Shown here piece by piece: positions 1 to 64,000 of a DNA stretch of 64,000 bases (within the stretch, counting starts at the first letter, position 1; each line of letters starts with the position of its first letter). The position numbers and the translations under genes are program-made. This DNA is from Enterococcus florum. GTDB taxonomy: Bacteria; Bacillota; Bacilli; Lactobacillales; Enterococcaceae. The notes under the pieces are model-generated. The model made no database searches, was not told the origin of the DNA, and saw only the letters and a program-made list of their open reading frames with translations. The stretch covers positions 1-64,000 of the forward strand of contig NZ_BJCC01000014.1 in assembly GCF_004309355.1 (NCBI RefSeq), written 5' to 3'.

Positions 1-33
1 TTGGGTAGCTCTTTTCCTTACACTTTTTTTCAT
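1..33 (-). CDS. 5' end of an unidentified gene, cut by the left edge
   Basis: On the minus strand an ATG at 33 is preceded by a strong ribosome binding site (AAAGGAG, six bases before the start). It opens a frame of eleven codons, MKKSVRKRATQ, that runs off the window without a stop. The basic N-terminus would suit a protein with a membrane anchor or signal sequence, but too little is present to identify a family. It lies downstream of the muramidase and its terminator, so it is probably a separate transcription unit. The start is well supported; the function is unknown. Confidence 0.55.
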   Translation of the reverse strand, partial: MKKSVRKRATQ

Positions 34-70
34 AGTACTCTCCTTTTTTTGTTATTACACACTTCTCATA

Positions 71-102
71 TTATCATTTTTATAAACTTTTTTAAATGAT
101 AA
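71..102 (-). promoter_or_regulatory. 9-bp inverted repeat over a candidate promoter
   Basis: TTATCATTT (71-79) and AAATGATAA (94-102) form a perfect inverted repeat with a 14-base A/T-rich spacer, about 40 bases upstream of the start at 33. A possible promoter on the minus strand overlaps it (TTTAAA, 17 bases, TAATAT). The layout would fit an operator for the left-edge gene. The promoter boxes are weak and no regulator is known. Confidence 0.35.
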
Positions 103-164
103 GAAAATAAAAAGAAAGGTTCCTCAAAGAAACGAGTCATTATTCCTTTTCTCCTATGCTGATC

Positions 165-184
165 GTAAGCGCCGAAGCGCTTAC
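165..184 (-). other. Stable hairpin with TTCG loop
   Basis: GTAAGCGC and GCGCTTAC pair perfectly (8 bp). On the minus strand the loop reads TTCG closed by C-G, the unusually stable UUCG tetraloop in RNA. There is no T-run after it, so it is not a classical terminator. It lies between the muramidase terminator and the left-edge gene and could be a transcript-end stabiliser or part of a leader. Confidence 0.4.
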
Positions 185-210
185 CTTACTACTGATCACA
201 CAAAACGACG

Positions 211-243
211 AAAAAGGAATCAAGATTATCCTGATTCCCTTTT
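211..243 (-). terminator. Intrinsic terminator of the muramidase unit
   Basis: GGAATCA (216-222) pairs with TGATTCC (232-238). On the minus strand the stem is followed by TTTTT. It lies about 25 bases after the muramidase stop codon and closes the polysaccharide locus. A run of T on the plus side makes it potentially bidirectional. Confidence 0.75.
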
Positions 244-266
244 GTAGCTGAAACATATATAAAACA

Positions 267-2156
267 TTATTTCTTTTCGAATGATTTTATGTTTGGATCA
301 ATAGAAAAGGAATTTTTCGGAACGATCTTTATCTCTACTGCTTCTATTCTTCTACTGAATCCTTGTGTTCCGGCTGAAGAACCATTTTTAGTCCAACCTA
401 ACCAACCATTTTTTTGACTATGTGTTCGATACACAATGTCATAGCGATTAGCTAGAGCACCAGTCAAACGAATTTGAATTGCCTCCAGTCTTAAGCTTTT
501 CCCCTCTGTTCCGGAAAGACCGTCATTTCGTGTCCAATTCTGCCAACCGATTCTTTGAACATGGCCCCGATATTCCACACTTCCTGAATTGGCTAGGGAC
601 TTAGGAAGCATCACTTTCAACCCTTCCATCCTCAGACCCTTACCAGTCGTTCCAGTGATTTCACCGTTGACTGAAGGGGAAACCCATCCTTGGCCTTGAA
701 CATGGCTTCTATAAATAACATTACTATTATTTGATTTTACAAACGATCGACCCATTCCAGTTGGACCGGCCTGCCCTTTAGGAACTAGTTTAACTTGCAT
801 TGCTTCTATGCGGTAACTAAGGCCCTCTGTTCCAGCCTCTTGTCCATTTTTAGCCCAATTCATCCAACCAAATTTCTGGGTATGAACACGATAATACACA
901 TCATACTGATTGGATACTGTTCCAGAAAGCTTAATTTTCACCGCCTCAAGTCGTCTAGATTGAGCTTCGGTACCACTAATTTGATTATTCTTTTTCCAAG
1001 TTTTTTCCCAACCGATCCCTTGAATATGACTTTGATACTCGATGTTCCCAGAGAGGTCGTTGGATAAGGAAATCTTCATAGCTTCCATTTGTTTCCCCTT
1101 ACCAGTGGTACCAGAAGATTGACCGTTTGAGACCTGATTAGTCCAGCCATAATCCTGTACATGACTAGAATAATTTACTGTTTTTACAGCTTGAGGGCTC
1201 ATACTGCTAAATGTCTTTGTATAATCAGCAGAGATATCAAAGGATCCCTTTACACCTGGAAAACTCAATCTAGAACTCCATTGCCAGGCACCAAATTGTG
1301 TATAGTAATTTTGGGACGTCAAAGTATATGGATATGCTGCCACCCAAATCTTTTTGTTTCCTAAAAGATCGGCATTAATTAATCCACTATTGATCCAGTA
1401 TAATCCGACATAATGATGAATTGTTTTAAATCCTAATTGTTTTAGACGCGTTTCAAAAGCAATTGACGTTGAAGTATGATTGGCTAAGCCTGCGATCTGG
1501 GGTTCTTCCATGTCATTAACCATTACAGTATTATTATCTAGACCAACATTTCTAGCCGCTTTTGCAAAATAATCCGCTTCGGCAGAGGCTTGAGCATTAG
1601 TTTTGAACCAGCTATAGTGATAAGCAGATACTTTCATTCCTGCAGCTTTGGCGTTTTTTACTTGCGCAGCCGCATAAGGATTGATATATCCCGTACCTTC
1701 AGTAAGTTTTACTACCACACCAGTTACTCCATATTTTTTCATAATTAAGAAATCGTTTGTAGAGACGTTTCCATTATGAGAAGAAATATCCACAAAATTC
1801 TTACTTGGTGTATTGTTATTTGTCGCCGAAACCGCTGGAATATTTGACCTCAGTTGAATCCCAGGATTTAAATCAGATCGACCTTGGGGTAAAGAATAGC
1901 CACCGTTTTCATCCTCACCAAAATATTCTAACTTAGCAGGTTTTCCCTCCTCTTCAGAAGTAGTTTGCCTTGAACCGCTATCATTTTCCTCAGTTTCAAC
2001 TGTTTCGGTACTCTCAATGATAGTTGAACTTTCTGTTGTAGACTCAGAAACCTGATTGCCATTACTGCTAGAATCAGATACCTTTTCTTCTGCAAATACA
2101 GGTTTGTATGGCATCAATAATAGTACAGTTAGCACAACTTTATAAATCTTTTTCAC
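267..2156 (-). CDS. Secreted GH25 muramidase with six ChW repeats
   Basis: Predicted exported lysozyme that hydrolyses peptidoglycan N-acetylmuramyl bonds. Residues 1-22 form a signal peptide (basic start, hydrophobic core, cleavage near VFA/EE). A Ser/Thr/Glu-rich linker follows to about 115. The GH25 domain spans about 120-313, with the start motif FVDISSHNG (Asp122) and an acidic motif NDMEEP (214-219). Six ChW repeats follow (about 327-365, 371-411, 418-460, 479-517, 525-565, 571-614), each with a conserved GW and a G-T-x-G turn; these probably bind the cell wall. The start is GTG with GGGAGG seven bases upstream. It is the last gene of the polysaccharide locus, so it may trim or remodel wall carrying that polymer. 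The fold assignment is secure; the role in the locus is inferred. Confidence 0.88.
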   Translation of the reverse strand: MKKIYKVVLTVLLLMPYKPVFAEEKVSDSSSNGNQVSESTTESSTIIESTETVETEENDSGSRQTTSEEEGKPAKLEYFGEDENGGYSLPQGRSDLNPGIQLRSNIPAVSATNNNTPSKNFVDISSHNGNVSTNDFLIMKKYGVTGVVVKLTEGTGYINPYAAAQVKNAKAAGMKVSAYHYSWFKTNAQASAEADYFAKAARNVGLDNNTVMVNDMEEPQIAGLANHTSTSIAFETRLKQLGFKTIHHYVGLYWINSGLINADLLGNKKIWVAAYPYTLTSQNYYTQFGAWQWSSRLSFPGVKGSFDISADYTKTFSSMSPQAVKTVNYSSHVQDYGWTNQVSNGQSSGTTGKGKQMEAMKISLSNDLSGNIEYQSHIQGIGWEKTWKKNNQISGTEAQSRRLEAVKIKLSGTVSNQYDVYYRVHTQKFGWMNWAKNGQEAGTEGLSYRIEAMQVKLVPKGQAGPTGMGRSFVKSNNSNVIYRSHVQGQGWVSPSVNGEITGTTGKGLRMEGLKVMLPKSLANSGSVEYRGHVQRIGWQNWTRNDGLSGTEGKSLRLEAIQIRLTGALANRYDIVYRTHSQKNGWLGWTKNGSSAGTQGFSRRIEAVEIKIVPKNSFSIDPNIKSFEKK

Positions 2157-2199
2157 TTAATTCCCTCCCTATAAAAACATTCTTGGCTTAAAACTATGA

Positions 2200-2240
2200 T
2201 TTGCAGGTATACTGCATTACGTCACATAGATACCTGCAAA
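2200..2240 (-). repeat. 11-bp perfect inverted repeat between flippase and muramidase
   Basis: TTTGCAGGTAT (2200-2210) and ATACCTGCAAA (2230-2240) are perfect inverted copies 19 bases apart. They lie between the flippase stop and the muramidase start. No T-run follows on the minus strand, so a simple terminator is unlikely. It could be a processing or stability hairpin or a regulator-binding site controlling the muramidase. Confidence 0.6.
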
Positions 2241-2284
2241 CTTGCTGCTGAATTTTCGCTAACTTACTGTGCCTACCCATAATA

Positions 2285-3703
2285 CTAAGATTTGACTAAC
2301 AGTAAGAAATCACTCAATGCTTTGCGTATATCCCTCTGAAACATTATAATATATATCACATAGCAGACGGTATATGCTATAAAACTTAATATATCTGTAA
2401 AGAAAACATTTCCCAATATAAACATTAAAGCAAGAACTATTTCAAATGCTTGTTGTACATTCAAATTAATCTTTAAAAAGCCTGCTAATATTTTTTCAGC
2501 TAAAATGCATCTTAAAGCTAAACAAAAAATAATCAATCCGACAGCCAACAAAAGGTTTTGTACTAAGTAAACTATTACAACACCGCCTATTGCAGAAACA
2601 CTAAGTGTCACTACATTAACAAAAAGGATGTATTTCTCTTTACGTAATGTTTTCAGATAAGTGTTGATCAGCAGTGACATCCTTCCCTCAAAAATAATCA
2701 TGGGAAAAAGAATACCCATATACATTAAGCTAACGGAGTATTGGGGAAGCCAAATGACCAATACTTCTTTGATGGGAATATAGAAAAACAGTAAAAAGTA
2801 CGTAAGAGGAACGAATAGGGTCCTTAACACTAAAAAGAGACTCGCAATTCTATCTTTATTTGTTCTTCGTAATAAAGGAAACATCACCACGCCTATTGCA
2901 TTGATAAATGTCAAGAACATATTAGATATGCTTAATGTGAAAGAAAGTTTCCCAAACACCTCTATTGACCATTTATTCTGTACAAAGAAACGAATAATTC
3001 CTAAAATGAGCATGCTGGCAATATTGCTTAGCATTAATTTGCTCCCTATGGAAATATTATCAATAATTTCTTTGATGATTTTATTTAAAGAGATTAGTTT
3101 GATCGTAAGCATATCGCGTATCTGATACATTCCCCAAATAGTCACACAAAGTTTAGAAAAAATATCAATGATAATTAGCCACGAAAAAGTCCTTCCTCCA
3201 AACAAGAAAAAAATCACCAATAAGACAACATATAGGTAACGATCACTTCTTGAAAGATGTGCGTACTCTCTGATACGATTTGTTGATTGTAAGATGTATT
3301 GAATAAAGGTCTTAGCTATTGTTATAAATGAGACACATGCTGTTAAAATCAAAATCAGAGACTTATTCGTATGAGCAACGAAAAAAAGAGTATACATTGT
3401 AATACCCAAGGAAAAACAGACCTCTAGCATTAACAGATACCAATATTGCGAGCCTAAGGAACGCTTATCTAAATCATTGTATTCTTCTCCCCCAATTTTC
3501 AGGTAAATCCCATCTATCCAGCCAAAATGCAAAAATCCGACATAAGAGGAGTAAAATACATATAACTGCCAATAGCTATACTCTTTTACTCCTAATATTT
3601 TCGGAACGAATAGATTAAGAAGCACAGAAATGAGGAGCGTCGCAAAATTCGCCCCCACTGTATAATAGAGGTTTTTAATTACACTTTTAGCTTTATTATT
3701 CAT
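2285..3703 (-). CDS. Wzx-type polysaccharide flippase (second copy)
   Basis: Membrane protein of about 472 residues with roughly a dozen hydrophobic helices, resembling the MOP/PST polysaccharide exporter superfamily. The N-terminus (KNLYYTVGANFATLLISVLL) and the following amphipathic helices are typical of Wzx proteins that move lipid-linked repeat units across the membrane. The ATG at 3703 is preferred over an upstream in-frame TTG because GGAAGGGCGAGG lies just before it. It follows the Wzy/ligase-like gene in the decoration module, which suits export of a lipid-linked decoration unit. The substrate is unknown. Confidence 0.8.
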   Translation of the reverse strand: MNNKAKSVIKNLYYTVGANFATLLISVLLNLFVPKILGVKEYSYWQLYVFYSSYVGFLHFGWIDGIYLKIGGEEYNDLDKRSLGSQYWYLLMLEVCFSLGITMYTLFFVAHTNKSLILILTACVSFITIAKTFIQYILQSTNRIREYAHLSRSDRYLYVVLLVIFFLFGGRTFSWLIIIDIFSKLCVTIWGMYQIRDMLTIKLISLNKIIKEIIDNISIGSKLMLSNIASMLILGIIRFFVQNKWSIEVFGKLSFTLSISNMFLTFINAIGVVMFPLLRRTNKDRIASLFLVLRTLFVPLTYFLLFFYIPIKEVLVIWLPQYSVSLMYMGILFPMIIFEGRMSLLINTYLKTLRKEKYILFVNVVTLSVSAIGGVVIVYLVQNLLLAVGLIIFCLALRCILAEKILAGFLKINLNVQQAFEIVLALMFILGNVFFTDILSFIAYTVCYVIYIIMFQRDIRKALSDFLLLVKS

Positions 3704-3755
3704 GATTCCTCGCCCTTCCTCATTCAAGCCTTCTAATGCTTGAACAAGGGTTCTA

Positions 3756-5132
3756 CTATTTTTTCGTTAATGTATTAGAATTTTGCAGATAACCAGCAAA
3801 AAACCAAAAAATAAATCCAGCCAACCGATTGACGAGCACCATATCCGTAACTAAGCAGGCCGAGATTAATACCGTTATTCCCACAAGACTCAAAAATAGA
3901 TATTGGAAATAGTCATCCGAATGATCTCTAACCAGAAGAAGTCTGCTAAAGATAGTTTTAGCATTTATAATTAAAAAGATGAGAATTGGGATTGTTCCCA
4001 TTATCCCTGTCGTAGCTAACAAATAAAACAAAAAATTATGAGAGGTTTGCTCTTTTACAGCAATATATGTTTTTGGTGTCTGTTCCTGAGCAACTATATA
4101 CAAATTTTTAGGAGAAGTCCCAAAAATCGGATTATTTTCAAAAATTTCTAAAGAACTTTTCCATAATTTAAAACGGCTATTAGAAACATCTGAATTATTG
4201 TCTACATCATTTCTGCTCAATGTTAAACTGTCCGAGAGCTCATTTGAATGCCCACTATTACTTAAATCAATCTTAACGCTATTGGCCGTCCAAACCCATG
4301 CCTGTTTTAATATTTGAAAGCTGCCCAACACTAAAAATACTGCTAAAATTGAAAGAATCAATGCATTAAGGTATTTTTTCACTCTATTGCTTTTTAGTAA
4401 AAAGAAAAAAGTACAAATCAAAACAGCTATAACCAATTGAATTTGTGCAGAACGCGATCCTGACAAAATAATATAACTAAATTGAAAAAAAATATTTGCA
4501 ACGAGAAATGATTTGATTAATTTATTTTTACCAAGCACAGTAAACAAATGAAATGATGATATTATGGTGATCAACGAGATTGTAGATGCATAGTTCGGAT
4601 CCACAAATACGCCATACAATCTATTTTCCACAATACCCAATCGAACGCCATAATAAAGCTTATCAAAAGAGAATGAATTAGAAAACTTAGTGATGAAAAG
4701 AACGACCGCAATCATTACTAGTAGAAACCATACTGCTATCAGCACACTCTCGAATAAGACAAGTAATCTTTTACTCTTTCTCCTACCTAATTCAAACACA
4801 GCAAAAAAGTAAATCCCTTGCCACATTATAAGTTTAAGATTATCAAAAATACCATAACCTCTATTTACAAGCATACTAACAAATAGAACAATCAAAAAAA
4901 TAGACAACAGAATATCAGATAGAAAGAAAGCCTTGTTCTTTATCCGTTCAATAAAAAATTCGGCCATTAAAAATATGGATAAACCAACTAAAGTCCAAGA
5001 AATGAGTGAGTCTAATCTAGGATCGACCAAATAGTAAAGACTGACCATACGAGCAATAAGCACTAGCTCAAATAGTACTATAAAAGGCCCATATAGATAA
5101 AAGTTTATTTTTTTTAATCGTTGATATATCAA
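3756..5132 (-). CDS. O-antigen polymerase/ligase-like membrane protein (Wzy/WaaL type)
   Basis: About 458 residues with ten or more predicted membrane helices and a large soluble loop around residues 270-350. The segment GTSPKN followed by SHNFLFYLLATTGIMG matches the H-N...G-I-x-G pattern near the end of the O-antigen ligase family (PF04932). Such proteins polymerise lipid-linked units or ligate them to an acceptor outside the membrane. The start is TTG, with TAGGAG nine bases upstream. It sits between the epimerase and the flippase in the decoration module. Whether it polymerises or ligates cannot be told from sequence. Confidence 0.75.
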   Translation of the reverse strand: MIYQRLKKINFYLYGPFIVLFELVLIARMVSLYYLVDPRLDSLISWTLVGLSIFLMAEFFIERIKNKAFFLSDILLSIFLIVLFVSMLVNRGYGIFDNLKLIMWQGIYFFAVFELGRRKSKRLLVLFESVLIAVWFLLVMIAVVLFITKFSNSFSFDKLYYGVRLGIVENRLYGVFVDPNYASTISLITIISSFHLFTVLGKNKLIKSFLVANIFFQFSYIILSGSRSAQIQLVIAVLICTFFFLLKSNRVKKYLNALILSILAVFLVLGSFQILKQAWVWTANSVKIDLSNSGHSNELSDSLTLSRNDVDNNSDVSNSRFKLWKSSLEIFENNPIFGTSPKNLYIVAQEQTPKTYIAVKEQTSHNFLFYLLATTGIMGTIPILIFLIINAKTIFSRLLLVRDHSDDYFQYLFLSLVGITVLISACLVTDMVLVNRLAGFIFWFFAGYLQNSNTLTKK

Positions 5133-5152
5133 ATGAACTAACTCCTATTTCA

Positions 5153-6193
5153 TTAATTTTTTTCAATTATTTCTACAGTATGGCTTAAGGCCGTCTCTAA
5201 TTCGAAAATGGGGCTCCATCCTAATTTTCTTATTTTATCAACATCCAAAAGCGCTTTAGTTGCTTTCGAATAACCTTTGATTTCAATTTCGTCCGGCAAA
5301 TCATAGATAATTTCGACTCCAGCTATTTCTGCCAATTTTTGAGCTAAATCCTTAAGTCTCAAATCATAATTAGGATTTCCGATATTATAAGCTTGACCAT
5401 TTTGACCATTGATAAGCAAGAAAATTAAACTAGATACCGCATCACAAACATAGATGTATGAAAATAATTGATTGCCTTCGCTTTTCAGAACGATCGATTC
5501 CTGGTTTGCTGCATTTTTAATAAATTGCGAGGATGCTTTTGAATCGCTCATCCGCATAGTAGGACCAAAGACCCGGGCCAATCTCGGAATAACGATATCC
5601 ATTTTTTTACTTTCAATATAAGCTTGACATAAAGCCTCGCTCACTCTTTTGCTCTCTGAATAACCCGCCCGCAAGGTATTACAATCAATATATCCACAAT
5701 AAGACTCTTTGAAATACTCAACATCACCATTATTTTCACCGTATATTTCTACGGAAGATAAGAAAAGACTTCTCTTTGCATTGATAGATTCAGCATATTT
5801 TAAAACATTTTCCATGCCAAGTATATTTGTCATTATAGTCCCAATAGGATCTGTAGAGTAGGCTTTGGGATGTGTGTTACTAGCAGCATGAATAACATAA
5901 TCGACATTGAGTAAGTTAGGAATAGGATCCGTAATATCTCCCCTGATCAAGGTTAAATCATCATTATTTGAATAATGTTCAAATCTCATTTTTAAATTTT
6001 CTTCGTTCCTACCCATAGCATATATTTTAATGTTAGCATTCTCATTTTTATTTCTCGTCATTAGAACGTCAATCAAGCAAGTTCCCAACATACCAGAAGC
6101 ACCAACGACTAAGATCGAATGATTGTCGATTCTCTCCCAATCATATTCTAAATCAGCAACTCTTTCGATATCCTCAATGTATAAATTGTTCAT
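5153..6193 (-). CDS. NAD-dependent epimerase/dehydratase (extended SDR)
   Basis: Rossmann-fold extended SDR of about 346 residues. The nucleotide-binding motif is GASGMLG near the N-terminus, the catalytic pair is YSESK (Y-x3-K), and RVFGPTMR and a C-terminal SDR helix follow. The family acts on nucleotide-activated sugars (epimerases, 4,6-dehydratases, decarboxylases). It lies four bases or so from the cytidylyltransferase gene and shares its unit, so a CDP-linked substrate is possible. The ATG at 6193 is chosen because GAGAGGTGG lies seven bases upstream; a GTG three codons earlier overlaps that site. It is not a TarJ-type alcohol dehydrogenase. The exact reaction is unknown. Confidence 0.75.
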   Translation of the reverse strand: MNNLYIEDIERVADLEYDWERIDNHSILVVGASGMLGTCLIDVLMTRNKNENANIKIYAMGRNEENLKMRFEHYSNNDDLTLIRGDITDPIPNLLNVDYVIHAASNTHPKAYSTDPIGTIMTNILGMENVLKYAESINAKRSLFLSSVEIYGENNGDVEYFKESYCGYIDCNTLRAGYSESKRVSEALCQAYIESKKMDIVIPRLARVFGPTMRMSDSKASSQFIKNAANQESIVLKSEGNQLFSYIYVCDAVSSLIFLLINGQNGQAYNIGNPNYDLRLKDLAQKLAEIAGVEIIYDLPDEIEIKGYSKATKALLDVDKIRKLGWSPIFELETALSHTVEIIEKN

Positions 6194-6205
6194 TAGTGCC
6201 ACCTC

Positions 6206-6907
6206 TCAATATTTCATTTTTAAATATGCTTTAAAAAGCTCTAGATCATCAACAGTTGTCAACTTAATGTTTTTTTCAGATCCTACTGAAAAGTACAATG
6301 TTTCTCCTAAATCCACCATCATCGTATTTGTATAAGAAGAATCAGTCATACCAATATTCTCTTCAACAGCTTTATTATACCCCCACAATAATTTTCCGAA
6401 CTTATATGCCTGTGGTGTGGAAACCCTTCTTAGCGTATTACGGTCAACATATTTCCTCGTCTTCTCTTCTGTCTCCTTGATAAAGATTTGTTCATTGTAA
6501 GGTAAAGATGTAACCCCGTTCCCAAATTGTTTACATTTTACAATGACATCAGACAAAACCAACTCATCGACTAAAGGACGTATCCCATCATGGATAACAA
6601 CAATATCTTCATCCGAGCAAAATTCCTTCAAGAATTGAACACCATTATTAATCGATTCTTGACCTTTATTCCCACCAGGAATAATCCAACGAACTTTATT
6701 GATCTTAAATTCTTTGATATATGCCCAAAGCGTCTCTTCCCATCCAAACTTGCAGACAACTAATATCTGATCGATCTCTGGATGGTTTTGAAAAGATTCC
6801 AACGTATAGATAATAATGGGTTTGCCTTCAACAGTAATAAACTGTTTAGGTATATCTTGCCCCATTCGCTTTCCAACTCCGCCGGCAATAATTACTGCTG
6901 TTATCAT
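6206..6907 (-). CDS. IspD/TarI-like cytidylyltransferase
   Basis: About 233 residues of the IspD/TarI family, which transfers CMP to a polyol phosphate (methylerythritol-4-phosphate in IspD, ribitol-5-phosphate in TarI). The motifs seen are AGGVGKRMG followed by IPKQF, HDGIRPLV, RRVSTPQAY and KLTTVDDLEL. A location inside a wall-polysaccharide cluster with a LicD-type transferase argues for a decoration precursor such as CDP-ribitol rather than isoprenoid synthesis. It is coupled to the next SDR gene. No TarJ-like reductase is seen in the window, so the polyol is undetermined. Confidence 0.8.
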   Translation of the reverse strand: MITAVIIAGGVGKRMGQDIPKQFITVEGKPIIIYTLESFQNHPEIDQILVVCKFGWEETLWAYIKEFKINKVRWIIPGGNKGQESINNGVQFLKEFCSDEDIVVIHDGIRPLVDELVLSDVIVKCKQFGNGVTSLPYNEQIFIKETEEKTRKYVDRNTLRRVSTPQAYKFGKLLWGYNKAVEENIGMTDSSYTNTMMVDLGETLYFSVGSEKNIKLTTVDDLELFKAYLKMKY

Positions 6908-6922
6908 AGAATCTCACCCTTT

Positions 6923-7882
6923 TTATTTATTTTTAATTAAAAACCACAAATCAGCCAATATCGGATGTAAACTGGTATATTTACTGATATTGGTGAATAC
7001 CAAATAAATTTTTCTCTTTTCCATTATAGAACTTCTTATTTCATACTCTCTTATAAGCTTATGAAGGATTTGTGCCCGATCTTTTTTTTGAGGTATTGAT
7101 GCTGAACTATGCTCCAGATAATGTATACTTGAAATCGTTATTTCTTTAAGTCTTTCCAATTTCCTTATCCTTATACCGAATAGTCCCTTTTTAGTTTCAT
7201 CTTTTTTTTCAGTGCGCATTGCACTTTGTCCGTGCTTTCGCCATTGTCCCGTAGGTTCCCTCAAAATAAATAAACTATCTGTTAATACTCCTACTGACCA
7301 CATCGCACTATCATGAACTGGAACTACGCCAAAATCGAAGAATATCTTAACTTCTTTTAAAAAACTCTTTCTGACTGCATAGACCCACCCAGGTCGGTTC
7401 AAATAAATATTTTTTAAAGTAAACGGAATTCTACCTTCTTGCGTCACCTTTTCAATTACTCGCTGACTACAAGGATAAGATACTCCACCAAATTCTATTA
7501 ACTCGTCATAGTTCGATACTAAAACGTTCGCAGTAGAATGACTCAAAAAAAAATCCACCATCTTATTTATCTTGTCAAGATACCAAATGTCATCTTGGTC
7601 AGATGGAAAAACAATATCACCAGAGGCTTTGTTAAGTAAACAAAAGAAATTCAAACGCCATCCAAGATTTTTTTTGTTCTCCTCCACTTGCCAATTAGTT
7701 AGATTATATTTTTTTATATATTCCTTAACCATAGAAACCGTGTTGTCCGTTGAACGATCATCTAATATGATAACTTCTTCAACAGGATAGGTCTGTTGGC
7801 GAATAGAATCCAGCTGCTCTAGAATGTTTTTTTCTCCATTATAAGTGGGCATGATGACCGAAACCGAGGGTCTTAGATTCAT
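6923..7882 (-). CDS. GT2 glycosyltransferase, rhamnosyltransferase-like
   Basis: Family 2 glycosyltransferase of about 319 residues. The N-terminus VSVIMPTYNGEKNI is the nucleotide-binding start, LDDRSTDNT is the donor loop, and DQDDIW is the metal-binding DxD region typical of wall rhamnosyltransferases. There are no membrane helices, so it acts on the cytoplasmic face. It is followed by the cytidylyltransferase unit and preceded by LicD, so it probably helps assemble the decoration. The ribosome binding site is TTGGAG about ten bases before the ATG. Confidence 0.8.
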   Translation of the reverse strand: MNLRPSVSVIMPTYNGEKNILEQLDSIRQQTYPVEEVIILDDRSTDNTVSMVKEYIKKYNLTNWQVEENKKNLGWRLNFFCLLNKASGDIVFPSDQDDIWYLDKINKMVDFFLSHSTANVLVSNYDELIEFGGVSYPCSQRVIEKVTQEGRIPFTLKNIYLNRPGWVYAVRKSFLKEVKIFFDFGVVPVHDSAMWSVGVLTDSLFILREPTGQWRKHGQSAMRTEKKDETKKGLFGIRIRKLERLKEITISSIHYLEHSSASIPQKKDRAQILHKLIREYEIRSSIMEKRKIYLVFTNISKYTSLHPILADLWFLIKNK

Positions 7883-7915
7883 GATATAAATACTCCAATC
7901 ATAGATAATTCAATC

Positions 7916-8722
7916 CTATTTTCTAAGAATTTTATAATGAGCAGGGATTCTATCTTTCTCTGGTGGCAATTGCATGTAGTCTCCATACAAGTTTCCTAAA
8001 TATTCTTCATAACCAATCGGAATGGTGGCAATTTCTTTTTCAAAAGAGACTTCCACTGCCTGTGAAAAGGCTTTTGCAGATAAAAATTCCTTAGTTCCAT
8101 GCGTGGAAACCACTGCTACTCCCATCGTATTTGACTGCTGATTCTCTTGATTGATCTTTAGCGCCAGTCGATTTATCTTTCTAGCAAAATAATTTGGTCC
8201 TAATACATTTGCATAAGGTTTGATCAAGTTTTTGATCACTCGATGCTTTTCAGAGGGCCGAAAAGCTTTTTTTGTACCCGATCCTCTCAAAAAGTCTAAA
8301 CGCCTTATCTTTTTGCAAATTTCATTTTGACGTTCAGGGTCATCTGGAAGATTGTCTATCGGAAAAATATCAATAAAAAGACCGTGCTGAACATCCCTAT
8401 ACTCATCATCAATATATGTGGATATTAAGTCTATCTTAGCAAATGGATACTGCCAATCACTCACCGTTTCCAAACTGCTCAACCGATACTTCCCATCAAG
8501 TTGCTCGCGATTTTCAATCAATTTAACATAATCTTCTCGTAACATCATAATATCTAAATCATCATCCCAAGGAATAAAACCTTGGTGACGGATTGCTCCT
8601 AGTAATGAGCCGCCGGAAAGAAAATACTTGATATCTAATTGGTTGCATAGTTTATGAAAATCTTGCAACATCCCTAATAGTTCCTGATGAATTTCATCTA
8701 AAGTCATGTATTCCTGATTCAA
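7916..8722 (-). CDS. LicD-family phosphotransferase
   Basis: About 268 residues with the LicD signature: SGGSLLGAIRHQGFIPWDDD near residues 37-56, then LDIMM and DIFPIDNLPDD. LicD proteins move a phospho-substituent (phosphocholine, or polyol phosphate in relatives) from a CDP-linked donor onto a glycan. The CDP donor could come from the cytidylyltransferase encoded about 1 kb downstream in the same unit. The start is TTG, with TAGGAG nine bases upstream. No choline kinase or choline cytidylyltransferase pair was seen, so phosphocholine is less likely than a polyol phosphate. Confidence 0.85.
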   Translation of the reverse strand: MNQEYMTLDEIHQELLGMLQDFHKLCNQLDIKYFLSGGSLLGAIRHQGFIPWDDDLDIMMLREDYVKLIENREQLDGKYRLSSLETVSDWQYPFAKIDLISTYIDDEYRDVQHGLFIDIFPIDNLPDDPERQNEICKKIRRLDFLRGSGTKKAFRPSEKHRVIKNLIKPYANVLGPNYFARKINRLALKINQENQQSNTMGVAVVSTHGTKEFLSAKAFSQAVEVSFEKEIATIPIGYEEYLGNLYGDYMQLPPEKDRIPAHYKILRK

Positions 8723-8734
8723 CGAGTAACACTC

Positions 8735-9823
8735 CTATACTTTTTTTCTATATATTTTTTCCATTTGATTTAGCGTATAGCTCACATCATATTTTTCTAA
8801 TAAAGGCGTATAATCGTTGTCGTAAGGTTCTTCCAGAATTCCTTTTACCCATTCTGAAATCGGAGCGGCTAGGTTAATATAGACACAGTTAGGTGTAACT
8901 GCCGTATCTCTAGAAATGCGATCAGACATGACTAGCTTTTTCTTGGCTGCTTGTGCCTCTAAACCAACCATTGGTAACCCTTCATAAATTGAGGACAAAA
9001 CAAAAACGTCAAACACACTCATCAATTCGGGAATGTCCCTTCTCTCACCCAAAAATAAGACATCCGAATCTAAACCTAGTACTCTTACCTGCTCCTTCAA
9101 ATCGTTTTCTAGTGAGCCGCTGCCAACAATGACTAACTTGCTTCGTTTTTTGATTTTTTTTATTTCATAAAAAACATTGATTAGATAAAGTTGGTTTTTT
9201 TGTTTTTCCAACCTGCCAATATTTCCGATAACAAATGTTTCCTTTTCGATTCCTAATTCATCTCTTTTAAGTTCTCTTGTCTTCTTTGGATGATCGTACA
9301 AGGAAAGATCTATCCCGTTATGAACAATCTGAAAAGGATGATTCCCAAAAAGACTGATTCCGGCTTCTTCACTTACAGCTAAAAAATCTGTCCCATTGTT
9401 TAGCAAAAGCTTCGCCAAAAAGAATCGTAGAATAGATACCAAAAATCCTTGACCTTTCCCGTCCTCTGTGGCATGACTATGTGCGATTCTTTTACCTATT
9501 CCGTTTCTTTTAGAAAGCCACAAATTAATACCGCCACCAAAGTAGACCTGATTGTGCACGATATCAAAATGCTCTTTTTTTAACAGCATACGAACTTCAT
9601 GAAGATACTTAAAAATATTTTTTTTCGGATTTGTTACTACAAAAAAACGCCCACCTAGTTTCAGTACTTCATCCTGATAGTCAGTTACGTCCTGATAGTC
9701 GTCATATATTAAGAAATCAAATTGGAACTCTTCTTTGTCCAACTTGCGATAAAGATTCATCATAAATGATTCGGCACCTCCAAGACCCATTCTGCCTTGA
9801 AAATGCAATATTCTTTTTACCAT
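8735..9823 (-). CDS. GT4 glycosyltransferase
   Basis: GT-B fold glycosyltransferase of about 362 residues, similar to EpsF/CapH-type wall and capsule enzymes. The N-terminal acceptor half starts RILHFQGRMGLGGAESFM, with the G-G-A-E pattern of the family. The donor half shows GNIGRLEKQKN, then SSIYEGLPMVGLEAQ with the E-x7-E pair. No membrane segments are seen. It lies twelve bases before licD in the unit. Donor and acceptor cannot be read from sequence. Confidence 0.82.
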   Translation of the reverse strand: MVKRILHFQGRMGLGGAESFMMNLYRKLDKEEFQFDFLIYDDYQDVTDYQDEVLKLGGRFFVVTNPKKNIFKYLHEVRMLLKKEHFDIVHNQVYFGGGINLWLSKRNGIGKRIAHSHATEDGKGQGFLVSILRFFLAKLLLNNGTDFLAVSEEAGISLFGNHPFQIVHNGIDLSLYDHPKKTRELKRDELGIEKETFVIGNIGRLEKQKNQLYLINVFYEIKKIKKRSKLVIVGSGSLENDLKEQVRVLGLDSDVLFLGERRDIPELMSVFDVFVLSSIYEGLPMVGLEAQAAKKKLVMSDRISRDTAVTPNCVYINLAAPISEWVKGILEEPYDNDYTPLLEKYDVSYTLNQMEKIYRKKV

Positions 9824-9846
9824 GTAAACCTCCAGAACGTTAAAAA

Positions 9847-10884
9847 TTAATACCTTTTCTTAATCGAAAAAATGATTTTGGGGAATTTTCGTTCCACCCA
9901 ACTTCCGAAATTCAGTATGCAAAATGACAAAGCATTAGGAAGATCAAAAATCAGCTTTGTTAACTTTCTTGGAGTTGTATCAACTTCAGTGATCTTTTTA
10001 GCCTCAATAATTGTGTCATCATTCAAAATTGAGTATACTTGACTTTTTTTCTTCTTCCAAGGCAAATGCGCATTTCCAAAAATAGAAAAAATAACTGAAA
10101 CAGTCCCTTTTAAGTGCAATGCTGCCATTCCCGTTCTGTTTCGATCTAATGTAACCTGGTTCGCTAATTGATAAAACTCCTTGAATGAGTCAAACTTATC
10201 ATCAAAGTATCGGGTAGTAATTCCGTCCGATGGATCATATTCATAATAGTATTCATTTTTAGAATTCATCGCTACGACATCACAAAGTTTAAAGTATTCT
10301 AGATTGAACATTCGATCTTCACAACTTCGATAATTTTTAAAACGAATATTGTTCTCAATAATCAAATCTCGGCGGTAACATTTATTCCATAAAACATACA
10401 TTAATTGCTTGCACATCAATTGATAAATGCTGTTTTGAAAGTCCTCTTTTTTATAATAAATTATATCTTCTACCAAATACTTTTTTTTCGAAAGTTTCTC
10501 GTTATACCGAGTGATCATAGTAAAAGAACTAATAATTAGTTGTATTCGATTATTACTTTCCAGCAATTTGGAATAATCAATTAGAACAGAAGGTGACGGA
10601 TAATCATCTGCATCAAAAAAAAGCAAATATTTCCCTGCAGCTCTGCTTATTCCAAAATTTCTTGCCGATCCAGGCCCTTGATTCTTTGTTGTATAAACTT
10701 GAAATCGCGAATCTCCAGTTATTTCTCTAGAAATCAGCTCATAAGTTTGATCCGTAGACCCATCATTTATTAATAGGACTTCATAACTGTCAAACAAAAT
10801 AGCTTTCAAATGATGAATAGTCCGAGAAACTGTTTTTTCAGCATTGTATACTGGAACAATAATGCTAAACATCGGTTTATTCAT
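9847..10884 (-). CDS. GT2 glycosyltransferase
   Basis: Family 2 glycosyltransferase of about 345 residues. The core motifs are FSIIVPVYNAEKTVSRTI, LINDGSTDQT, NQGPGSARNFGI and FFDADD. The C-terminal third is basic and may associate with the membrane. It directly follows the epaR-like gene, so it probably adds the second sugar to the lipid-linked decoration. The ribosome binding site AGAGGT precedes the ATG. Confidence 0.82.
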   Translation of the reverse strand: MNKPMFSIIVPVYNAEKTVSRTIHHLKAILFDSYEVLLINDGSTDQTYELISREITGDSRFQVYTTKNQGPGSARNFGISRAAGKYLLFFDADDYPSPSVLIDYSKLLESNNRIQLIISSFTMITRYNEKLSKKKYLVEDIIYYKKEDFQNSIYQLMCKQLMYVLWNKCYRRDLIIENNIRFKNYRSCEDRMFNLEYFKLCDVVAMNSKNEYYYEYDPSDGITTRYFDDKFDSFKEFYQLANQVTLDRNRTGMAALHLKGTVSVIFSIFGNAHLPWKKKKSQVYSILNDDTIIEAKKITEVDTTPRKLTKLIFDLPNALSFCILNFGSWVERKFPKIIFSIKKRY

Positions 10885-10896
10885 AATGCACCTCTA

Positions 10897-12285
10897 TTAC
10901 CTATATATTTGTTCTTCTGGAAAGTTTGATAACTTCGTGCCAAAGGGTGCCTCATCGATACCTTGTGAAGAAACCTTATCAAATAAAATTTGGATTGTTT
11001 GCAATAAAATTTTCATGTCTAAAAGTAAAGAGTATTTTTTTATATAAAGCAGATCAAATTTCAATTTGCTATTATAATCAGAAACATACTTTCCATATAC
11101 TTGGGCATACCCCGTTATTCCCGCTCGAACATTATGTCTCAAGTAATAATAAGGATTCTCTTTATTAAATTGATCAACAAAATAAGGTCTTTCCGGCCGA
11201 GGTCCAATAATAGACATATCTCCCCTTAATACATTAAACAATTGAGGTAATTCGTCTATTCGAACAGTACGAATGATTTGACCTATGGGAGTAACACGTG
11301 AGTCATTGCTTTTTGCGAGAACTGGTCCGGATGATGCCTCCGCAGAAACTGTCATCGAACGAAACTTGTATATTGAAAATTCTTTTTGATCTTTAGTGAT
11401 TCGTACCTGCTTGTAAATAACAGGCCCTGGAGAAGTAACTTTTATAAAAAAAGCGGTTATAATCATAAAGGGTGCCGTTATTATGAGTAAGATAAGCGAT
11501 ATGATTATATCAAAAAGACGTTTGAACAATGCTTCTTCTGAGGGTATGCGAAAACCAGAGGATTCTATGATGCTTTCATCCTCAAAATTCATAATATTCG
11601 CATTCATCGTTATTAAGTTTTCGAAGGTAGTATTTAAAAACAACTTTTTTTCTTTTTGTATTGTCAGCTGATAAATATTGATTTTATCGATCTCAGGAAG
11701 TTTCGAGGCTACATAAACAATATCAATGTCGTCAATTATCAGTTGAAGATTCTCAAAGTAATGCCCTACCACAACCGCTGCGACTTTGTGCTTATTATTT
11801 TTACGAGAATCAAAATTGTTCATCGCTGCAACGACGTCTTCCTCAAACCCAACCACTGCCAATCTTTTATTGTTGCTGAGCTTCAGATAAAGCTTGTATA
11901 CTATTATTCTATAAGCACTTAATAAGAGGACTGAAATTACAAAGGAAAGAGCAATTACTGTTCTAGGGAAAGCAAACCATCTTCCTACAAAAGTAATAAT
12001 CATTATGCCCAAAGACACCAGAAATTGGCCTATGACCGTTACGTAAACAATATCGGTTATGATTCTATTATAAAAAACATAAGTTCCTAGTAAAATGTTG
12101 AGTAAAATAAAAAAAATGGAAATGATGAATGCTGAATTTTCGAACGTTTGAAAATTTCTTAAAGGAACTTCAGCATCGAATTTCACCAAAAAAGCTAAGT
12201 AAATGGAGCAATTGAATACTAATACATCCATGAGAATAATTAGTATCCTCTTGGCTGCACTCCATTCATCTTTGTTGTTATTCAT
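10897..12285 (-). CDS. epaR: EpaR-like polyprenyl glycosylphosphotransferase
   Basis: About 462 residues. The N-terminal half has several membrane helices; a CoA-binding-like middle domain follows; the C-terminal bacterial sugar transferase domain shows KRLFDIIISL, SPGPVIYKQ, YKFRSM, RIDELPQLFNVL and IGPRPERPYF. Such enzymes place a sugar phosphate on undecaprenyl phosphate and so start a lipid-linked unit. The ATG at 12285 has AGGAGG four bases upstream; the longer frame lacks such a site. It opens the last transcription unit, after a terminator, so decoration appears to be initiated separately from the EpaA-initiated backbone. The name follows the E. faecalis locus by type and position. Confidence 0.85.
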   Translation of the reverse strand: MNNNKDEWSAAKRILIILMDVLVFNCSIYLAFLVKFDAEVPLRNFQTFENSAFIISIFFILLNILLGTYVFYNRIITDIVYVTVIGQFLVSLGIMIITFVGRWFAFPRTVIALSFVISVLLLSAYRIIVYKLYLKLSNNKRLAVVGFEEDVVAAMNNFDSRKNNKHKVAAVVVGHYFENLQLIIDDIDIVYVASKLPEIDKINIYQLTIQKEKKLFLNTTFENLITMNANIMNFEDESIIESSGFRIPSEEALFKRLFDIIISLILLIITAPFMIITAFFIKVTSPGPVIYKQVRITKDQKEFSIYKFRSMTVSAEASSGPVLAKSNDSRVTPIGQIIRTVRIDELPQLFNVLRGDMSIIGPRPERPYFVDQFNKENPYYYLRHNVRAGITGYAQVYGKYVSDYNSKLKFDLLYIKKYSLLLDMKILLQTIQILFDKVSSQGIDEAPFGTKLSNFPEEQIYR

Positions 12286-12431
12286 ATTTCCTCCTACTTT
12301 CAAAAATAATCCATCTAACATATTAACATAGTCAATCTTAAAAAAGTAGATTATTGCTGAAATGTTAAAGAAAACAAAGAAGTTCGATTCTGTCCTGCTT
12401 ATAGATTTGAATACATCTGTTAAAATGAAAC

Positions 12432-12450
12432 ATTATGTTTTTTACATAAT
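12432..12450. repeat. 7-bp palindrome upstream of the epaR unit
   Basis: ATTATGT (12432-12438) and ACATAAT (12444-12450) are perfect inverted arms separated by five T. It abuts the terminator of the upstream flippase and lies about 150 bases ahead of the epaR start, in the only space available for that unit's promoter. It could be an operator; the A/T-rich context weakens the case. Confidence 0.35.
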
Positions 12451-12451
12451 A

Positions 12452-12481
12452 AAAAGGATGGGAACTTGCTCCCATCCTTTT
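12452..12481 (-). terminator. Terminator between flippase and epaR
   Basis: AAAAGGATGGGA pairs with TCCCATCCTTTT (12 bp, 6-base loop). On the minus strand TTTTTATT follows. It starts a few bases after the flippase stop, ending the third module of the locus. The T-rich flank on the plus side makes it symmetric. Confidence 0.88.
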
Positions 12482-12484
12482 AGT

Positions 12485-13747
12485 TTATTCTCGGAATTTT
12501 TTTTGTTTATACAACAAACTAAACAGAATAACTAATAAAGAAATTACTACAAATGAAATACTTATACAATAAAGAGAAGCTGCACCAAATATACCGAATT
12601 TGCTCACTAAAATAGTGCTGATTATTGTTGCTAATATGGCAGCAATCCCATAGACATAGAGCAAATATTTTTGCTTTCCTGCTACAATCAATAAATAAAC
12701 AAGTACATTCGCAAAGCTATTTAATCCGCCCGCAACCAACAACAATATAAACTCATTTTTATAAGGAAACAGATCTATTGAATAAACAAGTGATAATACT
12801 GGAATTCCAATGAAGTAGCCTCCAAAAACAACAAGAATAGTTAAACCTAAAACTGTGAATGTTACTTTTTTGACAATTGAAAAATAGCCCTTTCGATCAT
12901 TAATGCTCCAGGCTTTTGAAATAGTAGTATACATTGGTACAAGTACAAAAGAGGTAAACAAAGTTATTATAGCTGAGGGCATAAACAAAACATTATAAAC
13001 AGACTGAATTTCATTGGTTAGTAATAACTCAATTGAATTTTTAGGAATATTGATAATGTAATTTGTTAAAAAGGCACTCAAAAAAATGGGAGCACATTCA
13101 ATAAATAGCTGAAGCATTCTCTTGCTTTTTGGCTTGTTTAGTTCTTTTCGCAGATGTCGAATCACTTGAAAGTCAACAAAAAATAGCCAAATATAGGAAA
13201 AGAAAATGGCAAATATAATTGCCAAGGCTAGATTGTTCGAAAAGTAAAGCGCACCTATAAACAAAATGTCGTAACAAAGAATCCGTACAAAATAGGATTT
13301 TCCGGAAATTTCTAAACGTTCATGCTGTTGAAAAAAACCCGCAAAGACATCCGCAAAGGCTTCCCCGCTCATCAAAAGCGTCAATAAAAAAGCAATGAGC
13401 ATTTTATAGCCGTCTAGGTGGAGGAGTTTTCCATAAACGAAACTGCCAACTAACATTATCATTACTGAACAAAATTTAGAGTAAAAATAATAGTTAAAAT
13501 TGTATTTCTCGTTGAGGTCTGCAACTTGATAATTTCTTGTTCCAAACATTCCAATCGTTAACATTTGCTGGCAAACAGCCCAGCCAATTGAAAAAATTCC
13601 AGCTTCAGAAGTACCTAGCATTCGTGTAACAACTAAAAGCAGCAGAATCGATGAAAAGGAAAAAGTAAACATTCCAATACTATACCACAGGCTGTTCTTT
13701 TTTGAATTTGGAGCCTTTTCTAAAAGTTCATTGTAATACTTCTTCAT
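12485..13747 (-). CDS. Wzx-type polysaccharide flippase (first copy)
   Basis: About 420 residues with roughly twelve membrane helices, of the MOP/PST polysaccharide biosynthesis family. It begins KKNSLWYSIGMFTFSFSSIL and has the usual Wzx spacing of paired helices. The ATG at 13747 follows GGGAG by five bases, better than the upstream TTG. It is the last gene of the module holding the epimerase and the DPM1-like/DUF2304 pair, so it may flip the lipid-linked product of that module. It is distinct in sequence from the second flippase at 2.3-3.7 kb. Confidence 0.82.
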   Translation of the reverse strand: MKKYYNELLEKAPNSKKNSLWYSIGMFTFSFSSILLLLVVTRMLGTSEAGIFSIGWAVCQQMLTIGMFGTRNYQVADLNEKYNFNYYFYSKFCSVMIMLVGSFVYGKLLHLDGYKMLIAFLLTLLMSGEAFADVFAGFFQQHERLEISGKSYFVRILCYDILFIGALYFSNNLALAIIFAIFFSYIWLFFVDFQVIRHLRKELNKPKSKRMLQLFIECAPIFLSAFLTNYIINIPKNSIELLLTNEIQSVYNVLFMPSAIITLFTSFVLVPMYTTISKAWSINDRKGYFSIVKKVTFTVLGLTILVVFGGYFIGIPVLSLVYSIDLFPYKNEFILLLVAGGLNSFANVLVYLLIVAGKQKYLLYVYGIAAILATIISTILVSKFGIFGAASLYCISISFVVISLLVILFSLLYKQKKFRE

Positions 13748-13840
13748 TCTTTCTCCCAATTCATAATGTAATTTTCATTATCAATAGATAATATTCATTC
13801 GACAGTTCATACACTTTTTAACTATAAAGAGAGTTAATAA

Positions 13841-14197
13841 CTAAAACTCTTTATTTCGCTTCTCCGCTTCACTTTTTTTTTCTAAAGCGATCTTCTGAGT
13901 TAATTCTTTATTTTTTTTTTCTATCTTTGAAAAGCTTTTGCTCATTGAAAAATCCTTGATGAACAGGACGAAAATCATCACGAGAAAAAGAAAATTCGTT
14001 GGCGATTGAATTCCAACAATACTGGAAAAAAAGATAACAATTTTCGGAAAGATGCTCAAAATTACCAGTCCAAATGAAAACAGTACCCAAAAAAGAGAAT
14101 GTTCAATATCTATTCGCCCCTTCTTGACTTCAAATCCAATATAAATGGTTGTAAATAAAGCTCCTAAAAACAGTAGCAATCTCAACTCAATCGTCAT
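13841..14197 (-). CDS. DUF2304 small membrane protein
   Basis: 118 residues with three predicted membrane helices (about 5-22, 33-52, 66-85) and a charged coiled-coil tail rich in Lys and Glu. It matches the DUF2304 family by size, layout and genetic context: such genes usually follow a DPM1-like GT2. Its ATG overlaps the stop of that GT2 as ATGA, so translation is coupled and the two probably form a complex. The function is unproven; it may anchor the transferase or help move the polyprenyl-phosphate sugar. Confidence 0.78.
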   Translation of the reverse strand: MTIELRLLLFLGALFTTIYIGFEVKKGRIDIEHSLFWVLFSFGLVILSIFPKIVIFFSSIVGIQSPTNFLFLVMIFVLFIKDFSMSKSFSKIEKKNKELTQKIALEKKSEAEKRNKEF

Positions 14198-14925
14198 TTC
14201 CCAACCGCCATTCTGTTCATTTTTGTTAAGTCCAATTTTTTTCTAAAAAACTGAAGAATCAAAATAGAAATAGTCATTCGCAACATATACCGAATACTCC
14301 TAGATACAGTGAGATAACTGTCACCGGCTAACCTCTCACGCATGTTAACCTGCACCTCTTTGATTTGAGCATTTGATTTGATATAGAAACTCATTGTATC
14401 GGGCTCTGGTGTCATATTAGGAACTGATAAGTAAGCATCAATTGCTGACTTATTGTATAATCTTAACCCACTTGTAGGATCAGTTAAATTTACTCCCGTA
14501 GTTAATCGAATAGCTAGAGCAATTAAATCACTGCCCATCATTCTCAGAGACCTGTTTTTTTTTGTTTTTAGAAAACGACTGCCGATAACTATGTCTGCAC
14601 CTTTCTGAGCTTCCAAAATCATGGATGGTATTGAACTTGCCATGTGCTGTCCATCAGCATCAAATTGTATTACACAATCATACCCTTTTTGTTTTGCATA
14701 TTTAACACCCGCTTCAAAAGCACCAGAGAGCCCCAAATTAACTGGTAAGTCAAGAATATTAGCATTCATCGATACCGCAACCTCAACAGTATTGTCTGAA
14801 CTCCCGTCATTTACGATAATAAAATCTAATTCAGGTTGAAATTCTCTTAGCTCTAATATGACTGAAGATAAACTCTCTTCCTCATTATAAGCTGGAATAA
14901 TTAGGAGTGGGTTCAATTCATTCAA
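14194..14925 (-). CDS. Polyprenyl-phosphate glycosyltransferase (DPM1-like GT2)
   Basis: 243 residues. The motifs are LLIIPAYNEEESLSSVI, FIIVNDGSSDNT, PVNLGLSGAFEAGV, QFDADGQH and SRFL, all typical of dolichyl-phosphate-mannose synthase-like enzymes that load a sugar onto polyprenyl phosphate. It lacks the two C-terminal membrane helices of GtrB, and the paired DUF2304 protein may supply membrane attachment. The start is TTG with GAGAGG six bases upstream, overlapping the end of the epimerase gene. The product could feed the GT-C enzymes of the locus. Confidence 0.83.
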   Translation of the reverse strand: MNELNPLLIIPAYNEEESLSSVILELREFQPELDFIIVNDGSSDNTVEVAVSMNANILDLPVNLGLSGAFEAGVKYAKQKGYDCVIQFDADGQHMASSIPSMILEAQKGADIVIGSRFLKTKKNRSLRMMGSDLIALAIRLTTGVNLTDPTSGLRLYNKSAIDAYLSVPNMTPEPDTMSFYIKSNAQIKEVQVNMRERLAGDSYLTVSRSIRYMLRMTISILILQFFRKKLDLTKMNRMAVGK

Positions 14926-15886
14926 CAGGAACCTCTCCCTTCTCCTCTAACGTTTTTAAATAGTCGCGTAATCCATCAACTACTGAAAAATTAGGGCTAA
15001 AGCCTAACTCTTCCAGTTTTTTGATTGAAGCAAAGGAGTCTTTAATGTCCCCTTTCCTGTTCGGCTTATTTTTAACAGGTAATTGAACAGAAAAATATTC
15101 ATCCAAATTTGACTTAATCTCTTTTAATGAAATTTTATTTCCAGTTCCAACGTTGTAGACATTTCCTAATGCCTCGTTTTTCTCAGCAACTAAATTCAAA
15201 GCTTGCACTACATCGTCAATATACACGAAGTCTCTTGTTTGACTGCCATCTCCGAAATAGGTAAAACAACTCTCCTTGTTTCTTTTATATTCCTCGTATT
15301 TATTCATTAATATCGAGATGACCCCAGAATACGGAGAGCTTGGGTTTTGATTCGGTCCATAAACATTAAAAAAACGAACCGCAGCAGTAGGCACTTGGTA
15401 GAGATTCCAATAGTTTGCAACATATCTCTCAGATGCATACTTATCGATAGCGTACGGAGTTAACGGTATTATGGGAGATTCCTCTCTTTTAGGCAGTTCT
15501 TCCCCATCCCCATAAACTGCTGCTGAAGAGGCAAAAATGAATCTTTTTAAATCCTTTTGGTACCGTCGTGTAAGTTCCAATAAAAGTAATGTGCTATCAA
15601 AATTTATTGCATGAGTCTCTACTGGTCTTTCTACTGAATCAGCAACACTCGCAATCGCTGCTAAATGATAGATGTAGGAAAATTGGTTTTGCTTAAAAAC
15701 CCGAGTCATTAATGTTTGATCCAATACATTTCCTTCTATAAATGTCAATCCTTTGGACGTTGACAAATTCTCTTTTTTTCCCATAGACAAGTCATCAATA
15801 ACAATTACTTCGTTTTTCTTCAGTAAATGATTTGCGAGATTGGAGCCGATAAAACCAGCTCCTCCTGTTATTAGTATTTTTGACAT
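14918..15886 (-). CDS. UDP-hexose 4-epimerase-like SDR
   Basis: 322 residues of the extended SDR family, closest in feel to UDP-GlcNAc or UDP-glucose 4-epimerases (GalE/WbpP type). It shows [14 protein letters not shown], the AS-S-AAVYGD strand, catalytic YAIDK, and RFFNVYGPNQNPSSPYSGV. It probably supplies UDP-Gal or UDP-GalNAc to the transferases beside it. AGAGG precedes the ATG. The 3' end overlaps the next gene by 8 bases. Confidence 0.82.
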   Translation of the reverse strand: MSKILITGGAGFIGSNLANHLLKKNEVIVIDDLSMGKKENLSTSKGLTFIEGNVLDQTLMTRVFKQNQFSYIYHLAAIASVADSVERPVETHAINFDSTLLLLELTRRYQKDLKRFIFASSAAVYGDGEELPKREESPIIPLTPYAIDKYASERYVANYWNLYQVPTAAVRFFNVYGPNQNPSSPYSGVISILMNKYEEYKRNKESCFTYFGDGSQTRDFVYIDDVVQALNLVAEKNEALGNVYNVGTGNKISLKEIKSNLDEYFSVQLPVKNKPNRKGDIKDSFASIKKLEELGFSPNFSVVDGLRDYLKTLEEKGEVPVE

Positions 15887-15898
15887 CTACTTTTCCTC

Positions 15899-16675
15899 TC
15901 AGTTCGTTTCTTGGCTTTTTATATATTGTTTAATAAGAAGTCGAGCTATTGGTTTGGGCCAAAAACGTTCAAACATAGCTAAATCTTCTGTTGTTCTTTT
16001 ATTAGATGCGATAGCATTTGATGTTTCGGAATCTTCATGTATTCGATGATACATGAGCTCCTTATCGATAAAGGTGAATTCGCCTGTCATCTTAGAAATT
16101 CTTTCCCAAGCATCCCAATCTAAATTGGATCGCATGTTTTCGATAAAGCGAAAGTCTTTGAGTTTTTTCATATTGTAAGTCACAGCAGGACAGCAAATCG
16201 GATTTCCTAAAGAAAGAATAAGCCTTCTGATAAAAATAGACTTCTTGAATATTTTTATTGGATAAAGCATTCTTCTCTTAATTTTTAAATTCGCATTTTT
16301 TACACGAACATCTTTATCTTGCAACTCTCTATAATCAGTGAATGCGATTAAAGTATTTGACTGGTTCATTTGTGTAAGTGTCGCATCTACGTATTCTGGC
16401 AAATATATGTCATCTTGATGCGCCAAAGTAACAAAAGGAGTTTTAGCCAATGCTAATCCATTATTCCAATCAACCCCTATACCAGGGTGTAGGTGTGTAT
16501 AAAGCTCTATATTGTATTTTTTTGCTACATCAGAAATGTATTTATTAGGTGTTCCTGTAGAGATAATAACCTTTGAAGGAGCCGTTTGAGATTGTATAGA
16601 TTTTATACATTCCTCTAAGTAATGAGACTCTTTATATGCACATATGACAAATGTGTGACTATATTCTTTTGACAC
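15899..16675 (-). CDS. GT2 glycosyltransferase
   Basis: 258 residues. It begins FVICAYKESHYLEECI and carries AHQDDIY as the metal-binding motif; LDWDAWER lies in the acceptor half. The N-terminal donor loop differs from standard GT2 enzymes (IISTGTPNKYI), so the fit is good but less canonical. The start is GTG after GGAGGGG. It opens the third module, downstream of a terminator and a candidate promoter. Confidence 0.75.
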   Translation of the reverse strand: MSKEYSHTFVICAYKESHYLEECIKSIQSQTAPSKVIISTGTPNKYISDVAKKYNIELYTHLHPGIGVDWNNGLALAKTPFVTLAHQDDIYLPEYVDATLTQMNQSNTLIAFTDYRELQDKDVRVKNANLKIKRRMLYPIKIFKKSIFIRRLILSLGNPICCPAVTYNMKKLKDFRFIENMRSNLDWDAWERISKMTGEFTFIDKELMYHRIHEDSETSNAIASNKRTTEDLAMFERFWPKPIARLLIKQYIKSQETN

Positions 16676-16872
16676 ACTTCCCCCTCCAATTTCTATAACT
16701 TTTTCAATTATAACTCAACTCAAGGCTAAAATCTAAAAAAATTGATAACAGATTTTACTTTCTGCATTATCCTTGTATTTCAAATAATTCAAAATGGGAA
16801 AAGCAGCAATTTACTAATTCTTCGGCTCATGCTCTACTTTTATTCAAGTCAATTCATCCTGTAAGAGAATAA

Positions 16873-16901
16873 TTTATAGCATATACTGTATGAATTGAAA
16901 A
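16873..16901 (-). promoter_or_regulatory. Candidate extended -10 promoter for the GT2-to-flippase module
   Basis: On the minus strand TGCTATAAA gives an extended -10 (TATAAA, 16873-16878). A weak -35, TTTTCA (16896-16901), lies 17 bases upstream. It sits in the 385-base gap between 16676 and 17060, after the terminator of the GtrII gene. The rest of the gap is A/T-rich with no supported gene. Confidence 0.5.
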
Positions 16902-16968
16902 TCTGAAATTTTTTGAATATCAGAATAATGTAATCGAATTATTTTTTTATGGCTAACCACTGACATAC

Positions 16969-16996
16969 AAAAAGGGTGAGAAATGAATCCCACCCT
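16969..16996 (-). terminator. Terminator after the second GtrII gene
   Basis: AGGGTG pairs with CACCCT (6 bp, plus two more pairs after one mismatch); on the minus strand TTTTTG follows. It lies about 65 bases beyond the stop of the membrane glycosyltransferase at 17061. Confidence 0.8.
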
Positions 16997-17060
16997 AAAA
17001 ACAAGCATGTTGATTTCTTAATTGATGCAACAGCTTCATCCTGTAGGGATAACAAAAGAC

Positions 17061-18524
17061 TTATTTCATCAGAACATACGTATCCTCATTCACAGAATAA
17101 ATATCATAAGAAACGGTTGAAACTTTTAATTCACCAGACAAAAAGTCCTGGTTTTGAATTGGTTCAACCGAGATTGTTAGGTTGCTGTAAGTATTAAACA
17201 TCCATCTATTTACAAAATATAGATCGTCATTTCTAGGAACTAAGTTGTGTAATATCGGGAAGTTTGCTTTACTATTGGTCAAAATAGGAGATTCTTCGAA
17301 AAAGCGATTCATATATACGGATGAACCTTTAGTCGGCAATACTCTTTTTAGATCTGAAGCTAATTGAACACTTTGATTTTGAAACGCTTCTTTTTGATAA
17401 TTTAACGTTGCAGCGTAAGTAAAGGAAAACGACAGGATGTAATAAAATAATATCCCGGAAAACAGCAGATTGACGTGATACAACGGTTCACCCTTATTTT
17501 CACCAACCAGCAGAATCAAGGAAATAGCTATAAAAACCGCAAATCCATACGCATATCGCGGGTTCCAAGCAGCTAATCCTTCGGTAAAAATCAGCAACAC
17601 TCCGTAACTAAGGATAGATCCAAAAATCAAATATGCACTACTCATGAATAAGGACAAAAGAGCATTTTTTTTAGTGCGGATCATTGATGATATTACAAAT
17701 AAAGCAATTGTAAAAGCACACAATACTATCCAAATCTTCGCACTTTGATTGATGATTGTGCTGAAATAGATTTCAACATTTTTTATAATCGTTGCAGGTA
17801 TTTCCTCAAATGAAGCAATAGAGGTTGTTCCACCACGTTCAGCCAATTCAGGATTCAATTTAGTTTCCATCAAAAAGAAAATCAGGCCGACACCATAAGC
17901 AATGCCTGAAACAACAATCCCTTGAATAATAGAACTCAACTTTTTGTCAGGCCAATCTCTGAAAGTTAGAGCTAAAACCATTACAATAAAAATTCCAGAA
18001 GATGGTTGATAGGTGTTGCACATGGCTAATACACATAGAACAGATGCGATGAAAAAAGACTTTCTGCTTCCCCACCATAGAAAAGGCAGAAAAGAAAAGA
18101 ACAGGCTTAACGAGAGATAAGGGCTGTCAAAACGAAAACTGATGCATTGTAAAAACCAAGGATTAATCCCTATCATCGTTGAACAAATTAAAGCACCCCA
18201 GCTAAATGTCTTCCGATTAAGAATATATACCGCCAAAATACTAGTAGCAGCTAAGATGATAGCTGTCAAGATATGTGTAGAAAGTCCCATATCGGTGAGA
18301 TGCCGGCTACCTTGAACTCCCCAAGAGGCAACTTCACTTACCCATCGAGAATAACTGCGAGCAAAATCGGTTCCTCCGCTTAATTGACGTGCAGCATCGT
18401 CAAGATAAGGATAGTTGACTATCCCTATCGCAAGTGTCACAGACAAATAGATGATCAGTACTAATCCAAATTTATAGGAATTTATCAAAAAAATAGATTG
18501 AAGTTTTTTTAATTTTTTTTCCAT
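17061..18524 (-). CDS. GtrII-type membrane glycosyltransferase (copy 2)
   Basis: 487 residues, about ten membrane helices and a C-terminal extracellular stretch of some 90 residues. The first outside loop carries YPYLDDAARQ and YSRWVSEVASW, the acidic pair and Arg expected of GtrII-like GT-C enzymes that use polyprenyl-phosphate sugars. The segment FRFDSPYLSLSLFFSFLPF and the C-terminal LVPRND...W.F.T.SNL are shared with the paralogue at 26484-28028. It probably adds a side-chain sugar to the exported polymer. It ends its transcription unit. The family call is good; donor sugar unknown. Confidence 0.75.
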   Translation of the reverse strand: MEKKLKKLQSIFLINSYKFGLVLIIYLSVTLAIGIVNYPYLDDAARQLSGGTDFARSYSRWVSEVASWGVQGSRHLTDMGLSTHILTAIILAATSILAVYILNRKTFSWGALICSTMIGINPWFLQCISFRFDSPYLSLSLFFSFLPFLWWGSRKSFFIASVLCVLAMCNTYQPSSGIFIVMVLALTFRDWPDKKLSSIIQGIVVSGIAYGVGLIFFLMETKLNPELAERGGTTSIASFEEIPATIIKNVEIYFSTIINQSAKIWIVLCAFTIALFVISSMIRTKKNALLSLFMSSAYLIFGSILSYGVLLIFTEGLAAWNPRYAYGFAVFIAISLILLVGENKGEPLYHVNLLFSGILFYYILSFSFTYAATLNYQKEAFQNQSVQLASDLKRVLPTKGSSVYMNRFFEESPILTNSKANFPILHNLVPRNDDLYFVNRWMFNTYSNLTISVEPIQNQDFLSGELKVSTVSYDIYSVNEDTYVLMK

Positions 18525-18668
18525 AGTTACCCTCTATCATGTTTTTTCTTGGACGATACTAGTGCAATATCACTAATTACCAAAATTCCTTTTTTCTCAG
18601 TATCATTTCTAGCAAATAGATGCTAGTGTACATCGTTAATATAAAAAAGATTGACACTTTAATCCGTT

Positions 18669-19919
18669 TTAGCGACGTAATCGATGATGTACTTTGGAGA
18701 CAAATTTTCTAGCTCTGATCTCAAATCTCGCTAAACGCCCCTTTTGTTCATTTGAACTAACTAAATCAGCCAAATGACGCATCGATCTTTTAGTGGGCTC
18801 TATTTCTTTTTCAAGCGCAAGAAGAATATCTCGATAAACAACTGGAACTTGATAGATTTCACGGACAGAATCAATCATTTTTACAGCGTTCGACTTCTCG
18901 TTAGAAAAATTAGTGATTGATTCACGAATGAGCCTTGCTAACTGTATTTCATTGCCTAATTGATAAATTTTTCCTAAGTGAAACATGTTGTAGGCAGACA
19001 TATAACCAGGATTATCCGAAATAATAACAGGAACTCCATTTAGAAGAGCTTCTACATAAACCAATCCAAAAGTTTCCATCGAAGAAGTATATACACATAT
19101 ATCTTGGTCAGTGACTTCTTTCCAGGGATCTTCTTTATTCCCTTTAAAATGAACATTCTTTATTTGATGTGTTTTGATATACTCGGTACATTTTTTTTTG
19201 TACTCATCGTCCCAAGCGCCGATAAAGACTAATTCTACATCGGTTTGACCGAGCTGTTGATAGGCCTTGATTAATTCTAATTGATTTTTGCGTTGTGTCA
19301 GACGGCCAATAGAGACAATTCTAGTCTTTTTTCCAATCTTCTGATTTACTGATCGTATTTCAGTAAAAGATGCAAATCCCATTATTTCTCGCTTGGGAAA
19401 TAATTTCTGTAATTCAATTTGCAAATTCCCAGTAACAGCAAAAATCTGATCTGAAAAGTCATCGATAAAATCGATTTTTTCGCGATAATAACCAAACTCA
19501 CCAGTAGGAAATTCATGGATTAACCAAAAATGAGGGATGGACTCCGATGAAGCCGCTACTGCACCTTGAAACATATTTACCGTATTTGTGACAACATAAT
19601 CTATTTTTTCTCGCTGAATCAATTGACGGATTTTTAGAATATTCTCTCTATAATAGGCATTGCGATCCTCTTTTGTCCCGGGTAATCCGCCAGGCGCATC
19701 CTCCCACCACCATTTAAGAATAGGAATAAAATCAACTTTTATACCTGCTTCCATATACTTGTTGTAATATTCGGTTTGAATGCCGGCGTTGGCTTGAGGT
19801 GCTACATTGTAAACTTCATATTCTTGTTGAACTAGATGTTTCATTAAATAGAATATTGAGATCTCAGCCCCATTATCAAATGTTCCTGTTGGAGAAATAA
19901 ACAGAATTTTTTTCGGCAT
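18669..19919 (-). CDS. GT4 glycosyltransferase
   Basis: About 416 residues, GT-B fold. The N-terminal half contains SPTGTFDNGAEISIFYLM with the G-A-E-I motif; the donor half shows SIGRLTQRKNQLELI and SSMETFGLVYVEALLNG (E-x7-E). The ATG at 19919 is chosen because AGGAG lies eight bases upstream; an upstream GTG sits inside that site. It is cytoplasmic and probably works with the large multi-domain transferase two genes earlier in the unit. The 144-base gap after it holds only a short 6-bp hairpin. Confidence 0.82.
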   Translation of the reverse strand: MPKKILFISPTGTFDNGAEISIFYLMKHLVQQEYEVYNVAPQANAGIQTEYYNKYMEAGIKVDFIPILKWWWEDAPGGLPGTKEDRNAYYRENILKIRQLIQREKIDYVVTNTVNMFQGAVAASSESIPHFWLIHEFPTGEFGYYREKIDFIDDFSDQIFAVTGNLQIELQKLFPKREIMGFASFTEIRSVNQKIGKKTRIVSIGRLTQRKNQLELIKAYQQLGQTDVELVFIGAWDDEYKKKCTEYIKTHQIKNVHFKGNKEDPWKEVTDQDICVYTSSMETFGLVYVEALLNGVPVIISDNPGYMSAYNMFHLGKIYQLGNEIQLARLIRESITNFSNEKSNAVKMIDSVREIYQVPVVYRDILLALEKEIEPTKRSMRHLADLVSSNEQKGRLARFEIRARKFVSKVHHRLRR

Positions 19920-19946
19920 TTCTTTCACTCCTAGGTAAATAGATTG

Positions 19947-21239
19947 TTACCAGTAATAAGGGATAACTAAAAGCATCATAACTAAAAAGTTAAATAGACA
20001 AAGTGCGGTAAAAATGATTTTTACAAAAGACCTATCGTATCGAAGAACTAGTTTGTTTTTAAAACTTAAAAATAAGGGAACAAAATAAATCAAAAAAGGT
20101 GTGAAGTAACGTCCTTGAGCACCTACAGAAATATTGGCATTAGTACCCAATACAACTGGCGTCCAAGCAAAATACATCCCTGCAATAATTGCTGCGATTT
20201 GGAACGGCACCATAACACCTGAAATGACCCCAAAAAATTTGTTTATCTCAATTTCAGTTTCAAGTGTAAACAGTAACGTTAGGAAAGCAACATCCGCAAA
20301 AATGAGCCATAAAGGGAGTTGGATTGCAAAATTTCCAAAATACCCGAACATACCAATGGTTAAAATTGTGTTTAAATGCTCATTTAGGTTATTAGAAAAC
20401 AATGTATTGATCATCACACGGGTGAAATGCTTTACGTCAATTAGTTGATTGATCACCAAAACGGTGGCTAAACCTAAAAAGAGCACTATCGTGAGTAATA
20501 AATACCTATACTTCAAAACAAAGGCTTTTGTCTTTTCAATAAAGGGATTCACCCCTTCAAGAATTCCAGAAAATCTTAATCCTAATGTCAGCAGAAGTAG
20601 AAACAACAATAAATTATTGATTTTTGTAGCATACAACGCAAAAAACATCACGATAAATTGAACAATAGTTCTTTTAGTTATTTGTTTAGACACGGAAAGA
20701 TTGGATATCCAAGCAAAAAAAGCAGTTATTGCTAAATAATTAGCAACATCATAAGAAAGGGAGGCTGCCTGCTGAATCATAATAGGCAAAAGAGAGATAA
20801 AAGAAAGAGGCAGCTTTCCATATTTAGAATGTTTTATAATCAGATACATGCCCATAATATAAAACAGCCCATTAAACACCCGCCCAAGTGTGATCATCAA
20901 TCCGATTGACGGATAAATCATACTTCCGAGAATCATCCCTATGAATTGAGGAATATGGACAATATTTTTCAATCCAAATTTTAGACGTACCGCTTCATGG
21001 CTCATGTCGATTTTTTCAGTAAATAACTGCTTGTATTCATGTTTATTTATAGGCGCATTTTGGCTGATACTATTCATCCAGTCAAAGCTGCTATCTGTTT
21101 GCTCATAAAGAATGCCCCAAGCCATTCTTGCATGATTTGATTCATCCGGGACTCTATTTATCGGCATCACCGCAATTGAAATGCCGATAAATAGAGTAGC
21201 TAAAGCAATAAAAAGATTTTCAATCTTAATTTTTTCCAT
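19947..21239 (-). CDS. DUF2142 membrane protein
   Basis: 430 residues, about eleven membrane helices. Near the N-terminus it carries MPINRVPDESNHARMAWG, matching the P-D-E-x2-H motif of the DUF2142 family, and later MIQQAASLSYDVANYL. DUF2142 proteins occur in surface-polysaccharide loci and resemble GT-C glycosyltransferases, with the acidic motif in the first outside loop. The gene overlaps the end of the preceding one by 14 bases, so it is translationally coupled. A glycosyltransferase role is inferred, not shown. Confidence 0.75.
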   Translation of the reverse strand: MEKIKIENLFIALATLFIGISIAVMPINRVPDESNHARMAWGILYEQTDSSFDWMNSISQNAPINKHEYKQLFTEKIDMSHEAVRLKFGLKNIVHIPQFIGMILGSMIYPSIGLMITLGRVFNGLFYIMGMYLIIKHSKYGKLPLSFISLLPIMIQQAASLSYDVANYLAITAFFAWISNLSVSKQITKRTIVQFIVMFFALYATKINNLLLFLLLLTLGLRFSGILEGVNPFIEKTKAFVLKYRYLLLTIVLFLGLATVLVINQLIDVKHFTRVMINTLFSNNLNEHLNTILTIGMFGYFGNFAIQLPLWLIFADVAFLTLLFTLETEIEINKFFGVISGVMVPFQIAAIIAGMYFAWTPVVLGTNANISVGAQGRYFTPFLIYFVPLFLSFKNKLVLRYDRSFVKIIFTALCLFNFLVMMLLVIPYYW

Positions 21240-24210
21240 TGATGTATCCTACCAATTCATCATTTTTTTGATCTGTAGTACAATTCTTCAGCACAAATTG
21301 ATATGCGTTTTCTGCAATATACTGACGTTTAGATTTAGAATCAATCAGTTTTTTCAATTTTTCCAGCCATTCGCCATCTTTCGCCAAGACACCCGTTTGC
21401 TGTTCTAAAATCATTTCAGAAAAAGCACCTATATTGCTTGCAATAGTTGGTACTTTGACAAGAGTAGCTTCTAACCATTTAATTTCAGATTTTGCTTCGT
21501 TGAAAATGGATTTTGTCAACGGTGCTATATTGATATCTACTTCGCTAATTAGAGCGGGTAATTCGTGCCACTCTACATAGTCATGCGTCACGATTTGACT
21601 TTTAAACGTCATCAAGTCTTTGGGCAGCAATAAATGACCTACCAAATGTAACTCGATTTGAGGATATTCAGCCATTAACTTGATCAGATCCGGTTTTACT
21701 AATTCAAAGTTTTCATTGTGTGTAATTGAACCTGAAAAATAGCCGATTTTGATTTTTTCAGACTTTTGAGTGTAATCTTTCATATGCTTTCTGCTAATAC
21801 TAATTAATTCTTGGCTGACGATATTCCGGTTTAATAACACAAGATCTTGATAGTTTCCCAACTCTTCTTTAAGTTTAGTAGTAGAGGTTATCACCCCATC
21901 ACAAAGCTTCAACATGCGCCCATAGCCCATCACATTTGCATCGTAATTTGCTTTTTCGCTTTTTGAAAGCTTTTGTGTGTACTCCAAAAGATCAGTATAC
22001 TTGGTATCAATAACAAGATCATCGATGTCATACAACACCGTTTTCTTGAATTGTTTTGCCAAGCGACAAAGCTCTGCCAGTTGATCAGAATACCCACAAC
22101 GATAGATGATCACTAAATGGGCAAATTCTGCATCGCTTAGTCGAAACGCTGACGAATTGATCACACGTACGTTGTATCCAAATGATCGTAATTGTTCCGC
22201 TTTATTCAGTGCACGATACCTTGTACATTGAGGAATCTGGTTTTCCACTCCATCAATAATCAAAATGTCTTGTCGCAACGATTTGGCTTTCATTTCTTCC
22301 AGAATTTTTTCAATAATACTCATTGGATATAAGGAGTTTGCTTTAATATATTCAACTAAAGCAGGAATTTCACTGTTTCTTTGTAATCCCTGCCACAAAA
22401 AACGGTCATCATCGTAATTACTAAATGCAGAGTACTTGACTAGTGGAACGCCCGCTTGCAACATTTTTAAAGGATGAATATACATGGCACTGTCTTGATT
22501 GTTTTCTACCACAGCATCATGAGCAAACCCGAGGTCGGAAAAATATTTAGTAAAAACGGTCTCGTGTCTTCCTACCGCCTTCATGCGAGAGTTTGTATCT
22601 GTCAAATTTAACCAATAGTCATAAAAACCAGAATAACTCAGCAAGTTTTTTCGAACAACTAAAAAGTAAGTTTGTAAATGAATCGGAATATACTGGTAGG
22701 GATTATAGGTGGTAATATCTGGTTGTTCCTCCCCGTATGAGATCCCCCAAAAATCCACCTGCTTCTTTGACATCTTTTCAAAAATCTTCTTAAGATCCGA
22801 CATCGGTCCGACATTTGTATCATTTACTAATAGAAGCTCATCATACTGTTTTAAATTCTCTTTTCCTATAGTAAGGATTCCATGACGAAAAGCTGCAGTA
22901 TCGTATCCTTCATTTTCTCTGAAAATAACTTTACCATACTTTTCTAGTGTGGACGTATCATGGACAGACAACTCTCCATTCACGATGATCAAGATTTCAT
23001 CACTGATCATCGCTAAAGACTCTAAAAACAGCAATTTATACTCCTGTAAATGATTCTGATTTTCGTAAATCACATAAATTAGAAGTCGTTTTGGATTTTG
23101 ATTATTCTTGCGTTGCATATTTCGCAAAATTCTCAATCCATATGTTTTAGGGTTGGGCATCTTTTTTATTTGTCTAGAGCCATATTGATAAATTCTTTTT
23201 ATCGCTTTTTTTACTAAGCGGGGATTCTTAAGTATTTTTAACAAGTACTTAAACGGTTTTACAATAGAGTTGCCTAACCGGTAGGAAGTTGAGTTGACCA
23301 ATAATTCTTTATCTTGAATCAAATCACGGATTATTTCACTTTGCTGATGATTTTGAGCCTTAAATTCATCTTTTTCTGCTAGTAGTTCACAGAACTGCTT
23401 TTCGGTATCCTTTACATAACTAGTCACCTCATTTAAATGGTTAGTAAGATCAGATAACCGATTTTCTAAACTCATTAGATGAGAGTCGACCGCATGAAAC
23501 ACTGCATCCTTGATCTTTAGAACATGTTTTTTCAAAATGTATAGATAGACCTCATAAAAATATTCTCTTGAAGTGTGATTATCCTTTCGAGAGACTGAAT
23601 TTGATAAAACACGATAATTCAACTTGAGACCTCTCGCATAATATGGTTTTGCTTGTTGATCAATAATCAAAGTCAAAATAAAATCATAATCTTCAAGAAA
23701 TTTACGATTCAATGTTATATCATATCGCACGTCATTAATCACGGAAGTACGCAACAAAGCACAGTTATCAATATAGTTATGTTCAATCAGAGACTGAAAA
23801 TCATAGTCTCGAGAGTGCAGAAAAAACTCTTGTTTGTCTGGATCATATAGATCAGTATAAATAATATCTGCATGTTCCTCTTCAGCGACCTTATGTAGCT
23901 TCTCGATATGAGAGTCATCTAAAAAGTTGTCTGCATCAACAAACAGCAGGTATTTTCCTTGAGCATTTTCGATTCCAAGATTTCTAGATACACAGACTCC
24001 CTGATTATCTTGTGAAATATAAGTTGTATTCTTAAAGGGAGACTCCTGTATTGTCCGCTTTATTCGCTCATTAGACAAGTCAGTGGATCCATCATTGATT
24101 ACGATAAGTTGAATTTCAGAATAAGTCTGTTTAAAAATGCTATACAGGCACTCCTCGATATACAATTCATGATTATAGCACGTCACTATTACCGTAATTA
24201 GATCCATCAC
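21226..24210 (-). CDS. epaN: EpaN-like multi-domain glycosyltransferase (GT2 + RgpF + GT4-like)
   Basis: 994 residues with three parts. Residues 1 to about 235 are a GT2 domain (VIVTCYNHELYIEECL, VINDGSTD, FVDADN). About 240-310 is a predicted coiled coil. About 375-650 resembles RgpF rhamnan-synthesis proteins (YENQNHLQEY, ENEGYDTAAFRHG, LVNDTNVGP). About 690-990 is a GT4-like module (YDIDDLVIDTKY, IGYFSGSITHNENFE, KSEIKWLEA). It follows the EpaL/EpaM exporter, as in E. faecalis, and probably extends the rhamnan. GTG at 24210 has GGAGG eight bases upstream; an ATG follows at once and could also be used. Confidence 0.83.
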   Translation of the reverse strand: MMDLITVIVTCYNHELYIEECLYSIFKQTYSEIQLIVINDGSTDLSNERIKRTIQESPFKNTTYISQDNQGVCVSRNLGIENAQGKYLLFVDADNFLDDSHIEKLHKVAEEEHADIIYTDLYDPDKQEFFLHSRDYDFQSLIEHNYIDNCALLRTSVINDVRYDITLNRKFLEDYDFILTLIIDQQAKPYYARGLKLNYRVLSNSVSRKDNHTSREYFYEVYLYILKKHVLKIKDAVFHAVDSHLMSLENRLSDLTNHLNEVTSYVKDTEKQFCELLAEKDEFKAQNHQQSEIIRDLIQDKELLVNSTSYRLGNSIVKPFKYLLKILKNPRLVKKAIKRIYQYGSRQIKKMPNPKTYGLRILRNMQRKNNQNPKRLLIYVIYENQNHLQEYKLLFLESLAMISDEILIIVNGELSVHDTSTLEKYGKVIFRENEGYDTAAFRHGILTIGKENLKQYDELLLVNDTNVGPMSDLKKIFEKMSKKQVDFWGISYGEEQPDITTYNPYQYIPIHLQTYFLVVRKNLLSYSGFYDYWLNLTDTNSRMKAVGRHETVFTKYFSDLGFAHDAVVENNQDSAMYIHPLKMLQAGVPLVKYSAFSNYDDDRFLWQGLQRNSEIPALVEYIKANSLYPMSIIEKILEEMKAKSLRQDILIIDGVENQIPQCTRYRALNKAEQLRSFGYNVRVINSSAFRLSDAEFAHLVIIYRCGYSDQLAELCRLAKQFKKTVLYDIDDLVIDTKYTDLLEYTQKLSKSEKANYDANVMGYGRMLKLCDGVITSTTKLKEELGNYQDLVLLNRNIVSQELISISRKHMKDYTQKSEKIKIGYFSGSITHNENFELVKPDLIKLMAEYPQIELHLVGHLLLPKDLMTFKSQIVTHDYVEWHELPALISEVDINIAPLTKSIFNEAKSEIKWLEATLVKVPTIASNIGAFSEMILEQQTGVLAKDGEWLEKLKKLIDSKSKRQYIAENAYQFVLKNCTTDQKNDELVGYINGKN

Positions 24211-24238
24211 GTATTCTTCCTCCGAGATTCTTAATTTC

Positions 24239-25444
24239 TTATTTAGAGATAACTTCCCAAGCCCCAGTTCGTGTTAAAACTCCAGTGCTGGAATCCCGTT
24301 CACTAAAAGACATGTCCGCTTTAGGTGAAAGGATAATTACTGGAGAATTATCTGCATCTGCTATAGCTAAAGGTTCCTCCGAATCACCACGAACCGAAAC
24401 CACCAGCTTCAGTTTGCATTGGTTAATTCCTTTTAATTGACAACGATATCTAAAGATCTTTTTCCCTTCGCCCTTCGTCATTTGATCGAAGGAATTATCA
24501 TTATAAAGCCAAACATTTCGGTCAATATCTGTTAATGAGAAGGCAATATAGGAATGCATATCCTTCATTACCCGATAAGAAACCTCAAATTCGACGGTAG
24601 GGTCAGGCAGATTTAACAGAGTGTTTGATAGCAACCGAATCTTTAAATCCGTGATAGGCATTTCTTTTTCAACATCTGCCGCTTCACTTGTTGGCAGACC
24701 GTAAACATTGTCCAATGAGTATTGATTAGCCACTTCATCAGGAGTTCCAATAACTTTGATCTCGCCTTTATCGATCATCATTGCTCGATTGCAATACTTT
24801 CTGACAGCCTCCATTGAATGGGTGACTAGAATAATTGTTTTTTTGTCTTTCCGTGCTTGCATAAAATAGTCATTACATTTTCTTTGGAAAGCTTCGTCTC
24901 CTACTGCGAGGACTTCATCTAAAACCAAAATATCGCTTTTTGCTTGAATAGCAACAGAAAAAGCCAATCGAACCTGCATACCGCTAGAATAATTTTTAAG
25001 TTTTTGATTCATGAATTCTGATAATTCCGCAAACTCAACGATGTCGTCATACATACTGTCAATCTCTTTTTCGGAAAATCCTAACATCGCTCCATTTAAA
25101 TAGACATTTTCACGCCCCGTCAGCTCAGGATTGAACCCAACTCCAAGTTCAATAAAAGAAACCAATTTCCCATCAATTTCAACGGTTCCGTTTTCGGGAA
25201 CATAGATCTGAGAAATAATTTTTAAAAGTGTTGATTTTCCGCTGCCATTTCGCCCAACAATGCCAAAGAAATCCCCTTTATTAACTTCAAAGGAAATCCC
25301 CTTCAATACCTTCTGTTCACGATACCCCTTGATCCCTTTAAAGTAGTTAACAATCGTTCGCTTCAAGCTGCTAGTGCTCTCGATAGGCAATCGAAATGAT
25401 TTTTTAACCTGTTCAACTTTTACTGCAATCTCTTTATTCATCAT
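24239..25444 (-). CDS. epaM: Polysaccharide ABC exporter ATPase (EpaM/Wzt type)
   Basis: 401 residues. The nucleotide-binding domain shows Walker A GRNGSGKST, signature YSSGMQVRL and Walker B ILVLDEVLAVGDE, with the H-loop LVTHS. Residues about 270-401 form the extra C-terminal domain found in Wzt-like ATPases that recognise the end of the glycan. Its ATG follows the permease stop directly, so the two subunits are coupled. It drives export of the lipid-linked polymer made inside the cell. Confidence 0.92.
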   Translation of the reverse strand: MMNKEIAVKVEQVKKSFRLPIESTSSLKRTIVNYFKGIKGYREQKVLKGISFEVNKGDFFGIVGRNGSGKSTLLKIISQIYVPENGTVEIDGKLVSFIELGVGFNPELTGRENVYLNGAMLGFSEKEIDSMYDDIVEFAELSEFMNQKLKNYSSGMQVRLAFSVAIQAKSDILVLDEVLAVGDEAFQRKCNDYFMQARKDKKTIILVTHSMEAVRKYCNRAMMIDKGEIKVIGTPDEVANQYSLDNVYGLPTSEAADVEKEMPITDLKIRLLSNTLLNLPDPTVEFEVSYRVMKDMHSYIAFSLTDIDRNVWLYNDNSFDQMTKGEGKKIFRYRCQLKGINQCKLKLVVSVRGDSEEPLAIADADNSPVIILSPKADMSFSERDSSTGVLTRTGAWEVISK

Positions 25445-26242
25445 CTAAATAATCTCCGCAAATTTCTTAGAACTTTTATCAAATAATCTAAATCCAACAA
25501 ATAAGACGATAAAAGGAATGACATATGGAATGACAACGACCCATTTTTGCTCGATCAATTGCCAAGTCGTAATATTTACCGGACTCGTAAGTAAATAGCG
25601 CATATCTTGAATGATTTGTGCCATTGGATTCAATAGTAAAAGCTTTGCGATCCATTCACTTCTATCCAACACCAACGTCACAGGATAAATCAACGGGGTC
25701 ATGTACATACCGATTTGCAAAAGCACTTCCCAAATTGGGCCAATATCCCTGAATCGAACATAAATAGTTGCTAAGACAAAAGCCACACCTAAAGAAAAAG
25801 CATAAAGTTCAACCAATAGAAAAGGAACGACCCATGCAAAAGAGGATATCTCCACACCATTGATCAATCCGAAAATCGATACAATCACAAAACTAATCAA
25901 CAAATTGATTAGTGCGTTGATAGAAATAGCAACGACAATAATATGAGTTGGGAAACTCAACTTTCTTAGTAAGTCTCCGCGAGATACAATGGACATCATA
26001 CCTAAATTAGTAGTTTCAGTAAAAAAATTCCAGAGAACCATCCCTAATAATAAAGCGACTGCAAAATGAGGAACGTCTTGACCAAAACGCAAGAAATAGA
26101 TAAAGACTACATACATTACAGCAAACAACATCAAAGGTTTCAGCACCGACCATATATATCCAATTACGCTACCTTGATAGCGAAGTTTAAAATCTGTTTT
26201 TACTAATTCTCGTAAAAGAATTCGATTTTTTCTCTCGAACAT
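25445..26242 (-). CDS. epaL: Polysaccharide ABC exporter permease (EpaL/Wzm type)
   Basis: 265 residues, six predicted membrane helices, of the ABC-2/Wzm family. It begins LLRELVKTDFKLRYQGSVIG, the amphipathic N-terminal helix typical of these permeases, and contains the LNPMAQII segment near the fifth helix. It is the first gene of its unit, behind a good promoter and after a terminator. It pairs with the adjacent ATPase to export the rhamnan. Confidence 0.92.
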   Translation of the reverse strand: MFERKNRILLRELVKTDFKLRYQGSVIGYIWSVLKPLMLFAVMYVVFIYFLRFGQDVPHFAVALLLGMVLWNFFTETTNLGMMSIVSRGDLLRKLSFPTHIIVVAISINALINLLISFVIVSIFGLINGVEISSFAWVVPFLLVELYAFSLGVAFVLATIYVRFRDIGPIWEVLLQIGMYMTPLIYPVTLVLDRSEWIAKLLLLNPMAQIIQDMRYLLTSPVNITTWQLIEQKWVVVIPYVIPFIVLFVGFRLFDKSSKKFAEII

Positions 26243-26318
26243 GCGACTAGCTCCTTAGTTATTAATTTCTAGAATAAATTTCAATTCATTTAAGGTTACT
26301 ACCTTCCCAATCTTAAAA

Positions 26319-26347
26319 ATTATACTCGAAAACTGATGACCATACAA
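26319..26347 (-). promoter_or_regulatory. Promoter of the epaL-epaM-epaN module
   Basis: On the minus strand TTGTAT (26342-26347), 17 bases, then TATAAT (26319-26324). The -10 is perfect. It lies about 75 bases ahead of epaL and downstream of the terminator at 26425-26455, so the exporter module can be expressed on its own. Confidence 0.75.
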
Positions 26348-26424
26348 CCAAATGTCTGGTTTTGACAGAAACTACTTAATAGTTCCCTATACTTAGTTAA
26401 GTTTTTCAAAAATTTTTCCTCATG

Positions 26425-26455
26425 CAAAAAAGCTCGAACAATTAAAGTTCGAGCT
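26425..26455 (-). terminator. Terminator after the first GtrII gene
   Basis: AGCTCGAAC pairs with GTTCGAGCT (9 bp, 7-base loop); on the minus strand TTTTTT follows. It lies 29 bases after the stop of the membrane glycosyltransferase. Confidence 0.92.
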
Positions 26456-26483
26456 GCCTACTTAAATGTCCCTGCTTTAAAAA

Positions 26484-28028
26484 TTAATAAGTCATTTCTA
26501 CGAAAATCTCTTCCTCCGTTGTATAGATGTTGTAAAGACTTGATTGTTTCTGAATTTCAAGTTCCTGTGTATTAATTTGATTAAAGTCTACAGGTTGTAT
26601 TTCAATATCCAAATTAGAAAAACTTTTAAACCATAAAGTGTTTGTCCAAGTCAATGCAGAATTGTTAGGTACCAAATTGTCAATCAACGGATATTTTTTC
26701 ATGTTATTTAATCGTAAGGGCGCATTTCTAAACAATTTGTTCATTTGTACTATTTTTCGATCAGGAGTTACAAAAGAATTTAAGTCGGTTGCTAATAATG
26801 TACTTTGATGTTCAAACGATGTCTTCTGAGCATCAAGAGACGTCGCAGTGACAAAGGGAAAAGAAAAAAAATAGAAAAAGAGAATCAATGCAATCTTGTT
26901 AGAATAGAAAGTCATCATTCGTGTTCGGCTCAAGTTCAACAACAATAAAGCAGTAATGACACAGAAAACAGAGAGACCGTATCCATACCTAGGTGTCACC
27001 GTTAATAATGGTGAATCAAAAACAATAAATACTCCCGCGCTAAGTGGGATTCCCGTAAGAAAATACATCATAAGTGCAAATACCTTAGTTAGCAGGTTAT
27101 TATTTGGTAGAGTCAATACTACGACTATAAAAGAAAGAAAAAGCATTCCGATTAAAAGCATCCAACTAGTTGGACTCTTAGAAAGATACATATCCAAGTA
27201 AGAATCCAGATTCGTATTGATACTGCTGTAAATTTTTGCTGCAGACGCTAAAAATAAATTATCATCTGAAACAAAGGCGCCAGGCAAGAGCTTTAACTGT
27301 AGATAAAATAAGATCAAGCCTAAAATATAAGAACCTGCAGAAGCCAATGTCTTAATAAAAACAACTAAAATTTTCGCATTTAATACTAAGCTTTTAAATA
27401 CGAATGCTATTACTATCATGATGTAAATCCCTGAAGAACTTTGATAAAAATTGCACATGAGGAAAATCGCTATAACCGAAATTGGAATGAACATCTTTAT
27501 TCTCTCATAAAACAAAAATGGTAGGACTGAAAAAAGAATACTTAACGACATGTATGGATTATCAAATCGAAATAGTAAACACTCCATGAACCAAGGATTT
27601 AGCCCAAGAAAAGAAGAGACCAGAATACTTGACCAGGTCAATTTTCTATTATTAAGACAATAAACGAGGATCAAACTTGACACTGTCAAAATCAAACTTG
27701 ACAATCCATACATAAAAATCCCTAAATCCACCTGATGCCTACCACCTTGAATGATCCAAGAAGCAACTTCACTTCCCCATCGAGAGTAAGTAGTACCAAA
27801 ACCAGTATAGCCGTTAATTTGTCGATCAACATCATCTACATATGGGAATCCAATCAATCCAATGGTAAAAAGCGGTACAAAATAGACACTAAAAAGAAGA
27901 AACACTTTTTTTTGTTCCTTTTTAATGAAGTAAGCTACTTTCGTTCTTATTTCTTTTATGCTTTTCAATTTTACGCCATTCCAAAATTGATTGACGGCTT
28001 GATTTTTTTCATTTTCTCTCCTCTTCAT
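26484..28028 (-). CDS. GtrII-type membrane glycosyltransferase (copy 1)
   Basis: 514 residues, about ten membrane helices. After a basic 60-residue N-terminus, the first outside loop shows FPYVDDVDRQ and YSRWGSEVASW, as in the paralogue at 17061-18524. The shared segments continue with FRFDNPYMSLSILFSVLPF and a C-terminal outside tail with LVPNNS. The ATG at 28028 is preceded by AAAGGAGG, so the upstream eleven codons of the frame are dropped. It probably transfers a sugar from polyprenyl phosphate to the polymer outside the membrane. It ends its unit at a strong terminator. Confidence 0.77.
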   Translation of the reverse strand: MKRRENEKNQAVNQFWNGVKLKSIKEIRTKVAYFIKKEQKKVFLLFSVYFVPLFTIGLIGFPYVDDVDRQINGYTGFGTTYSRWGSEVASWIIQGGRHQVDLGIFMYGLSSLILTVSSLILVYCLNNRKLTWSSILVSSFLGLNPWFMECLLFRFDNPYMSLSILFSVLPFLFYERIKMFIPISVIAIFLMCNFYQSSSGIYIMIVIAFVFKSLVLNAKILVVFIKTLASAGSYILGLILFYLQLKLLPGAFVSDDNLFLASAAKIYSSINTNLDSYLDMYLSKSPTSWMLLIGMLFLSFIVVVLTLPNNNLLTKVFALMMYFLTGIPLSAGVFIVFDSPLLTVTPRYGYGLSVFCVITALLLLNLSRTRMMTFYSNKIALILFFYFFSFPFVTATSLDAQKTSFEHQSTLLATDLNSFVTPDRKIVQMNKLFRNAPLRLNNMKKYPLIDNLVPNNSALTWTNTLWFKSFSNLDIEIQPVDFNQINTQELEIQKQSSLYNIYTTEEEIFVEMTY

Positions 28029-28070
28029 AAATCCTCCTTTAAAAATCATTTGTGCATTCAAAGCTAGAAA

Positions 28071-29615
28071 TCAGACCTTGCTTTTCCCAGAAAAAAATTG
28101 ATTCCATCCGAAACCAGATACCAAATAAAAGAATGGTAAAAATTGAATTAAGTATCTTGATCTGCCGCCTTCAAAAAGCAATAGATAGAGCAATGCACCT
28201 ATCACTGTCAGCATAGCAATAATAATTAATTTATTTTCTTGTGCCTTTGCATATGCCATTAGCATGCCTATCAATACCAGTACCCATAAACACTGCATAA
28301 TAAACTTCAGATTATTGACTCTTGAACCTTGTCTATAATAAATATCTCTTAAATAGGCCTGAATTCTATTTTCGGCTTTTTTCAACGGAATTTCTTCTGT
28401 ACCATCTACACCCCAAGCAAAATCACCGCGATCTGTATTACTGAAAAATTTATTAAACAAAAATTTAAGATATCCTGAAAATCCATAATTTTGTAAACGC
28501 GATTTGATCGTTTCGATATTAAATGCTTTTTTTTCTTCCTGTGTGGGACGAGAATCCGTAGCAATACTATCTTCCTCATCATATCCTCCGCTCCCTTTAA
28601 GCCCCATCATGACAAAGTGAGTCCATGGCTTGGCTGCTTCTTCATTGTAATTGACAATATTCTGATTGTCTTTGAAGAAAGTAAAGCCTTGCATAGTTAA
28701 ACCCGCACTTAAAATAAATACTAAAATTAAGATTATCTGGATCAAACTGGGGCGTTTTTTCTCCAGTATCCCTTTTAATACAGACACTATCGCTAATGCA
28801 ATTATAAAAATAACAGAAGAAGGTTTGAGTAAAAAGGCACACATCACTCCCACACCTAAGAAGAATGTTATGCATAGTTTTAAATAGTTATTCTTGCTGC
28901 CTATAAGATAAGAATAAAGCAATAGTATACTACTAATCACCGGTATCATGATCGTATCCGTATATGGAACCAATATCCATGGAGAAAACATCAGGGAAAT
29001 CGCACTTATGTATCCGGAAATATAGGCAATCCTTCGACCAAATAGTCTCTTTACAGCAATGAAAAATAAAATTATTCCAACATCTAACAAAATTGTATTG
29101 CCGATTTGCCAGTAGAGCCAGCTACTTCCTGGCCCAACAACAAATGAATCAGCGATTTTTTTTATCGTGTACATCAAAAAAAAGTAAAAAGAATTGTTAG
29201 GATTTAATGATAGATACCCGGAAATTGACTCCTGTGAATCAGGAAAATCCACCACTCCGGTAAAAATGCGACCCACATCCCAGCCAATGGGGACAGTGAT
29301 ATTTTTAAGTATAAATAGCTGGACAACTACTCCGATTAAAAACAATATTGCTGTTATCAATCCTAAACGTTTTCTTATGAACATCCCAATTAAAAGAATC
29401 TTATCTATTGCTAAATTTTGATTTTTCTTGCTAAAAAGAAAAAACATTGCCATTATTACAAAAAGGAATACGACTAAGAAAAAACCGTTTGTCAAATTTG
29501 AAAGGTTAAAATTTACTGACCGAATTGAACCGTAAATCATTAATAGCGTAAACGCTGAAAAAAAATAGGCAATCAATTGAAATAAAACTGATACTACTTT
29601 ATTATTTGCTTTCAT
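28071..29615 (-). CDS. GT-C type membrane glycosyltransferase, GT39-like
   Basis: 514 residues with about eleven membrane helices and a C-terminal soluble part containing a long loop (residues about 330-425). GWDVGRIFTG in the first outside loop supplies the acidic residue expected of GT-C/PMT-like enzymes, which use polyprenyl-phosphate sugars. It sits 42 bases before the GtrII gene in the unit, so two such enzymes are made together. The family is inferred from topology and this motif; the substrate is unknown. Confidence 0.65.
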   Translation of the reverse strand: MKANNKVVSVLFQLIAYFFSAFTLLMIYGSIRSVNFNLSNLTNGFFLVVFLFVIMAMFFLFSKKNQNLAIDKILLIGMFIRKRLGLITAILFLIGVVVQLFILKNITVPIGWDVGRIFTGVVDFPDSQESISGYLSLNPNNSFYFFLMYTIKKIADSFVVGPGSSWLYWQIGNTILLDVGIILFFIAVKRLFGRRIAYISGYISAISLMFSPWILVPYTDTIMIPVISSILLLYSYLIGSKNNYLKLCITFFLGVGVMCAFLLKPSSVIFIIALAIVSVLKGILEKKRPSLIQIILILVFILSAGLTMQGFTFFKDNQNIVNYNEEAAKPWTHFVMMGLKGSGGYDEEDSIATDSRPTQEEKKAFNIETIKSRLQNYGFSGYLKFLFNKFFSNTDRGDFAWGVDGTEEIPLKKAENRIQAYLRDIYYRQGSRVNNLKFIMQCLWVLVLIGMLMAYAKAQENKLIIIAMLTVIGALLYLLLFEGGRSRYLIQFLPFFYLVSGFGWNQFFSGKSKV

Positions 29616-29690
29616 TTTTTTACCCCGTTCGTTTAGAGTGAGATAGGATTTGTCATAACGCCTCTACTTCTTTTGTCGTATTGCAAAAAA

Positions 29691-30842
29691 TTAGTCATAT
29701 TCGCCAAAGCCCAACCATAAGAAAATGGTCATTATTGGTACCCAAGCACCAATAAACAAGCTCTCTTCCATCATGGAATATATCAAAACCATAAAAAGGC
29801 CAAATAAACTACTGACCTGTAATTTTGTAAGATAATAAGGCGTATTAACAAATTTAATGATCTGGATGGATAGTGGAACAAAAACGAACACATACCCAAT
29901 AATTCCATAATGAGATAGCAAGTATAAAAAACCATTATGAGGGCCTAGATTCTTAGCTGAATATAAGTAATCCCCCATTCCCAGCTGAATATAAACTGGA
30001 TCACTTAACCACTTTTCAAAGATATATTTCCAAATATTCTCTCTTCCAGTAAATAAATCAACCGATGTATTTACAGCTAGATAATAAATGAGAAATGGTG
30101 CTAGGCAAAAAAATAAGATAAACGACATGATCCATTTTTGGTTTCTTTCAAAAAATTTTTTAACGAATAAATTATCTACAATAATAAAACCTAGCAGGAC
30201 AATTAACGAAGTTCTAGATTGGCATATCCAAGCTCCAGCTAAACCGAGCAAATAAAATAGTACAACGAAAACATTGGCAACTCCATTCTCTAAAGATTTC
30301 AAGATAATCGTTGAAGTCATAGTAGCGAACAATATTCCGCCACCGATTGCATTGACATTGAGCCATAGTGTAGACAAAGAATTACTATTTTGTAAAATTT
30401 GTTCCCAGGTAAGTACTTTGGGTATTTCGACAAATAGTCTAACGGAAATCGCACACAGAAAAAAAGAAACGATGCCTAAGATTATCAATCTGTCAATTTC
30501 ATCAAGTGGATATAACCGATAGCCAACAAGTAATAAAAGAAACACCGATACAATGAGATTGCCTTCAATAGAGGCGCTGTTTCGCAGATCCTGATTAATA
30601 GTGAAAAAGACAATTGAAAAGATCGCTAAGCCGACCAAAATCCAATCAGCAACTTGTATCCTCTTAAAATTTAGAACAACTAGAGCAATCAGTAAAATAA
30701 ATAGTATTGTTCCAGTATTCCCTAATAAAAAAAGAGTAAAACTATTTTCAATACCAAAAAGCCATATCATATACGACCCAATAATCGGCAACATTAATAA
30801 CATACGCTGCAATCGATTTGCCATATTTTCCATTATGTACAT
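29691..30842 (-). CDS. O-antigen polymerase/ligase-like membrane protein
   Basis: About 383 residues with ten or more membrane helices, resembling the O-antigen ligase family. The late motif GPHNGFLYLLSHYGIIGYVF fits the family pattern (H-N-x-L-x3-x-G-I-x-G). The ATG at 30842 follows AAAAGGG and avoids a long overlap with the preceding gene; an ATG nine bases later is also possible. It may polymerise or ligate glycan outside the membrane, and is the first of two such proteins in the locus. Confidence 0.72.
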   Translation of the reverse strand: MYIMENMANRLQRMLLMLPIIGSYMIWLFGIENSFTLFLLGNTGTILFILLIALVVLNFKRIQVADWILVGLAIFSIVFFTINQDLRNSASIEGNLIVSVFLLLLVGYRLYPLDEIDRLIILGIVSFFLCAISVRLFVEIPKVLTWEQILQNSNSLSTLWLNVNAIGGGILFATMTSTIILKSLENGVANVFVVLFYLLGLAGAWICQSRTSLIVLLGFIIVDNLFVKKFFERNQKWIMSFILFFCLAPFLIYYLAVNTSVDLFTGRENIWKYIFEKWLSDPVYIQLGMGDYLYSAKNLGPHNGFLYLLSHYGIIGYVFVFVPLSIQIIKFVNTPYYLTKLQVSSLFGLFMVLIYSMMEESLFIGAWVPIMTIFLWLGFGEYD

Positions 30843-30855
30843 CCTAACCCTTTTC

Positions 30856-31662
30856 TCAAAATTCTTGCCAAGTAATTCTAGCAAAATTAAACTTACCGGT
30901 AATTATTTGTTTTATACATCTTAAGAGCAATTGTTTACGGTATCTTCCCTTTAAATGCTGTGCGTAAGTGAAATAAAATTTCTTTTCAGCTTTTATAATA
31001 CTTGTGTATCGCTTCTCATTTAACGAACTTAAATCCAATACAGAAAGTTGATGAAATAATTTCACCTTTAAAATTTGAAGGTTCTGCTTCTCTTCAAACA
31101 TTCGCCAACAAAACCAATGATCTAAATAGTCTAGAGGAAATTCTTCGTTGTATCCTTCAATACTATCGAGATAACGCTTTGACACGGCCAACCCAGAATT
31201 GATAACCATAATATTCTCACGGTAGCAGGTATCTGCTTGAGGTAAATTTCCATGTAATGGTCTGACAGTATTTGAAAAAACAGGTGATATTTGTTTCTCT
31301 CTGTCACAAACCACTGGTGCTGCTGCTGCACAATTTTCAGGTATGTTCTTAATTTCTTGGCTCAACTCTCTAAAATACTCTATGGTTAAAACTGTATCCT
31401 GATCTAGTGTGATCAACCATTGCGCACTCATGCTTCTCCAAGCGAAATTATAGGCCTTCGCTAACCCGACATTCTCATCACTATGATAGTAAACAAATCT
31501 ATGATCCAACTGAGTCAAAGGAACAGCCGTTTCACTATTATCGAACACCAAAATTCGGCTGATTTCGGGAATTGAAGCTTTCGCGAGAAGCTCACTCAAA
31601 CTTCTGATCGTCGGCGATTCTTTATAAGTCATTCCGTATAAAACAATCACAATATCAAACAA
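30856..31662 (-). CDS. GT2 rhamnosyltransferase-like protein
   Basis: About 268 residues. FDIVIVLYG opens the fold, ILVFDNSETAVP replaces the usual D-G-S loop, ENVGLAKAYNFAW is typical of rhamnosyltransferases of the RfbF/WbbL group, and LDQDTVL is the DxD motif. GGGAG lies eight bases before a TTG at 31662, the chosen start; a TTG five codons earlier overlaps that site. It follows rmlD directly, so dTDP-rhamnose is a likely donor. Confidence 0.8.
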   Translation of the reverse strand: MFDIVIVLYGMTYKESPTIRSLSELLAKASIPEISRILVFDNSETAVPLTQLDHRFVYYHSDENVGLAKAYNFAWRSMSAQWLITLDQDTVLTIEYFRELSQEIKNIPENCAAAAPVVCDREKQISPVFSNTVRPLHGNLPQADTCYRENIMVINSGLAVSKRYLDSIEGYNEEFPLDYLDHWFCWRMFEEKQNLQILKVKLFHQLSVLDLSSLNEKRYTSIIKAEKKFYFTYAQHLKGRYRKQLLLRCIKQIITGKFNFARITWQEF

Positions 31663-31683
31663 GCTTCTCACTCCCAAAAACGA

Positions 31684-32529
31684 TTATTTTTTCTCAATTG
31701 CTAAAAATGACTCTAGTGCTTCTTCCCAAGTTGGAATCTCAAACCCCAATGCCTTGGTTTTGCTTAAATCCATCACAGAATACTGTGGCCGTTTTGCCTT
31801 TTGAGGATATTCTTCTGAGGTGACTGGCAATACCTCTACATCTGAATCTTTCAAAATTTCTTTTGCAAACTCGTACCAAGTACAGCTGTTTTCATTCGAT
31901 AGATGATAAATTCCAAAAGGAGCTTCGTTTTCAATGACGAATGTCATAAATTCTGCGAGAGTTCTCGTCCATGTGGGACGACCAAATTGATCATTGACCA
32001 CGGTCAACTGTTTGTGCGTCTCTGCCAATCGCTGCATCGTGTAAACAAAATTGTGTCCATATATCCCAAAAACCCATGAAGTTCGGATAATGTAATACTT
32101 ATCTTCCATGACTTCTTGTACAGCTTGTTCACCTAACAACTTTGTACGGCCGTATTCACTTTGAGGATTCGTCGAGTCATCCACTTGGTACATTCCCTCT
32201 TTTTTGGTCCCATCGAAAACATAATCCGTACTGATATATACCAAAACAGCCCCTACACTCTTAGCTGCCAAAGCAACATTTCTGGTGCCTTCAACGTTGA
32301 TTTTTTCATCGAGTTCTTTTCCCTCATCTTCTGCCTTGTCTACAGCAGTATAAGCTGCACAATGATAGATCAACTCTGGTTTCAGCTCAGAAATATAGGC
32401 CATTGTTCCTTCCGCATCTGTGATGTCCAGCACGTCAGCATCTGTTGACACATAATCGATATTCTTTTCATCTAGTAAATTTCTTAACTCTGTTCCTAAT
32501 TGTCCATTTCCGCCTGTAAGCAAAATCAT
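31684..32529 (-). CDS. rmlD: dTDP-4-dehydrorhamnose reductase
   Basis: Last step of dTDP-L-rhamnose synthesis. About 281 residues with GGNGQLGTEL at the N-terminus, STDYVFDG, catalytic YGRTK, and RTSWVFG, all RmlD hallmarks. The ATG at 32529 has AAAGGAGAG just before it; the upstream frame extension lies in a terminator and is not coding. It is separated from rmlB by that terminator, so its supply may be lower or conditional compared with rmlA-rmlC-rmlB. Confidence 0.95.
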   Translation of the reverse strand: MILLTGGNGQLGTELRNLLDEKNIDYVSTDADVLDITDAEGTMAYISELKPELIYHCAAYTAVDKAEDEGKELDEKINVEGTRNVALAAKSVGAVLVYISTDYVFDGTKKEGMYQVDDSTNPQSEYGRTKLLGEQAVQEVMEDKYYIIRTSWVFGIYGHNFVYTMQRLAETHKQLTVVNDQFGRPTWTRTLAEFMTFVIENEAPFGIYHLSNENSCTWYEFAKEILKDSDVEVLPVTSEEYPQKAKRPQYSVMDLSKTKALGFEIPTWEEALESFLAIEKK

Positions 32530-32569
32530 ACGACTCTCTCCTTTAGTCTTGAGTTTGAAATGCTCTCCC

Positions 32570-32593
32570 AAAAAAAGGCAGGTCACCCTGCCT
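32570..32593 (-). terminator. Intrinsic terminator between rmlB and rmlD
   Basis: AGGCAGG (32576-32582) pairs with CCTGCCT (32587-32593), loop of four. On the minus strand seven T follow. It lies in a 69-base gap, six bases after the rmlB stop. It is a strong-looking terminator in the middle of the rhamnose pathway genes, with no obvious promoter after it, so partial read-through is likely. Confidence 0.85.
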
Positions 32594-32598
32594 GAAAT

Positions 32599-33627
<1,029 letters not shown>

Positions 33628-33663
33628 CTACTTTGCTCCTTGTTCGTCTCAACTAATTTTTGT

Positions 33664-34245
33664 TTATTTTTTTCCATAAACGAACGGATTTTCCGCTTCA
33701 AATTCTTTTAAAGTCGGATGCTTTTGATCCTTCTCAGAAGTAATAGCCTTATCGATCGCGATAGGCCACTCAATCGCCAAATCCGGATCATCAAACGCAA
33801 TCCCGCCATCCGCTTGGGCATCATAGTAATTATCGCATTTATACATGAAGTTCACATTGGGTGTCAAGGTCATAAAACCATGTGCATACCCGCGCGGCAC
33901 TAACAGTTGACGGTGGTTGGAGTCAGAAAGGATATACCCCTCCCATTGACCGTAAGTAGGACTTCCTTTGCGAATATCTACGATCACATCAAGAACGGCT
34001 CCTGTCACTACTCTGATCAATTTTGTTTGGGCCGAATCCCCTTTTTGAAAATGCAATCCTCGTAAAACACCTGGTTGAGTCGAAAGTGAATGATTGTCTT
34101 GAATAAAGTCAAAATCGATGCCGGCCTCTTTGAAATCCTTTTGTGAATAGCTTTCAGTAAAGAATCCTCGATGATCTCCAAACACTGCCGCCTCGATAAT
34201 CTTTACATCTGTCAATTTGGTTTCTTTTACCACTAATTTGCCCAT
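33664..34245 (-). CDS. rmlC: dTDP-4-dehydrorhamnose 3,5-epimerase
   Basis: Third step of dTDP-rhamnose synthesis. About 193 residues, cupin fold, with FGDHRGFFTESY, QDNHSLS, GVLRGLHFQKG (catalytic His) and VPRGYAHGF. The start is the ATG at 34245, which shares its A with the rmlA stop (TAATG), so translation is coupled. An upstream frame extension overlaps rmlA and is not used. Confidence 0.95.
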   Translation of the reverse strand: MGKLVVKETKLTDVKIIEAAVFGDHRGFFTESYSQKDFKEAGIDFDFIQDNHSLSTQPGVLRGLHFQKGDSAQTKLIRVVTGAVLDVIVDIRKGSPTYGQWEGYILSDSNHRQLLVPRGYAHGFMTLTPNVNFMYKCDNYYDAQADGGIAFDDPDLAIEWPIAIDKAITSEKDQKHPTLKEFEAENPFVYGKK

Positions 34246-35120
34246 TACATTTCCTCTTTTGCTAAGCGTAATAAATATTGTCCATATTGGTTCTTTTTCA
34301 GTGGCTGTGCCAATTTTTTCAGTTGTTCCCTGGTGATATAGCCCATCCGATACGAAATCTCTTCTAGACAAGCAACCTTCAGATTTTGACGTTTCTCGAT
34401 CGTGGAAATAAAGGTGGAAGCTTCCAGCAGTGATTCATGCGTCCCGGTGTCTAACCAAGCAAACCCTCGGCTCATCACCTCTACAGATAATTTGTTGCGG
34501 GTTAAATACTCTTTATTCACGTCCGTGATCTCAAGTTCTCCGCGCTCAGAAGGCTGAATGTTTTTCGCGATCTCCACAACATCATTGTCATAAAAATAGA
34601 GGCCAGTGACTGCGTAATTTGACTTTGGCTCTTCTGGCTTTTCTTCGATTGATACCGCCTGCATCGCTTCATTGAATTCAACGACACCAAATCGTTCCGG
34701 ATCATTGACGTGATACCCGAAAACAGTCGCTCCTTCTGTTTTACCAGCTGCACGCTGCAGCATTCTAGATAAACCATCCCCGTAGTAAATGTTATCTCCC
34801 AACACTAAGCAGACACTATCTTCACCAATGAATTCCTCACCGATGATAAAAGCTTGCGCCAAGCCGTCCGGACTCTCTTGAACTGCATATTCGATATGAA
34901 TACCCAAATCACTGCCGTCTCCGAACAAATCCTCAAATCGCGGAGTGTCCTGCGGAGTTGAAATAATCAAAATTTCTTTGATTCCAGCCAGCATCAATGT
35001 TGACATTGGATAATAAATCATTGGTTTATCATAAACAGGCATCAGTTGTTTTGATGTTGCTTTTGTTAATGGGTAGAGGCGAGTACCGCTGCCTCCTGCT
35101 AAAATAATTCCCTTCATCAT
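34245..35120 (-). CDS. rmlA: Glucose-1-phosphate thymidylyltransferase
   Basis: First step of dTDP-rhamnose synthesis, making dTDP-glucose. 291 residues, with [62 protein letters not shown] and LDTGTHESL. These are the RmlA signatures. GAGGAG precedes the ATG pair. It is the first of the four rml genes and lies behind a candidate promoter. Confidence 0.96.
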
Positions 35121-35155
35121 TTACGCTCCTCACTTTTACAATACATACGGTTTTT

Positions 35156-35161
35156 ATTATA
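35156..35161 (-). promoter_or_regulatory. Candidate -10 box of an rml promoter
   Basis: The 69-base gap before rmlA holds a perfect TATAAT on the minus strand, preceded by TG. The -35 region is poor. Transcription from it would give a leader of about 30 bases. The evidence is the -10 box only. Confidence 0.4.
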
Positions 35162-35189
35162 CATGATAGGGTTCCAAGAGAGAATGAAA

Positions 35190-35933
35190 TTAAGATTTTT
35201 TTTGAACTTCCTTTAGTCTTCGTCGAACCAATCGCCAAGCATTCCAACGCCATTTTACCTGTTGCATAAACGATGCCGTTGTATTGATCTCCGTAGCATT
35301 CAACCCGTGTCGACGATAATAGACCAGTTTTTCAGGAATGAACATGACACCTTTGTTTTCATCGGCTAAAAGACCGATCCACATATCATGCATCGGCACG
35401 TCATCAGGAATTGGCAAAATTAATTTCTTAAGATCGCTGCGAAAAGCCATTCCAGCACCAATATAGCTGCTGCGCAACAAATTTTGCCAAAAACCAGTTT
35501 TAGTTTTTCGCATCTCTTGGTATGAAGAAATCAGAATCTTAAAATCATTATCAACAATGATCAGATCTGACACTACTACGGTTGCCTCAGGATTTTTTTC
35601 AAAATAGTGAATCATCACGTCTATTTTATTCTCTTTCCAAACATCGTCCTGATCACTAAAAAAAATCACAGCATTTTGACAATGTCTCATGGCATTTTCA
35701 AAATTGCTGATGACCCCTTTTCCTTGGTTGCGGTACAGTTTGATCCGTTGGTCTTGCATCTGTCGGTTTTTCAACAACTCCCACGTACCGTCCGTAGAAG
35801 CATCATCTGAAACAACTAACTCATCTTCATTATTCAATTGAGGAAGGATACTATTTAATTGTTCTTCGATAAAAGCGGCCCCGTTATACGTCGCCATACA
35901 AATCGATACAGACAACGATCTCTGCCTTTCCAT
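35190..35933 (-). CDS. GT2 rhamnosyltransferase-like protein, EpaC/EpaD position
   Basis: 247 residues with VSICMATYNGAAFIEEQL, VSDDASTDGT and FFSDQDDVW, the pattern of wall-rhamnan glycosyltransferases. It lies between EpaB and rmlA, as epaC or epaD do in E. faecalis. AGGAGG precedes the ATG. No membrane helices are seen. It probably adds an early sugar to the lipid-linked primer. Confidence 0.83.
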   Translation of the reverse strand: MERQRSLSVSICMATYNGAAFIEEQLNSILPQLNNEDELVVSDDASTDGTWELLKNRQMQDQRIKLYRNQGKGVISNFENAMRHCQNAVIFFSDQDDVWKENKIDVMIHYFEKNPEATVVVSDLIIVDNDFKILISSYQEMRKTKTGFWQNLLRSSYIGAGMAFRSDLKKLILPIPDDVPMHDMWIGLLADENKGVMFIPEKLVYYRRHGLNATEINTTASFMQQVKWRWNAWRLVRRRLKEVQKKS

Positions 35934-35943
35934 TCAATCCCTC

Positions 35944-36741
35944 CTAAAAAAACTGCCAGCCCCACTTATTGAAGTATTTCGCCATGGACTGCAGAAAAAT
36001 CAGAAAAAGCTTCTTGCTTTTCACTGCCCCACGCTCGTATAAATGGACAACCTCGTAACGAGGAGTGTACAAAGCTTTATATCCAGCCGCTTCAATTTTT
36101 CGACAGAGGTCATTATCCTCAAAATACATGAAGAATCGTTCATCGAAGCCGTCAACTTCAGAGAACCTCGCCAAGTCAACCACCATGAAACTACCTGAAA
36201 TCATCCGCACATAGCTGTCTTTGGTATCAGACAACCCTCGACATTCAAACTGGGATAATCTCTTTTTAAACAGCCGCTTGACTGGTTTGAATGGTATGAA
36301 TCGTAATATATAGTCAAAAACATCCAATTTGTTACGGATCAAATATTGTGTCGTTCCGTCTTCATTTAGGATTTTAGGCGCTAAAAGCGCACAATCCGGA
36401 TGCTCTTTTAACAACCCAACCAAACCCATTATGAGATTCTGCTCTAAAATAATATCAGGATTAAAAATAATGGCATACGGTGTCGGTTTTGGTAGCAAGT
36501 TATAATTATGCCCAAAACCAAAGCCTTTATTTTCTTCAAAAAAAGTAATCTGGATAAATGGAAAATTCAAATAATACCTGAGCTTATCCTGGTAGTCCTT
36601 TTCTGAAGCATTGTCGAAAATCCGGATGCTTACTGTTGATGTTTCGCCAAGTGATTTGATCAGTGCATCCAAGCTCAAAAAAATTTTTTCGCTGTTATGA
36701 GTGACGATACTAATCGTTACTTCTTTTGCTTGTTTTTCCAT
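35944..36741 (-). CDS. epaB: EpaB-like GT2 rhamnosyltransferase
   Basis: 265 residues. ISIVTHNSEKIFLSLDAL is the GT2 start, FDNASEKDY the donor loop, NKGFGFGHNYNLL the rhamnosyltransferase motif and FNPDII the DxD equivalent. FMYFEDNDLCRKIEAAGYK completes the catalytic core. It follows epaA and should add the first rhamnose to the GlcNAc-lipid. The name is by type and order in the locus. Confidence 0.87.
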   Translation of the reverse strand: MEKQAKEVTISIVTHNSEKIFLSLDALIKSLGETSTVSIRIFDNASEKDYQDKLRYYLNFPFIQITFFEENKGFGFGHNYNLLPKPTPYAIIFNPDIILEQNLIMGLVGLLKEHPDCALLAPKILNEDGTTQYLIRNKLDVFDYILRFIPFKPVKRLFKKRLSQFECRGLSDTKDSYVRMISGSFMVVDLARFSEVDGFDERFFMYFEDNDLCRKIEAAGYKALYTPRYEVVHLYERGAVKSKKLFLIFLQSMAKYFNKWGWQFF

Positions 36742-36756
36742 AAAAGTGATAAGCTC

Positions 36757-37887
36757 TCATTTCTTAAAATATTTCTTCAATACTTGTCCACGATACTCTC
36801 TATTCCCAAAAAAGCGGAAAGTCTTCGTAATAAACTTGTATTTTTCACTGATTAATCCAATTAGTTCCAACAAGAAAGTCAAGGCAAAGCCCATCGTAAG
36901 AACTAAGACAACGGTCCCGATCCGACTCGTGTAATTGATCAAGAGTGCTGTAAAAGAAAATAAAACCGCAATTGCGTAAATCGTTAGGACGGCGCCGCGA
37001 TGTGTAAATCCCAAATTTAGCAGCCGATGATGGAGATGCTGTTTATCTGCTGCGGAAATCGGCATATTTTTGGACTTTCTGCGAACCATCGCAAAAAAAG
37101 TATCTGTCACTGGAACACCTAGAATGATCAAAGGTGTGACCAGCGTGATAAAAGTAACGTTCTTCAATCCTTGCAATGAAAGAACGGCAATCATAAAGCC
37201 CAAAAACAAAGCACCCGTATCGCCTAAGTAGATTTTCGCAGGATGAAAGTTATAAGGAAAAAAACCCATAATGCTGGTTACCAAACAAAAAATAGCTAAT
37301 GAAATGTACGTTGTCGAAGAATGCAAGAAAAAATAACCGATGACACCGATCGTCGTTAAGCCAATGATCGAAACTCCAGAGGCCAAGCCATCCAGTCCAT
37401 CAATTAAATTCACTGCATTAGTAATGCCAAAAATCCAAAAAATAGTGGCCGGCAAGCTCCACCACCCTAAATGAATCAATCCCACTACAGGCAGTGTAAG
37501 GACATCGAAACGAACATTGTCAGCAAAAAAATAAATGATCAACGCCGCAATCAGTATTCCTAAACTTTTCTGTCTTGGATTCAACTCAAACTTATCATCC
37601 AACACACCGGTGACCACAATCACACAGCCACCAGCTAAAATCGGCAGTATGTAGCTTTGAGGAATCACGTGCCTGAAAAGAAACAAAGAAGAGATCGCAA
37701 ACGTGATAAAAATTGGCAATCCACCTGCACTGGGCATCGGAACCTCATTGATTCGTCGTGCATTGGGTTTGTCTACTAACCCTGTCTGAACGGAAATAAT
37801 TTTAAAAATTGGCGTTAAAATCAACGCCAATACAATTGTTAAAAAATACCTAATAATCAATCCCAATGAGATTAACACGTGTGCCAC
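36757..37887 (-). CDS. epaA: Undecaprenyl-phosphate GlcNAc-1-phosphate transferase (EpaA)
   Basis: 376 residues, eleven predicted membrane helices, of the WecA/TagO/MraY family. The motifs are GVLDDKFELNPRQK, NAVNLIDGLDGLA, IYLGDTGALFLGF, DTFFAMVRR and KQHLHHRLLNLG. It starts the polymer by placing GlcNAc-1-phosphate on undecaprenyl phosphate at the inner face. The start is GTG; a second GTG three codons in is also possible. A good promoter lies 20-50 bases upstream, so this opens the polysaccharide locus. Confidence 0.93.
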   Translation of the reverse strand: MAHVLISLGLIIRYFLTIVLALILTPIFKIISVQTGLVDKPNARRINEVPMPSAGGLPIFITFAISSLFLFRHVIPQSYILPILAGGCVIVVTGVLDDKFELNPRQKSLGILIAALIIYFFADNVRFDVLTLPVVGLIHLGWWSLPATIFWIFGITNAVNLIDGLDGLASGVSIIGLTTIGVIGYFFLHSSTTYISLAIFCLVTSIMGFFPYNFHPAKIYLGDTGALFLGFMIAVLSLQGLKNVTFITLVTPLIILGVPVTDTFFAMVRRKSKNMPISAADKQHLHHRLLNLGFTHRGAVLTIYAIAVLFSFTALLINYTSRIGTVVLVLTMGFALTFLLELIGLISEKYKFITKTFRFFGNREYRGQVLKKYFKK

Positions 37888-37907
37888 CTGCCCCTTTTCT
37901 CAAAAAT

Positions 37908-37935
37908 ATTATATCGAATTGAGAAATCATTACAA
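37908..37935 (-). promoter_or_regulatory. epaA: Promoter of the epa locus
   Basis: On the minus strand TTGTAA (37930-37935), 16 bases, then TATAAT (37908-37913). It lies in the 76-base gap between yihY and epaA, about 20 bases upstream of the start codon, giving a short leader. Confidence 0.75.
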
Positions 37936-37963
37936 CCGTACTATAAAATATTTAAAAAAGTTA

Positions 37964-38896
37964 CTAGTCTTTTTCACTTTTTTTCTTAAAAGCTTTACGT
38001 TTGAAAAAACGCAGGATCTTCTGGAATCGATTACGCCCTTCCTTCACTTCTCTACCCGTCTGAAACTCTTGAAGTGTCACATTGATGATTCCACCAAAAA
38101 TGACCAGAGTAGCCGCAAAATTCAGCCACAGCATTAAGACAATGAAACTTCCGATGATTTGATACCCAGAGATACTTCTGGCAAAAGTACGTGCATATAA
38201 GCCAAATCCCTGTGTCAATACCATCCAACCGATTGTGGTGGTTGCTGTACCAGGCAATGTATATTTGAAGGGTACACGAGCATTTGGAATCACCATATAC
38301 AAGGCACTCAAAATAAGCAATAGGCCCACTACAGTTACAGGCCAGCGAAGCGTAGTAAAAATATCGATATACTCTGTTGAAAACCCTAGCAGAGGCTGCA
38401 GCGCATCCATCACGACTTGACCAATACTAAAGAATAAGGCAACTCCAATAATCGCAACTAGTAAAACCGCAACCATTCCTACAGAAACGATTCGACTAAT
38501 TACAAAATTTCCTCGATCCTCAACCCCATAGGCTCGATTAAGGGCTGTTTGCAATGCATTGACTCCTTTACTGGCTGACCACAACGCTGCCAGTACTGAA
38601 ATCGACAGCAAGCCGCCAGAATTGTTGGACAACAAGTTTTCGATTGCTGGCTTTAAAAAATTATAGATCTCCATAGGAATAATTTCGCGCACATAAGGCA
38701 AAACTGTTTCAGGAGTAATATCTAAATAAGGAAGTAGATTGCCAATGACAATCAGCAACGGAAAAAAAGACAACAACAAATAATAGGCGACCACCACTGA
38801 ACGGCCGCCTATTTCTGTTTCTGTAATATGCTTTTGAATGGATTCAATGAATCGCATCAGTTTCTCATTGCTTTGAATTTTCTTTATTAAACCCAT
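37964..38896 (-). CDS. YihY/BrkB-family membrane protein
   Basis: 310 residues, six predicted membrane helices, of the YihY/virulence factor BrkB family. It shows YYLLLSFFPLLIVIGNLLPY, LLSNNSGGLLSISVLAALWS, AYGVEDRGNF and WMVLTQGFGLYARTF. The function is unknown; members are sometimes wrongly called ribonuclease BN. A basic tail ends it. It follows map by 17 bases and is probably co-transcribed with it. Confidence 0.88.
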   Translation of the reverse strand: MGLIKKIQSNEKLMRFIESIQKHITETEIGGRSVVVAYYLLLSFFPLLIVIGNLLPYLDITPETVLPYVREIIPMEIYNFLKPAIENLLSNNSGGLLSISVLAALWSASKGVNALQTALNRAYGVEDRGNFVISRIVSVGMVAVLLVAIIGVALFFSIGQVVMDALQPLLGFSTEYIDIFTTLRWPVTVVGLLLILSALYMVIPNARVPFKYTLPGTATTTIGWMVLTQGFGLYARTFARSISGYQIIGSFIVLMLWLNFAATLVIFGGIINVTLQEFQTGREVKEGRNRFQKILRFFKRKAFKKKSEKD

Positions 38897-38913
38897 AAAT
38901 TATCCTCAAATGT

Positions 38914-39678
38914 TTAGTAAGTTCCTTCTTCGTCCTGAGAGGTCAATAAAATCGGTCCCTCTTTAGTAATGGCCAAAGTGTGCTCGTATTGGCAGCTTAA
39001 ACCGCCATCTCTTGTATAGGCGGTCCAACCATTAGGATCCATCTTCATTTGCCAATCGCCAGTATTGATCATCGGTTCGATCGTAATCACCATGCCTTCT
39101 CGCAAACGCAAGCCCTTGCCAGCTTCACCATAGTGAGGGATCGCGGGTTCTTCATGGATCGTTGGTCCAATGCCGTGACCTACAAAGTCACGTACAACAG
39201 AGAATCCTTCACCTTCTGCATAAGTCTGAATCGCATGTCCGATATCGCCGATCCGATTGCCGACCTGTGCCTGCTCGATTCCAATGTATAAGGCTTTTTT
39301 AGTGACCTCCATTAAACGTTGCACATCTGACGTTGCTTCTCCTACTGCATAAGCCCAACAAGAATCTGACATGGCCCCTTTATATTCCACACACATATCG
39401 ACCTTGATCAAATCGCCTTTTTTTAACGGCTTTCTACGAGGAAAACCATGACAAATTTCATCGTTGATGCTGATACAAGTGGCATATTCATAGCCTTCAA
39501 ATCCGATTTGCGCAGCTTTTCCGCCACGACTCTCAATAAACGTTCTAACAAAATTCTCGATTTCCATACTGGTAATTCCAGGTTTTATAAAGTCGCGTAA
39601 ATGACGATGGACATCTGCCAATAATTCGCCAGATTCCTTCATCATATCAATTTCTCTAGGTGATTTTAATGTGATCAT
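38914..39678 (-). CDS. map: Methionine aminopeptidase, type I
   Basis: Removes the initiator Met from nascent proteins. 254 residues with metal ligands in order: KVDMCV (Asp), SDSCW (Asp), GHGIGPTIHEEP (His), ITIEPM (Glu) and QYEHT (Glu). CHGFP carries the substrate His. AAAGGAG precedes the ATG. It begins the map-yihY unit, divergent from the flavodoxin gene. Confidence 0.95.
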   Translation of the reverse strand: MITLKSPREIDMMKESGELLADVHRHLRDFIKPGITSMEIENFVRTFIESRGGKAAQIGFEGYEYATCISINDEICHGFPRRKPLKKGDLIKVDMCVEYKGAMSDSCWAYAVGEATSDVQRLMEVTKKALYIGIEQAQVGNRIGDIGHAIQTYAEGEGFSVVRDFVGHGIGPTIHEEPAIPHYGEAGKGLRLREGMVITIEPMINTGDWQMKMDPNGWTAYTRDGGLSCQYEHTLAITKEGPILLTSQDEEGTY

Positions 39679-39705
39679 GTTCTCGTCTCCTTTTTCATCT
39701 TTCCT

Positions 39706-39734
39706 ATTTTAACATATCACTATAAAGCGAACAA
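39706..39734 (-). promoter_or_regulatory. map: Promoter of map
   Basis: On the minus strand TTGTTC (39729-39734), 17 bases, TAAAAT (39706-39711). It is about 30 bases from the map start, in the intergenic region shared with the divergent flavodoxin gene. Confidence 0.6.
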
Positions 39735-39782
39735 ATGCTTAAGAAGTGATTAGAAGAAACATTTCCTTTTTTCTGCTAGTTT

Positions 39783-39790
39783 GGTATAAT
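39783..39790 (+). promoter_or_regulatory. Extended -10 promoter of the flavodoxin gene
   Basis: TGGTATAAT gives an extended -10 (TATAAT at 39785-39790). The -35 is poor, as is common with an extended -10. It lies about 57 bases ahead of the flavodoxin start. Confidence 0.65.
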
Positions 39791-39847
39791 CACTTTTGAA
39801 ATTGATACAGTCACCTTTATTCTGGGAATTTTTAGGAGGAATTTTTT

Positions 39848-40291
39848 TTGACCTTAGCCAAAATAGTCTATGCCAGCATGACTGGAAACACAGAGGAAAT
39901 CGCTGACATCGTTGCAGAGGCTTTTGAAAATTTAGATATTGAAGTCGAAGTAGAGGAATGCACACAAGTCGAAGCAGAAGACTTTGAGAATGCTGACATT
40001 TGTGTTGTTGCCACGTACACGTATGGTGAGGGCGACTTACCTGACGAAATCGTGGACTTGTATGAAGAATTACAGGAACTTGATTTGAGTGGTAAAACCT
40101 ATGGTGTTTGTGGATCTGGAGACACATTTTATGAATTCTACTGCAAATCAGTAGATGATTTTGATGCAGCTTTCGCGAAAACTGGCGCAAGCAAAGGTAC
40201 TGAAAACGTCAAAGTTGAAATGGCTCCTGAGGAAGAGGACATTGAAAAATTGGAAGTTTTTGCGAAAACACTTGTCGAAGCCGCTTCTTAA
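39848..40291 (+). CDS. Flavodoxin
   Basis: 147 residues, small acidic FMN-binding electron carrier. SMTGNTEEIAD is the FMN-phosphate loop; TYTYGEGDLPDE and CGSGDTFYEFYC are the two isoalloxazine-flanking loops. The very acidic C-terminus suits a redox partner. The start is TTG, eight bases after AGGAGG. It stands alone between a promoter and a terminator. The partner enzyme is not evident here. Confidence 0.93.
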   Translation: MTLAKIVYASMTGNTEEIADIVAEAFENLDIEVEVEECTQVEAEDFENADICVVATYTYGEGDLPDEIVDLYEELQELDLSGKTYGVCGSGDTFYEFYCKSVDDFDAAFAKTGASKGTENVKVEMAPEEEDIEKLEVFAKTLVEAAS

Positions 40292-40296
40292 AAAAC

Positions 40297-40328
40297 AATG
40301 CTGGTCCTTTTTAGGATCGGCATTTTTT
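40297..40328 (+). terminator. Terminator of the flavodoxin gene
   Basis: AATGCTGGTCC pairs with GGATCGGCATT (11 bp with two G-T pairs), followed by TTTTTT counting the last stem bases. It begins five bases after the stop. Confidence 0.85.
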
Positions 40329-40363
40329 GTGTAAACATTTGGTCTGTCTCATTTCATAAAACG

Positions 40364-40372
40364 TGATATGAT
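40364..40372 (+). promoter_or_regulatory. pepS: Candidate extended -10 promoter of pepS
   Basis: TGATATGAT provides TG-n-TATGAT (-10 at 40367-40372), 25 bases before the chosen start. The -35 is weak (TGTCTC, 16 bases upstream). Confidence 0.5.
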
Positions 40373-40397
40373 AAGTAAAATGAATGGAGGAATGGCT

Positions 40398-41639
40398 ATG
40401 GTACTGCCTAATTTCAAAGAAAACTTAGAAAAATACGCTCGTCTGATCAACGAGGTTGGAATCAATACTCAACCATCTGATACAGTGGTAGTTTATGCTA
40501 GTGTTGAGCAAGCACCGCTCGCTCGATTGGTTACGCAGCAAGCTTATGATTTAGGAGCTGCTGAAGTGATCGTGCAATGGAATGACGACATCGTTCAAAA
40601 AGAATTTCTTTCTAACGCTGCGGAGGCTCGCTTAACGACGGTTCCAGAATACAAAAAAGCGGAGGCCGCAGACTTTGCAGAACGTCGAGTCAGCAGAATC
40701 AGCATCGTCTCCTCAAACCCAGACGCTCTTTTGGGTGTTGATACCAACCGAGTGGCCGCCTATCAAGCTGCTCGAGGACAAGCTCTTAAGCCGGTTATGC
40801 AAGCAACACAATCGAATAAGCTCCGTTGGACCGTGGTTGCAGCGGCCAGTCCTGCCTGGGCAAAAAAGGTCTTCCCTGAGTTGCCTGCCACTGAAGAACA
40901 AGTGGATGCTTTGTGGGATGAAATTTTCAAAACAACCCGAATCTATCACGCAGACCCAGTAAAGGCATGGAGAGAACATGATCAAACGATGCGTGAACAG
41001 GCGAATCGACTAAATCGGGAACAATTCACAGCGTTGCATTATACTGCTCCAGGAACAGATTTAATGATCGGACTTCCGAAGAACCACATCTGGGAAGGTG
41101 CAGGCAGTTTTGCCGCCGATGGAAATGAATTCATGGCAAATATGCCCACAGAAGAAGTTTTTACGGCACCTGACCGAAATCGGGTAGACGGTTATATTAC
41201 CAGCACTAAGCCGTTAAGTTATGCAGGAACTACACTGCTGGACATGAAATTTACGTTTAAGGACGGCAAAGTGATCGAGCATTCTGCCAAAGAGGGAGAA
41301 GCAGTACTGACTTCATTGCTGGATACAGATGAGGGAGCACGGCATTTAGGTGAAGTCGCTTTGGTTCCCGATCCTTCTCCAATCTCTCAATCAGGTATCA
41401 CCTTTTATAATACCCTATTCGATGAAAATGCTTCGAATCATTTGGCCTTAGGTGCAGCCTATCCTTTCAGTGTTGAAGGCGGCACTGAAATGACCGAAGA
41501 TGAGCTGTCCGCTGCTGGTCTCAACAGCAGTCAAACCCATGTTGATTTTATGGTCGGTTCATCAGAAATGGCGATCGACGGTATTCGCGCTGATGGCACC
41601 CGTGTTCCTGTTTTCCGCAACGGGGATTGGGCACAATAA
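40398..41639 (+). CDS. pepS: M29-family metallo-aminopeptidase (PepS/AmpS)
   Basis: 413 residues from the ATG at 40398, which has GGAGG seven bases upstream; the longer frame starts inside the promoter. The C-terminal half holds metal-ligand motifs of M29 peptidases: MPTEEVFTAP (Glu), EGEAVLTSLL (Glu), NHLALGAAYPF (His) and THVDFMVGS (His, Asp). It removes N-terminal residues from peptides in the cytoplasm. It is a single-gene unit with its own terminator. Confidence 0.92.
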   Translation: MVLPNFKENLEKYARLINEVGINTQPSDTVVVYASVEQAPLARLVTQQAYDLGAAEVIVQWNDDIVQKEFLSNAAEARLTTVPEYKKAEAADFAERRVSRISIVSSNPDALLGVDTNRVAAYQAARGQALKPVMQATQSNKLRWTVVAAASPAWAKKVFPELPATEEQVDALWDEIFKTTRIYHADPVKAWREHDQTMREQANRLNREQFTALHYTAPGTDLMIGLPKNHIWEGAGSFAADGNEFMANMPTEEVFTAPDRNRVDGYITSTKPLSYAGTTLLDMKFTFKDGKVIEHSAKEGEAVLTSLLDTDEGARHLGEVALVPDPSPISQSGITFYNTLFDENASNHLALGAAYPFSVEGGTEMTEDELSAAGLNSSQTHVDFMVGSSEMAIDGIRADGTRVPVFRNGDWAQ

Positions 41640-41644
41640 AAAAC

Positions 41645-41684
41645 TGCTCCGCAACTCATCAGATGATAAGCTGCGGAGCTTTTT
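41645..41684 (+). terminator. Terminator between pepS and the convergent aldolase gene
   Basis: GCTCCGCA (41646-41653) pairs with TGCGGAGC (41672-41679), followed by TTTTT. It overlaps the end of the convergent aldolase gene by one base and may serve only pepS. Confidence 0.85.
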
Positions 41685-42340
41685 CATTCTTCCAGATTGA
41701 AAGCATATGCTTGTTCTTCGTGAAGAGTGTCGTTCGTAATACCTAATTTATTGAAAATCATCGATTTGTAGGCAATGTACGCATTGTATTCTAAGCGTTC
41801 CAGCATATCATTGGCTTTATTCAGTGACTCCTCCAGCACCAAGACCCCGTGTTTGTTTAGCAGCATCACCTTAGATAACACATCATTGTCAAGCTGTTTC
41901 ACATGTTCTGACACGATTTCTGCCAATTCTGGCGAGCAAGCAGGCGCAAATGGCAGACAAGGAATCTCGCCAAATTTTTGGGTTGCCTCTGTCAGATTTG
42001 GCATATCGATCCCCATACTTGCAAATACCATTGATTCCCGAGCATGACCATGCAAAACGCAACCAATTTTACGATTTTGACGATAACAGGCCATATGCAT
42101 ATTGATCTCTCGAGTCAACCTGCCATCCCCTTCGACGATCATTTCATTCATATCTACCACTAATATTTGGTATGGTGACAAATCACACAAATGGTTTTGC
42201 GACATTAACGTTGGTGTCATAATGATATGCTCGTCATTTAAACGAACACTGATATTTCCCCCTGCTGCATTGGTTCCGTAACGTTGGTAAATATTTTTAG
42301 TGATTTTAGCTAAATTTGCTCTCTCTGTTGGATATAACAT
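41684..42340 (-). CDS. Class II aldolase (FucA/AraD family)
   Basis: 218 residues of the class II aldolase/adducin family, which includes L-fuculose-1-phosphate aldolase and L-ribulose-5-phosphate 4-epimerase. GTNAAGGNIS binds phosphate, TREINMH carries the catalytic Glu, and LHGHA with the later KHGV supply zinc-binding His residues. AAGGAGG precedes the ATG. It is the last gene of the PTS operon and probably splits the phosphorylated sugar to a three-carbon phosphate. The substrate is not determined. Confidence 0.85.
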   Translation of the reverse strand: MLYPTERANLAKITKNIYQRYGTNAAGGNISVRLNDEHIIMTPTLMSQNHLCDLSPYQILVVDMNEMIVEGDGRLTREINMHMACYRQNRKIGCVLHGHARESMVFASMGIDMPNLTEATQKFGEIPCLPFAPACSPELAEIVSEHVKQLDNDVLSKVMLLNKHGVLVLEESLNKANDMLERLEYNAYIAYKSMIFNKLGITNDTLHEEQAYAFNLEE

Positions 42341-42373
42341 CGTTTTCCTCCTTGTTGCGTTGCTCTACTATAG

Positions 42374-43309
42374 TTAACAAATCGTGCTTGTTGATTGTGT
42401 GATTTTTACCTGGCTTAATAACTCTTTGGCTTCCGTCGCAACAAAGTAAGAACTGTCTTCATACTGCACTTTGTTTGCTGCGCAGGCACTCGCCATTTTG
42501 AGTGAAGGAATGATCGCTTGTGTTTGATAAAATGTCGCAAGAAAAGCCCCAACGAAACAATCCCCTGCTCCAGTATCATTGACTTCCGCTACCTTTGGAG
42601 CAGTGACGTTATAAATGTCTCCTCCATAATAACAAGTACATCCTTTTTCTCCTCTTGAGGCAACGATACACGTAATTCCCTTTGCCAGTTCTTGTAATGT
42701 TTGTTCAATAGAATCAATGCCATTGCTCAATGCAGCAATTTCAAACTCATTGGGTTTAATAAAATCCACTCCTACAGATACCGCCAACGATAATGCTTCT
42801 TCGGAAAGATCGCATGCTAGAAAACTACCTGCTTGTTTAATGGTCACCAGTAGTTCTTTTAGATCCGATAATTCAAAGTTTTGCGGTTGAGAGCCCGCTA
42901 CCAAAACCATGTCTTCTTTCGTTAGATGTTGACGCAAATACTCGATCAATCGTCTTTTATCTTTAGCAGCCACTGCCAAGCTAGGTTCTGTGACCATTGT
43001 GGACCCCTGATTATTTGGATCAATCAAAACTAACGACTCTCTGGTCGAACTACCACTCACGTAAAGAAAGTGATGAGGAATGCCTTTGTTCTCCAAAATC
43101 TGCTGAAATTTGTCTGCATTGTCCTCTCCTGCAAATCCTAAAGCCAGATTAGCTACTCCTAATTGAGTCATGGCATATGAACCATGGGTGCCCTTTCCTC
43201 CTATGTCATAAGCGACGCGATCGGCTCGGTTATTTTTTCGTTTAGTTAATGCCTCATTCAGATAAATCAACCGATCGATCGCTGGATTCAGTGTTATCGT
43301 GTAGATCAT
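42374..43309 (-). CDS. PfkB-family sugar-phosphate kinase (1-phosphofructokinase type)
   Basis: 311 residues. TLNPAIDRLIYL, GGKGTHGSYAMTQLG, FIKPNEFE and VNDTGAGDCFVGAF are the signatures of the 1-phosphofructokinase/tagatose-6-phosphate kinase subgroup, with catalytic Asp in the last motif. It likely phosphorylates a PTS-imported ketose phosphate. GAGGGG precedes the ATG. It lies between the EIIC and aldolase genes. Confidence 0.87.
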   Translation of the reverse strand: MIYTITLNPAIDRLIYLNEALTKRKNNRADRVAYDIGGKGTHGSYAMTQLGVANLALGFAGEDNADKFQQILENKGIPHHFLYVSGSSTRESLVLIDPNNQGSTMVTEPSLAVAAKDKRRLIEYLRQHLTKEDMVLVAGSQPQNFELSDLKELLVTIKQAGSFLACDLSEEALSLAVSVGVDFIKPNEFEIAALSNGIDSIEQTLQELAKGITCIVASRGEKGCTCYYGGDIYNVTAPKVAEVNDTGAGDCFVGAFLATFYQTQAIIPSLKMASACAANKVQYEDSSYFVATEAKELLSQVKITQSTSTIC

Positions 43310-43326
43310 AGATTCCCCTCATTTTC

Positions 43327-44709
43327 TCAAGCGATCTCTTCATTGCCTGCGATTTCCAAAGCTTCTGAGTCCGCTTTGGCTTCTCGTTGTAAATCTTTAT
43401 AATAGAACACAAAACAGCCGATCCACACGACCAAGATAATCGCTGGGATGAAGTTTCCTTCCAAAAACTTGAAGACATGAGAAAAGGCATAAGTAAATAC
43501 CGGGCCATCAATTGAACTATTCGAGATCATTTGACCTGCTGCTAGTTCCACTGCACCTGTCTGGTTAGCCAGCGACGTCATGAATGGTGCAAAAGCTGTG
43601 CCCACCCACAAGAACATTGGGGCTCCAATCGTACATAAAATAATCATCCGCAACAAATTTCCACCGGTCACTAAGAAAGCTGGGACCGCTAAAGCTATAT
43701 TGATGATTCCAGCAAACGGCAAAATCTCATTTCCTGGTAAAAACATAGAAAAGATCAATGTAACAGGTACAGAATAAATGACTGCCAGCCAAATTTCATT
43801 TGATCCACCCATAAATGGCCAATCTAGTCCCACCAATAATGTCCTTCCTGCAAACTTTTTGTTCATAAAATCGGAGACAGCTTCAGAAATTGGAGACAAT
43901 GCCTGCATAAAATATTTAGTGATAACCGGAAAAAGGGTCAATGCCGTAGCAGCTTGAATGGCTAATGTTAACGTCTCAGCAATGGTATAACGGGCCATCA
44001 CTCCAAACACAATACCTAAAATAAACCCTAAAACGTGGTTCTCCGCAAAAATACCAACTTTGTCCTTCAACGCCTCTGCATCAAACTCTTTGTCCAACGC
44101 AGGAATTTTCCGTAACAACTTATCAATCGGATAGAAAATCGCTGCCATAAACACCATCTTATGGGTACAAGTCACGCCAGGGATCCCAGATAACTTCTCG
44201 ATCCTATGCTGGTGTGCATCCGCACTTTTTAATTCGAAAACAATTTGAACTGCAGCAACAACAAAAGCCAGTGGGACACTGCCGGTAATTCCTACCACTG
44301 CTACTGCGGTAAAAATCTTTCCCCAAACATTCCAAAGATCTGCATTAAAGGTATTGGTTTTATTCAAAACCAACATCAATACATTGATTCCGATCATCAG
44401 CGGAAACATTAAGAATGCATAGGGCCAAGACCATGAGATCGTAGACATAGTAGTCCATCCTCCATCAACGATCGGCAGAGAAATTCCAGTCGTTTCTAAC
44501 ATTGCTTCTGCGGCTGGACTGATCGCACCTGTCATGAACCCAATCAGCATAGTCATTCCCGTAAAAGCCACTCCTAGAGTAATTCCGGCACTGATGGCAT
44601 CTTTTACTTTCATCCCTACGATTAACCCAGCAATGATGATTATGATCGGAACAAAGATCGCTGCTCCTAACCCAAGTAAGTAATCGACTACTGAACTTAA
44701 AATTTCCAT
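43327..44709 (-). CDS. PTS galactitol-family EIIC permease
   Basis: 460 residues with about ten membrane helices, matching the galactitol-type EIIC (GatC/SgcC) family. It shows IIIIAGLIVGMKVKDAISAG at the start and WSWPYAFLMFPLMIGINVLM later, and NTFNADLWNVWGKIF in the loop. It transports and couples phosphorylation of a sugar or polyol through the adjacent EIIA and EIIB. GGAAGGAG precedes the ATG. The substrate is unknown. Confidence 0.9.
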   Translation of the reverse strand: MEILSSVVDYLLGLGAAIFVPIIIIIAGLIVGMKVKDAISAGITLGVAFTGMTMLIGFMTGAISPAAEAMLETTGISLPIVDGGWTTMSTISWSWPYAFLMFPLMIGINVLMLVLNKTNTFNADLWNVWGKIFTAVAVVGITGSVPLAFVVAAVQIVFELKSADAHQHRIEKLSGIPGVTCTHKMVFMAAIFYPIDKLLRKIPALDKEFDAEALKDKVGIFAENHVLGFILGIVFGVMARYTIAETLTLAIQAATALTLFPVITKYFMQALSPISEAVSDFMNKKFAGRTLLVGLDWPFMGGSNEIWLAVIYSVPVTLIFSMFLPGNEILPFAGIINIALAVPAFLVTGGNLLRMIILCTIGAPMFLWVGTAFAPFMTSLANQTGAVELAAGQMISNSSIDGPVFTYAFSHVFKFLEGNFIPAIILVVWIGCFVFYYKDLQREAKADSEALEIAGNEEIA

Positions 44710-44735
44710 TTTATTGCTCCTTCCATTTTTCTGTG

Positions 44736-45014
44736 CTAGCTATTGACGATATCGATCAATTTTTGTAATTCAGTTTCTTGACCCATCCCTGTTAAAAAGG
44801 CAATTCCGTTGATCACCGGAATAGGGTATTCTTTTGTGGTTTTAGTGATCGTAATATAGGCCACGCTCGAGTCCATATATCGATCCACAGATTTTAGATC
44901 TACTGCTTCTACATAGGCATTTACATTTCGGTCCTTTAGTAAACGGCTCACCTTACTGGCAACCGTCTGTGAAGTAGCCACCCCGCTGCCACATGCTACA
45001 ATAATTTTTTTCAT
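44736..45014 (-). CDS. PTS galactitol-family EIIB
   Basis: 92 residues. VACGSGVATSQTVASKV carries the phosphorylated Cys (Cys8) of lactose/galactitol-type EIIB domains. It passes phosphate from EIIA to the sugar in EIIC. CAGGGAG precedes the ATG. It lies between EIIA and EIIC in the operon. Confidence 0.92.
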   Translation of the reverse strand: MKKIIVACGSGVATSQTVASKVSRLLKDRNVNAYVEAVDLKSVDRYMDSSVAYITITKTTKEYPIPVINGIAFLTGMGQETELQKLIDIVNS

Positions 45015-45034
45015 GTTTCTCCCTGCTTTCTTTG

Positions 45035-45511
45035 TTAGATTTCGACTGTTTCAAAATTTTCTTCAATGATTGCAATGATTTCCTTCGCATCATTGGCTTT
45101 CAGTAAGTCTGTTACTGCCTTGTCATTGCACAGCAATCCCATCAGGTTTTGCAAAGCAATCACTTGCTGCCCATCCTTTAATACGCCTAACATAAAAATC
45201 AATTTTGCTGAGATTTTTCCCTCAGCAATGCCCATCGGTTCAAACTCAATCCCCTGGTTTGGACGAATCACAGCAATGAAAGGTTTATTCAAATTTTCAG
45301 GATCCGTGTGAGGGATAGCCACCCCTACTGTTGCTGTTTGAAGGCCAGTCGGAAAGTTCTTTTCACGTTTCGTAATGTTTTCGAGATACGTTTCTTTTAC
45401 GTAGCCAGCCTTGTCCATATAATCTGAAAACCAGCAAAATAATTCCTCCTTGCTAGAAATATCCGGTTCGAGAAAAACCAGTCGTTCATCAAAAAGCTCT
45501 GTTCCTAACAT
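45035..45511 (-). CDS. PTS fructose/mannitol-type EIIA
   Basis: 158 residues of the EIIA-2 family. VGVAIPHTDPENL holds the active His; IRPNQGIEFEPMG and IALQNLMGLL complete the fold. It accepts phosphate from HPr and passes it to EIIB. Its ATG overlaps the end of the regulator gene by 7 bases, so the regulator and transporter are translated together. Confidence 0.92.
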   Translation of the reverse strand: MLGTELFDERLVFLEPDISSKEELFCWFSDYMDKAGYVKETYLENITKREKNFPTGLQTATVGVAIPHTDPENLNKPFIAVIRPNQGIEFEPMGIAEGKISAKLIFMLGVLKDGQQVIALQNLMGLLCNDKAVTDLLKANDAKEIIAIIEENFETVEI

Positions 45512-47550
45512 TCACTCACCTCTTTAAAGTAATCATTATGTTCAAAAGCATATGTCAGCAGCTGATAAAACGCTTCGGCAGATGACACCTCTTTTTGTTT
45601 TTTCAAAACATCATCGGTTAATAGAACATGGTTCATTTTTAATAACCATTCAACATGCTGATTCTCAACAGACGGGGCCAAAGCAATCATCATCTTCATG
45701 TGATCACCATTGGGCAGATGAACGGGTTGTTTCAATAAAGTGATTTGATAATCTGGTCGTAAAACACCGTATTCAGGTTTTGCGTGCGGCAAGTAAGTAC
45801 AAGGAGCGATCATCATGTATTGGTAATCTTGTTGAAAGATACGATGAACCTCCTTAATATAATCCGCTGTAATGCTCTCTCGGTTTTTCAATGCATCAAA
45901 CGCTTGTTGAAATACCTCTTCCCAATTGTCAGCATGGCTGTAGGAGAAGTTTTTTTGATCCAATTGGAAATAGTTCTCTTGTACCTCAAGCTCTTCCTGA
46001 TCCTTTTGATAAAAGCGTTCAATTCGTTCAATAGCATCCCCTTTATGTCCATCGGGAAATAGATCATCAAGGAAGCTGTATAATTCCTTGGTTTTCTTTT
46101 TGACGTCCTGATTGATTGCCAAATTAACCTTTTGTTTAATTTCTTCCTTTGCACGCTTATCAAGAAATGGCGGAATCAAAAACGTTGTGACTTCGGAATG
46201 TATCGGAACAGTCGTGAAGAGAAAATCAGGCTTGACAGAACTTTTGGCTACCTCACTGATCGCGTAAGCTCCAATGAATTTGATGTTTGGAAACAGCTGC
46301 TTCAACGTTTCCAACAGCATTTTCGAAATTGACATACCACTTCTGCATAAAACCATTGCACTGAACGTTTTTTGCTTCTCCGTCTGGTTAACACCCTGCA
46401 TTGAGCTGATCACAATCATGGCGATAAACGCAATTTCTTCTTCTGGAAATCGACAACCGGCTTCCGCCTCAATAATCGGCACACCTTCATTGATTTTGCT
46501 GTAGAGCATCCGATACTCTTGACGAAGTACATGTGTTAATGGATTGCGAATATTCACATTTAGTAAGCAGCGAAAGACTGCAGGACGAAGATGGAGCAAT
46601 AATTTGCTTTTCAGCTCCTCTCGATTTTTAAACTGCATCACACAGTCATCCTCTAAAAATGTCACAAAGTGATCAATAGCGTTCTCAATATTCACCTCAC
46701 TATTCTCGAAAACGTCATGATTGGTTTCAACGAATGTAGCGGAAAGAATTTGAATAACCATATAAAGTCGGTCGTAGTCATTCAACTCTTCAAATCCGCG
46801 AAAAATATCCATGTAGATCGGATATTCCTTTGTATTGGACAGATCGTATTTTTCAAATGGAAGATGCCAATTTTGCTTGTACCGCTGCGCACGTTTGATC
46901 AATAGACTCAAGAGAATGGGTAATTCCTCGATACTTTCTTCGGTAAAAGTGATTCTAGCTTTTTGTTGTATATTGATTAATCGATTGCGTAAAAGCAGTA
47001 ATTCGTTTTGCTGGATATACCCTGTATCCAGTAATAAATAGCGGCCATAAGGTTTCGTAAGCAACAGCTTCAAGACATTCAGTAGCTCATTTCTCAAATG
47101 AAATTCTGAACCAAATAGATAATAACCGGTCTTTCTTGAATATTTGACATAAATCTCCTTTGCTTCAAGTTCCTTTTTTAACCGTTTGATATCTGCCAAC
47201 GCTGTATTCTTACTGACCAAAAGCAAATCTGCCAATTCCTGCAGATTTAAATCCAATTCGCTGAAAATCAGATGCAAATACAATAAATTGCGTCGATTGA
47301 AGACATCAAAATAGGCATTTAATTTTATTCGGCTGCCTTTTAAATAGCGATAGCACTTTTCCCGATCCTTCTCCGATACAAACACTTGTTTTTCATCAAT
47401 GACTAAATTCGTTTCCAACAAACAGTTGATCGATCGAAGAGCCGCTTCGAATTTTCCTGACTCTAGTTCATACTGCGTTGTAAATTCTTTCAAATTGATT
47501 CTTTGCTGCTGCATACACTCTTGAATGATTTGGATTTCCATTTCTTTCAT
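45505..47550 (-). CDS. PRD-containing transcriptional activator (MtlR/BglG type)
   Basis: About 681 residues from the ATG at 47550, which follows GTGAGG by nine bases; the 21-codon upstream extension lacks a site. Order: N-terminal helix-turn-helix domains (LNLQELADLLLVSKNTALAD), two PRD domains in the middle (about 180-400), a GatB-like EIIB domain with LCRSGMSISK, and a C-terminal EIIA-2 domain with CTYLPHAKPE. PTS phosphorylation of the PRD and EII domains sets activity. It is the first gene of the operon it presumably activates. Confidence 0.9.
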   Translation of the reverse strand: MKEMEIQIIQECMQQQRINLKEFTTQYELESGKFEAALRSINCLLETNLVIDEKQVFVSEKDREKCYRYLKGSRIKLNAYFDVFNRRNLLYLHLIFSELDLNLQELADLLLVSKNTALADIKRLKKELEAKEIYVKYSRKTGYYLFGSEFHLRNELLNVLKLLLTKPYGRYLLLDTGYIQQNELLLLRNRLINIQQKARITFTEESIEELPILLSLLIKRAQRYKQNWHLPFEKYDLSNTKEYPIYMDIFRGFEELNDYDRLYMVIQILSATFVETNHDVFENSEVNIENAIDHFVTFLEDDCVMQFKNREELKSKLLLHLRPAVFRCLLNVNIRNPLTHVLRQEYRMLYSKINEGVPIIEAEAGCRFPEEEIAFIAMIVISSMQGVNQTEKQKTFSAMVLCRSGMSISKMLLETLKQLFPNIKFIGAYAISEVAKSSVKPDFLFTTVPIHSEVTTFLIPPFLDKRAKEEIKQKVNLAINQDVKKKTKELYSFLDDLFPDGHKGDAIERIERFYQKDQEELEVQENYFQLDQKNFSYSHADNWEEVFQQAFDALKNRESITADYIKEVHRIFQQDYQYMMIAPCTYLPHAKPEYGVLRPDYQITLLKQPVHLPNGDHMKMMIALAPSVENQHVEWLLKMNHVLLTDDVLKKQKEVSSAEAFYQLLTYAFEHNDYFKEVSEC

Positions 47551-47617
47551 TGACCTGCACCTCACATCATTTATATTAAAGGATAAATAGCCTTTTTCAG
47601 ACGAGTTCATCACAAAA

Positions 47618-47631
47618 TGAAAACGGTATCA
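47618..47631. promoter_or_regulatory. cre site (CcpA operator)
   Basis: TGAAAACGGTATCA fits the consensus TGWAANCGNTNWCA at every fixed position. It lies about 68 bases upstream of the regulator start and downstream of the candidate promoter, where CcpA binding would block transcription. It indicates catabolite repression of the PTS operon. Confidence 0.85.
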
Positions 47632-47687
47632 AATAATCGATTGTGACGAAGTTTAACGAAGATTGATCTGTCGGGGATTTGTTGGAT

Positions 47688-47716
47688 CTTATACAGATCT
47701 GCTGAAATACATTTCA
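47688..47716 (-). promoter_or_regulatory. Candidate promoter with overlapping palindrome for the PTS operon
   Basis: On the minus strand TATAAG (47688-47693) lies 17 bases after TGAAAT (47711-47716). The weak -35 is part of a palindrome, TGAAATACATTTCA (47703-47716). A poor -35 overlapped by an operator is what an activator-dependent promoter would show. The rest of the 47551-47910 gap is A/T-rich with no supported gene. Confidence 0.4.
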
Positions 47717-47910
47717 TAAAAAAACACCTGTTTTCATTTTACAAACACAGAGACTGTTTTTATATCATTTTAAATTAGAATAAATCACCAAAAACTTGTA
47801 TCTATCAAGGATTCGTTGCAGATCATCTTCCAAACAAATAGTACCACCGTTCATTGAATAACAGAACTATCATTTTTTTCGTCGTAAAAATTTTATTTTG
47901 GGTATTTTAA

Positions 47911-47948
47911 AAAGCACAACGATCCCGCTTAAAGAATCGTCGTGCTTT
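47911..47948 (-). terminator. Second hairpin downstream of tRNA-Arg
   Basis: AAAGCACAACGAT pairs with ATCGTCGTGCTTT (12 of 13 positions). On the minus strand GTGCTTTTTAAAA follows. It lies about 35 bases beyond the first terminator of the tRNA and may act as backup. Confidence 0.65.
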
Positions 47949-47980
47949 CCATTGTCATCATTTACTTCCTGCTAGAAATC

Positions 47981-48010
47981 AAAAAAACCCGCTAAGATTT
48001 TTCTTGCGGG
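47981..48010 (-). terminator. Terminator of tRNA-Arg
   Basis: CCCGC and GCGGG form the base of a hairpin (47988-48010) with AGA/TCT pairing inside. On the minus strand seven T follow. It begins about six bases after the tRNA 3' end. Confidence 0.88.
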
Positions 48011-48015
48011 ATTAA

Positions 48016-48089
48016 CGTTCCTGACTGGATTCGAACCAGCGGCCTATCGCTTAGGAGGCGATCGCTCTATCCTACTGAGCTACAGGAAC
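48016..48089 (-). tRNA. tRNA-Arg (anticodon CCT)
   Basis: A 74-base cloverleaf on the minus strand: acceptor GTTCCTG/CAGGAAC, D stem GCTC/GAGC, anticodon stem ATCGC/GCGAT with loop CTCCTAA (anticodon CCT, reading AGG), T arm with TTCGAAT loop and CTGG/CCAG pairing. The discriminator is G, and CCA is not encoded. It lies 56 bases after the helicase gene, so it may be cut from a longer transcript. Confidence 0.97.
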
Positions 48090-48145
48090 AGCTTTATTTA
48101 TTGTAGCGATTATTGTGGGATTTCGCAAGAAGAAAAGGCAAAGAC

Positions 48146-49324
48146 TTATCTCCGCCTGTTCCCTCTGCTCTTTGTCTTCTTTTTTTTAGGTTTCTCCGTC
48201 AGTTTGATCGGCTCTTCTGTTGTTAATTCTCCACCATGCAAATAAATTGGTGTCAACGCAATCTGTAATTTTTTGGCTATCCGTTTTGCTTCTTTTATCT
48301 CATGAGAGGCCAACATGGAAATGACGGTCCCTTCATTGCCCATTCTTCCAACACGGCCTGCTCGATGCAAATAGCTTTCTGCCGTTAAAGGAAAATCAAC
48401 GTTGATGACGAAAGGCAGCGCTGGGATGTCTAGTCCACGGCTGGCAATATCTGTCGTTAACAGTCCCAGCAGTCGGTGTTTTTTGAACCCTTCAATAGCC
48501 TGCTTTCGAGAAAGCTTTGACTGGTCGGAAGCTAAACCAGCAACGGGCAATTGATGATACAATAACTTCTCTTCAGCTGCGCCTAGATCAGCTACCTGAT
48601 TAAAGAAGAAAATCCCCCAAAAGATGGGCATGTTCAATAATCTACGCATCATGTCAACCTTTTTTCGTTCTGTTGTTTCTAAATAAAAATGGCGAACAGT
48701 TCCTTGGCTCTGATCCGTCTCACTCACATCAGCAACCACCAATTGAGCATCAAGATGCTGCAGCTCCTCCAAGACTCTGTCAGCAGTAGCTGAAAAGTAC
48801 AGTCGCTGTGTCTCCTTGGGAATTGCTTTAAGGATTCGTTGGATCAAGGTCAAATTCTGTCCCTGAATCAATTGATCGATCTCATCAAATACAATCGTTT
48901 GAAGCTGATGGACCTTCAATTTTTTACTGGTCACTAACTCCAACACTCGCCCTGGAGTACCGATGAGTAATTCTGGACGTTTCTTTAAGCCCTCCTGCTG
49001 ACGTTTGATACTCGCTCCACCAATCAATGGCTGAACCTTCAAATCGCTGCCACCTGTCCATTGACGAGCGACCTCCACGACTTGCATAGCCAGTTCTTGC
49101 GAAGAGGTTAATATTAACAGCTGATTCGCCTGTCCAGCGATGGCTTGGTTTAGAAGTGGTATCAAGTAAGCCAGCGTTTTTCCACTGCCAGTTGGTGCGA
49201 TACCAACGACATTTTTTTTCGCTTGTATTTCGGGAAATACTTTTTCTTGTATCAACGATGGTTCAGAAAAATGATTTTTCTCCCAATTTGCTTGTAAAAA
49301 TGGTGCCAATTCGTAATTATTCAT
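48146..49324 (-). CDS. DEAD-box RNA helicase, YfmL-like
   Basis: 392 residues. Motif I is APTGSGKT, Ib TPGRV, motif II reads DEID instead of DEAD, motif III SAT, and motif VI HRAGRVGR. A basic tail (KPKKKKTKSRGNRRR) could bind RNA. The short length and lack of a long extension resemble B. subtilis YfmL, linked to ribosome assembly. It ends the sfsA-oxidoreductase-helicase unit, just ahead of a tRNA gene. Confidence 0.88.
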   Translation of the reverse strand: MNNYELAPFLQANWEKNHFSEPSLIQEKVFPEIQAKKNVVGIAPTGSGKTLAYLIPLLNQAIAGQANQLLILTSSQELAMQVVEVARQWTGGSDLKVQPLIGGASIKRQQEGLKKRPELLIGTPGRVLELVTSKKLKVHQLQTIVFDEIDQLIQGQNLTLIQRILKAIPKETQRLYFSATADRVLEELQHLDAQLVVADVSETDQSQGTVRHFYLETTERKKVDMMRRLLNMPIFWGIFFFNQVADLGAAEEKLLYHQLPVAGLASDQSKLSRKQAIEGFKKHRLLGLLTTDIASRGLDIPALPFVINVDFPLTAESYLHRAGRVGRMGNEGTVISMLASHEIKEAKRIAKKLQIALTPIYLHGGELTTEEPIKLTEKPKKKKTKSRGNRRR

Positions 49325-49332
49325 GAGTTCCT

Positions 49333-50334
49333 CTATTTCTTGTCGGCATCAAAAATGATCCCTGCACTTTTTCGCATATCAAATAAGACTTGATTCACAT
49401 TTCTTGCTAATTCGACCCAAGATTCGTATAAAACGCCCAAGTCTTGATCTTCCGGATTCATTATAACAGCTGCAAAAGCATCTGCTTCTTCTGACATCGG
49501 ATTTTCTACTTGCTGAATAGGCAACTTTTCTTGACGTTCGTGGTTTCTATCATGAAAAACAGCTTCTTCGATCGAATTGACCGCGTTTAGGACAAGGGTC
49601 CCATAATCCAAATAGATTTCTGCTTGCTGAAAACTATCCCCGATTTTACCAGTACGGATTGAAACATCAAAATCTTCATAACGCAAAATACCGATTCCCA
49701 ATCCATCCACACCAGTAGAGATTAGTTTTCCGAAATAATGGCTCTCCTTTGGCATCCCAAACCAGGCCAAGGCTGCATAGATTGGGTAAACCCCGAGATC
49801 GACCAAAGCTCCTCCTGAAAAATGCGTTGAGAAAATATTGGGTTCTTCGCCATCCAAGACTAAGTCATATCGAGAGGAATACTTCATAAAGCTGAAATCA
49901 GCGCCAATGATTTGATCCTTCAGCGGTAAGAAATCCGCTACTGTTTTAAATGCTCGTTCATGGATATTTCGCGCTGCCTCAAAGAAAAAGACGTTATGTT
50001 CATTAGCCAAATGGATGATTTCATCCATTTCTTCTGGTGTTGAAAACGCTGGCTTCTCAACGATAACATTCTTTCCTGCCAAAATGGCTTGTTTCGCTTG
50101 CTCAAAATGAAGACTGTTAGGTGAAGCAATGTAAACCGTACTCATGTGAGAGATACCAAAAAAGGTAGTCAAATCAACCGCATATTCTACCTCGCCATAA
50201 CGCTCACCAAACTCCTGTGCTCTCTCCAATTTTCTGGAATAAACAGCAGTTAATTCATAGTTTCCTGTCGATAATGCTGCTTCGACAAATTGATGCGTGA
50301 TCCAATTTGTTCCAATGATGCCTAAATTAATCAT
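49333..50334 (-). CDS. Gfo/Idh/MocA-family oxidoreductase
   Basis: About 333 residues. MINLGIIGTNWITHQFVEAA is the Rossmann nucleotide-binding start, VYIASPNSLHFEQA and VIVEKPAFS (the E-K-P motif with catalytic Lys) follow, and GGALVDLGVYPIY is the His-less sugar-binding loop typical of the family. The ATG at 50334 has AAAGGCGG before it; an upstream TTG overlaps the sfsA end. The substrate is unknown. Confidence 0.88.
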   Translation of the reverse strand: MINLGIIGTNWITHQFVEAALSTGNYELTAVYSRKLERAQEFGERYGEVEYAVDLTTFFGISHMSTVYIASPNSLHFEQAKQAILAGKNVIVEKPAFSTPEEMDEIIHLANEHNVFFFEAARNIHERAFKTVADFLPLKDQIIGADFSFMKYSSRYDLVLDGEEPNIFSTHFSGGALVDLGVYPIYAALAWFGMPKESHYFGKLISTGVDGLGIGILRYEDFDVSIRTGKIGDSFQQAEIYLDYGTLVLNAVNSIEEAVFHDRNHERQEKLPIQQVENPMSEEADAFAAVIMNPEDQDLGVLYESWVELARNVNQVLFDMRKSAGIIFDADKK

Positions 50335-50348
50335 AGATATTCCGCCTT

Positions 50349-51080
50349 TCAAAGATTAGGATCAACAAAAGATTGATACAAATCAAAAGGAACGCGCTCT
50401 TTGATCGAGATCGTTTCTTCATCCACTTCACAATTATACGCTAAAATCATCACACCGTCTTGTACTGCATGCAAAACAGCTTCCCAAAAATCGGGTTGCA
50501 TCTCCCGATGAATCGTTGCTTTAACAACGTCAGAAAACTGCACGACAAACAATACGTAACTCTTGTAGCCTTCCTTTTGCGCAGAAGACAGCTCCTTTAC
50601 ATGCTTTAATCCCCTAGATGTTGGTGCATCAGGAAACGCTCCAATTCCTTGATTTTCCAAAGTCATTCCTTTTACTTCCACGAACCCTTTTTCATGGTGA
50701 TCCGTCTCAAAATAAATATCGAATTTGGATGTTCCGTAAAGGTACTCTCGTTTTAAAAAAGTGATCTTTCCTTTTAGATTTGGTAAACAAATACATCCGT
50801 CTCTAATCCCATCTGCCGCCAATGTATTTGGAATCTGAGAATCAATATTGATCCACATTCCGCCCTTTTTTACCGCTACAAGATCGTAGGCGGTTTTCCT
50901 TTTTGAAGAGGGTTGATAATTTAATGCTACTAAAGCATTTGGGAGCAGCACTTCTTTTCCTCTTCCCGTATTTTTGACATGCACAATGACTATTTCATCT
51001 GTTTCAGCCAATCGGCAATGAGCAATAAACCGATTGGGCCGCTCAATAAAATAGGCCATCTTGATTGATGCGTATTTCAT
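50349..51080 (-). CDS. sfsA: SfsA homologue (sugar fermentation stimulation protein)
   Basis: About 243 residues of the SfsA family, with RPNRFIAHCRL, VHVKNTGRGKEVLLPNA, KRKTAYDLVAV, FVEVKGMTLENQGIGAFPDA and GYKSYVLFVVQF. The EVK motif fits the nuclease-like fold proposed for the family; the biological role is unclear. The ATG at 51080 follows GAAGGATG; the upstream TTG is rejected. It begins the unit and is divergent from the DUF4828 gene. Confidence 0.88.
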   Translation of the reverse strand: MKYASIKMAYFIERPNRFIAHCRLAETDEIVIVHVKNTGRGKEVLLPNALVALNYQPSSKRKTAYDLVAVKKGGMWINIDSQIPNTLAADGIRDGCICLPNLKGKITFLKREYLYGTSKFDIYFETDHHEKGFVEVKGMTLENQGIGAFPDAPTSRGLKHVKELSSAQKEGYKSYVLFVVQFSDVVKATIHREMQPDFWEAVLHAVQDGVMILAYNCEVDEETISIKERVPFDLYQSFVDPNL

Positions 51081-51182
51081 AGCGTCATCCTTCTCTTTCA
51101 ATAATACTGCTAAAGTCTGATAGTCACGAGACCTTCTTTATTATATAGTAAAATGGTAAAGAATTCGAAAGGAGCTTTTTTG

Positions 51183-51542
51183 ATGAAAAGAAGATGGCAA
51201 TTGTTTCTAGGCGCATCTTTGTTAGCCGGTCTTGCAGGGTCAGCGATTTTAAAAAAGGGAGAGCCAACGAAATCAAGAGATGTGACACAATTATATGTAG
51301 GATCGTGGTCCTTCTTTCATCCTAAAGAAGCGACGAAACATACCATGACCATTTATCCCGACCTATCAATTATGATCGATGGAAAAGAGATCCACTATCA
51401 GCTGATTGAATTAAGCGATGAAAAATTTGCGATACAGGATCAATTAGGATACCATTTACTGCTCAAAGCCGAAGACGGCGTCCCGACTTTATTGTATGAC
51501 GAAGCGGATGATATCAACATGGCTGTTTCACCTGCCAGTTAA
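51183..51542 (+). CDS. Small DUF4828-like protein with N-terminal membrane anchor
   Basis: About 119 residues from the ATG at 51183, which has AAAGGAGC upstream. A basic start and hydrophobic stretch (LFLGASLLAGLAGSAIL) suggest a signal anchor. The rest, beginning YVGSWSFFHPKEATKHTM, looks like a small beta-rich domain and fits the DUF4828 family of lactic acid bacteria by memory. The function is unknown. It ends at a bidirectional terminator shared with gltD. Confidence 0.72.
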   Translation: MKRRWQLFLGASLLAGLAGSAILKKGEPTKSRDVTQLYVGSWSFFHPKEATKHTMTIYPDLSIMIDGKEIHYQLIELSDEKFAIQDQLGYHLLLKAEDGVPTLLYDEADDINMAVSPAS

Positions 51543-51580
51543 AAAAGAGCCAGCTCCTTTGAGGAGAATGGCTCTTTTTT
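51541..51580. terminator. Bidirectional terminator between the DUF4828 gene and gltD
   Basis: AAAAAAGAGCCA pairs with TGGCTCTTTTTT (12 bp). T-runs flank both sides, serving the convergent genes ending at 51542 and 51583. Confidence 0.92.
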
Positions 51581-51582
51581 AT

Positions 51583-53022
51583 TTACTGATAAACAAAGGC
51601 ACGTAACATTTGGTCTACTGTTTCCGCTGCCTTTCGACCTTCTCTGATTGCCCAGATCACTAAACTTGGTCCTCTCTTGGCATCACCAGCTACACAAACA
51701 TGCTCATTATTCGTTGTGTAATCATCAAAGATCTCTTGTACATCAAAACGGTCTAATAAGCTTTGCTCAGCTCCCATAAAGCCCATCGCAAGCAATACGA
51801 GGTCAGCCTTGAAGGTTTGTTCAGTCCCTGCAATAGGCTGGAAGGTATTGTCGACTTTTGCTGTTTCTATCGCAATGACTTGCCCTCTTTCTGCACCGAT
51901 AAAAGCAGTTGTAGAAGTACTGTAATAAGTCAAAGGATCCGTATTTTCAAACAAGCCCTCTTCTTGTCCGTACCCCGTTCGGTCAATCATTGGGTATTCT
52001 GGCCAAGGATTGTCTGGCACTCTTGATTCAGGTAATCGTGGAGTGATTTCCAGCTGCTTCACAGAAGCAGCACCTTGCCGAATGGCAGATCCAATACAAT
52101 CATTTCCTGTATCTCCACCGCCAATAACAATCACGTGCTTGCCAGCTAATTTTTTGCTGGTGGCTTCTTTCCCGTGCTTCAGCACATCTTTTGTGCATTC
52201 CGTCAAATAATCAACGGCAAATTGAACCCCCTGTAGTTCTCTGCCGACTACTTTAAGATCTCTCGGTACACTGGCGCCGCTGGTAATGATCACCCGATGG
52301 TACGCTGCTTGCAATTCTTCTGCCGAGATATCTACTCCAACCTCTGTATTTAATACAAACTCGATTCCGACTTGTTCCATCACATCAATTCGACGCTGAA
52401 CGACGTCTTTGTCCAATTTCATGTTGGGAATTCCATACATCAATAATCCGCCTGGACGATCACTGCGTTCAAAAATGGTGACTTGGTGTCCCAGCTGATT
52501 CAAGCGCCACGCAGCAGACAATCCTGCAGGGCCTGATCCTATAACGGCAACTTTAAAATTAGTTCGCTCCACAGGTACCCCCGTTTCTTTCACCCAATCA
52601 TTCTCAAAAGCATGATCGATGATAAAACGTTCATTGTCATGGATCGTTACACCAGAACCATTTAGGCCCTCCGTACAGGCTTTTTCGCAAGGTGCTGGAC
52701 AGACTCTTCCCGTCATTTCGGGCAAAGGATTGGTTTTCGCTAGTCGATCAAAGGCCTTTTTAAATTCTCCGCGATAAACCAAATCGTTCCATTCAGGAAT
52801 CAAATTATCATTAGGGCAACCCGAGACTGCTCGTTTGCCGCCGTAAAAAATGCCGGTATGGCAAAAAGGAATGCCGCAGTTCATACAACGAGATGCCTGC
52901 TCACGCCGCGCTTCTTCGTTTAAAGGAATCTGCAACTCGCACCAGTCTTGAGTACGCTCCTCTACTGGACGATAAGGATTGTCTTGACGGGTGTATTTCA
53001 AAAATCCAAATGGATCTGCCAT
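51583..53022 (-). CDS. gltD: Glutamate synthase small subunit
   Basis: About 479 residues. Supplies electrons from NAD(P)H to the large subunit. The N-terminal iron-sulfur region has CMNCGIPFCHTG, GCPNDNLIPEW and GRVCPAPCEKAC. VIGSGPAGLSAAWRLNQLG with RPGGLLMYGIPNMKLDK binds FAD, and IVIGGGDTGNDCIG binds NAD(P)H. The start is the ATG at 53022, one base after the gltB stop, with AAAGGAG upstream; the 22-codon extension overlaps gltB. Confidence 0.95.
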   Translation of the reverse strand: MADPFGFLKYTRQDNPYRPVEERTQDWCELQIPLNEEARREQASRCMNCGIPFCHTGIFYGGKRAVSGCPNDNLIPEWNDLVYRGEFKKAFDRLAKTNPLPEMTGRVCPAPCEKACTEGLNGSGVTIHDNERFIIDHAFENDWVKETGVPVERTNFKVAVIGSGPAGLSAAWRLNQLGHQVTIFERSDRPGGLLMYGIPNMKLDKDVVQRRIDVMEQVGIEFVLNTEVGVDISAEELQAAYHRVIITSGASVPRDLKVVGRELQGVQFAVDYLTECTKDVLKHGKEATSKKLAGKHVIVIGGGDTGNDCIGSAIRQGAASVKQLEITPRLPESRVPDNPWPEYPMIDRTGYGQEEGLFENTDPLTYYSTSTTAFIGAERGQVIAIETAKVDNTFQPIAGTEQTFKADLVLLAMGFMGAEQSLLDRFDVQEIFDDYTTNNEHVCVAGDAKRGPSLVIWAIREGRKAAETVDQMLRAFVYQ

Positions 53023-53023
53023 A

Positions 53024-56000
53024 TTAGCCACGCTCCTTTCCAACTGGGACTGTTTGTACACCCATAACTTTAGTGAAGGCTTCTTCAATCAATTCCTCGC
53101 CGGTTAATCCTGTTTTCGCTAATTCATCAGTGACTTGGATCATTTCATGGTATTCTGTTGGATATACTTTTACAAAGTGCTGTTGTTCTCTCTCCCAATC
53201 GGCCAGTAACTGCTCTGCCTTTAACGAGTCAGTGAAGATTAAATGTTTTTCCAGCAGCTCTTTTAAAATCGTATCATCGCCTGATTCATCCAAACGGAAT
53301 AAATCAACCATCTCCATGTTGCATTTTCCAGCTAATTCGTTTTGCGGATCGTAAACGTAGGCGACACCTCCAGACATTCCAGCAGCAAAGTTTCGACCAG
53401 TTGATCCCAGAATGACTGCCACACCGCCAGTCATATATTCACAGCCATGATCGCCCACACCTTCAACAACAACGTTGGCTCCACTGTTTCGAACACAAAA
53501 ACGTTCGCCGGCTCTTCCTCTGAAATAGGCTTCTCCTCGATTTGCACCGAAGCACGCCACATTTCCCACGATTGGAGAATGTTCAACATCGTAACCCGCC
53601 TCTTCAGGTGGGACGATCACTAAACGGCCTCCACTTAATCCTTTTGCCACATAGTCATTTGCTTCGCCAATCAGCTTCAATTCCATTCCTTGCGTGATGA
53701 ATGCTCCAAAACTTTGACCAGCAATGCCTCGATAAGTATACTTCAACTGTCCTGGAGTCAATGCGTAGTTTCCAAACCGCTCTGCGATCCAGCCGCCCAT
53801 TCGTGCGCCGACAGAACGATTCACATTATTGATCGTGCTGTCGATTTGGATCAACTCGCCATTTTTGATGGCCGCTTCTGAGAAGGCATCCAGTTCTTTC
53901 CATTGACGCTGTTCAGTGAAGGGATCTTCAACTTTCCGTGTGATTCCAACACTTGACGTTAGCATTCGGCTGAAGTCTAAGGATTTAGCTTTTCCCTTTG
54001 CTACAAATCGCGGCTTCAAGACTTCAGTATGTCCAACCATTTCGTCAATACTTCTAAAGCCTAATTCAGCCATGATCTCTCGTAGATCTTCTGCAATGAA
54101 CATCATGGTATTAATAATATGTTCAGGTTTGCCGACAAAGAATTTACGCAGCGCCGGATTTTGCGTAGCTACACCGACTGGGCAAGTATTCAAGCTGCAC
54201 ACACGCATCATCACGCAGCCTATAGCAACCAAGGCTAAAGAAGCAAAACTATATTCTTCGGCACCTAGCAAAGTAGCCATTGCAACATCGCGTCCAGTCA
54301 TCAGCTTGCCATCCGTCTCTAAAATCATTCGTTGACGCAGCTGATTCATTGCCAATGTTTGATGAGCCTCAGCCAGTCCCATCTCCCAAGGAAGTCCTGC
54401 ATCACGGATGGAATTTCTAGGAGAAGCGCCGGTACCGCCATCGTATCCCGAAATGACGACTACATCGGCACCTGCTTTGACAACCCCTGTGGCTATCGTT
54501 CCTACACCTGTACTGGAAACCAGCTTCACATTGATTTTTGCATAAGGATTGATCGTTTTTAAATCATAAATCAACTGAGCAAGATCTTCAATCGAATAAA
54601 TGTCATGATGCGGCGGTGGAGAAATCAAACGAACACCTGGTGTAGAGCCGCGAATCTCTGCTACCCAAGGGAAAACTTTATTACCTGGCAATTGTCCACC
54701 TTCACCAGGTTTTGCTCCTTGCGCCATTTTGATTTGCAGTTCCTCTGCACTCATCAAATATTCAGCATTTACACCGAAACGGCCAGAAGCTACTTGTTTA
54801 ATTTTACTGTTGAAATTTTTTCCATCTGCACGTGGTTTGAATCGGTTTCGATTTTCCCCACCTTCCCCACTGTTTGATTTGGCACCGATCGCATTCATTG
54901 CTTCAGCAATACATTGATGGGCCTCCTCACTTAATGAACCATAGGACATAGCTCCTACCTTGAAACGTTTTACGATACTAGAAGCAGGCTCCACTTCAGA
55001 AAGCTTAACAGGTTCTCGCTGTCCAGTAAATTCCCACATTGAACGTAAGGTCGTTGGTGTTTCCAGGGCCTCTTCGTTCATTTTATTTGCATACTGTTTG
55101 TATAATGAATAATCTCCAGAGCGCACCGCTTGTTGAAATTGATAAATCGTACTTGGATTATATAAATGATGCTCGCCTTCTGCCTTGTATTGGAAACTTC
55201 CGCCAGAAGGAAGCTGATCATTGCCATTGGCTCCGTAAGCTGCAGCATGGCGTTTCAAGTATTCTTCTTCAATCTGAACCAGCGACAATCCACCGATTCG
55301 ACTAGCTGTTCCAGTGAAATATCGATCTGTAACTTGTTTTGAAATGCCGACCGCTTCAAATAGTTGAGCACCATGATAGCCAGCAATCGTCGAGATTCCC
55401 ATCCGCGACATGACCTTGACAATTCCTTTTTCAGCTGCTTTTCGGTATTTTTCCAGTCCATTTTCAACTGAAAAATCCTGTAAGGTGGCATACGCGCCGT
55501 AAGGATGGATTCCGCTGGCGCCGTATCCGATCAACGTAGCAAAATGGTGGACCTCACACACTTCAGCCGAATCAACTACAATACTAGCTAATGAGGCTTT
55601 TTCCTTACGAACTAAGTAATTATGCAATCCAGAGACCGCTAATAAGATCGGCATTGAGATTTTTTCAGGCATTGGATCGCGGTCACTCAATACTAAAATC
55701 GTTGCTCCTTGATCGACGGCTTCTTCAGCTTGCTTGAACATTTGCTCCAATGCATCTTCTAAACAAGCTTCATGTTCTCGAACTTTATAAAGGGTGGAGA
55801 TCACAACTGTTTTTTGACCCTTTTCATTCAACGAAATCAACTTGTTGAAGTCTGTCGTGCTCAATACAGGACTGGTGATTTTCAATTTTTGACAGCTGGT
55901 TGGTAAGTCTTTTCGGATATCCCCGTCTCTTCCTAAAAACATCTCGGTTCCGATAACCAGCTGCTCACGAATCGCATCGATCGGTGGATTCGTGACTTGG

Positions 56001-57517
56001 GCAAATTGTTGTTTAAAATACGTGAACAACGATTGAGGCTTTTCGCTCAGCACAGCCAACGGAGCATCGAATCCCATTGAAATGACGGGTTCTTCCCCGT
56101 TTTCCGCCATAGGCAGAATTAATCCACGAATGATTTCATCGGTATACCCGTGCAGCTGCCACATCTTTTTCAATTCAGTTTCTGAAATTTCACTGGCCTC
56201 GTTTTCATTCTCGGGTAGCTGATGAAGCTCTAAACGATGCTTCTCTAACCATTCTTCGTAAGGGTATTGTGTTGCATATTTTTCCTTGATTTCTTGATTG
56301 CGATAAAACTTTCCTTTTGTCGTATCCACCAAAATCATATTCGCAGGGCCTAATACACCCTTTTCCACCACTGTAGAGAAATCTAAATCAACCACACCTG
56401 ATTCAGAGGCAACTAAGACTAACCCATCTTTTGTGATCGAATATCTCGAAGGCCGCAGTCCATTTCGATCCAGAGCGGCACCGACCATTTCACCATCCGT
56501 AAAACATAACGCCGCTGGTCCATCCCAAGGCGCCATAAAACTCGCATTGTATTCACTGAATGCAGTCAATTTGGGGCTTAAGCTAGCTTCTTCCGACCAA
56601 GCCTCAGGTACCATCATCATCAGCACCTGTGGAATGTCTCTGCCGTTTCGGTACAAAAATTCCATACAATTTTCTAATTTAGCCGAATCGGAATCCTCAG
56701 GGTTGTACACTTCTACACCATGACTTTTCATCCAGTTTTCAGCACCGCGCAACGTGTTGATCTCCCCATTATGAGCCAAGAATCGAAAAGGCTGTGCCCG
56801 ATCCCAGCTAGGAAAAGTATTGGTAGAAAACCGAGAATGGACGACAGCAATACTGGCTTTAAAGTTTTCCGCCTGCAAATCATCATAAAAGATCCCTACC
56901 TGATAAGCATGCAGCATTCCTTTGTATACCACCGTTTTTGAAGAAAGACTGCAGATCGACATATCATTTCCTCGATAGGTCTTCTCTAATTTTCTTCGTA
57001 ACCGAAATAAATGATCTTCAAAAACTCGACCCTTTGTCACATCCATTGGTCGTTTGATAAACAGCTGGACAAAACTAGGCATTACCCGTTGTGCTCCAGG
57101 TCCACAATTTTCAAATTGAAAGGGAACATCGCGATGCCAGATCACAGGATAGCCTGCGATCTCAATATCTTTAGTGATAGCTTGAAGCAAGCCAAGTCTT
57201 TGCTGCTCATCCGCTGGTAGAAAAAACATTCCAACGGCGTAGTCCCCTGAGGCAGGCAAATCGATTCCTTGCCTTTCCCCCTCTTCTCGAAAGAAAGTAT
57301 CTGGCAAAGTCAATAAAATTCCCGCGCCATCTCCAGTATCTGGTTCTGCACCCGTTCCGCCACGATGATTCATGCGCTCTAACATTGTTAATGCATGCGT
57401 TACTAATTCACGTGAGGCCCGGCCTTCCATTTGGGCGATAAAACCCATTCCGCATGCGTCCTTCTCAAATGAAGGATCATACATTGTCTGTTGCTTCGTT
57501 CTGTCATGCTTCATCAT
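53024..57517 (-). CDS. gltB: Glutamate synthase large subunit
   Basis: About 1497 residues. Makes glutamate from glutamine and 2-oxoglutarate. The N-terminal class II amidotransferase domain starts at the Cys of KDACGMGFIAQMEG; the N-terminal residues before it would be removed. The central domain follows at about 480-760, then the FMN-binding synthase domain (about 820-1190) with the 3Fe-4S motif VCSLNTCPVGVATQ, and the C-terminal G-x-G-x-G beta-helix (about 1260-1450). The start is one of two adjacent ATG codons ten to thirteen bases after AAAGG. It is coupled with gltD. Confidence 0.95.
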   Translation of the reverse strand: MMKHDRTKQQTMYDPSFEKDACGMGFIAQMEGRASRELVTHALTMLERMNHRGGTGAEPDTGDGAGILLTLPDTFFREEGERQGIDLPASGDYAVGMFFLPADEQQRLGLLQAITKDIEIAGYPVIWHRDVPFQFENCGPGAQRVMPSFVQLFIKRPMDVTKGRVFEDHLFRLRRKLEKTYRGNDMSICSLSSKTVVYKGMLHAYQVGIFYDDLQAENFKASIAVVHSRFSTNTFPSWDRAQPFRFLAHNGEINTLRGAENWMKSHGVEVYNPEDSDSAKLENCMEFLYRNGRDIPQVLMMMVPEAWSEEASLSPKLTAFSEYNASFMAPWDGPAALCFTDGEMVGAALDRNGLRPSRYSITKDGLVLVASESGVVDLDFSTVVEKGVLGPANMILVDTTKGKFYRNQEIKEKYATQYPYEEWLEKHRLELHQLPENENEASEISETELKKMWQLHGYTDEIIRGLILPMAENGEEPVISMGFDAPLAVLSEKPQSLFTYFKQQFAQVTNPPIDAIREQLVIGTEMFLGRDGDIRKDLPTSCQKLKITSPVLSTTDFNKLISLNEKGQKTVVISTLYKVREHEACLEDALEQMFKQAEEAVDQGATILVLSDRDPMPEKISMPILLAVSGLHNYLVRKEKASLASIVVDSAEVCEVHHFATLIGYGASGIHPYGAYATLQDFSVENGLEKYRKAAEKGIVKVMSRMGISTIAGYHGAQLFEAVGISKQVTDRYFTGTASRIGGLSLVQIEEEYLKRHAAAYGANGNDQLPSGGSFQYKAEGEHHLYNPSTIYQFQQAVRSGDYSLYKQYANKMNEEALETPTTLRSMWEFTGQREPVKLSEVEPASSIVKRFKVGAMSYGSLSEEAHQCIAEAMNAIGAKSNSGEGGENRNRFKPRADGKNFNSKIKQVASGRFGVNAEYLMSAEELQIKMAQGAKPGEGGQLPGNKVFPWVAEIRGSTPGVRLISPPPHHDIYSIEDLAQLIYDLKTINPYAKINVKLVSSTGVGTIATGVVKAGADVVVISGYDGGTGASPRNSIRDAGLPWEMGLAEAHQTLAMNQLRQRMILETDGKLMTGRDVAMATLLGAEEYSFASLALVAIGCVMMRVCSLNTCPVGVATQNPALRKFFVGKPEHIINTMMFIAEDLREIMAELGFRSIDEMVGHTEVLKPRFVAKGKAKSLDFSRMLTSSVGITRKVEDPFTEQRQWKELDAFSEAAIKNGELIQIDSTINNVNRSVGARMGGWIAERFGNYALTPGQLKYTYRGIAGQSFGAFITQGMELKLIGEANDYVAKGLSGGRLVIVPPEEAGYDVEHSPIVGNVACFGANRGEAYFRGRAGERFCVRNSGANVVVEGVGDHGCEYMTGGVAVILGSTGRNFAAGMSGGVAYVYDPQNELAGKCNMEMVDLFRLDESGDDTILKELLEKHLIFTDSLKAEQLLADWEREQQHFVKVYPTEYHEMIQVTDELAKTGLTGEELIEEAFTKVMGVQTVPVGKERG

Positions 57518-57564
57518 AGTCATCAATCCTTTGAATATTTTGACAATTCTAATTTATTTTTAAT

Positions 57565-57593
57565 ATACTACCCTTTTTCATTGACATGTGCAA
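57565..57593 (-). promoter_or_regulatory. gltB: Candidate gltBD promoter
   Basis: On the minus strand TTGCAC (57588-57593), 17 bases, TAGTAT (57565-57570). It lies about 50 bases upstream of gltB in the divergent region shared with the DtxR-family gene. Confidence 0.5.
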
Positions 57594-57729
57594 CATTTCT
57601 TAGAAAAATTTTTTTATCACAGTTGTTATCGTTCGTGAATTCAAAAAAAGAGAAGTGAATCAAATGGTAAAAGATAGCATTATCTGATAAACTTATTCAC
57701 GTATGCCCAGTCTTGAAAGGATGGAGACA

Positions 57730-58377
57730 ATGACACCAAATCGTGAGGATTATTTAAAATTAATTTTAGAGCTGGGAGGCGATGAACGAAAAGTCAGCAA
57801 CAAACAAATCGTTGAAGGGTTGACGATTTCAGGCGCCTCAGTAAGTGAAATGATCAGTAAATTGGTTAAGGAAGGTCTAGTGAATCACTCTCCTTATCAA
57901 GGCGTTCAGCTAACTAAGCTAGGCTTGGAGAAAGCCAGCACATTGGTCAGAAAACACCGACTTTGGGAAGTATTCCTTGTCGATCATTTAGGTTATTCGT
58001 GGAACGAGGTTCATGATGACGCAGAAGTGTTAGAACACGTCACCTCTGAACAATTAGAAAAAAGATTAGATAACTATTTGCAAAAACCAAAATTTTGTCC
58101 TCATGGAGGAATGATCCCTTCTCAAGGCAAAAATGTCCACGAGAAAGATCGTAAAACATTGATTGATTATCCTGTTGGAACGACCGTATCAATTGCTCGT
58201 GTCTTGGATGAAAAAGAGCTTCTAGATTATCTGGTCGATCTAGGCATAACGATCCATGAAGAATTTACAATCACCGATATTGCTGCTTACGAAGGTCCGA
58301 TCACTTTAAAAAACGATCAAAAAAAGGCCGCAATAAGCTACAAAGCAGCGAGTACAATTTTTGTGGATAAAGTATAA
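57730..58377 (+). CDS. DtxR-family metal-dependent regulator
   Basis: About 215 residues with three parts. The N-terminal winged helix holds NREDYLKLILEL and SGASVSEMISKLVKEGLVNH. The metal-binding dimer domain shows RKHRLWEVFLVDHLGYSW, EVHDDAEVLEHV and CPHGGMIPS. The C-terminal SH3-like domain makes it longer than MntR and more like SloR/EfaR-type manganese or iron regulators. The ATG at 57730 has AAAGG nine bases upstream. It precedes zwf by 15 bases and is probably co-transcribed. The metal is not determined. Confidence 0.87.
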   Translation: MTPNREDYLKLILELGGDERKVSNKQIVEGLTISGASVSEMISKLVKEGLVNHSPYQGVQLTKLGLEKASTLVRKHRLWEVFLVDHLGYSWNEVHDDAEVLEHVTSEQLEKRLDNYLQKPKFCPHGGMIPSQGKNVHEKDRKTLIDYPVGTTVSIARVLDEKELLDYLVDLGITIHEEFTITDIAAYEGPITLKNDQKKAAISYKAASTIFVDKV

Positions 58378-58392
58378 GGAGTGGAACTACTA

Positions 58393-59907
58393 ATGGAACA
58401 ACCCGCATTATTTACCATATTTGGTGGTACTGGTGATCTTGCTAAAAGAAAACTGTACCCTTCTTTGTTTCGTTTATTTAGAAAAGGCAACTTAAACGAA
58501 CATTTCGCTGTCATCGGAACAGCCCGCCGTCCTTGGAGTGATGATTACTATCGCGACATCGTGAAGGAAACCATTCAGTCCTTCGATCCTACTGACGCTG
58601 AAGCTGACGCATTTGCCAGTCATTTCTACTATCTATCTCACAATGTGAATGATACAAATCATTACGATGAATTACGTGAACTGAGTGTCAAACTCGATGA
58701 GCAATACCAGCTGCAAGAAAACCGGATTTACTATTTGGCAATGGCACCACAATTTTTTGGGACCATCGTTCAACATTTGTCTTCACAAAAGATTTTGACA
58801 GAACAAGGCTTCAATCGGTTGGTCATTGAAAAACCGTTTGGATTCGATTATGATTCAGCCAATCAGCTCAATCAGGAGATCCGCAAAGTTTTCCCTGAGC
58901 AAAATATTTTCCGAATTGATCATTATTTAGGGAAAGAAATGATCCAGAATATTGCAGTGATTCGCTTTGCCAATAATATCTTTGAATCTTTGTGGAATAA
59001 TCGATATATCGACAATGTTCAAATCACTTTTTCTGAAGCGTTAGGTGTCGAGGAACGTGGAGGGTATTATGAAGAAAGCGGCGCATTAAAAGATATGGTT
59101 CAAAATCACATCTTACAAGTCGTGTCACTTCTAGCCATGGAAGTCCCCACCTCTTTTTCTGATCAAGCAATTCGTTTAGAAAAAGTCAAGGTGTTAGAAG
59201 CGATTCGGAGATATAGTCCTGAAGAAGTGAAGAACAATTTTGTTCGCGGCCAATATGACACAGGCAAGTTAGATGGGCACGATTTCCTACCCTATCGTCA
59301 GGAAGAAAATGTTGCTGAGGATTCATCCACTGAAACATTTGTTGCAGGCAAGTTTCTAATTGATAATTTCCGCTGGTCGGGCGTGCCATTTTACGTCCGC
59401 ACAGGCAAACGCATGACTGAAAAGGGAACCCGTATCAACATCGTCTTCAAGCAAGTCCCTGTTAATGTCTTTCATTTTGACAATGAAGAATCTGCACAGC
59501 CTGAACTTCAGCAAAATGTCTTGACGATCTATATCCAGCCGACCGAAGGATTTTCTCTGATCCTAAATGGTAAAGAAATCGGACAAGGTTTTGAGACAGA
59601 TCCGGTTAAATTGGACTTCCGCCACAGCTGTGAAGTAACCGGTAATAGCCCTGAGGCTTATGAAAAACTGCTGCTAGATGCGCTCAATGGAGACGGAACG
59701 AATTTTTCTCATTGGGATGAAGTGGCAAACTCTTGGGAGATCGTGGATCGTATTCGACAAACCTGGGATCAAGAGACTCCTGATTTTCCCAACTATACTG
59801 CTGGGACGATGGGACCACAAGCAGCATTTGATCTCCTCTCCGAGAACGAGCATTACTGGATCTGGCAACCAGATAATTGGTATCGAGAACGTGGCAAACT
59901 TAAATAA
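58393..59907 (+). CDS. zwf: Glucose-6-phosphate dehydrogenase
   Basis: 504 residues, first step of the oxidative pentose phosphate pathway, supplying NADPH. GGTGDLAKRKLYPSLF binds the cofactor, VIEKPFGFD and RIDHYLGKEMIQN (catalytic His) form the active site, and RTGKRMTEKGT binds substrate. AAGGAG precedes the ATG at 58393; an upstream GTG overlaps that site. It ends at a strong terminator. Confidence 0.95.
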   Translation: MEQPALFTIFGGTGDLAKRKLYPSLFRLFRKGNLNEHFAVIGTARRPWSDDYYRDIVKETIQSFDPTDAEADAFASHFYYLSHNVNDTNHYDELRELSVKLDEQYQLQENRIYYLAMAPQFFGTIVQHLSSQKILTEQGFNRLVIEKPFGFDYDSANQLNQEIRKVFPEQNIFRIDHYLGKEMIQNIAVIRFANNIFESLWNNRYIDNVQITFSEALGVEERGGYYEESGALKDMVQNHILQVVSLLAMEVPTSFSDQAIRLEKVKVLEAIRRYSPEEVKNNFVRGQYDTGKLDGHDFLPYRQEENVAEDSSTETFVAGKFLIDNFRWSGVPFYVRTGKRMTEKGTRINIVFKQVPVNVFHFDNEESAQPELQQNVLTIYIQPTEGFSLILNGKEIGQGFETDPVKLDFRHSCEVTGNSPEAYEKLLLDALNGDGTNFSHWDEVANSWEIVDRIRQTWDQETPDFPNYTAGTMGPQAAFDLLSENEHYWIWQPDNWYRERGKLK

Positions 59908-59949
59908 AAAAATTCCGGAATTCATTAAAAAGAATTCCGGAATTTTTTT
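59908..59949. terminator. Bidirectional terminator between zwf and ileS
   Basis: AAATTCCGGAATTC pairs with GAATTCCGGAATTT (14 bp, loop of about eight), flanked by A and T runs. It serves the convergent zwf and ileS genes. Confidence 0.92.
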
Positions 59950-59950
59950 A

Positions 59951-62740
59951 TTATTTCTCGAATCCCTCTGCTACTGCTTCGGGAAAATGTTCATGAACGA
60001 TCTCTGCACAGGGCGCACATAGAGTTGGTAATTCAGAATCTGCACCTACCGTCGTACGAACCTGACGACAACGGTCACAGACTTCTCCTTCTGCTTTTTC
60101 AACCAACAATGCAACATCTTCAAATGCCATCGCCTTGTCAGGTGCTTCTTCGGTTGAAATACTGAATGAATCTGGAGAAACGATCAACAATTGAGGTAAA
60201 TCAGCATCAATCGCTTTTAATAAAGTACGTACTTGTTCATTAGGATACACGGTAAGCTTGGCCTCAAGAGAACGACCAATGATTTTTTCGTTTCGCGCCT
60301 CTTCCAAAGCTTTTAGAACCTTGTCTCGGAAGTCCATAAAAGCACGCCACATATCGATCAGCTCTTCTTGATTCTCATATTCTTGGTACTCAGGAAATTC
60401 AGCTAGTTGAACATATTCTTCCTCTTCCTTCAGATAAGACCAGATTTCTTCTGATGTGTGAGGCAAGATTGGTGTCAACAGCTTCGTCAAAGCCACTGCC
60501 GTTTGATAAAATACGGTCTGCATACAACGGCGTTCATAACTATCTTCCGATTGGATGTAAACGACATCTTTAGCAAAATCTAAATAGAAAGAAGACAAAT
60601 CTGTCGTCAAGAAATTCACAATTGTCTTATGAATATGAACAAAATTATACTTGTCATATCCTTCTTCTCGAACGCTTTGAATAACTTGATTTAAACGAAC
60701 AAGCATGTATTTATCGACCGACCGTAAGTTATTGTACGCAATATGGTTCTCTTTTGGATCATAATCCGCCGTATTGGCAAGTAGAAAACGCATGGTATTG
60801 CGGATTTTTCGATAAATTTCAGCGACTTGGTTTAAAATATCCATTGACACACGAACATCCGATTCGTAATCAACGCTGCTGACCCACAAACGCAGGATAT
60901 CTGCGCCCATCTGCTTGATGACTTTTTCTGGCGCAATCGTATTTCCAAGTGATTTAGACATTTTCCGGCCTTCACCATCTAAGGTAAAGCCTTGTGATAA
61001 CACCGATTTGTAAGGAGCTACACCATTGATAGCAACGCTTGTGGTGATACTTGAGTTGAACCATCCGCGGTATTGATCAGAACCTTCCAAGTACATGTCA
61101 GCTGGAAAAGTCAATTCAGGACGTTGGCGCAAGACTGCTTCATGAGAAGAGCCAGAATCGAACCATACATCCATGATGTCATTTTCCTTGGTAAATTCCC
61201 CATTTGGAGAACCTGTGTGTGTGAAGCCTTCTGGCAGCAATTCTTTCGCAGTTCTTTCAAACCAAACATTCGAACCATGTTCAGCAAACAAATTTGCAAC
61301 ATGATCGATTGTTTCCGGTGTGATGATCGCTTCCCCGTTCTCCGCATAGAAGATCGGCAAAGGGACTCCCCAGGCACGTTGACGGGAAATAACCCAGTCT
61401 CCCCGGTCACGGATCATGTTGTACAATCGGGTTTTGCCCCAAGGAATGATCCAATCGACTTTTTCAATCTCATCTAAAATATTTTCTCTAAACTTATCGA
61501 TTGATGCAAACCACTGTGGTGTTGCTCGATAAATGACTGGTTTTTTCGTTCTCCAATCATGAGGATAGCTATGCGTAAAGAAATCTAGTTTCAATAGCGC
61601 TCCCTTTTCCTCCAGCAGTTCTGTGATCATTGGATTGGCTTTGTCATAGAAAACTCCCTCAAAACCAGGCGCTTCTGCTGTGAACACACCTCGGTCGTCT
61701 ACTGGTGATAAAACTTTCAACCCGTATTTCTTCCCAGCAAAATAGTCATCTTCCCCGTGGCCAGGAGCAGTATGGACAAGTCCAGTACCTGCATCCAACG
61801 TTACATGATCTCCCAAGATCACCAGTGAATCACGATCATAAAATGGATGTTTGGCAACAATGGACTCTAACTCAGAACCCTTCAATTCTTTTAAAACTTC
61901 GACAGTGTCCCAGCCAATTTCTTTTTGGACTGTTTCTAATAGGTCCTTCGCTACAACAAATTTGCGACCGTCAGCTTCGATCACTGCATACAAATACGTT
62001 GGATTCACTGCGACCCCTTGGTTTGCAGGCAATGTCCAAGGCGTTGTTGTCCAAATGACCAAGCTTGTATCAGTATCAAGCACCCCCTTGCCATCTTTGA
62101 CTTTAAAAGCTACATAGATTGAAGCAGATTTTACGTCTTTGTATTCAATTTCAGCTTCAGCTAAAGAAGATTCACTAGAAGGTGACCAATAAATTGGTTT
62201 TAACCCTTTATAGATATAGCCTTTTTCAGCCATTTTACCAAACACACGAATCTCCGCTGCTTCATAGTCTGGGGTCAACGTAATATAAGGGTTTTTCCAG
62301 TCCCCTGCTACGCCCAAACGTTTGAAATCCTCACGCTGTGTGTCTACCTGAGTTAATGCATAGTCATAACATTTTTGGCGATATTCAGCCATGGTCATTT
62401 CTTTGCGTTTAATTCCTTTGTTCGTCAATACTTGTTCGATTGGCAGCCCATGCGTATCCCATCCAGGGACATATGGAGAACGAAAACCGGACATTGATTT
62501 AGAACGGACGATAATATCTTTACTGATTTTATTTAAGGCATGTCCAATGTGAATATTGCCATTCGCATAAGGAGGTCCATCATGCAATACAAACGTTGGC
62601 TTGCCTTCATTTAATTTTTGACGTTTTCCATAAACATCGTTTTCATCCCACTCTTTTTCCCACTGTCCTTCGCGATTCGGCAGATTACCTCGCATGGGAA
62701 ATGCGGTTTTACCTAATAGTAGTGTTTCTTTCATCTTCAC
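59951..62740 (-). CDS. ileS: Isoleucyl-tRNA synthetase
   Basis: 929 residues from the GTG at 62740, twelve bases after AAAAGGAG. The start gives [19 protein letters not shown], as expected of the family. [15 protein letters not shown] is the HIGH motif, [10 protein letters not shown] the KMSKS motif, and [12 protein letters not shown] lies in the editing domain. The C-terminal zinc motif CDRCRQ with CAPC is present. Upstream codons in frame belong to the T-box leader and are not translated. Confidence 0.96.
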
Positions 62741-62765
62741 TACGCATCGACTCTCCTTTTCTAAA

Positions 62766-62975
62766 ATAAAAAAAACAAGCGCATCCGCAAAGGGACGAGC
62801 TTGTCGTGGTACCACCCAAAATTTGAAATCCATTGATTTCCTCACCATCGATAACGAGATGAATCGTTGATGATTACTGTTGTTCATCATCAAAATCAGC
62901 TAGAGGATCTTTCTCATTAGAGGGTCTGCCGTTCTCACACCATCAACGGCTCGCTTCAAGAATCTAATCAGCTTT
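62766..62975 (-). ncRNA. T-box leader controlling ileS
   Basis: The T-box sequence TGGGTGGTACCACG is at 62805-62818 (minus strand). It is followed by a terminator hairpin ACAAGC...GCTTGT (62775-62804) with a T-run to about 62766. Upstream, the stem I apical region reads GCGAGCCG...GTGTGAGAACGGC. An ATC at 62909-62907 is a fitting isoleucine specifier just ahead of a kink-turn-like GA element. Uncharged tRNA-Ile should favour the antiterminator and raise ileS expression. Confidence 0.93.
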
Positions 62976-62981
62976 TCTGGT

Positions 62982-63695
62982 CTAGTCTTTTGAATCTGTA
63001 TTAATCAAATCAGGGATATCGATCGTCAATCCCATATCTTCAGTTGGTTCGGGAGCATTGTCAAAAATTGACTCTTCTGAGTTTACTGCAAACTCCGTAC
63101 TATTGTCAAGTTCATCAGCGAGAACGTTGCGAATGATCTCATGACTATCGTCAACGTATGATGCCATTGGTTTCAGGACTTCATCCCAATCACCACTTTT
63201 TGCTTGTTCAAGTTGTGTTTCCAATAACAATAATAATTGTTGGTGGAAGACACGGGTCTTTTTCTTCAAGTCGTTGGTTTCGCTGGCTAATTGACGAGCT
63301 TGGCTTGTAGCATCAGTCAAGATCTCTTTTGCCTTTTCTTCGGCTGTTGTTGTCAACAAATGCGCCTTTTTCTCAGCATTTGTAATCATTTCGTCGGCAC
63401 GGTTTTGAGCAGAGGTCACGATTACTTCGGACTCTTTGCTTGCTGAGGATTTAACTTTATCCGCAGTATCCTGTGCCACAACGATAGATTGATTCAAAGC
63501 TTCTTTCAATTCGTTGAAGTATTCCAGTTTTTCTTCTGCATGCTTCAATGATTTTTCCAATTCACGATTTTTCGCGATGCTTTCTTCATAATCGCGAACA
63601 ACCATATCTAGAAAATCATCGACTTCGTCTTGGTTGTATCCCCGCATCTTTGTGGAGAAGTTTTTGTTCTGAATATCCAATGGAGTTAATGCCAT
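62982..63695 (-). CDS. divIVA: Cell-division protein DivIVA
   Basis: 237 residues. The N-terminal LTPLDIQNKNFSTKMRGYNQDEVDDFLD is the membrane-curvature-binding region; long coiled coils cover about 30-160. The Asp/Glu-rich tail is longer than in B. subtilis, as in enterococci. CGAGGTGAC precedes the ATG. It lies 18 bases after ylmH and just before the ileS leader, the usual order in this group. Confidence 0.95.
   Translation of the reverse strand: MALTPLDIQNKNFSTKMRGYNQDEVDDFLDMVVRDYEESIAKNRELEKSLKHAEEKLEYFNELKEALNQSIVVAQDTADKVKSSASKESEVIVTSAQNRADEMITNAEKKAHLLTTTAEEKAKEILTDATSQARQLASETNDLKKKTRVFHQQLLLLLETQLEQAKSGDWDEVLKPMASYVDDSHEIIRNVLADELDNSTEFAVNSEESIFDNAPEPTEDMGLTIDIPDLINTDSKD
63080..63109 (-). 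promoter_or_regulatory. ileS: Possible ileS promoter inside divIVA
   Basis: On the minus strand TTGACA (63104-63109), 18 bases, TAAACT (63080-63085), inside the 3' end of divIVA and about 100 bases ahead of the T-box stem I. The -35 is perfect, the -10 poor. It is the best-looking candidate seen for a separate ileS transcript. Confidence 0.35.
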
Positions 63696-63713
63696 TTATG
63701 TCACCTCGTATAA

Positions 63714-64000
63714 TTATTTTCGTAAAACGCCTAAGCGCAAACGGAATTTCTCTTTTTTGGTTTTCCCTTCGATGCCTTGGATTTGAATTCGTCCGAATCC
63801 ACGAATCGAAATAATATCTAATAAATCCAACATATAATCCGGACGCTCGTTCGTGCTCCAGTTGACTTTTACTTTTCCAGCTTCCACCAACTGTTTCGAA
63901 CGTTGTCTCGAAATATTATAAACAGTAGAAATAATTGAATCGAGCCTCAAAGAGGAGGCCGTCATACTCTCTTCTGACCATGTATCTTTCGGAAGAATGA
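63714..64000 (-). CDS. ylmH: YlmH, S4-domain RNA-binding protein (partial, 5' end outside window)
   Basis: The frame continues past an internal ATG at 63965 to the right edge (reading ILPKDTWSEES before it), so the start lies outside the window. The visible 95 residues hold SSLRLDSIISTVYNISR, the S4 RNA-binding domain (QRSKQLVEAGKVKVNW) and a C-terminal RGFGRIQIQGIEGKTKKEK. This fits the C-terminal half of YlmH, a ribosome-associated factor. It precedes divIVA in the ylm cell-division cluster. Confidence 0.9.
   Translation of the reverse strand, partial: ILPKDTWSEESMTASSLRLDSIISTVYNISRQRSKQLVEAGKVKVNWSTNERPDYMLDLLDIISIRGFGRIQIQGIEGKTKKEKFRLRLGVLRK

Follow-up and report, generated by a model that had tools for sequence, protein, structure and literature searches.

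Our analysis of the first 64,000 nucleotides of contig NZ_BJCC01000014.1 of Enterococcus florum (GCF_004309355.1; this whole stretch is called the window below) suggests a hybrid wall-sugar locus, in which a streptococcus-like version, bringing a second lipid flippase of its own, appears to have taken the place of the usually constant middle of an epa locus, so that the wall sugar probably receives two kinds of decoration. We consider it probable that the locus, known as a hybrid from this one draft assembly, is a chimera that has an ordinary EPA frame at both ends (Table 1) and, inside, an Rgp-type rhamnan core and a GacI/J/K-type unit in place of the usual EpaP-EpaL-EpaM-EpaN core, and that it works as proposed below. 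Composed of known systems, it would produce one rhamnan served by two lipid-linked decoration routes of presumed chemistry. An earlier note on this DNA missed the larger fact that, judged by sequence, Rgp-type genes make up the exporter and most of the core within an epa frame.

Table 1. Features of the hybrid locus in the window, in order of position.
Feature	Position	Strand	Evidence
GH25 hydrolase with ChW repeats, downstream end of region	267..2156	-	PF01183 145.6 bits; PF07538 six stretches
WZX2, candidate decoration flippase	2285..3727	-	63-65% to 6 variable-region homologues
WZY2, Wzy_C polymerase of decoration	3756..5132	-	PF04932 Wzy_C 72.7 bits, above cut-off; 29-41% to 13 variable-region homologues
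Variable decoration genes: GT2, GT4, LicD, GT2, IspD-like cytidylyltransferase, SDR epimerase	5153..10884	-	closest relatives in ordinary epa loci
EpaR, polyprenyl-phosphate glycosylphosphotransferase, start of decoration unit	10897..12321	-	TIGR03025 369 bits; 69-74% to 16 congeners
13-pair terminator-like hairpin between WZX1 and epaR	12452..12481	-	
WZX1, MOP-fold flippase of GacK type	12485..13759	-	PF01943 Polysacc_synt 35.8 bits, above cut-off
GacJ/WpsB-like DUF2304 partner	13841..14197	-	PF10066 100 bits; in 3/20 genomes of genus, this one included
GacI-like GT2, polyprenyl-phosphate sugar synthase (DPM)	14194..14925	-	PF00535; ArnC and DPMS structures among PDB matches
GalE-like NAD epimerase, nucleotide-sugar supply	14918..15886	-	PF01370; TIGR01179 186 bits, below cut-off 262; 64% to ordinary epa loci
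GT2 of side-chain unit	15899..16675	-	PF00535; 51-52% to Rgp-type loci, streptococci, congener G017
Terminator-like hairpin before side-chain unit	16973..16996	-	9-pair stem and T tail in gap; count of such sites in region not above chance
GtrII-type membrane glycosyltransferase 2, candidate side-chain transferase	17061..18524	-	PF14264 156 bits; 50% to E. rivorum locus
GT4 glycosyltransferase of Rgp core	18669..19928	-	PF00534
DUF2142 membrane protein, inferred candidate side-chain GT-C transferase	19947..21239	-	PF09913
GT2-RgpF-GT4 three-domain rhamnan synthase	21226..24210	-	PF05045 RgpF 183.5 bits, with GT2 and group-1 GT domains
RgpD-type ABC ATPase	24239..25444	-	PF00005; 74% E. casseliflavus, 66% Streptococcus, each over 99%
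RgpC-type ABC permease, rhamnan exporter, not canonical EpaL	25445..26242	-	PF01061, identities, tree
GtrII-type membrane glycosyltransferase 1	26484..28061	-	PF14264 117.9 bits
GT-C-type membrane glycosyltransferase (TIGR03766/PMT_2)	28071..29615	-	PF13231 27.7 bits; TIGR03766 319 bits, below cut-off 500
EpaQ family protein, Wzy/WaaL-like polytopic enzyme, candidate decoration ligase	29691..30884	-	NF037933 294.9 bits, cut-off 100
GT2 after rmlD, last gene of native 5' frame	30856..31677	-	PF00535; 53% to one congener over 99%; same position in congeners
EpaB-like and EpaC-like genes, rmlA, rmlC, rmlB, rmlD (dTDP-rhamnose)	31684..36741	-	names by order and homology; native EPA frame
EpaA-type initiator of rhamnan (TagO/WecA family)	36757..37887	-	PF00953 136 bits; 80-86% to 18 congeners

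The two ends of the locus, EpaA to RmlD and EpaR to Wzy and Wzx, resemble ordinary epa loci, and gene by gene the identities form a mosaic, the ends being closest to ordinary epa loci and most of the middle to Rgp-type or streptococcal loci. All genes named in the earlier note are intact ORFs where it had placed them (its gene ends at 13747, 3703 and 30842 are internal ATG starts), and it was right that EpaA-type and EpaR-type initiators are both present. The EpaB/EpaC/rml block reaches a best identity of 70-94% to its own genus and keeps the gene order of congeners; the EpaC-like protein matches PF00535, and the EpaB-like protein gave no Pfam match at E 1e-5. EpaR falls within a clade of its own genus and a second genus, g3 (SH-aLRT 100), on a long branch (0.48). 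With the epa loci of E. faecalis V583 and the E. faecium types, as given in the accessible part of the source (PMC7188991), the window has in common EpaA, the EpaB/C-like and rml genes, EpaQ, EpaR, the variable LicD, cytidylyltransferase, Wzy and Wzx genes and the GH25 hydrolase, but its locus is without EpaP, its canonical EpaL is replaced and its flippase unit is extra.

From the rhamnose genes to epaR, the Rgp-type core without EpaP spans about 15-19 kb. Compared with RgpC-type permeases, its permease has 70-81% identity to those from 12 other Enterococcaceae and 51-60% to those from a genus (g19) which we take to be Streptococcus, against 26-29% to canonical EpaL, and it lies within the enterococcal Rgp clade of the permease tree (SH-aLRT 99); the exporter is thus of RgpC/D type and not orthologous to EpaL/EpaM, as which the earlier note had identified it. 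Canonical EpaL, present in 18 of 19 congeners (identity 63-100% in 17, 47% in G013), gave no match in this genome at E 1e-30, and an EpaP-like GT-C enzyme, present in all 22 other complete EpaR loci, gave none at E 10 among the ORFs of the window locus, where it was sought. The three-domain rhamnan synthase is 56% identical over 99% to its counterparts both in Rgp-type enterococci and in streptococci, and the GT4 of the core is 53-56% identical to those of Rgp-type loci, whereas canonical loci offer at best 26% over 36%. The RgpC/D-type exporter is shared with the loci of E. caccae, E. quebecensis, E. casseliflavus, E. gallinarum, E. italicus, E. nangangensis and others, most of which also have the GT2-RgpF-GT4 protein and the GT4, and several the DUF2142, GT2, DPM and DUF2304 proteins. 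These Rgp-type enterococcal genomes are without EpaR at E 1e-100 and, in the stretches read, without a WZY2 or WZX2 homologue, whereas the window has all three; likewise, across the 65 loci found by way of the permease, each read over 7.6 to 20.8 kb, no gene is labelled as a homologue of EpaR, WZX2 or WZY2. The RgpC-type exporter occurs in 13 and EpaR (E 1e-100) in 44 of 105 Enterococcaceae genomes, and this genome is the only one with both, compared with 5.4 expected (hypergeometric P 0.006, kinship ignored).

Inside this core, a DPM-like synthase, a DUF2304 partner and a MOP flippase (WZX1) stand side by side, as three members of a four-component glycosylation system do, and for the fourth, a dedicated GT-C transferase, the locus holds four candidates (DUF2142, two GtrII and TIGR03766). 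The predicted model of WZX1 (pLDDT 86.7) has a MOP/Wzx-MATE fold (TM 0.72 to WzxE, 9g9o_A). WZX1 occurs in 4/105 genomes of the family and 32/395 of the order; 20 of the 29 other WZX1 loci read, mostly from a Streptococcus-type genus, have a GacI-like synthase and a DUF2304 protein beside it, nine lack this pair within about 1.5 kb, and in three loci (L100, L201, L215) a DUF2142 homologue adjoins the WZX1 homologue. The most likely role of WZX1 is in an Und-P-sugar side-chain system of GacI/J/K/L type rather than in a second Wzx/ligase pair with EpaQ. GacI/GacJ/GacK/GacL of Streptococcus pyogenes and WpsA/B/G/J of Lactococcus are described as four-component systems in the accessible parts of the sources (PMC10821137, PMC8035078); the window resembles them, by family and gene order, in its DPM-like synthase, DUF2304 protein, adjacent MOP flippase and GT-C candidates, but here the unit stands beside a complete EpaR/Wzx/Wzy route. 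The bipartite rgp loci of Streptococcus thermophilus likewise have an Rgp backbone, a WpsA/WpsB-initiated side chain, a Wzx-like flippase and DUF2142 proteins; for the UCCSt50 locus the accessible part of that paper reports no Wzy-like polymerase (PMC9746298), whereas the window also has the EpaR/Wzy route. In the congener G017 the core is of the ordinary kind and a related DPM-DUF2304-GT2-WZX1 unit sits on a different contig, which gives this genome two flippases as well, at separate loci, and shows that the flippase unit need not move together with the Rgp core.

A variant compatible with the chimera is that the substrate of WZX1 is an Und-P-linked oligosaccharide, as for WpsG or ScbF, instead of a monosaccharide, as for GacK, the neighbouring GT2 (15899) and others lengthening it first, a serious contender to which we would give somewhat less than an even chance. 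The two hairpins enclose that GT2 and the epimerase together with the synthase and WZX1, the same GT2 family adjoins WZX1 in several loci, and the homologous GlcNAc-P-C55 is elongated in Lactococcus according to the accessible part of PMC10821137. The synthase, however, groups with streptococcal synthases apart from EpaI (SH-aLRT 100), namely with those of S. phocae and S. uberis and not with the lactococcal ones, on a long branch (1.52) in a tree where long branches meet.

In the mechanism that we propose, whose steps are deduced from protein families, EpaA would make GlcNAc-PP-Und, on which EpaB, EpaC and the RgpF-like protein would build the rhamnan from dTDP-rhamnose for export by the RgpC/RgpD-type ABC pair. 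The GacI-like synthase and its DUF2304 partner would load one sugar, possibly lengthened by the neighbouring GT2, onto Und-P; WZX1 would flip it, and one of the GT-C enzymes encoded here, of DUF2142 or GtrII type, would transfer it to the rhamnan outside, with no polymerase taking part. EpaR would load a sugar phosphate onto Und-P, the products of the glycosyltransferase, LicD and cytidylyltransferase genes would build a teichoic-acid-like repeat, and this would be flipped by WZX2, polymerized by WZY2 and joined to the rhamnan outside, perhaps by EpaQ. On this view the locus would have two flippases because its two lipid-linked routes differ in chemistry, one using Und-P and the other Und-PP, and not because it holds two Wzx/ligase sets. 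Nothing in the sequence fixes the acceptor, and each of the two routes might supply a wall polymer of its own instead of both decorating one rhamnan; we find this unlikely, since a single rhamnan-type exporter was found (one RgpC-type match in this genome and no canonical EpaL) and one EpaA at high identity, besides a TagO-type relative with 34% identity.

The earlier reading of an ABC-exported rhamnan that a single locus furnishes with two or more lipid-linked decoration routes is supported, and such a locus is unusual: by the same profiles, each of the 22 other complete EpaR loci shows one flippase, downstream of EpaR. The window locus, with two, is one of 23 complete loci, a count made with profiles from hand-picked proteins, so that a flippase of unknown family could be missed among the further unlabelled polytopic proteins of several loci. 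Six of the 22 have a WZX2-type protein and 16 one other flippase-like protein, never both; ten of these 16 were run against Pfam and all match PF01943, one below cut-off. By comparison, none of seven WZX2 family members has a Pfam match and WZX2 gave no match in a PDB sequence search, and its candidacy as the putative flippase of the decoration route therefore comes from its position, about 11 hydrophobic segments (a crude count) and this mutual exclusion.

The earlier note had positioned two flippases and two Wzy/ligase-like proteins correctly but paired them as two complete sets, one polymer being made by WZX1 and EpaQ and another by WZX2 and WZY2. All four proteins are present, and EpaQ and WZX1 lie in the same half of the locus, yet the pairing is quite improbable: EpaQ is found in 46 of 105 Enterococcaceae genomes against four for WZX1, it tracks EpaR (present in 40 of the 44 EpaR genomes) while WZX1 tracks the synthase and DUF2304, and among the 65 permease loci it is labelled in two enterococcal ones only and in no streptococcal one. 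EpaQ is not strictly bound to the EpaR route, as it occurs without EpaR in six of the 105 genomes, two of them Rgp-type. Two Wzy/ligase-like proteins are moreover the common state, EpaQ and a variable-region polymerase occurring together in 17 of the 22 other complete EpaR-containing loci, and it is the second flippase that sets the window apart. WZX1 and WZY2 matched the flippase and polymerase profiles above cut-off, but EpaQ, with 18.9 bits, falls below the Wzy_C cut-off of 31.7 and belongs to its own family, in which R, GRE-IW-like and HN positions are conserved across 15 homologues; its profile match to WZY2 is weak (E 0.00084, probability 24%). That the hybrid is an assembly artefact, conceivable for a single draft genome of 73 contigs with 1.89% contamination, is highly implausible, as the locus ORFs are intact, two independent joints would be required, both between genes, and the rest of this genome is without canonical EpaL.

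The accessible parts of the literature usually place EPA variation downstream of epaR, over an 18-gene conserved core in E. faecalis (PMC8428557), and they already record that the core differs between E. faecalis and E. faecium and that E. cecorum, too, shows differences in it. A tentative reading, which we hold to be rather doubtful, is that this "conserved" core is an exchangeable cassette, in which a backbone-synthesis, export and side-chain module has been swapped and the teichoic-acid-like decoration route kept. Since the core would have been swapped while that route was kept, joining of the Wzy-made chain would need neither the native EPA backbone machinery nor EpaP, one rhamnan would carry two sets of substituents from chemically separate lipid routes, and EpaQ, the one EPA-type core membrane enzyme kept, would be the best candidate for the putative decoration ligase. 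A published model, in the accessible part of its source, expects LCP enzymes to link the decoration to the rhamnan (PMC7188991). With its core replaced and its decoration route kept, the hybrid may serve as a natural swap experiment, which bears on which enzyme links decoration to rhamnan and on how a second decoration route gets added, and may be relevant to phage receptors and immune recognition.

Table. Features of the locus and of its flank, with the closest match found for each (amino acid identity)
Feature	Position (nt)	Assignment	Closest match
GH25 muramidase	267-2156	closing gene of the region, six ChW repeat stretches
WZX2	2285-3727	candidate decoration flippase
WZY2	3756-5132	clear Wzy_C match
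EpaR	10897-12321
Hairpin	12452-12481	intergenic, terminator-like
WZX1	12485-13759	PF01943 protein	G017 and G092 about equally close
DUF2304 protein	13841-14197	GacJ-like
Synthase	14194-14925	DPM-like GT2, GacI-like	55%, S. phocae
GT2	15899		G017 and G092 about equally close
Hairpin	16973-16996	intergenic, terminator-like
Permease	25445-26242	Rgp-type exporter	80%, Rgp-type/streptococcal loci
ATPase			74%, Rgp-type/streptococcal loci
RgpF-like			56%, Rgp-type/streptococcal loci
GT4			56%, Rgp-type/streptococcal loci
GtrII-2			50%, Rgp-type/streptococcal loci
DUF2142			53%, Rgp-type/streptococcal loci
Epimerase			64%, ordinary epa loci
TIGR03766 protein	28071		no close match
EpaQ	29691-30884	NF037933, 294.9 bits	36-37%, ordinary and Rgp-type loci alike
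GT2	30856		53%, congener (position as in congeners)
EpaA-RmlD	from 37887		70-94%, congeners

Encoded on the minus strand of contig C14, in a draft genome of 3.99 Mb that is 99% complete, the locus extends from EpaA down to WZX2, and all of its ORFs are intact. Gene-by-gene examination extended to 45 locus assemblies, the window included, which represent part of the 105 family genomes covered by the single-gene searches. Counts were based on the 23 assemblies (22 others and the window) that reach at least 35 kb and contain EpaR; eleven assemblies were left out because contig ends or the chosen stretch kept them below 35 kb (G007, G008, G011, G013, G014, G018, G033, and two pieces each of G016 and G017) and eleven because EpaR was not matched in them at the threshold applied (G036, G041, G043, G049, G051, G056, G061, G069, G071, G092, G099). 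All 22 other loci have one flippase, always downstream of EpaR, whereas the window has two, although the profiles were built from hand-picked proteins and a flippase of unknown family could therefore be missed. The published E. faecalis V583 model likewise places one Wzx (EF2166) and a single Wzy (EF2169) in the decoration region (PMC7188991). EpaQ together with a variable-region polymerase was found in 17 of the 22 loci (13 of the WZY2 family, 4 EpsG-like), so that the two-polymerase half of the earlier observation is common. The labels EpsG-like (polytopic, approximately 353 aa) and EpaP were assigned from gene order rather than from a profile search. Since EpaQ also does not track WZX1 in its distribution, we reject the two complete Wzx/ligase sets proposed in the earlier note. 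The oddity sensed in the earlier note is real, but it stems from a different core with a GacK-like flippase unit rather than from a second Wzx/ligase set.

A predicted model of WZX1 (pLDDT 86.7) aligns with the structures of WzxE, MurJ and MATE proteins across nearly its full length. WZX2 matched no Pfam family, nor did the members of its family, which occurs in six other loci of three genera (L040, L042, L046, L054, L066, L068) at 63-65% identity to the window. Among the 22 other complete loci, WZX2 is present in 6 and one other flippase-like protein in the remaining 16, never together; PF01943 was matched by all ten tested of those 16 proteins, one of them below the cut-off. Because of this mutual exclusion WZX2 is accepted as the candidate decoration flippase, and the same pattern disfavours the alternative that WZX1 flips the decoration and WZX2 is no flippase. 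Homology between the WZX1 and WZX2 families was not demonstrated by profile-profile comparison (E 0.015, probability 2.9%). Sequence searches with WZX1, WZX2 and EpaQ profiles returned no solved relatives, a PHROGs search gave nothing useful, and an EpaQ model built from three sequences reached a pLDDT of 54. A single GtrA-type flippase match in the genome lies on a different contig.

Of 395 genomes from the order, 32 contain a WZX1 match (E 1e-20), window counted; 28 of these belong to a single genus (g19; genomes of 1.5-2.3 Mb) that we take to be Streptococcus, and 11 named Streptococcus loci from a separate search also have it. The DPM-like GT2 and the DUF2304 protein stand beside it in 21 of the 30 loci read of these 32 (window counted), and the gene order is that of GacI-GacJ-GacK. 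In published work, GacI and GacJ produce GlcNAc-P-C55, which GacK is thought to flip and the GT-C protein GacL to transfer, with WpsA/WpsB/WpsG/WpsJ as the lactococcal counterpart, including elongation (PMC10821137; PMC8035078). The window synthase clusters with S. phocae, S. uberis and five further streptococci, on a long branch flagged by the tree software, separate from EpaI and the other enterococcal synthases included. Four of the 105 family genomes encode WZX1, namely the window's, G092, G058 and G017; the genomes G092 and G058 also have the RgpC-type exporter. The congener G017 keeps an ordinary EPA core and has the WZX1 unit on a separate contig (C33, approximately 16.8-23.7 kb, L033/L034), with GtrII, a large polytopic protein, DPM, DUF2304, GT2 and WZX1; no rml, EpaQ or EpaR gene was seen on that contig. 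The G017 arrangement suggests that the flippase unit moves independently.

The exporter had been read as EpaL/EpaM, which does not hold: the permease shares 26-29% identity with canonical EpaL and 70-81% with 12 other Enterococcaceae of Rgp type, eleven of which are E. nangangensis, E. caccae, E. quebecensis, E. rivorum, E. casseliflavus, E. gallinarum, E. italicus, E. diestrammenae, E. asini and strains CU9D and DIV0212c. Identity to permeases of genus g19 is 51-60%, and the permease tree places the window within the enterococcal Rgp clade (SH-aLRT 99). Canonical EpaL was not found in the window's genome at E 1e-30; it was matched in 18 of 19 congeners (63-100% in 17, 47% in G013), and the sole exception is a 74% complete genome.

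Gene by gene the locus is a mosaic. Between 28061 and 12485 the majority of genes match best in Rgp-type or streptococcal loci (Table), the exceptions being the epimerase, the GT2 at 15899 and WZX1 and, further up, the TIGR03766 protein. EpaR and the variable genes resemble those of ordinary epa loci and are weak or absent in Rgp-type loci; in its tree EpaR falls on a long branch within a clade of the window's genus and genus g3. An EpaP-like GT-C is present in all 22 other complete EpaR loci, and none was matched among the ORFs of the window locus. GC content is 0.39-0.42 across EpaA-RmlD and 0.31-0.37 below RmlD to approximately 1.5 kb. No convincing repeats were found at the cassette joints, and terminator-like hairpins in the region (seven, two of them intergenic) are not above chance (shuffled mean 8.5). 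A T-rich-tailed hairpin 5' of epaR is not peculiar to the window, since 10 of 24 other EpaR loci have one (11 of 25 with the window, by script). The GH25 muramidase closes the region, and the V583 variable region also includes a GH25 enzyme, EF2174 (PMC7188991).

Across the 105 family genomes the RgpC-type exporter is present in 13 and EpaR (E 1e-100) in 44, and only the window has both, against 5.4 expected under independence (hypergeometric P 0.006, kinship ignored), which should be read as a pattern rather than a test. No homologues of EpaR, WZY2 or WZX2 were found in 65 loci located by their permease (stretches of 7.6-20.8 kb), a few of these loci being only distantly related.

These relationships point to a single rhamnan that would be exported by the ABC transporter and to decorations that would be joined to it outside the membrane. 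One would follow an Und-P-sugar route via WZX1, with a GT-C transfer as final step; the other would follow EpaR, WZX2 and WZY2, with teichoic-acid-like chemistry (LicD, an IspD-like cytidylyltransferase). The decoration ligases of a published model are LCP enzymes (PMC7188991), and a review ascribes GlcNAc transfer to EpaP or EpaQ (PMC8327497). As the locus has no EpaP yet retains EpaQ, there is mild support for EpaQ belonging to the decoration route. Against this tie, EpaQ occurs in 46 of 105 genomes, 40 with EpaR and 6 without (four EpaR genomes have no EpaQ by profile). In the Rgp-type loci of E. diestrammenae (L152) and Enterococcus sp. CU9D (L154), genomes without EpaR at E 1e-100, EpaQ lies upstream of EpaB, where it may have a different use or be a remnant.

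The components of the locus are of known kinds and their combination was found nowhere else in the genomes searched; among the open-access papers listed by the literature searches, none was seen to describe such a hybrid or an Rgp-type exporter within an enterococcal epa locus. RgpC-type exporters occur in 13 Enterococcaceae genomes over seven genera, the window's included (e.g., E. casseliflavus, E. gallinarum). Such scattering suggests that backbone types have been exchanged or lost repeatedly.
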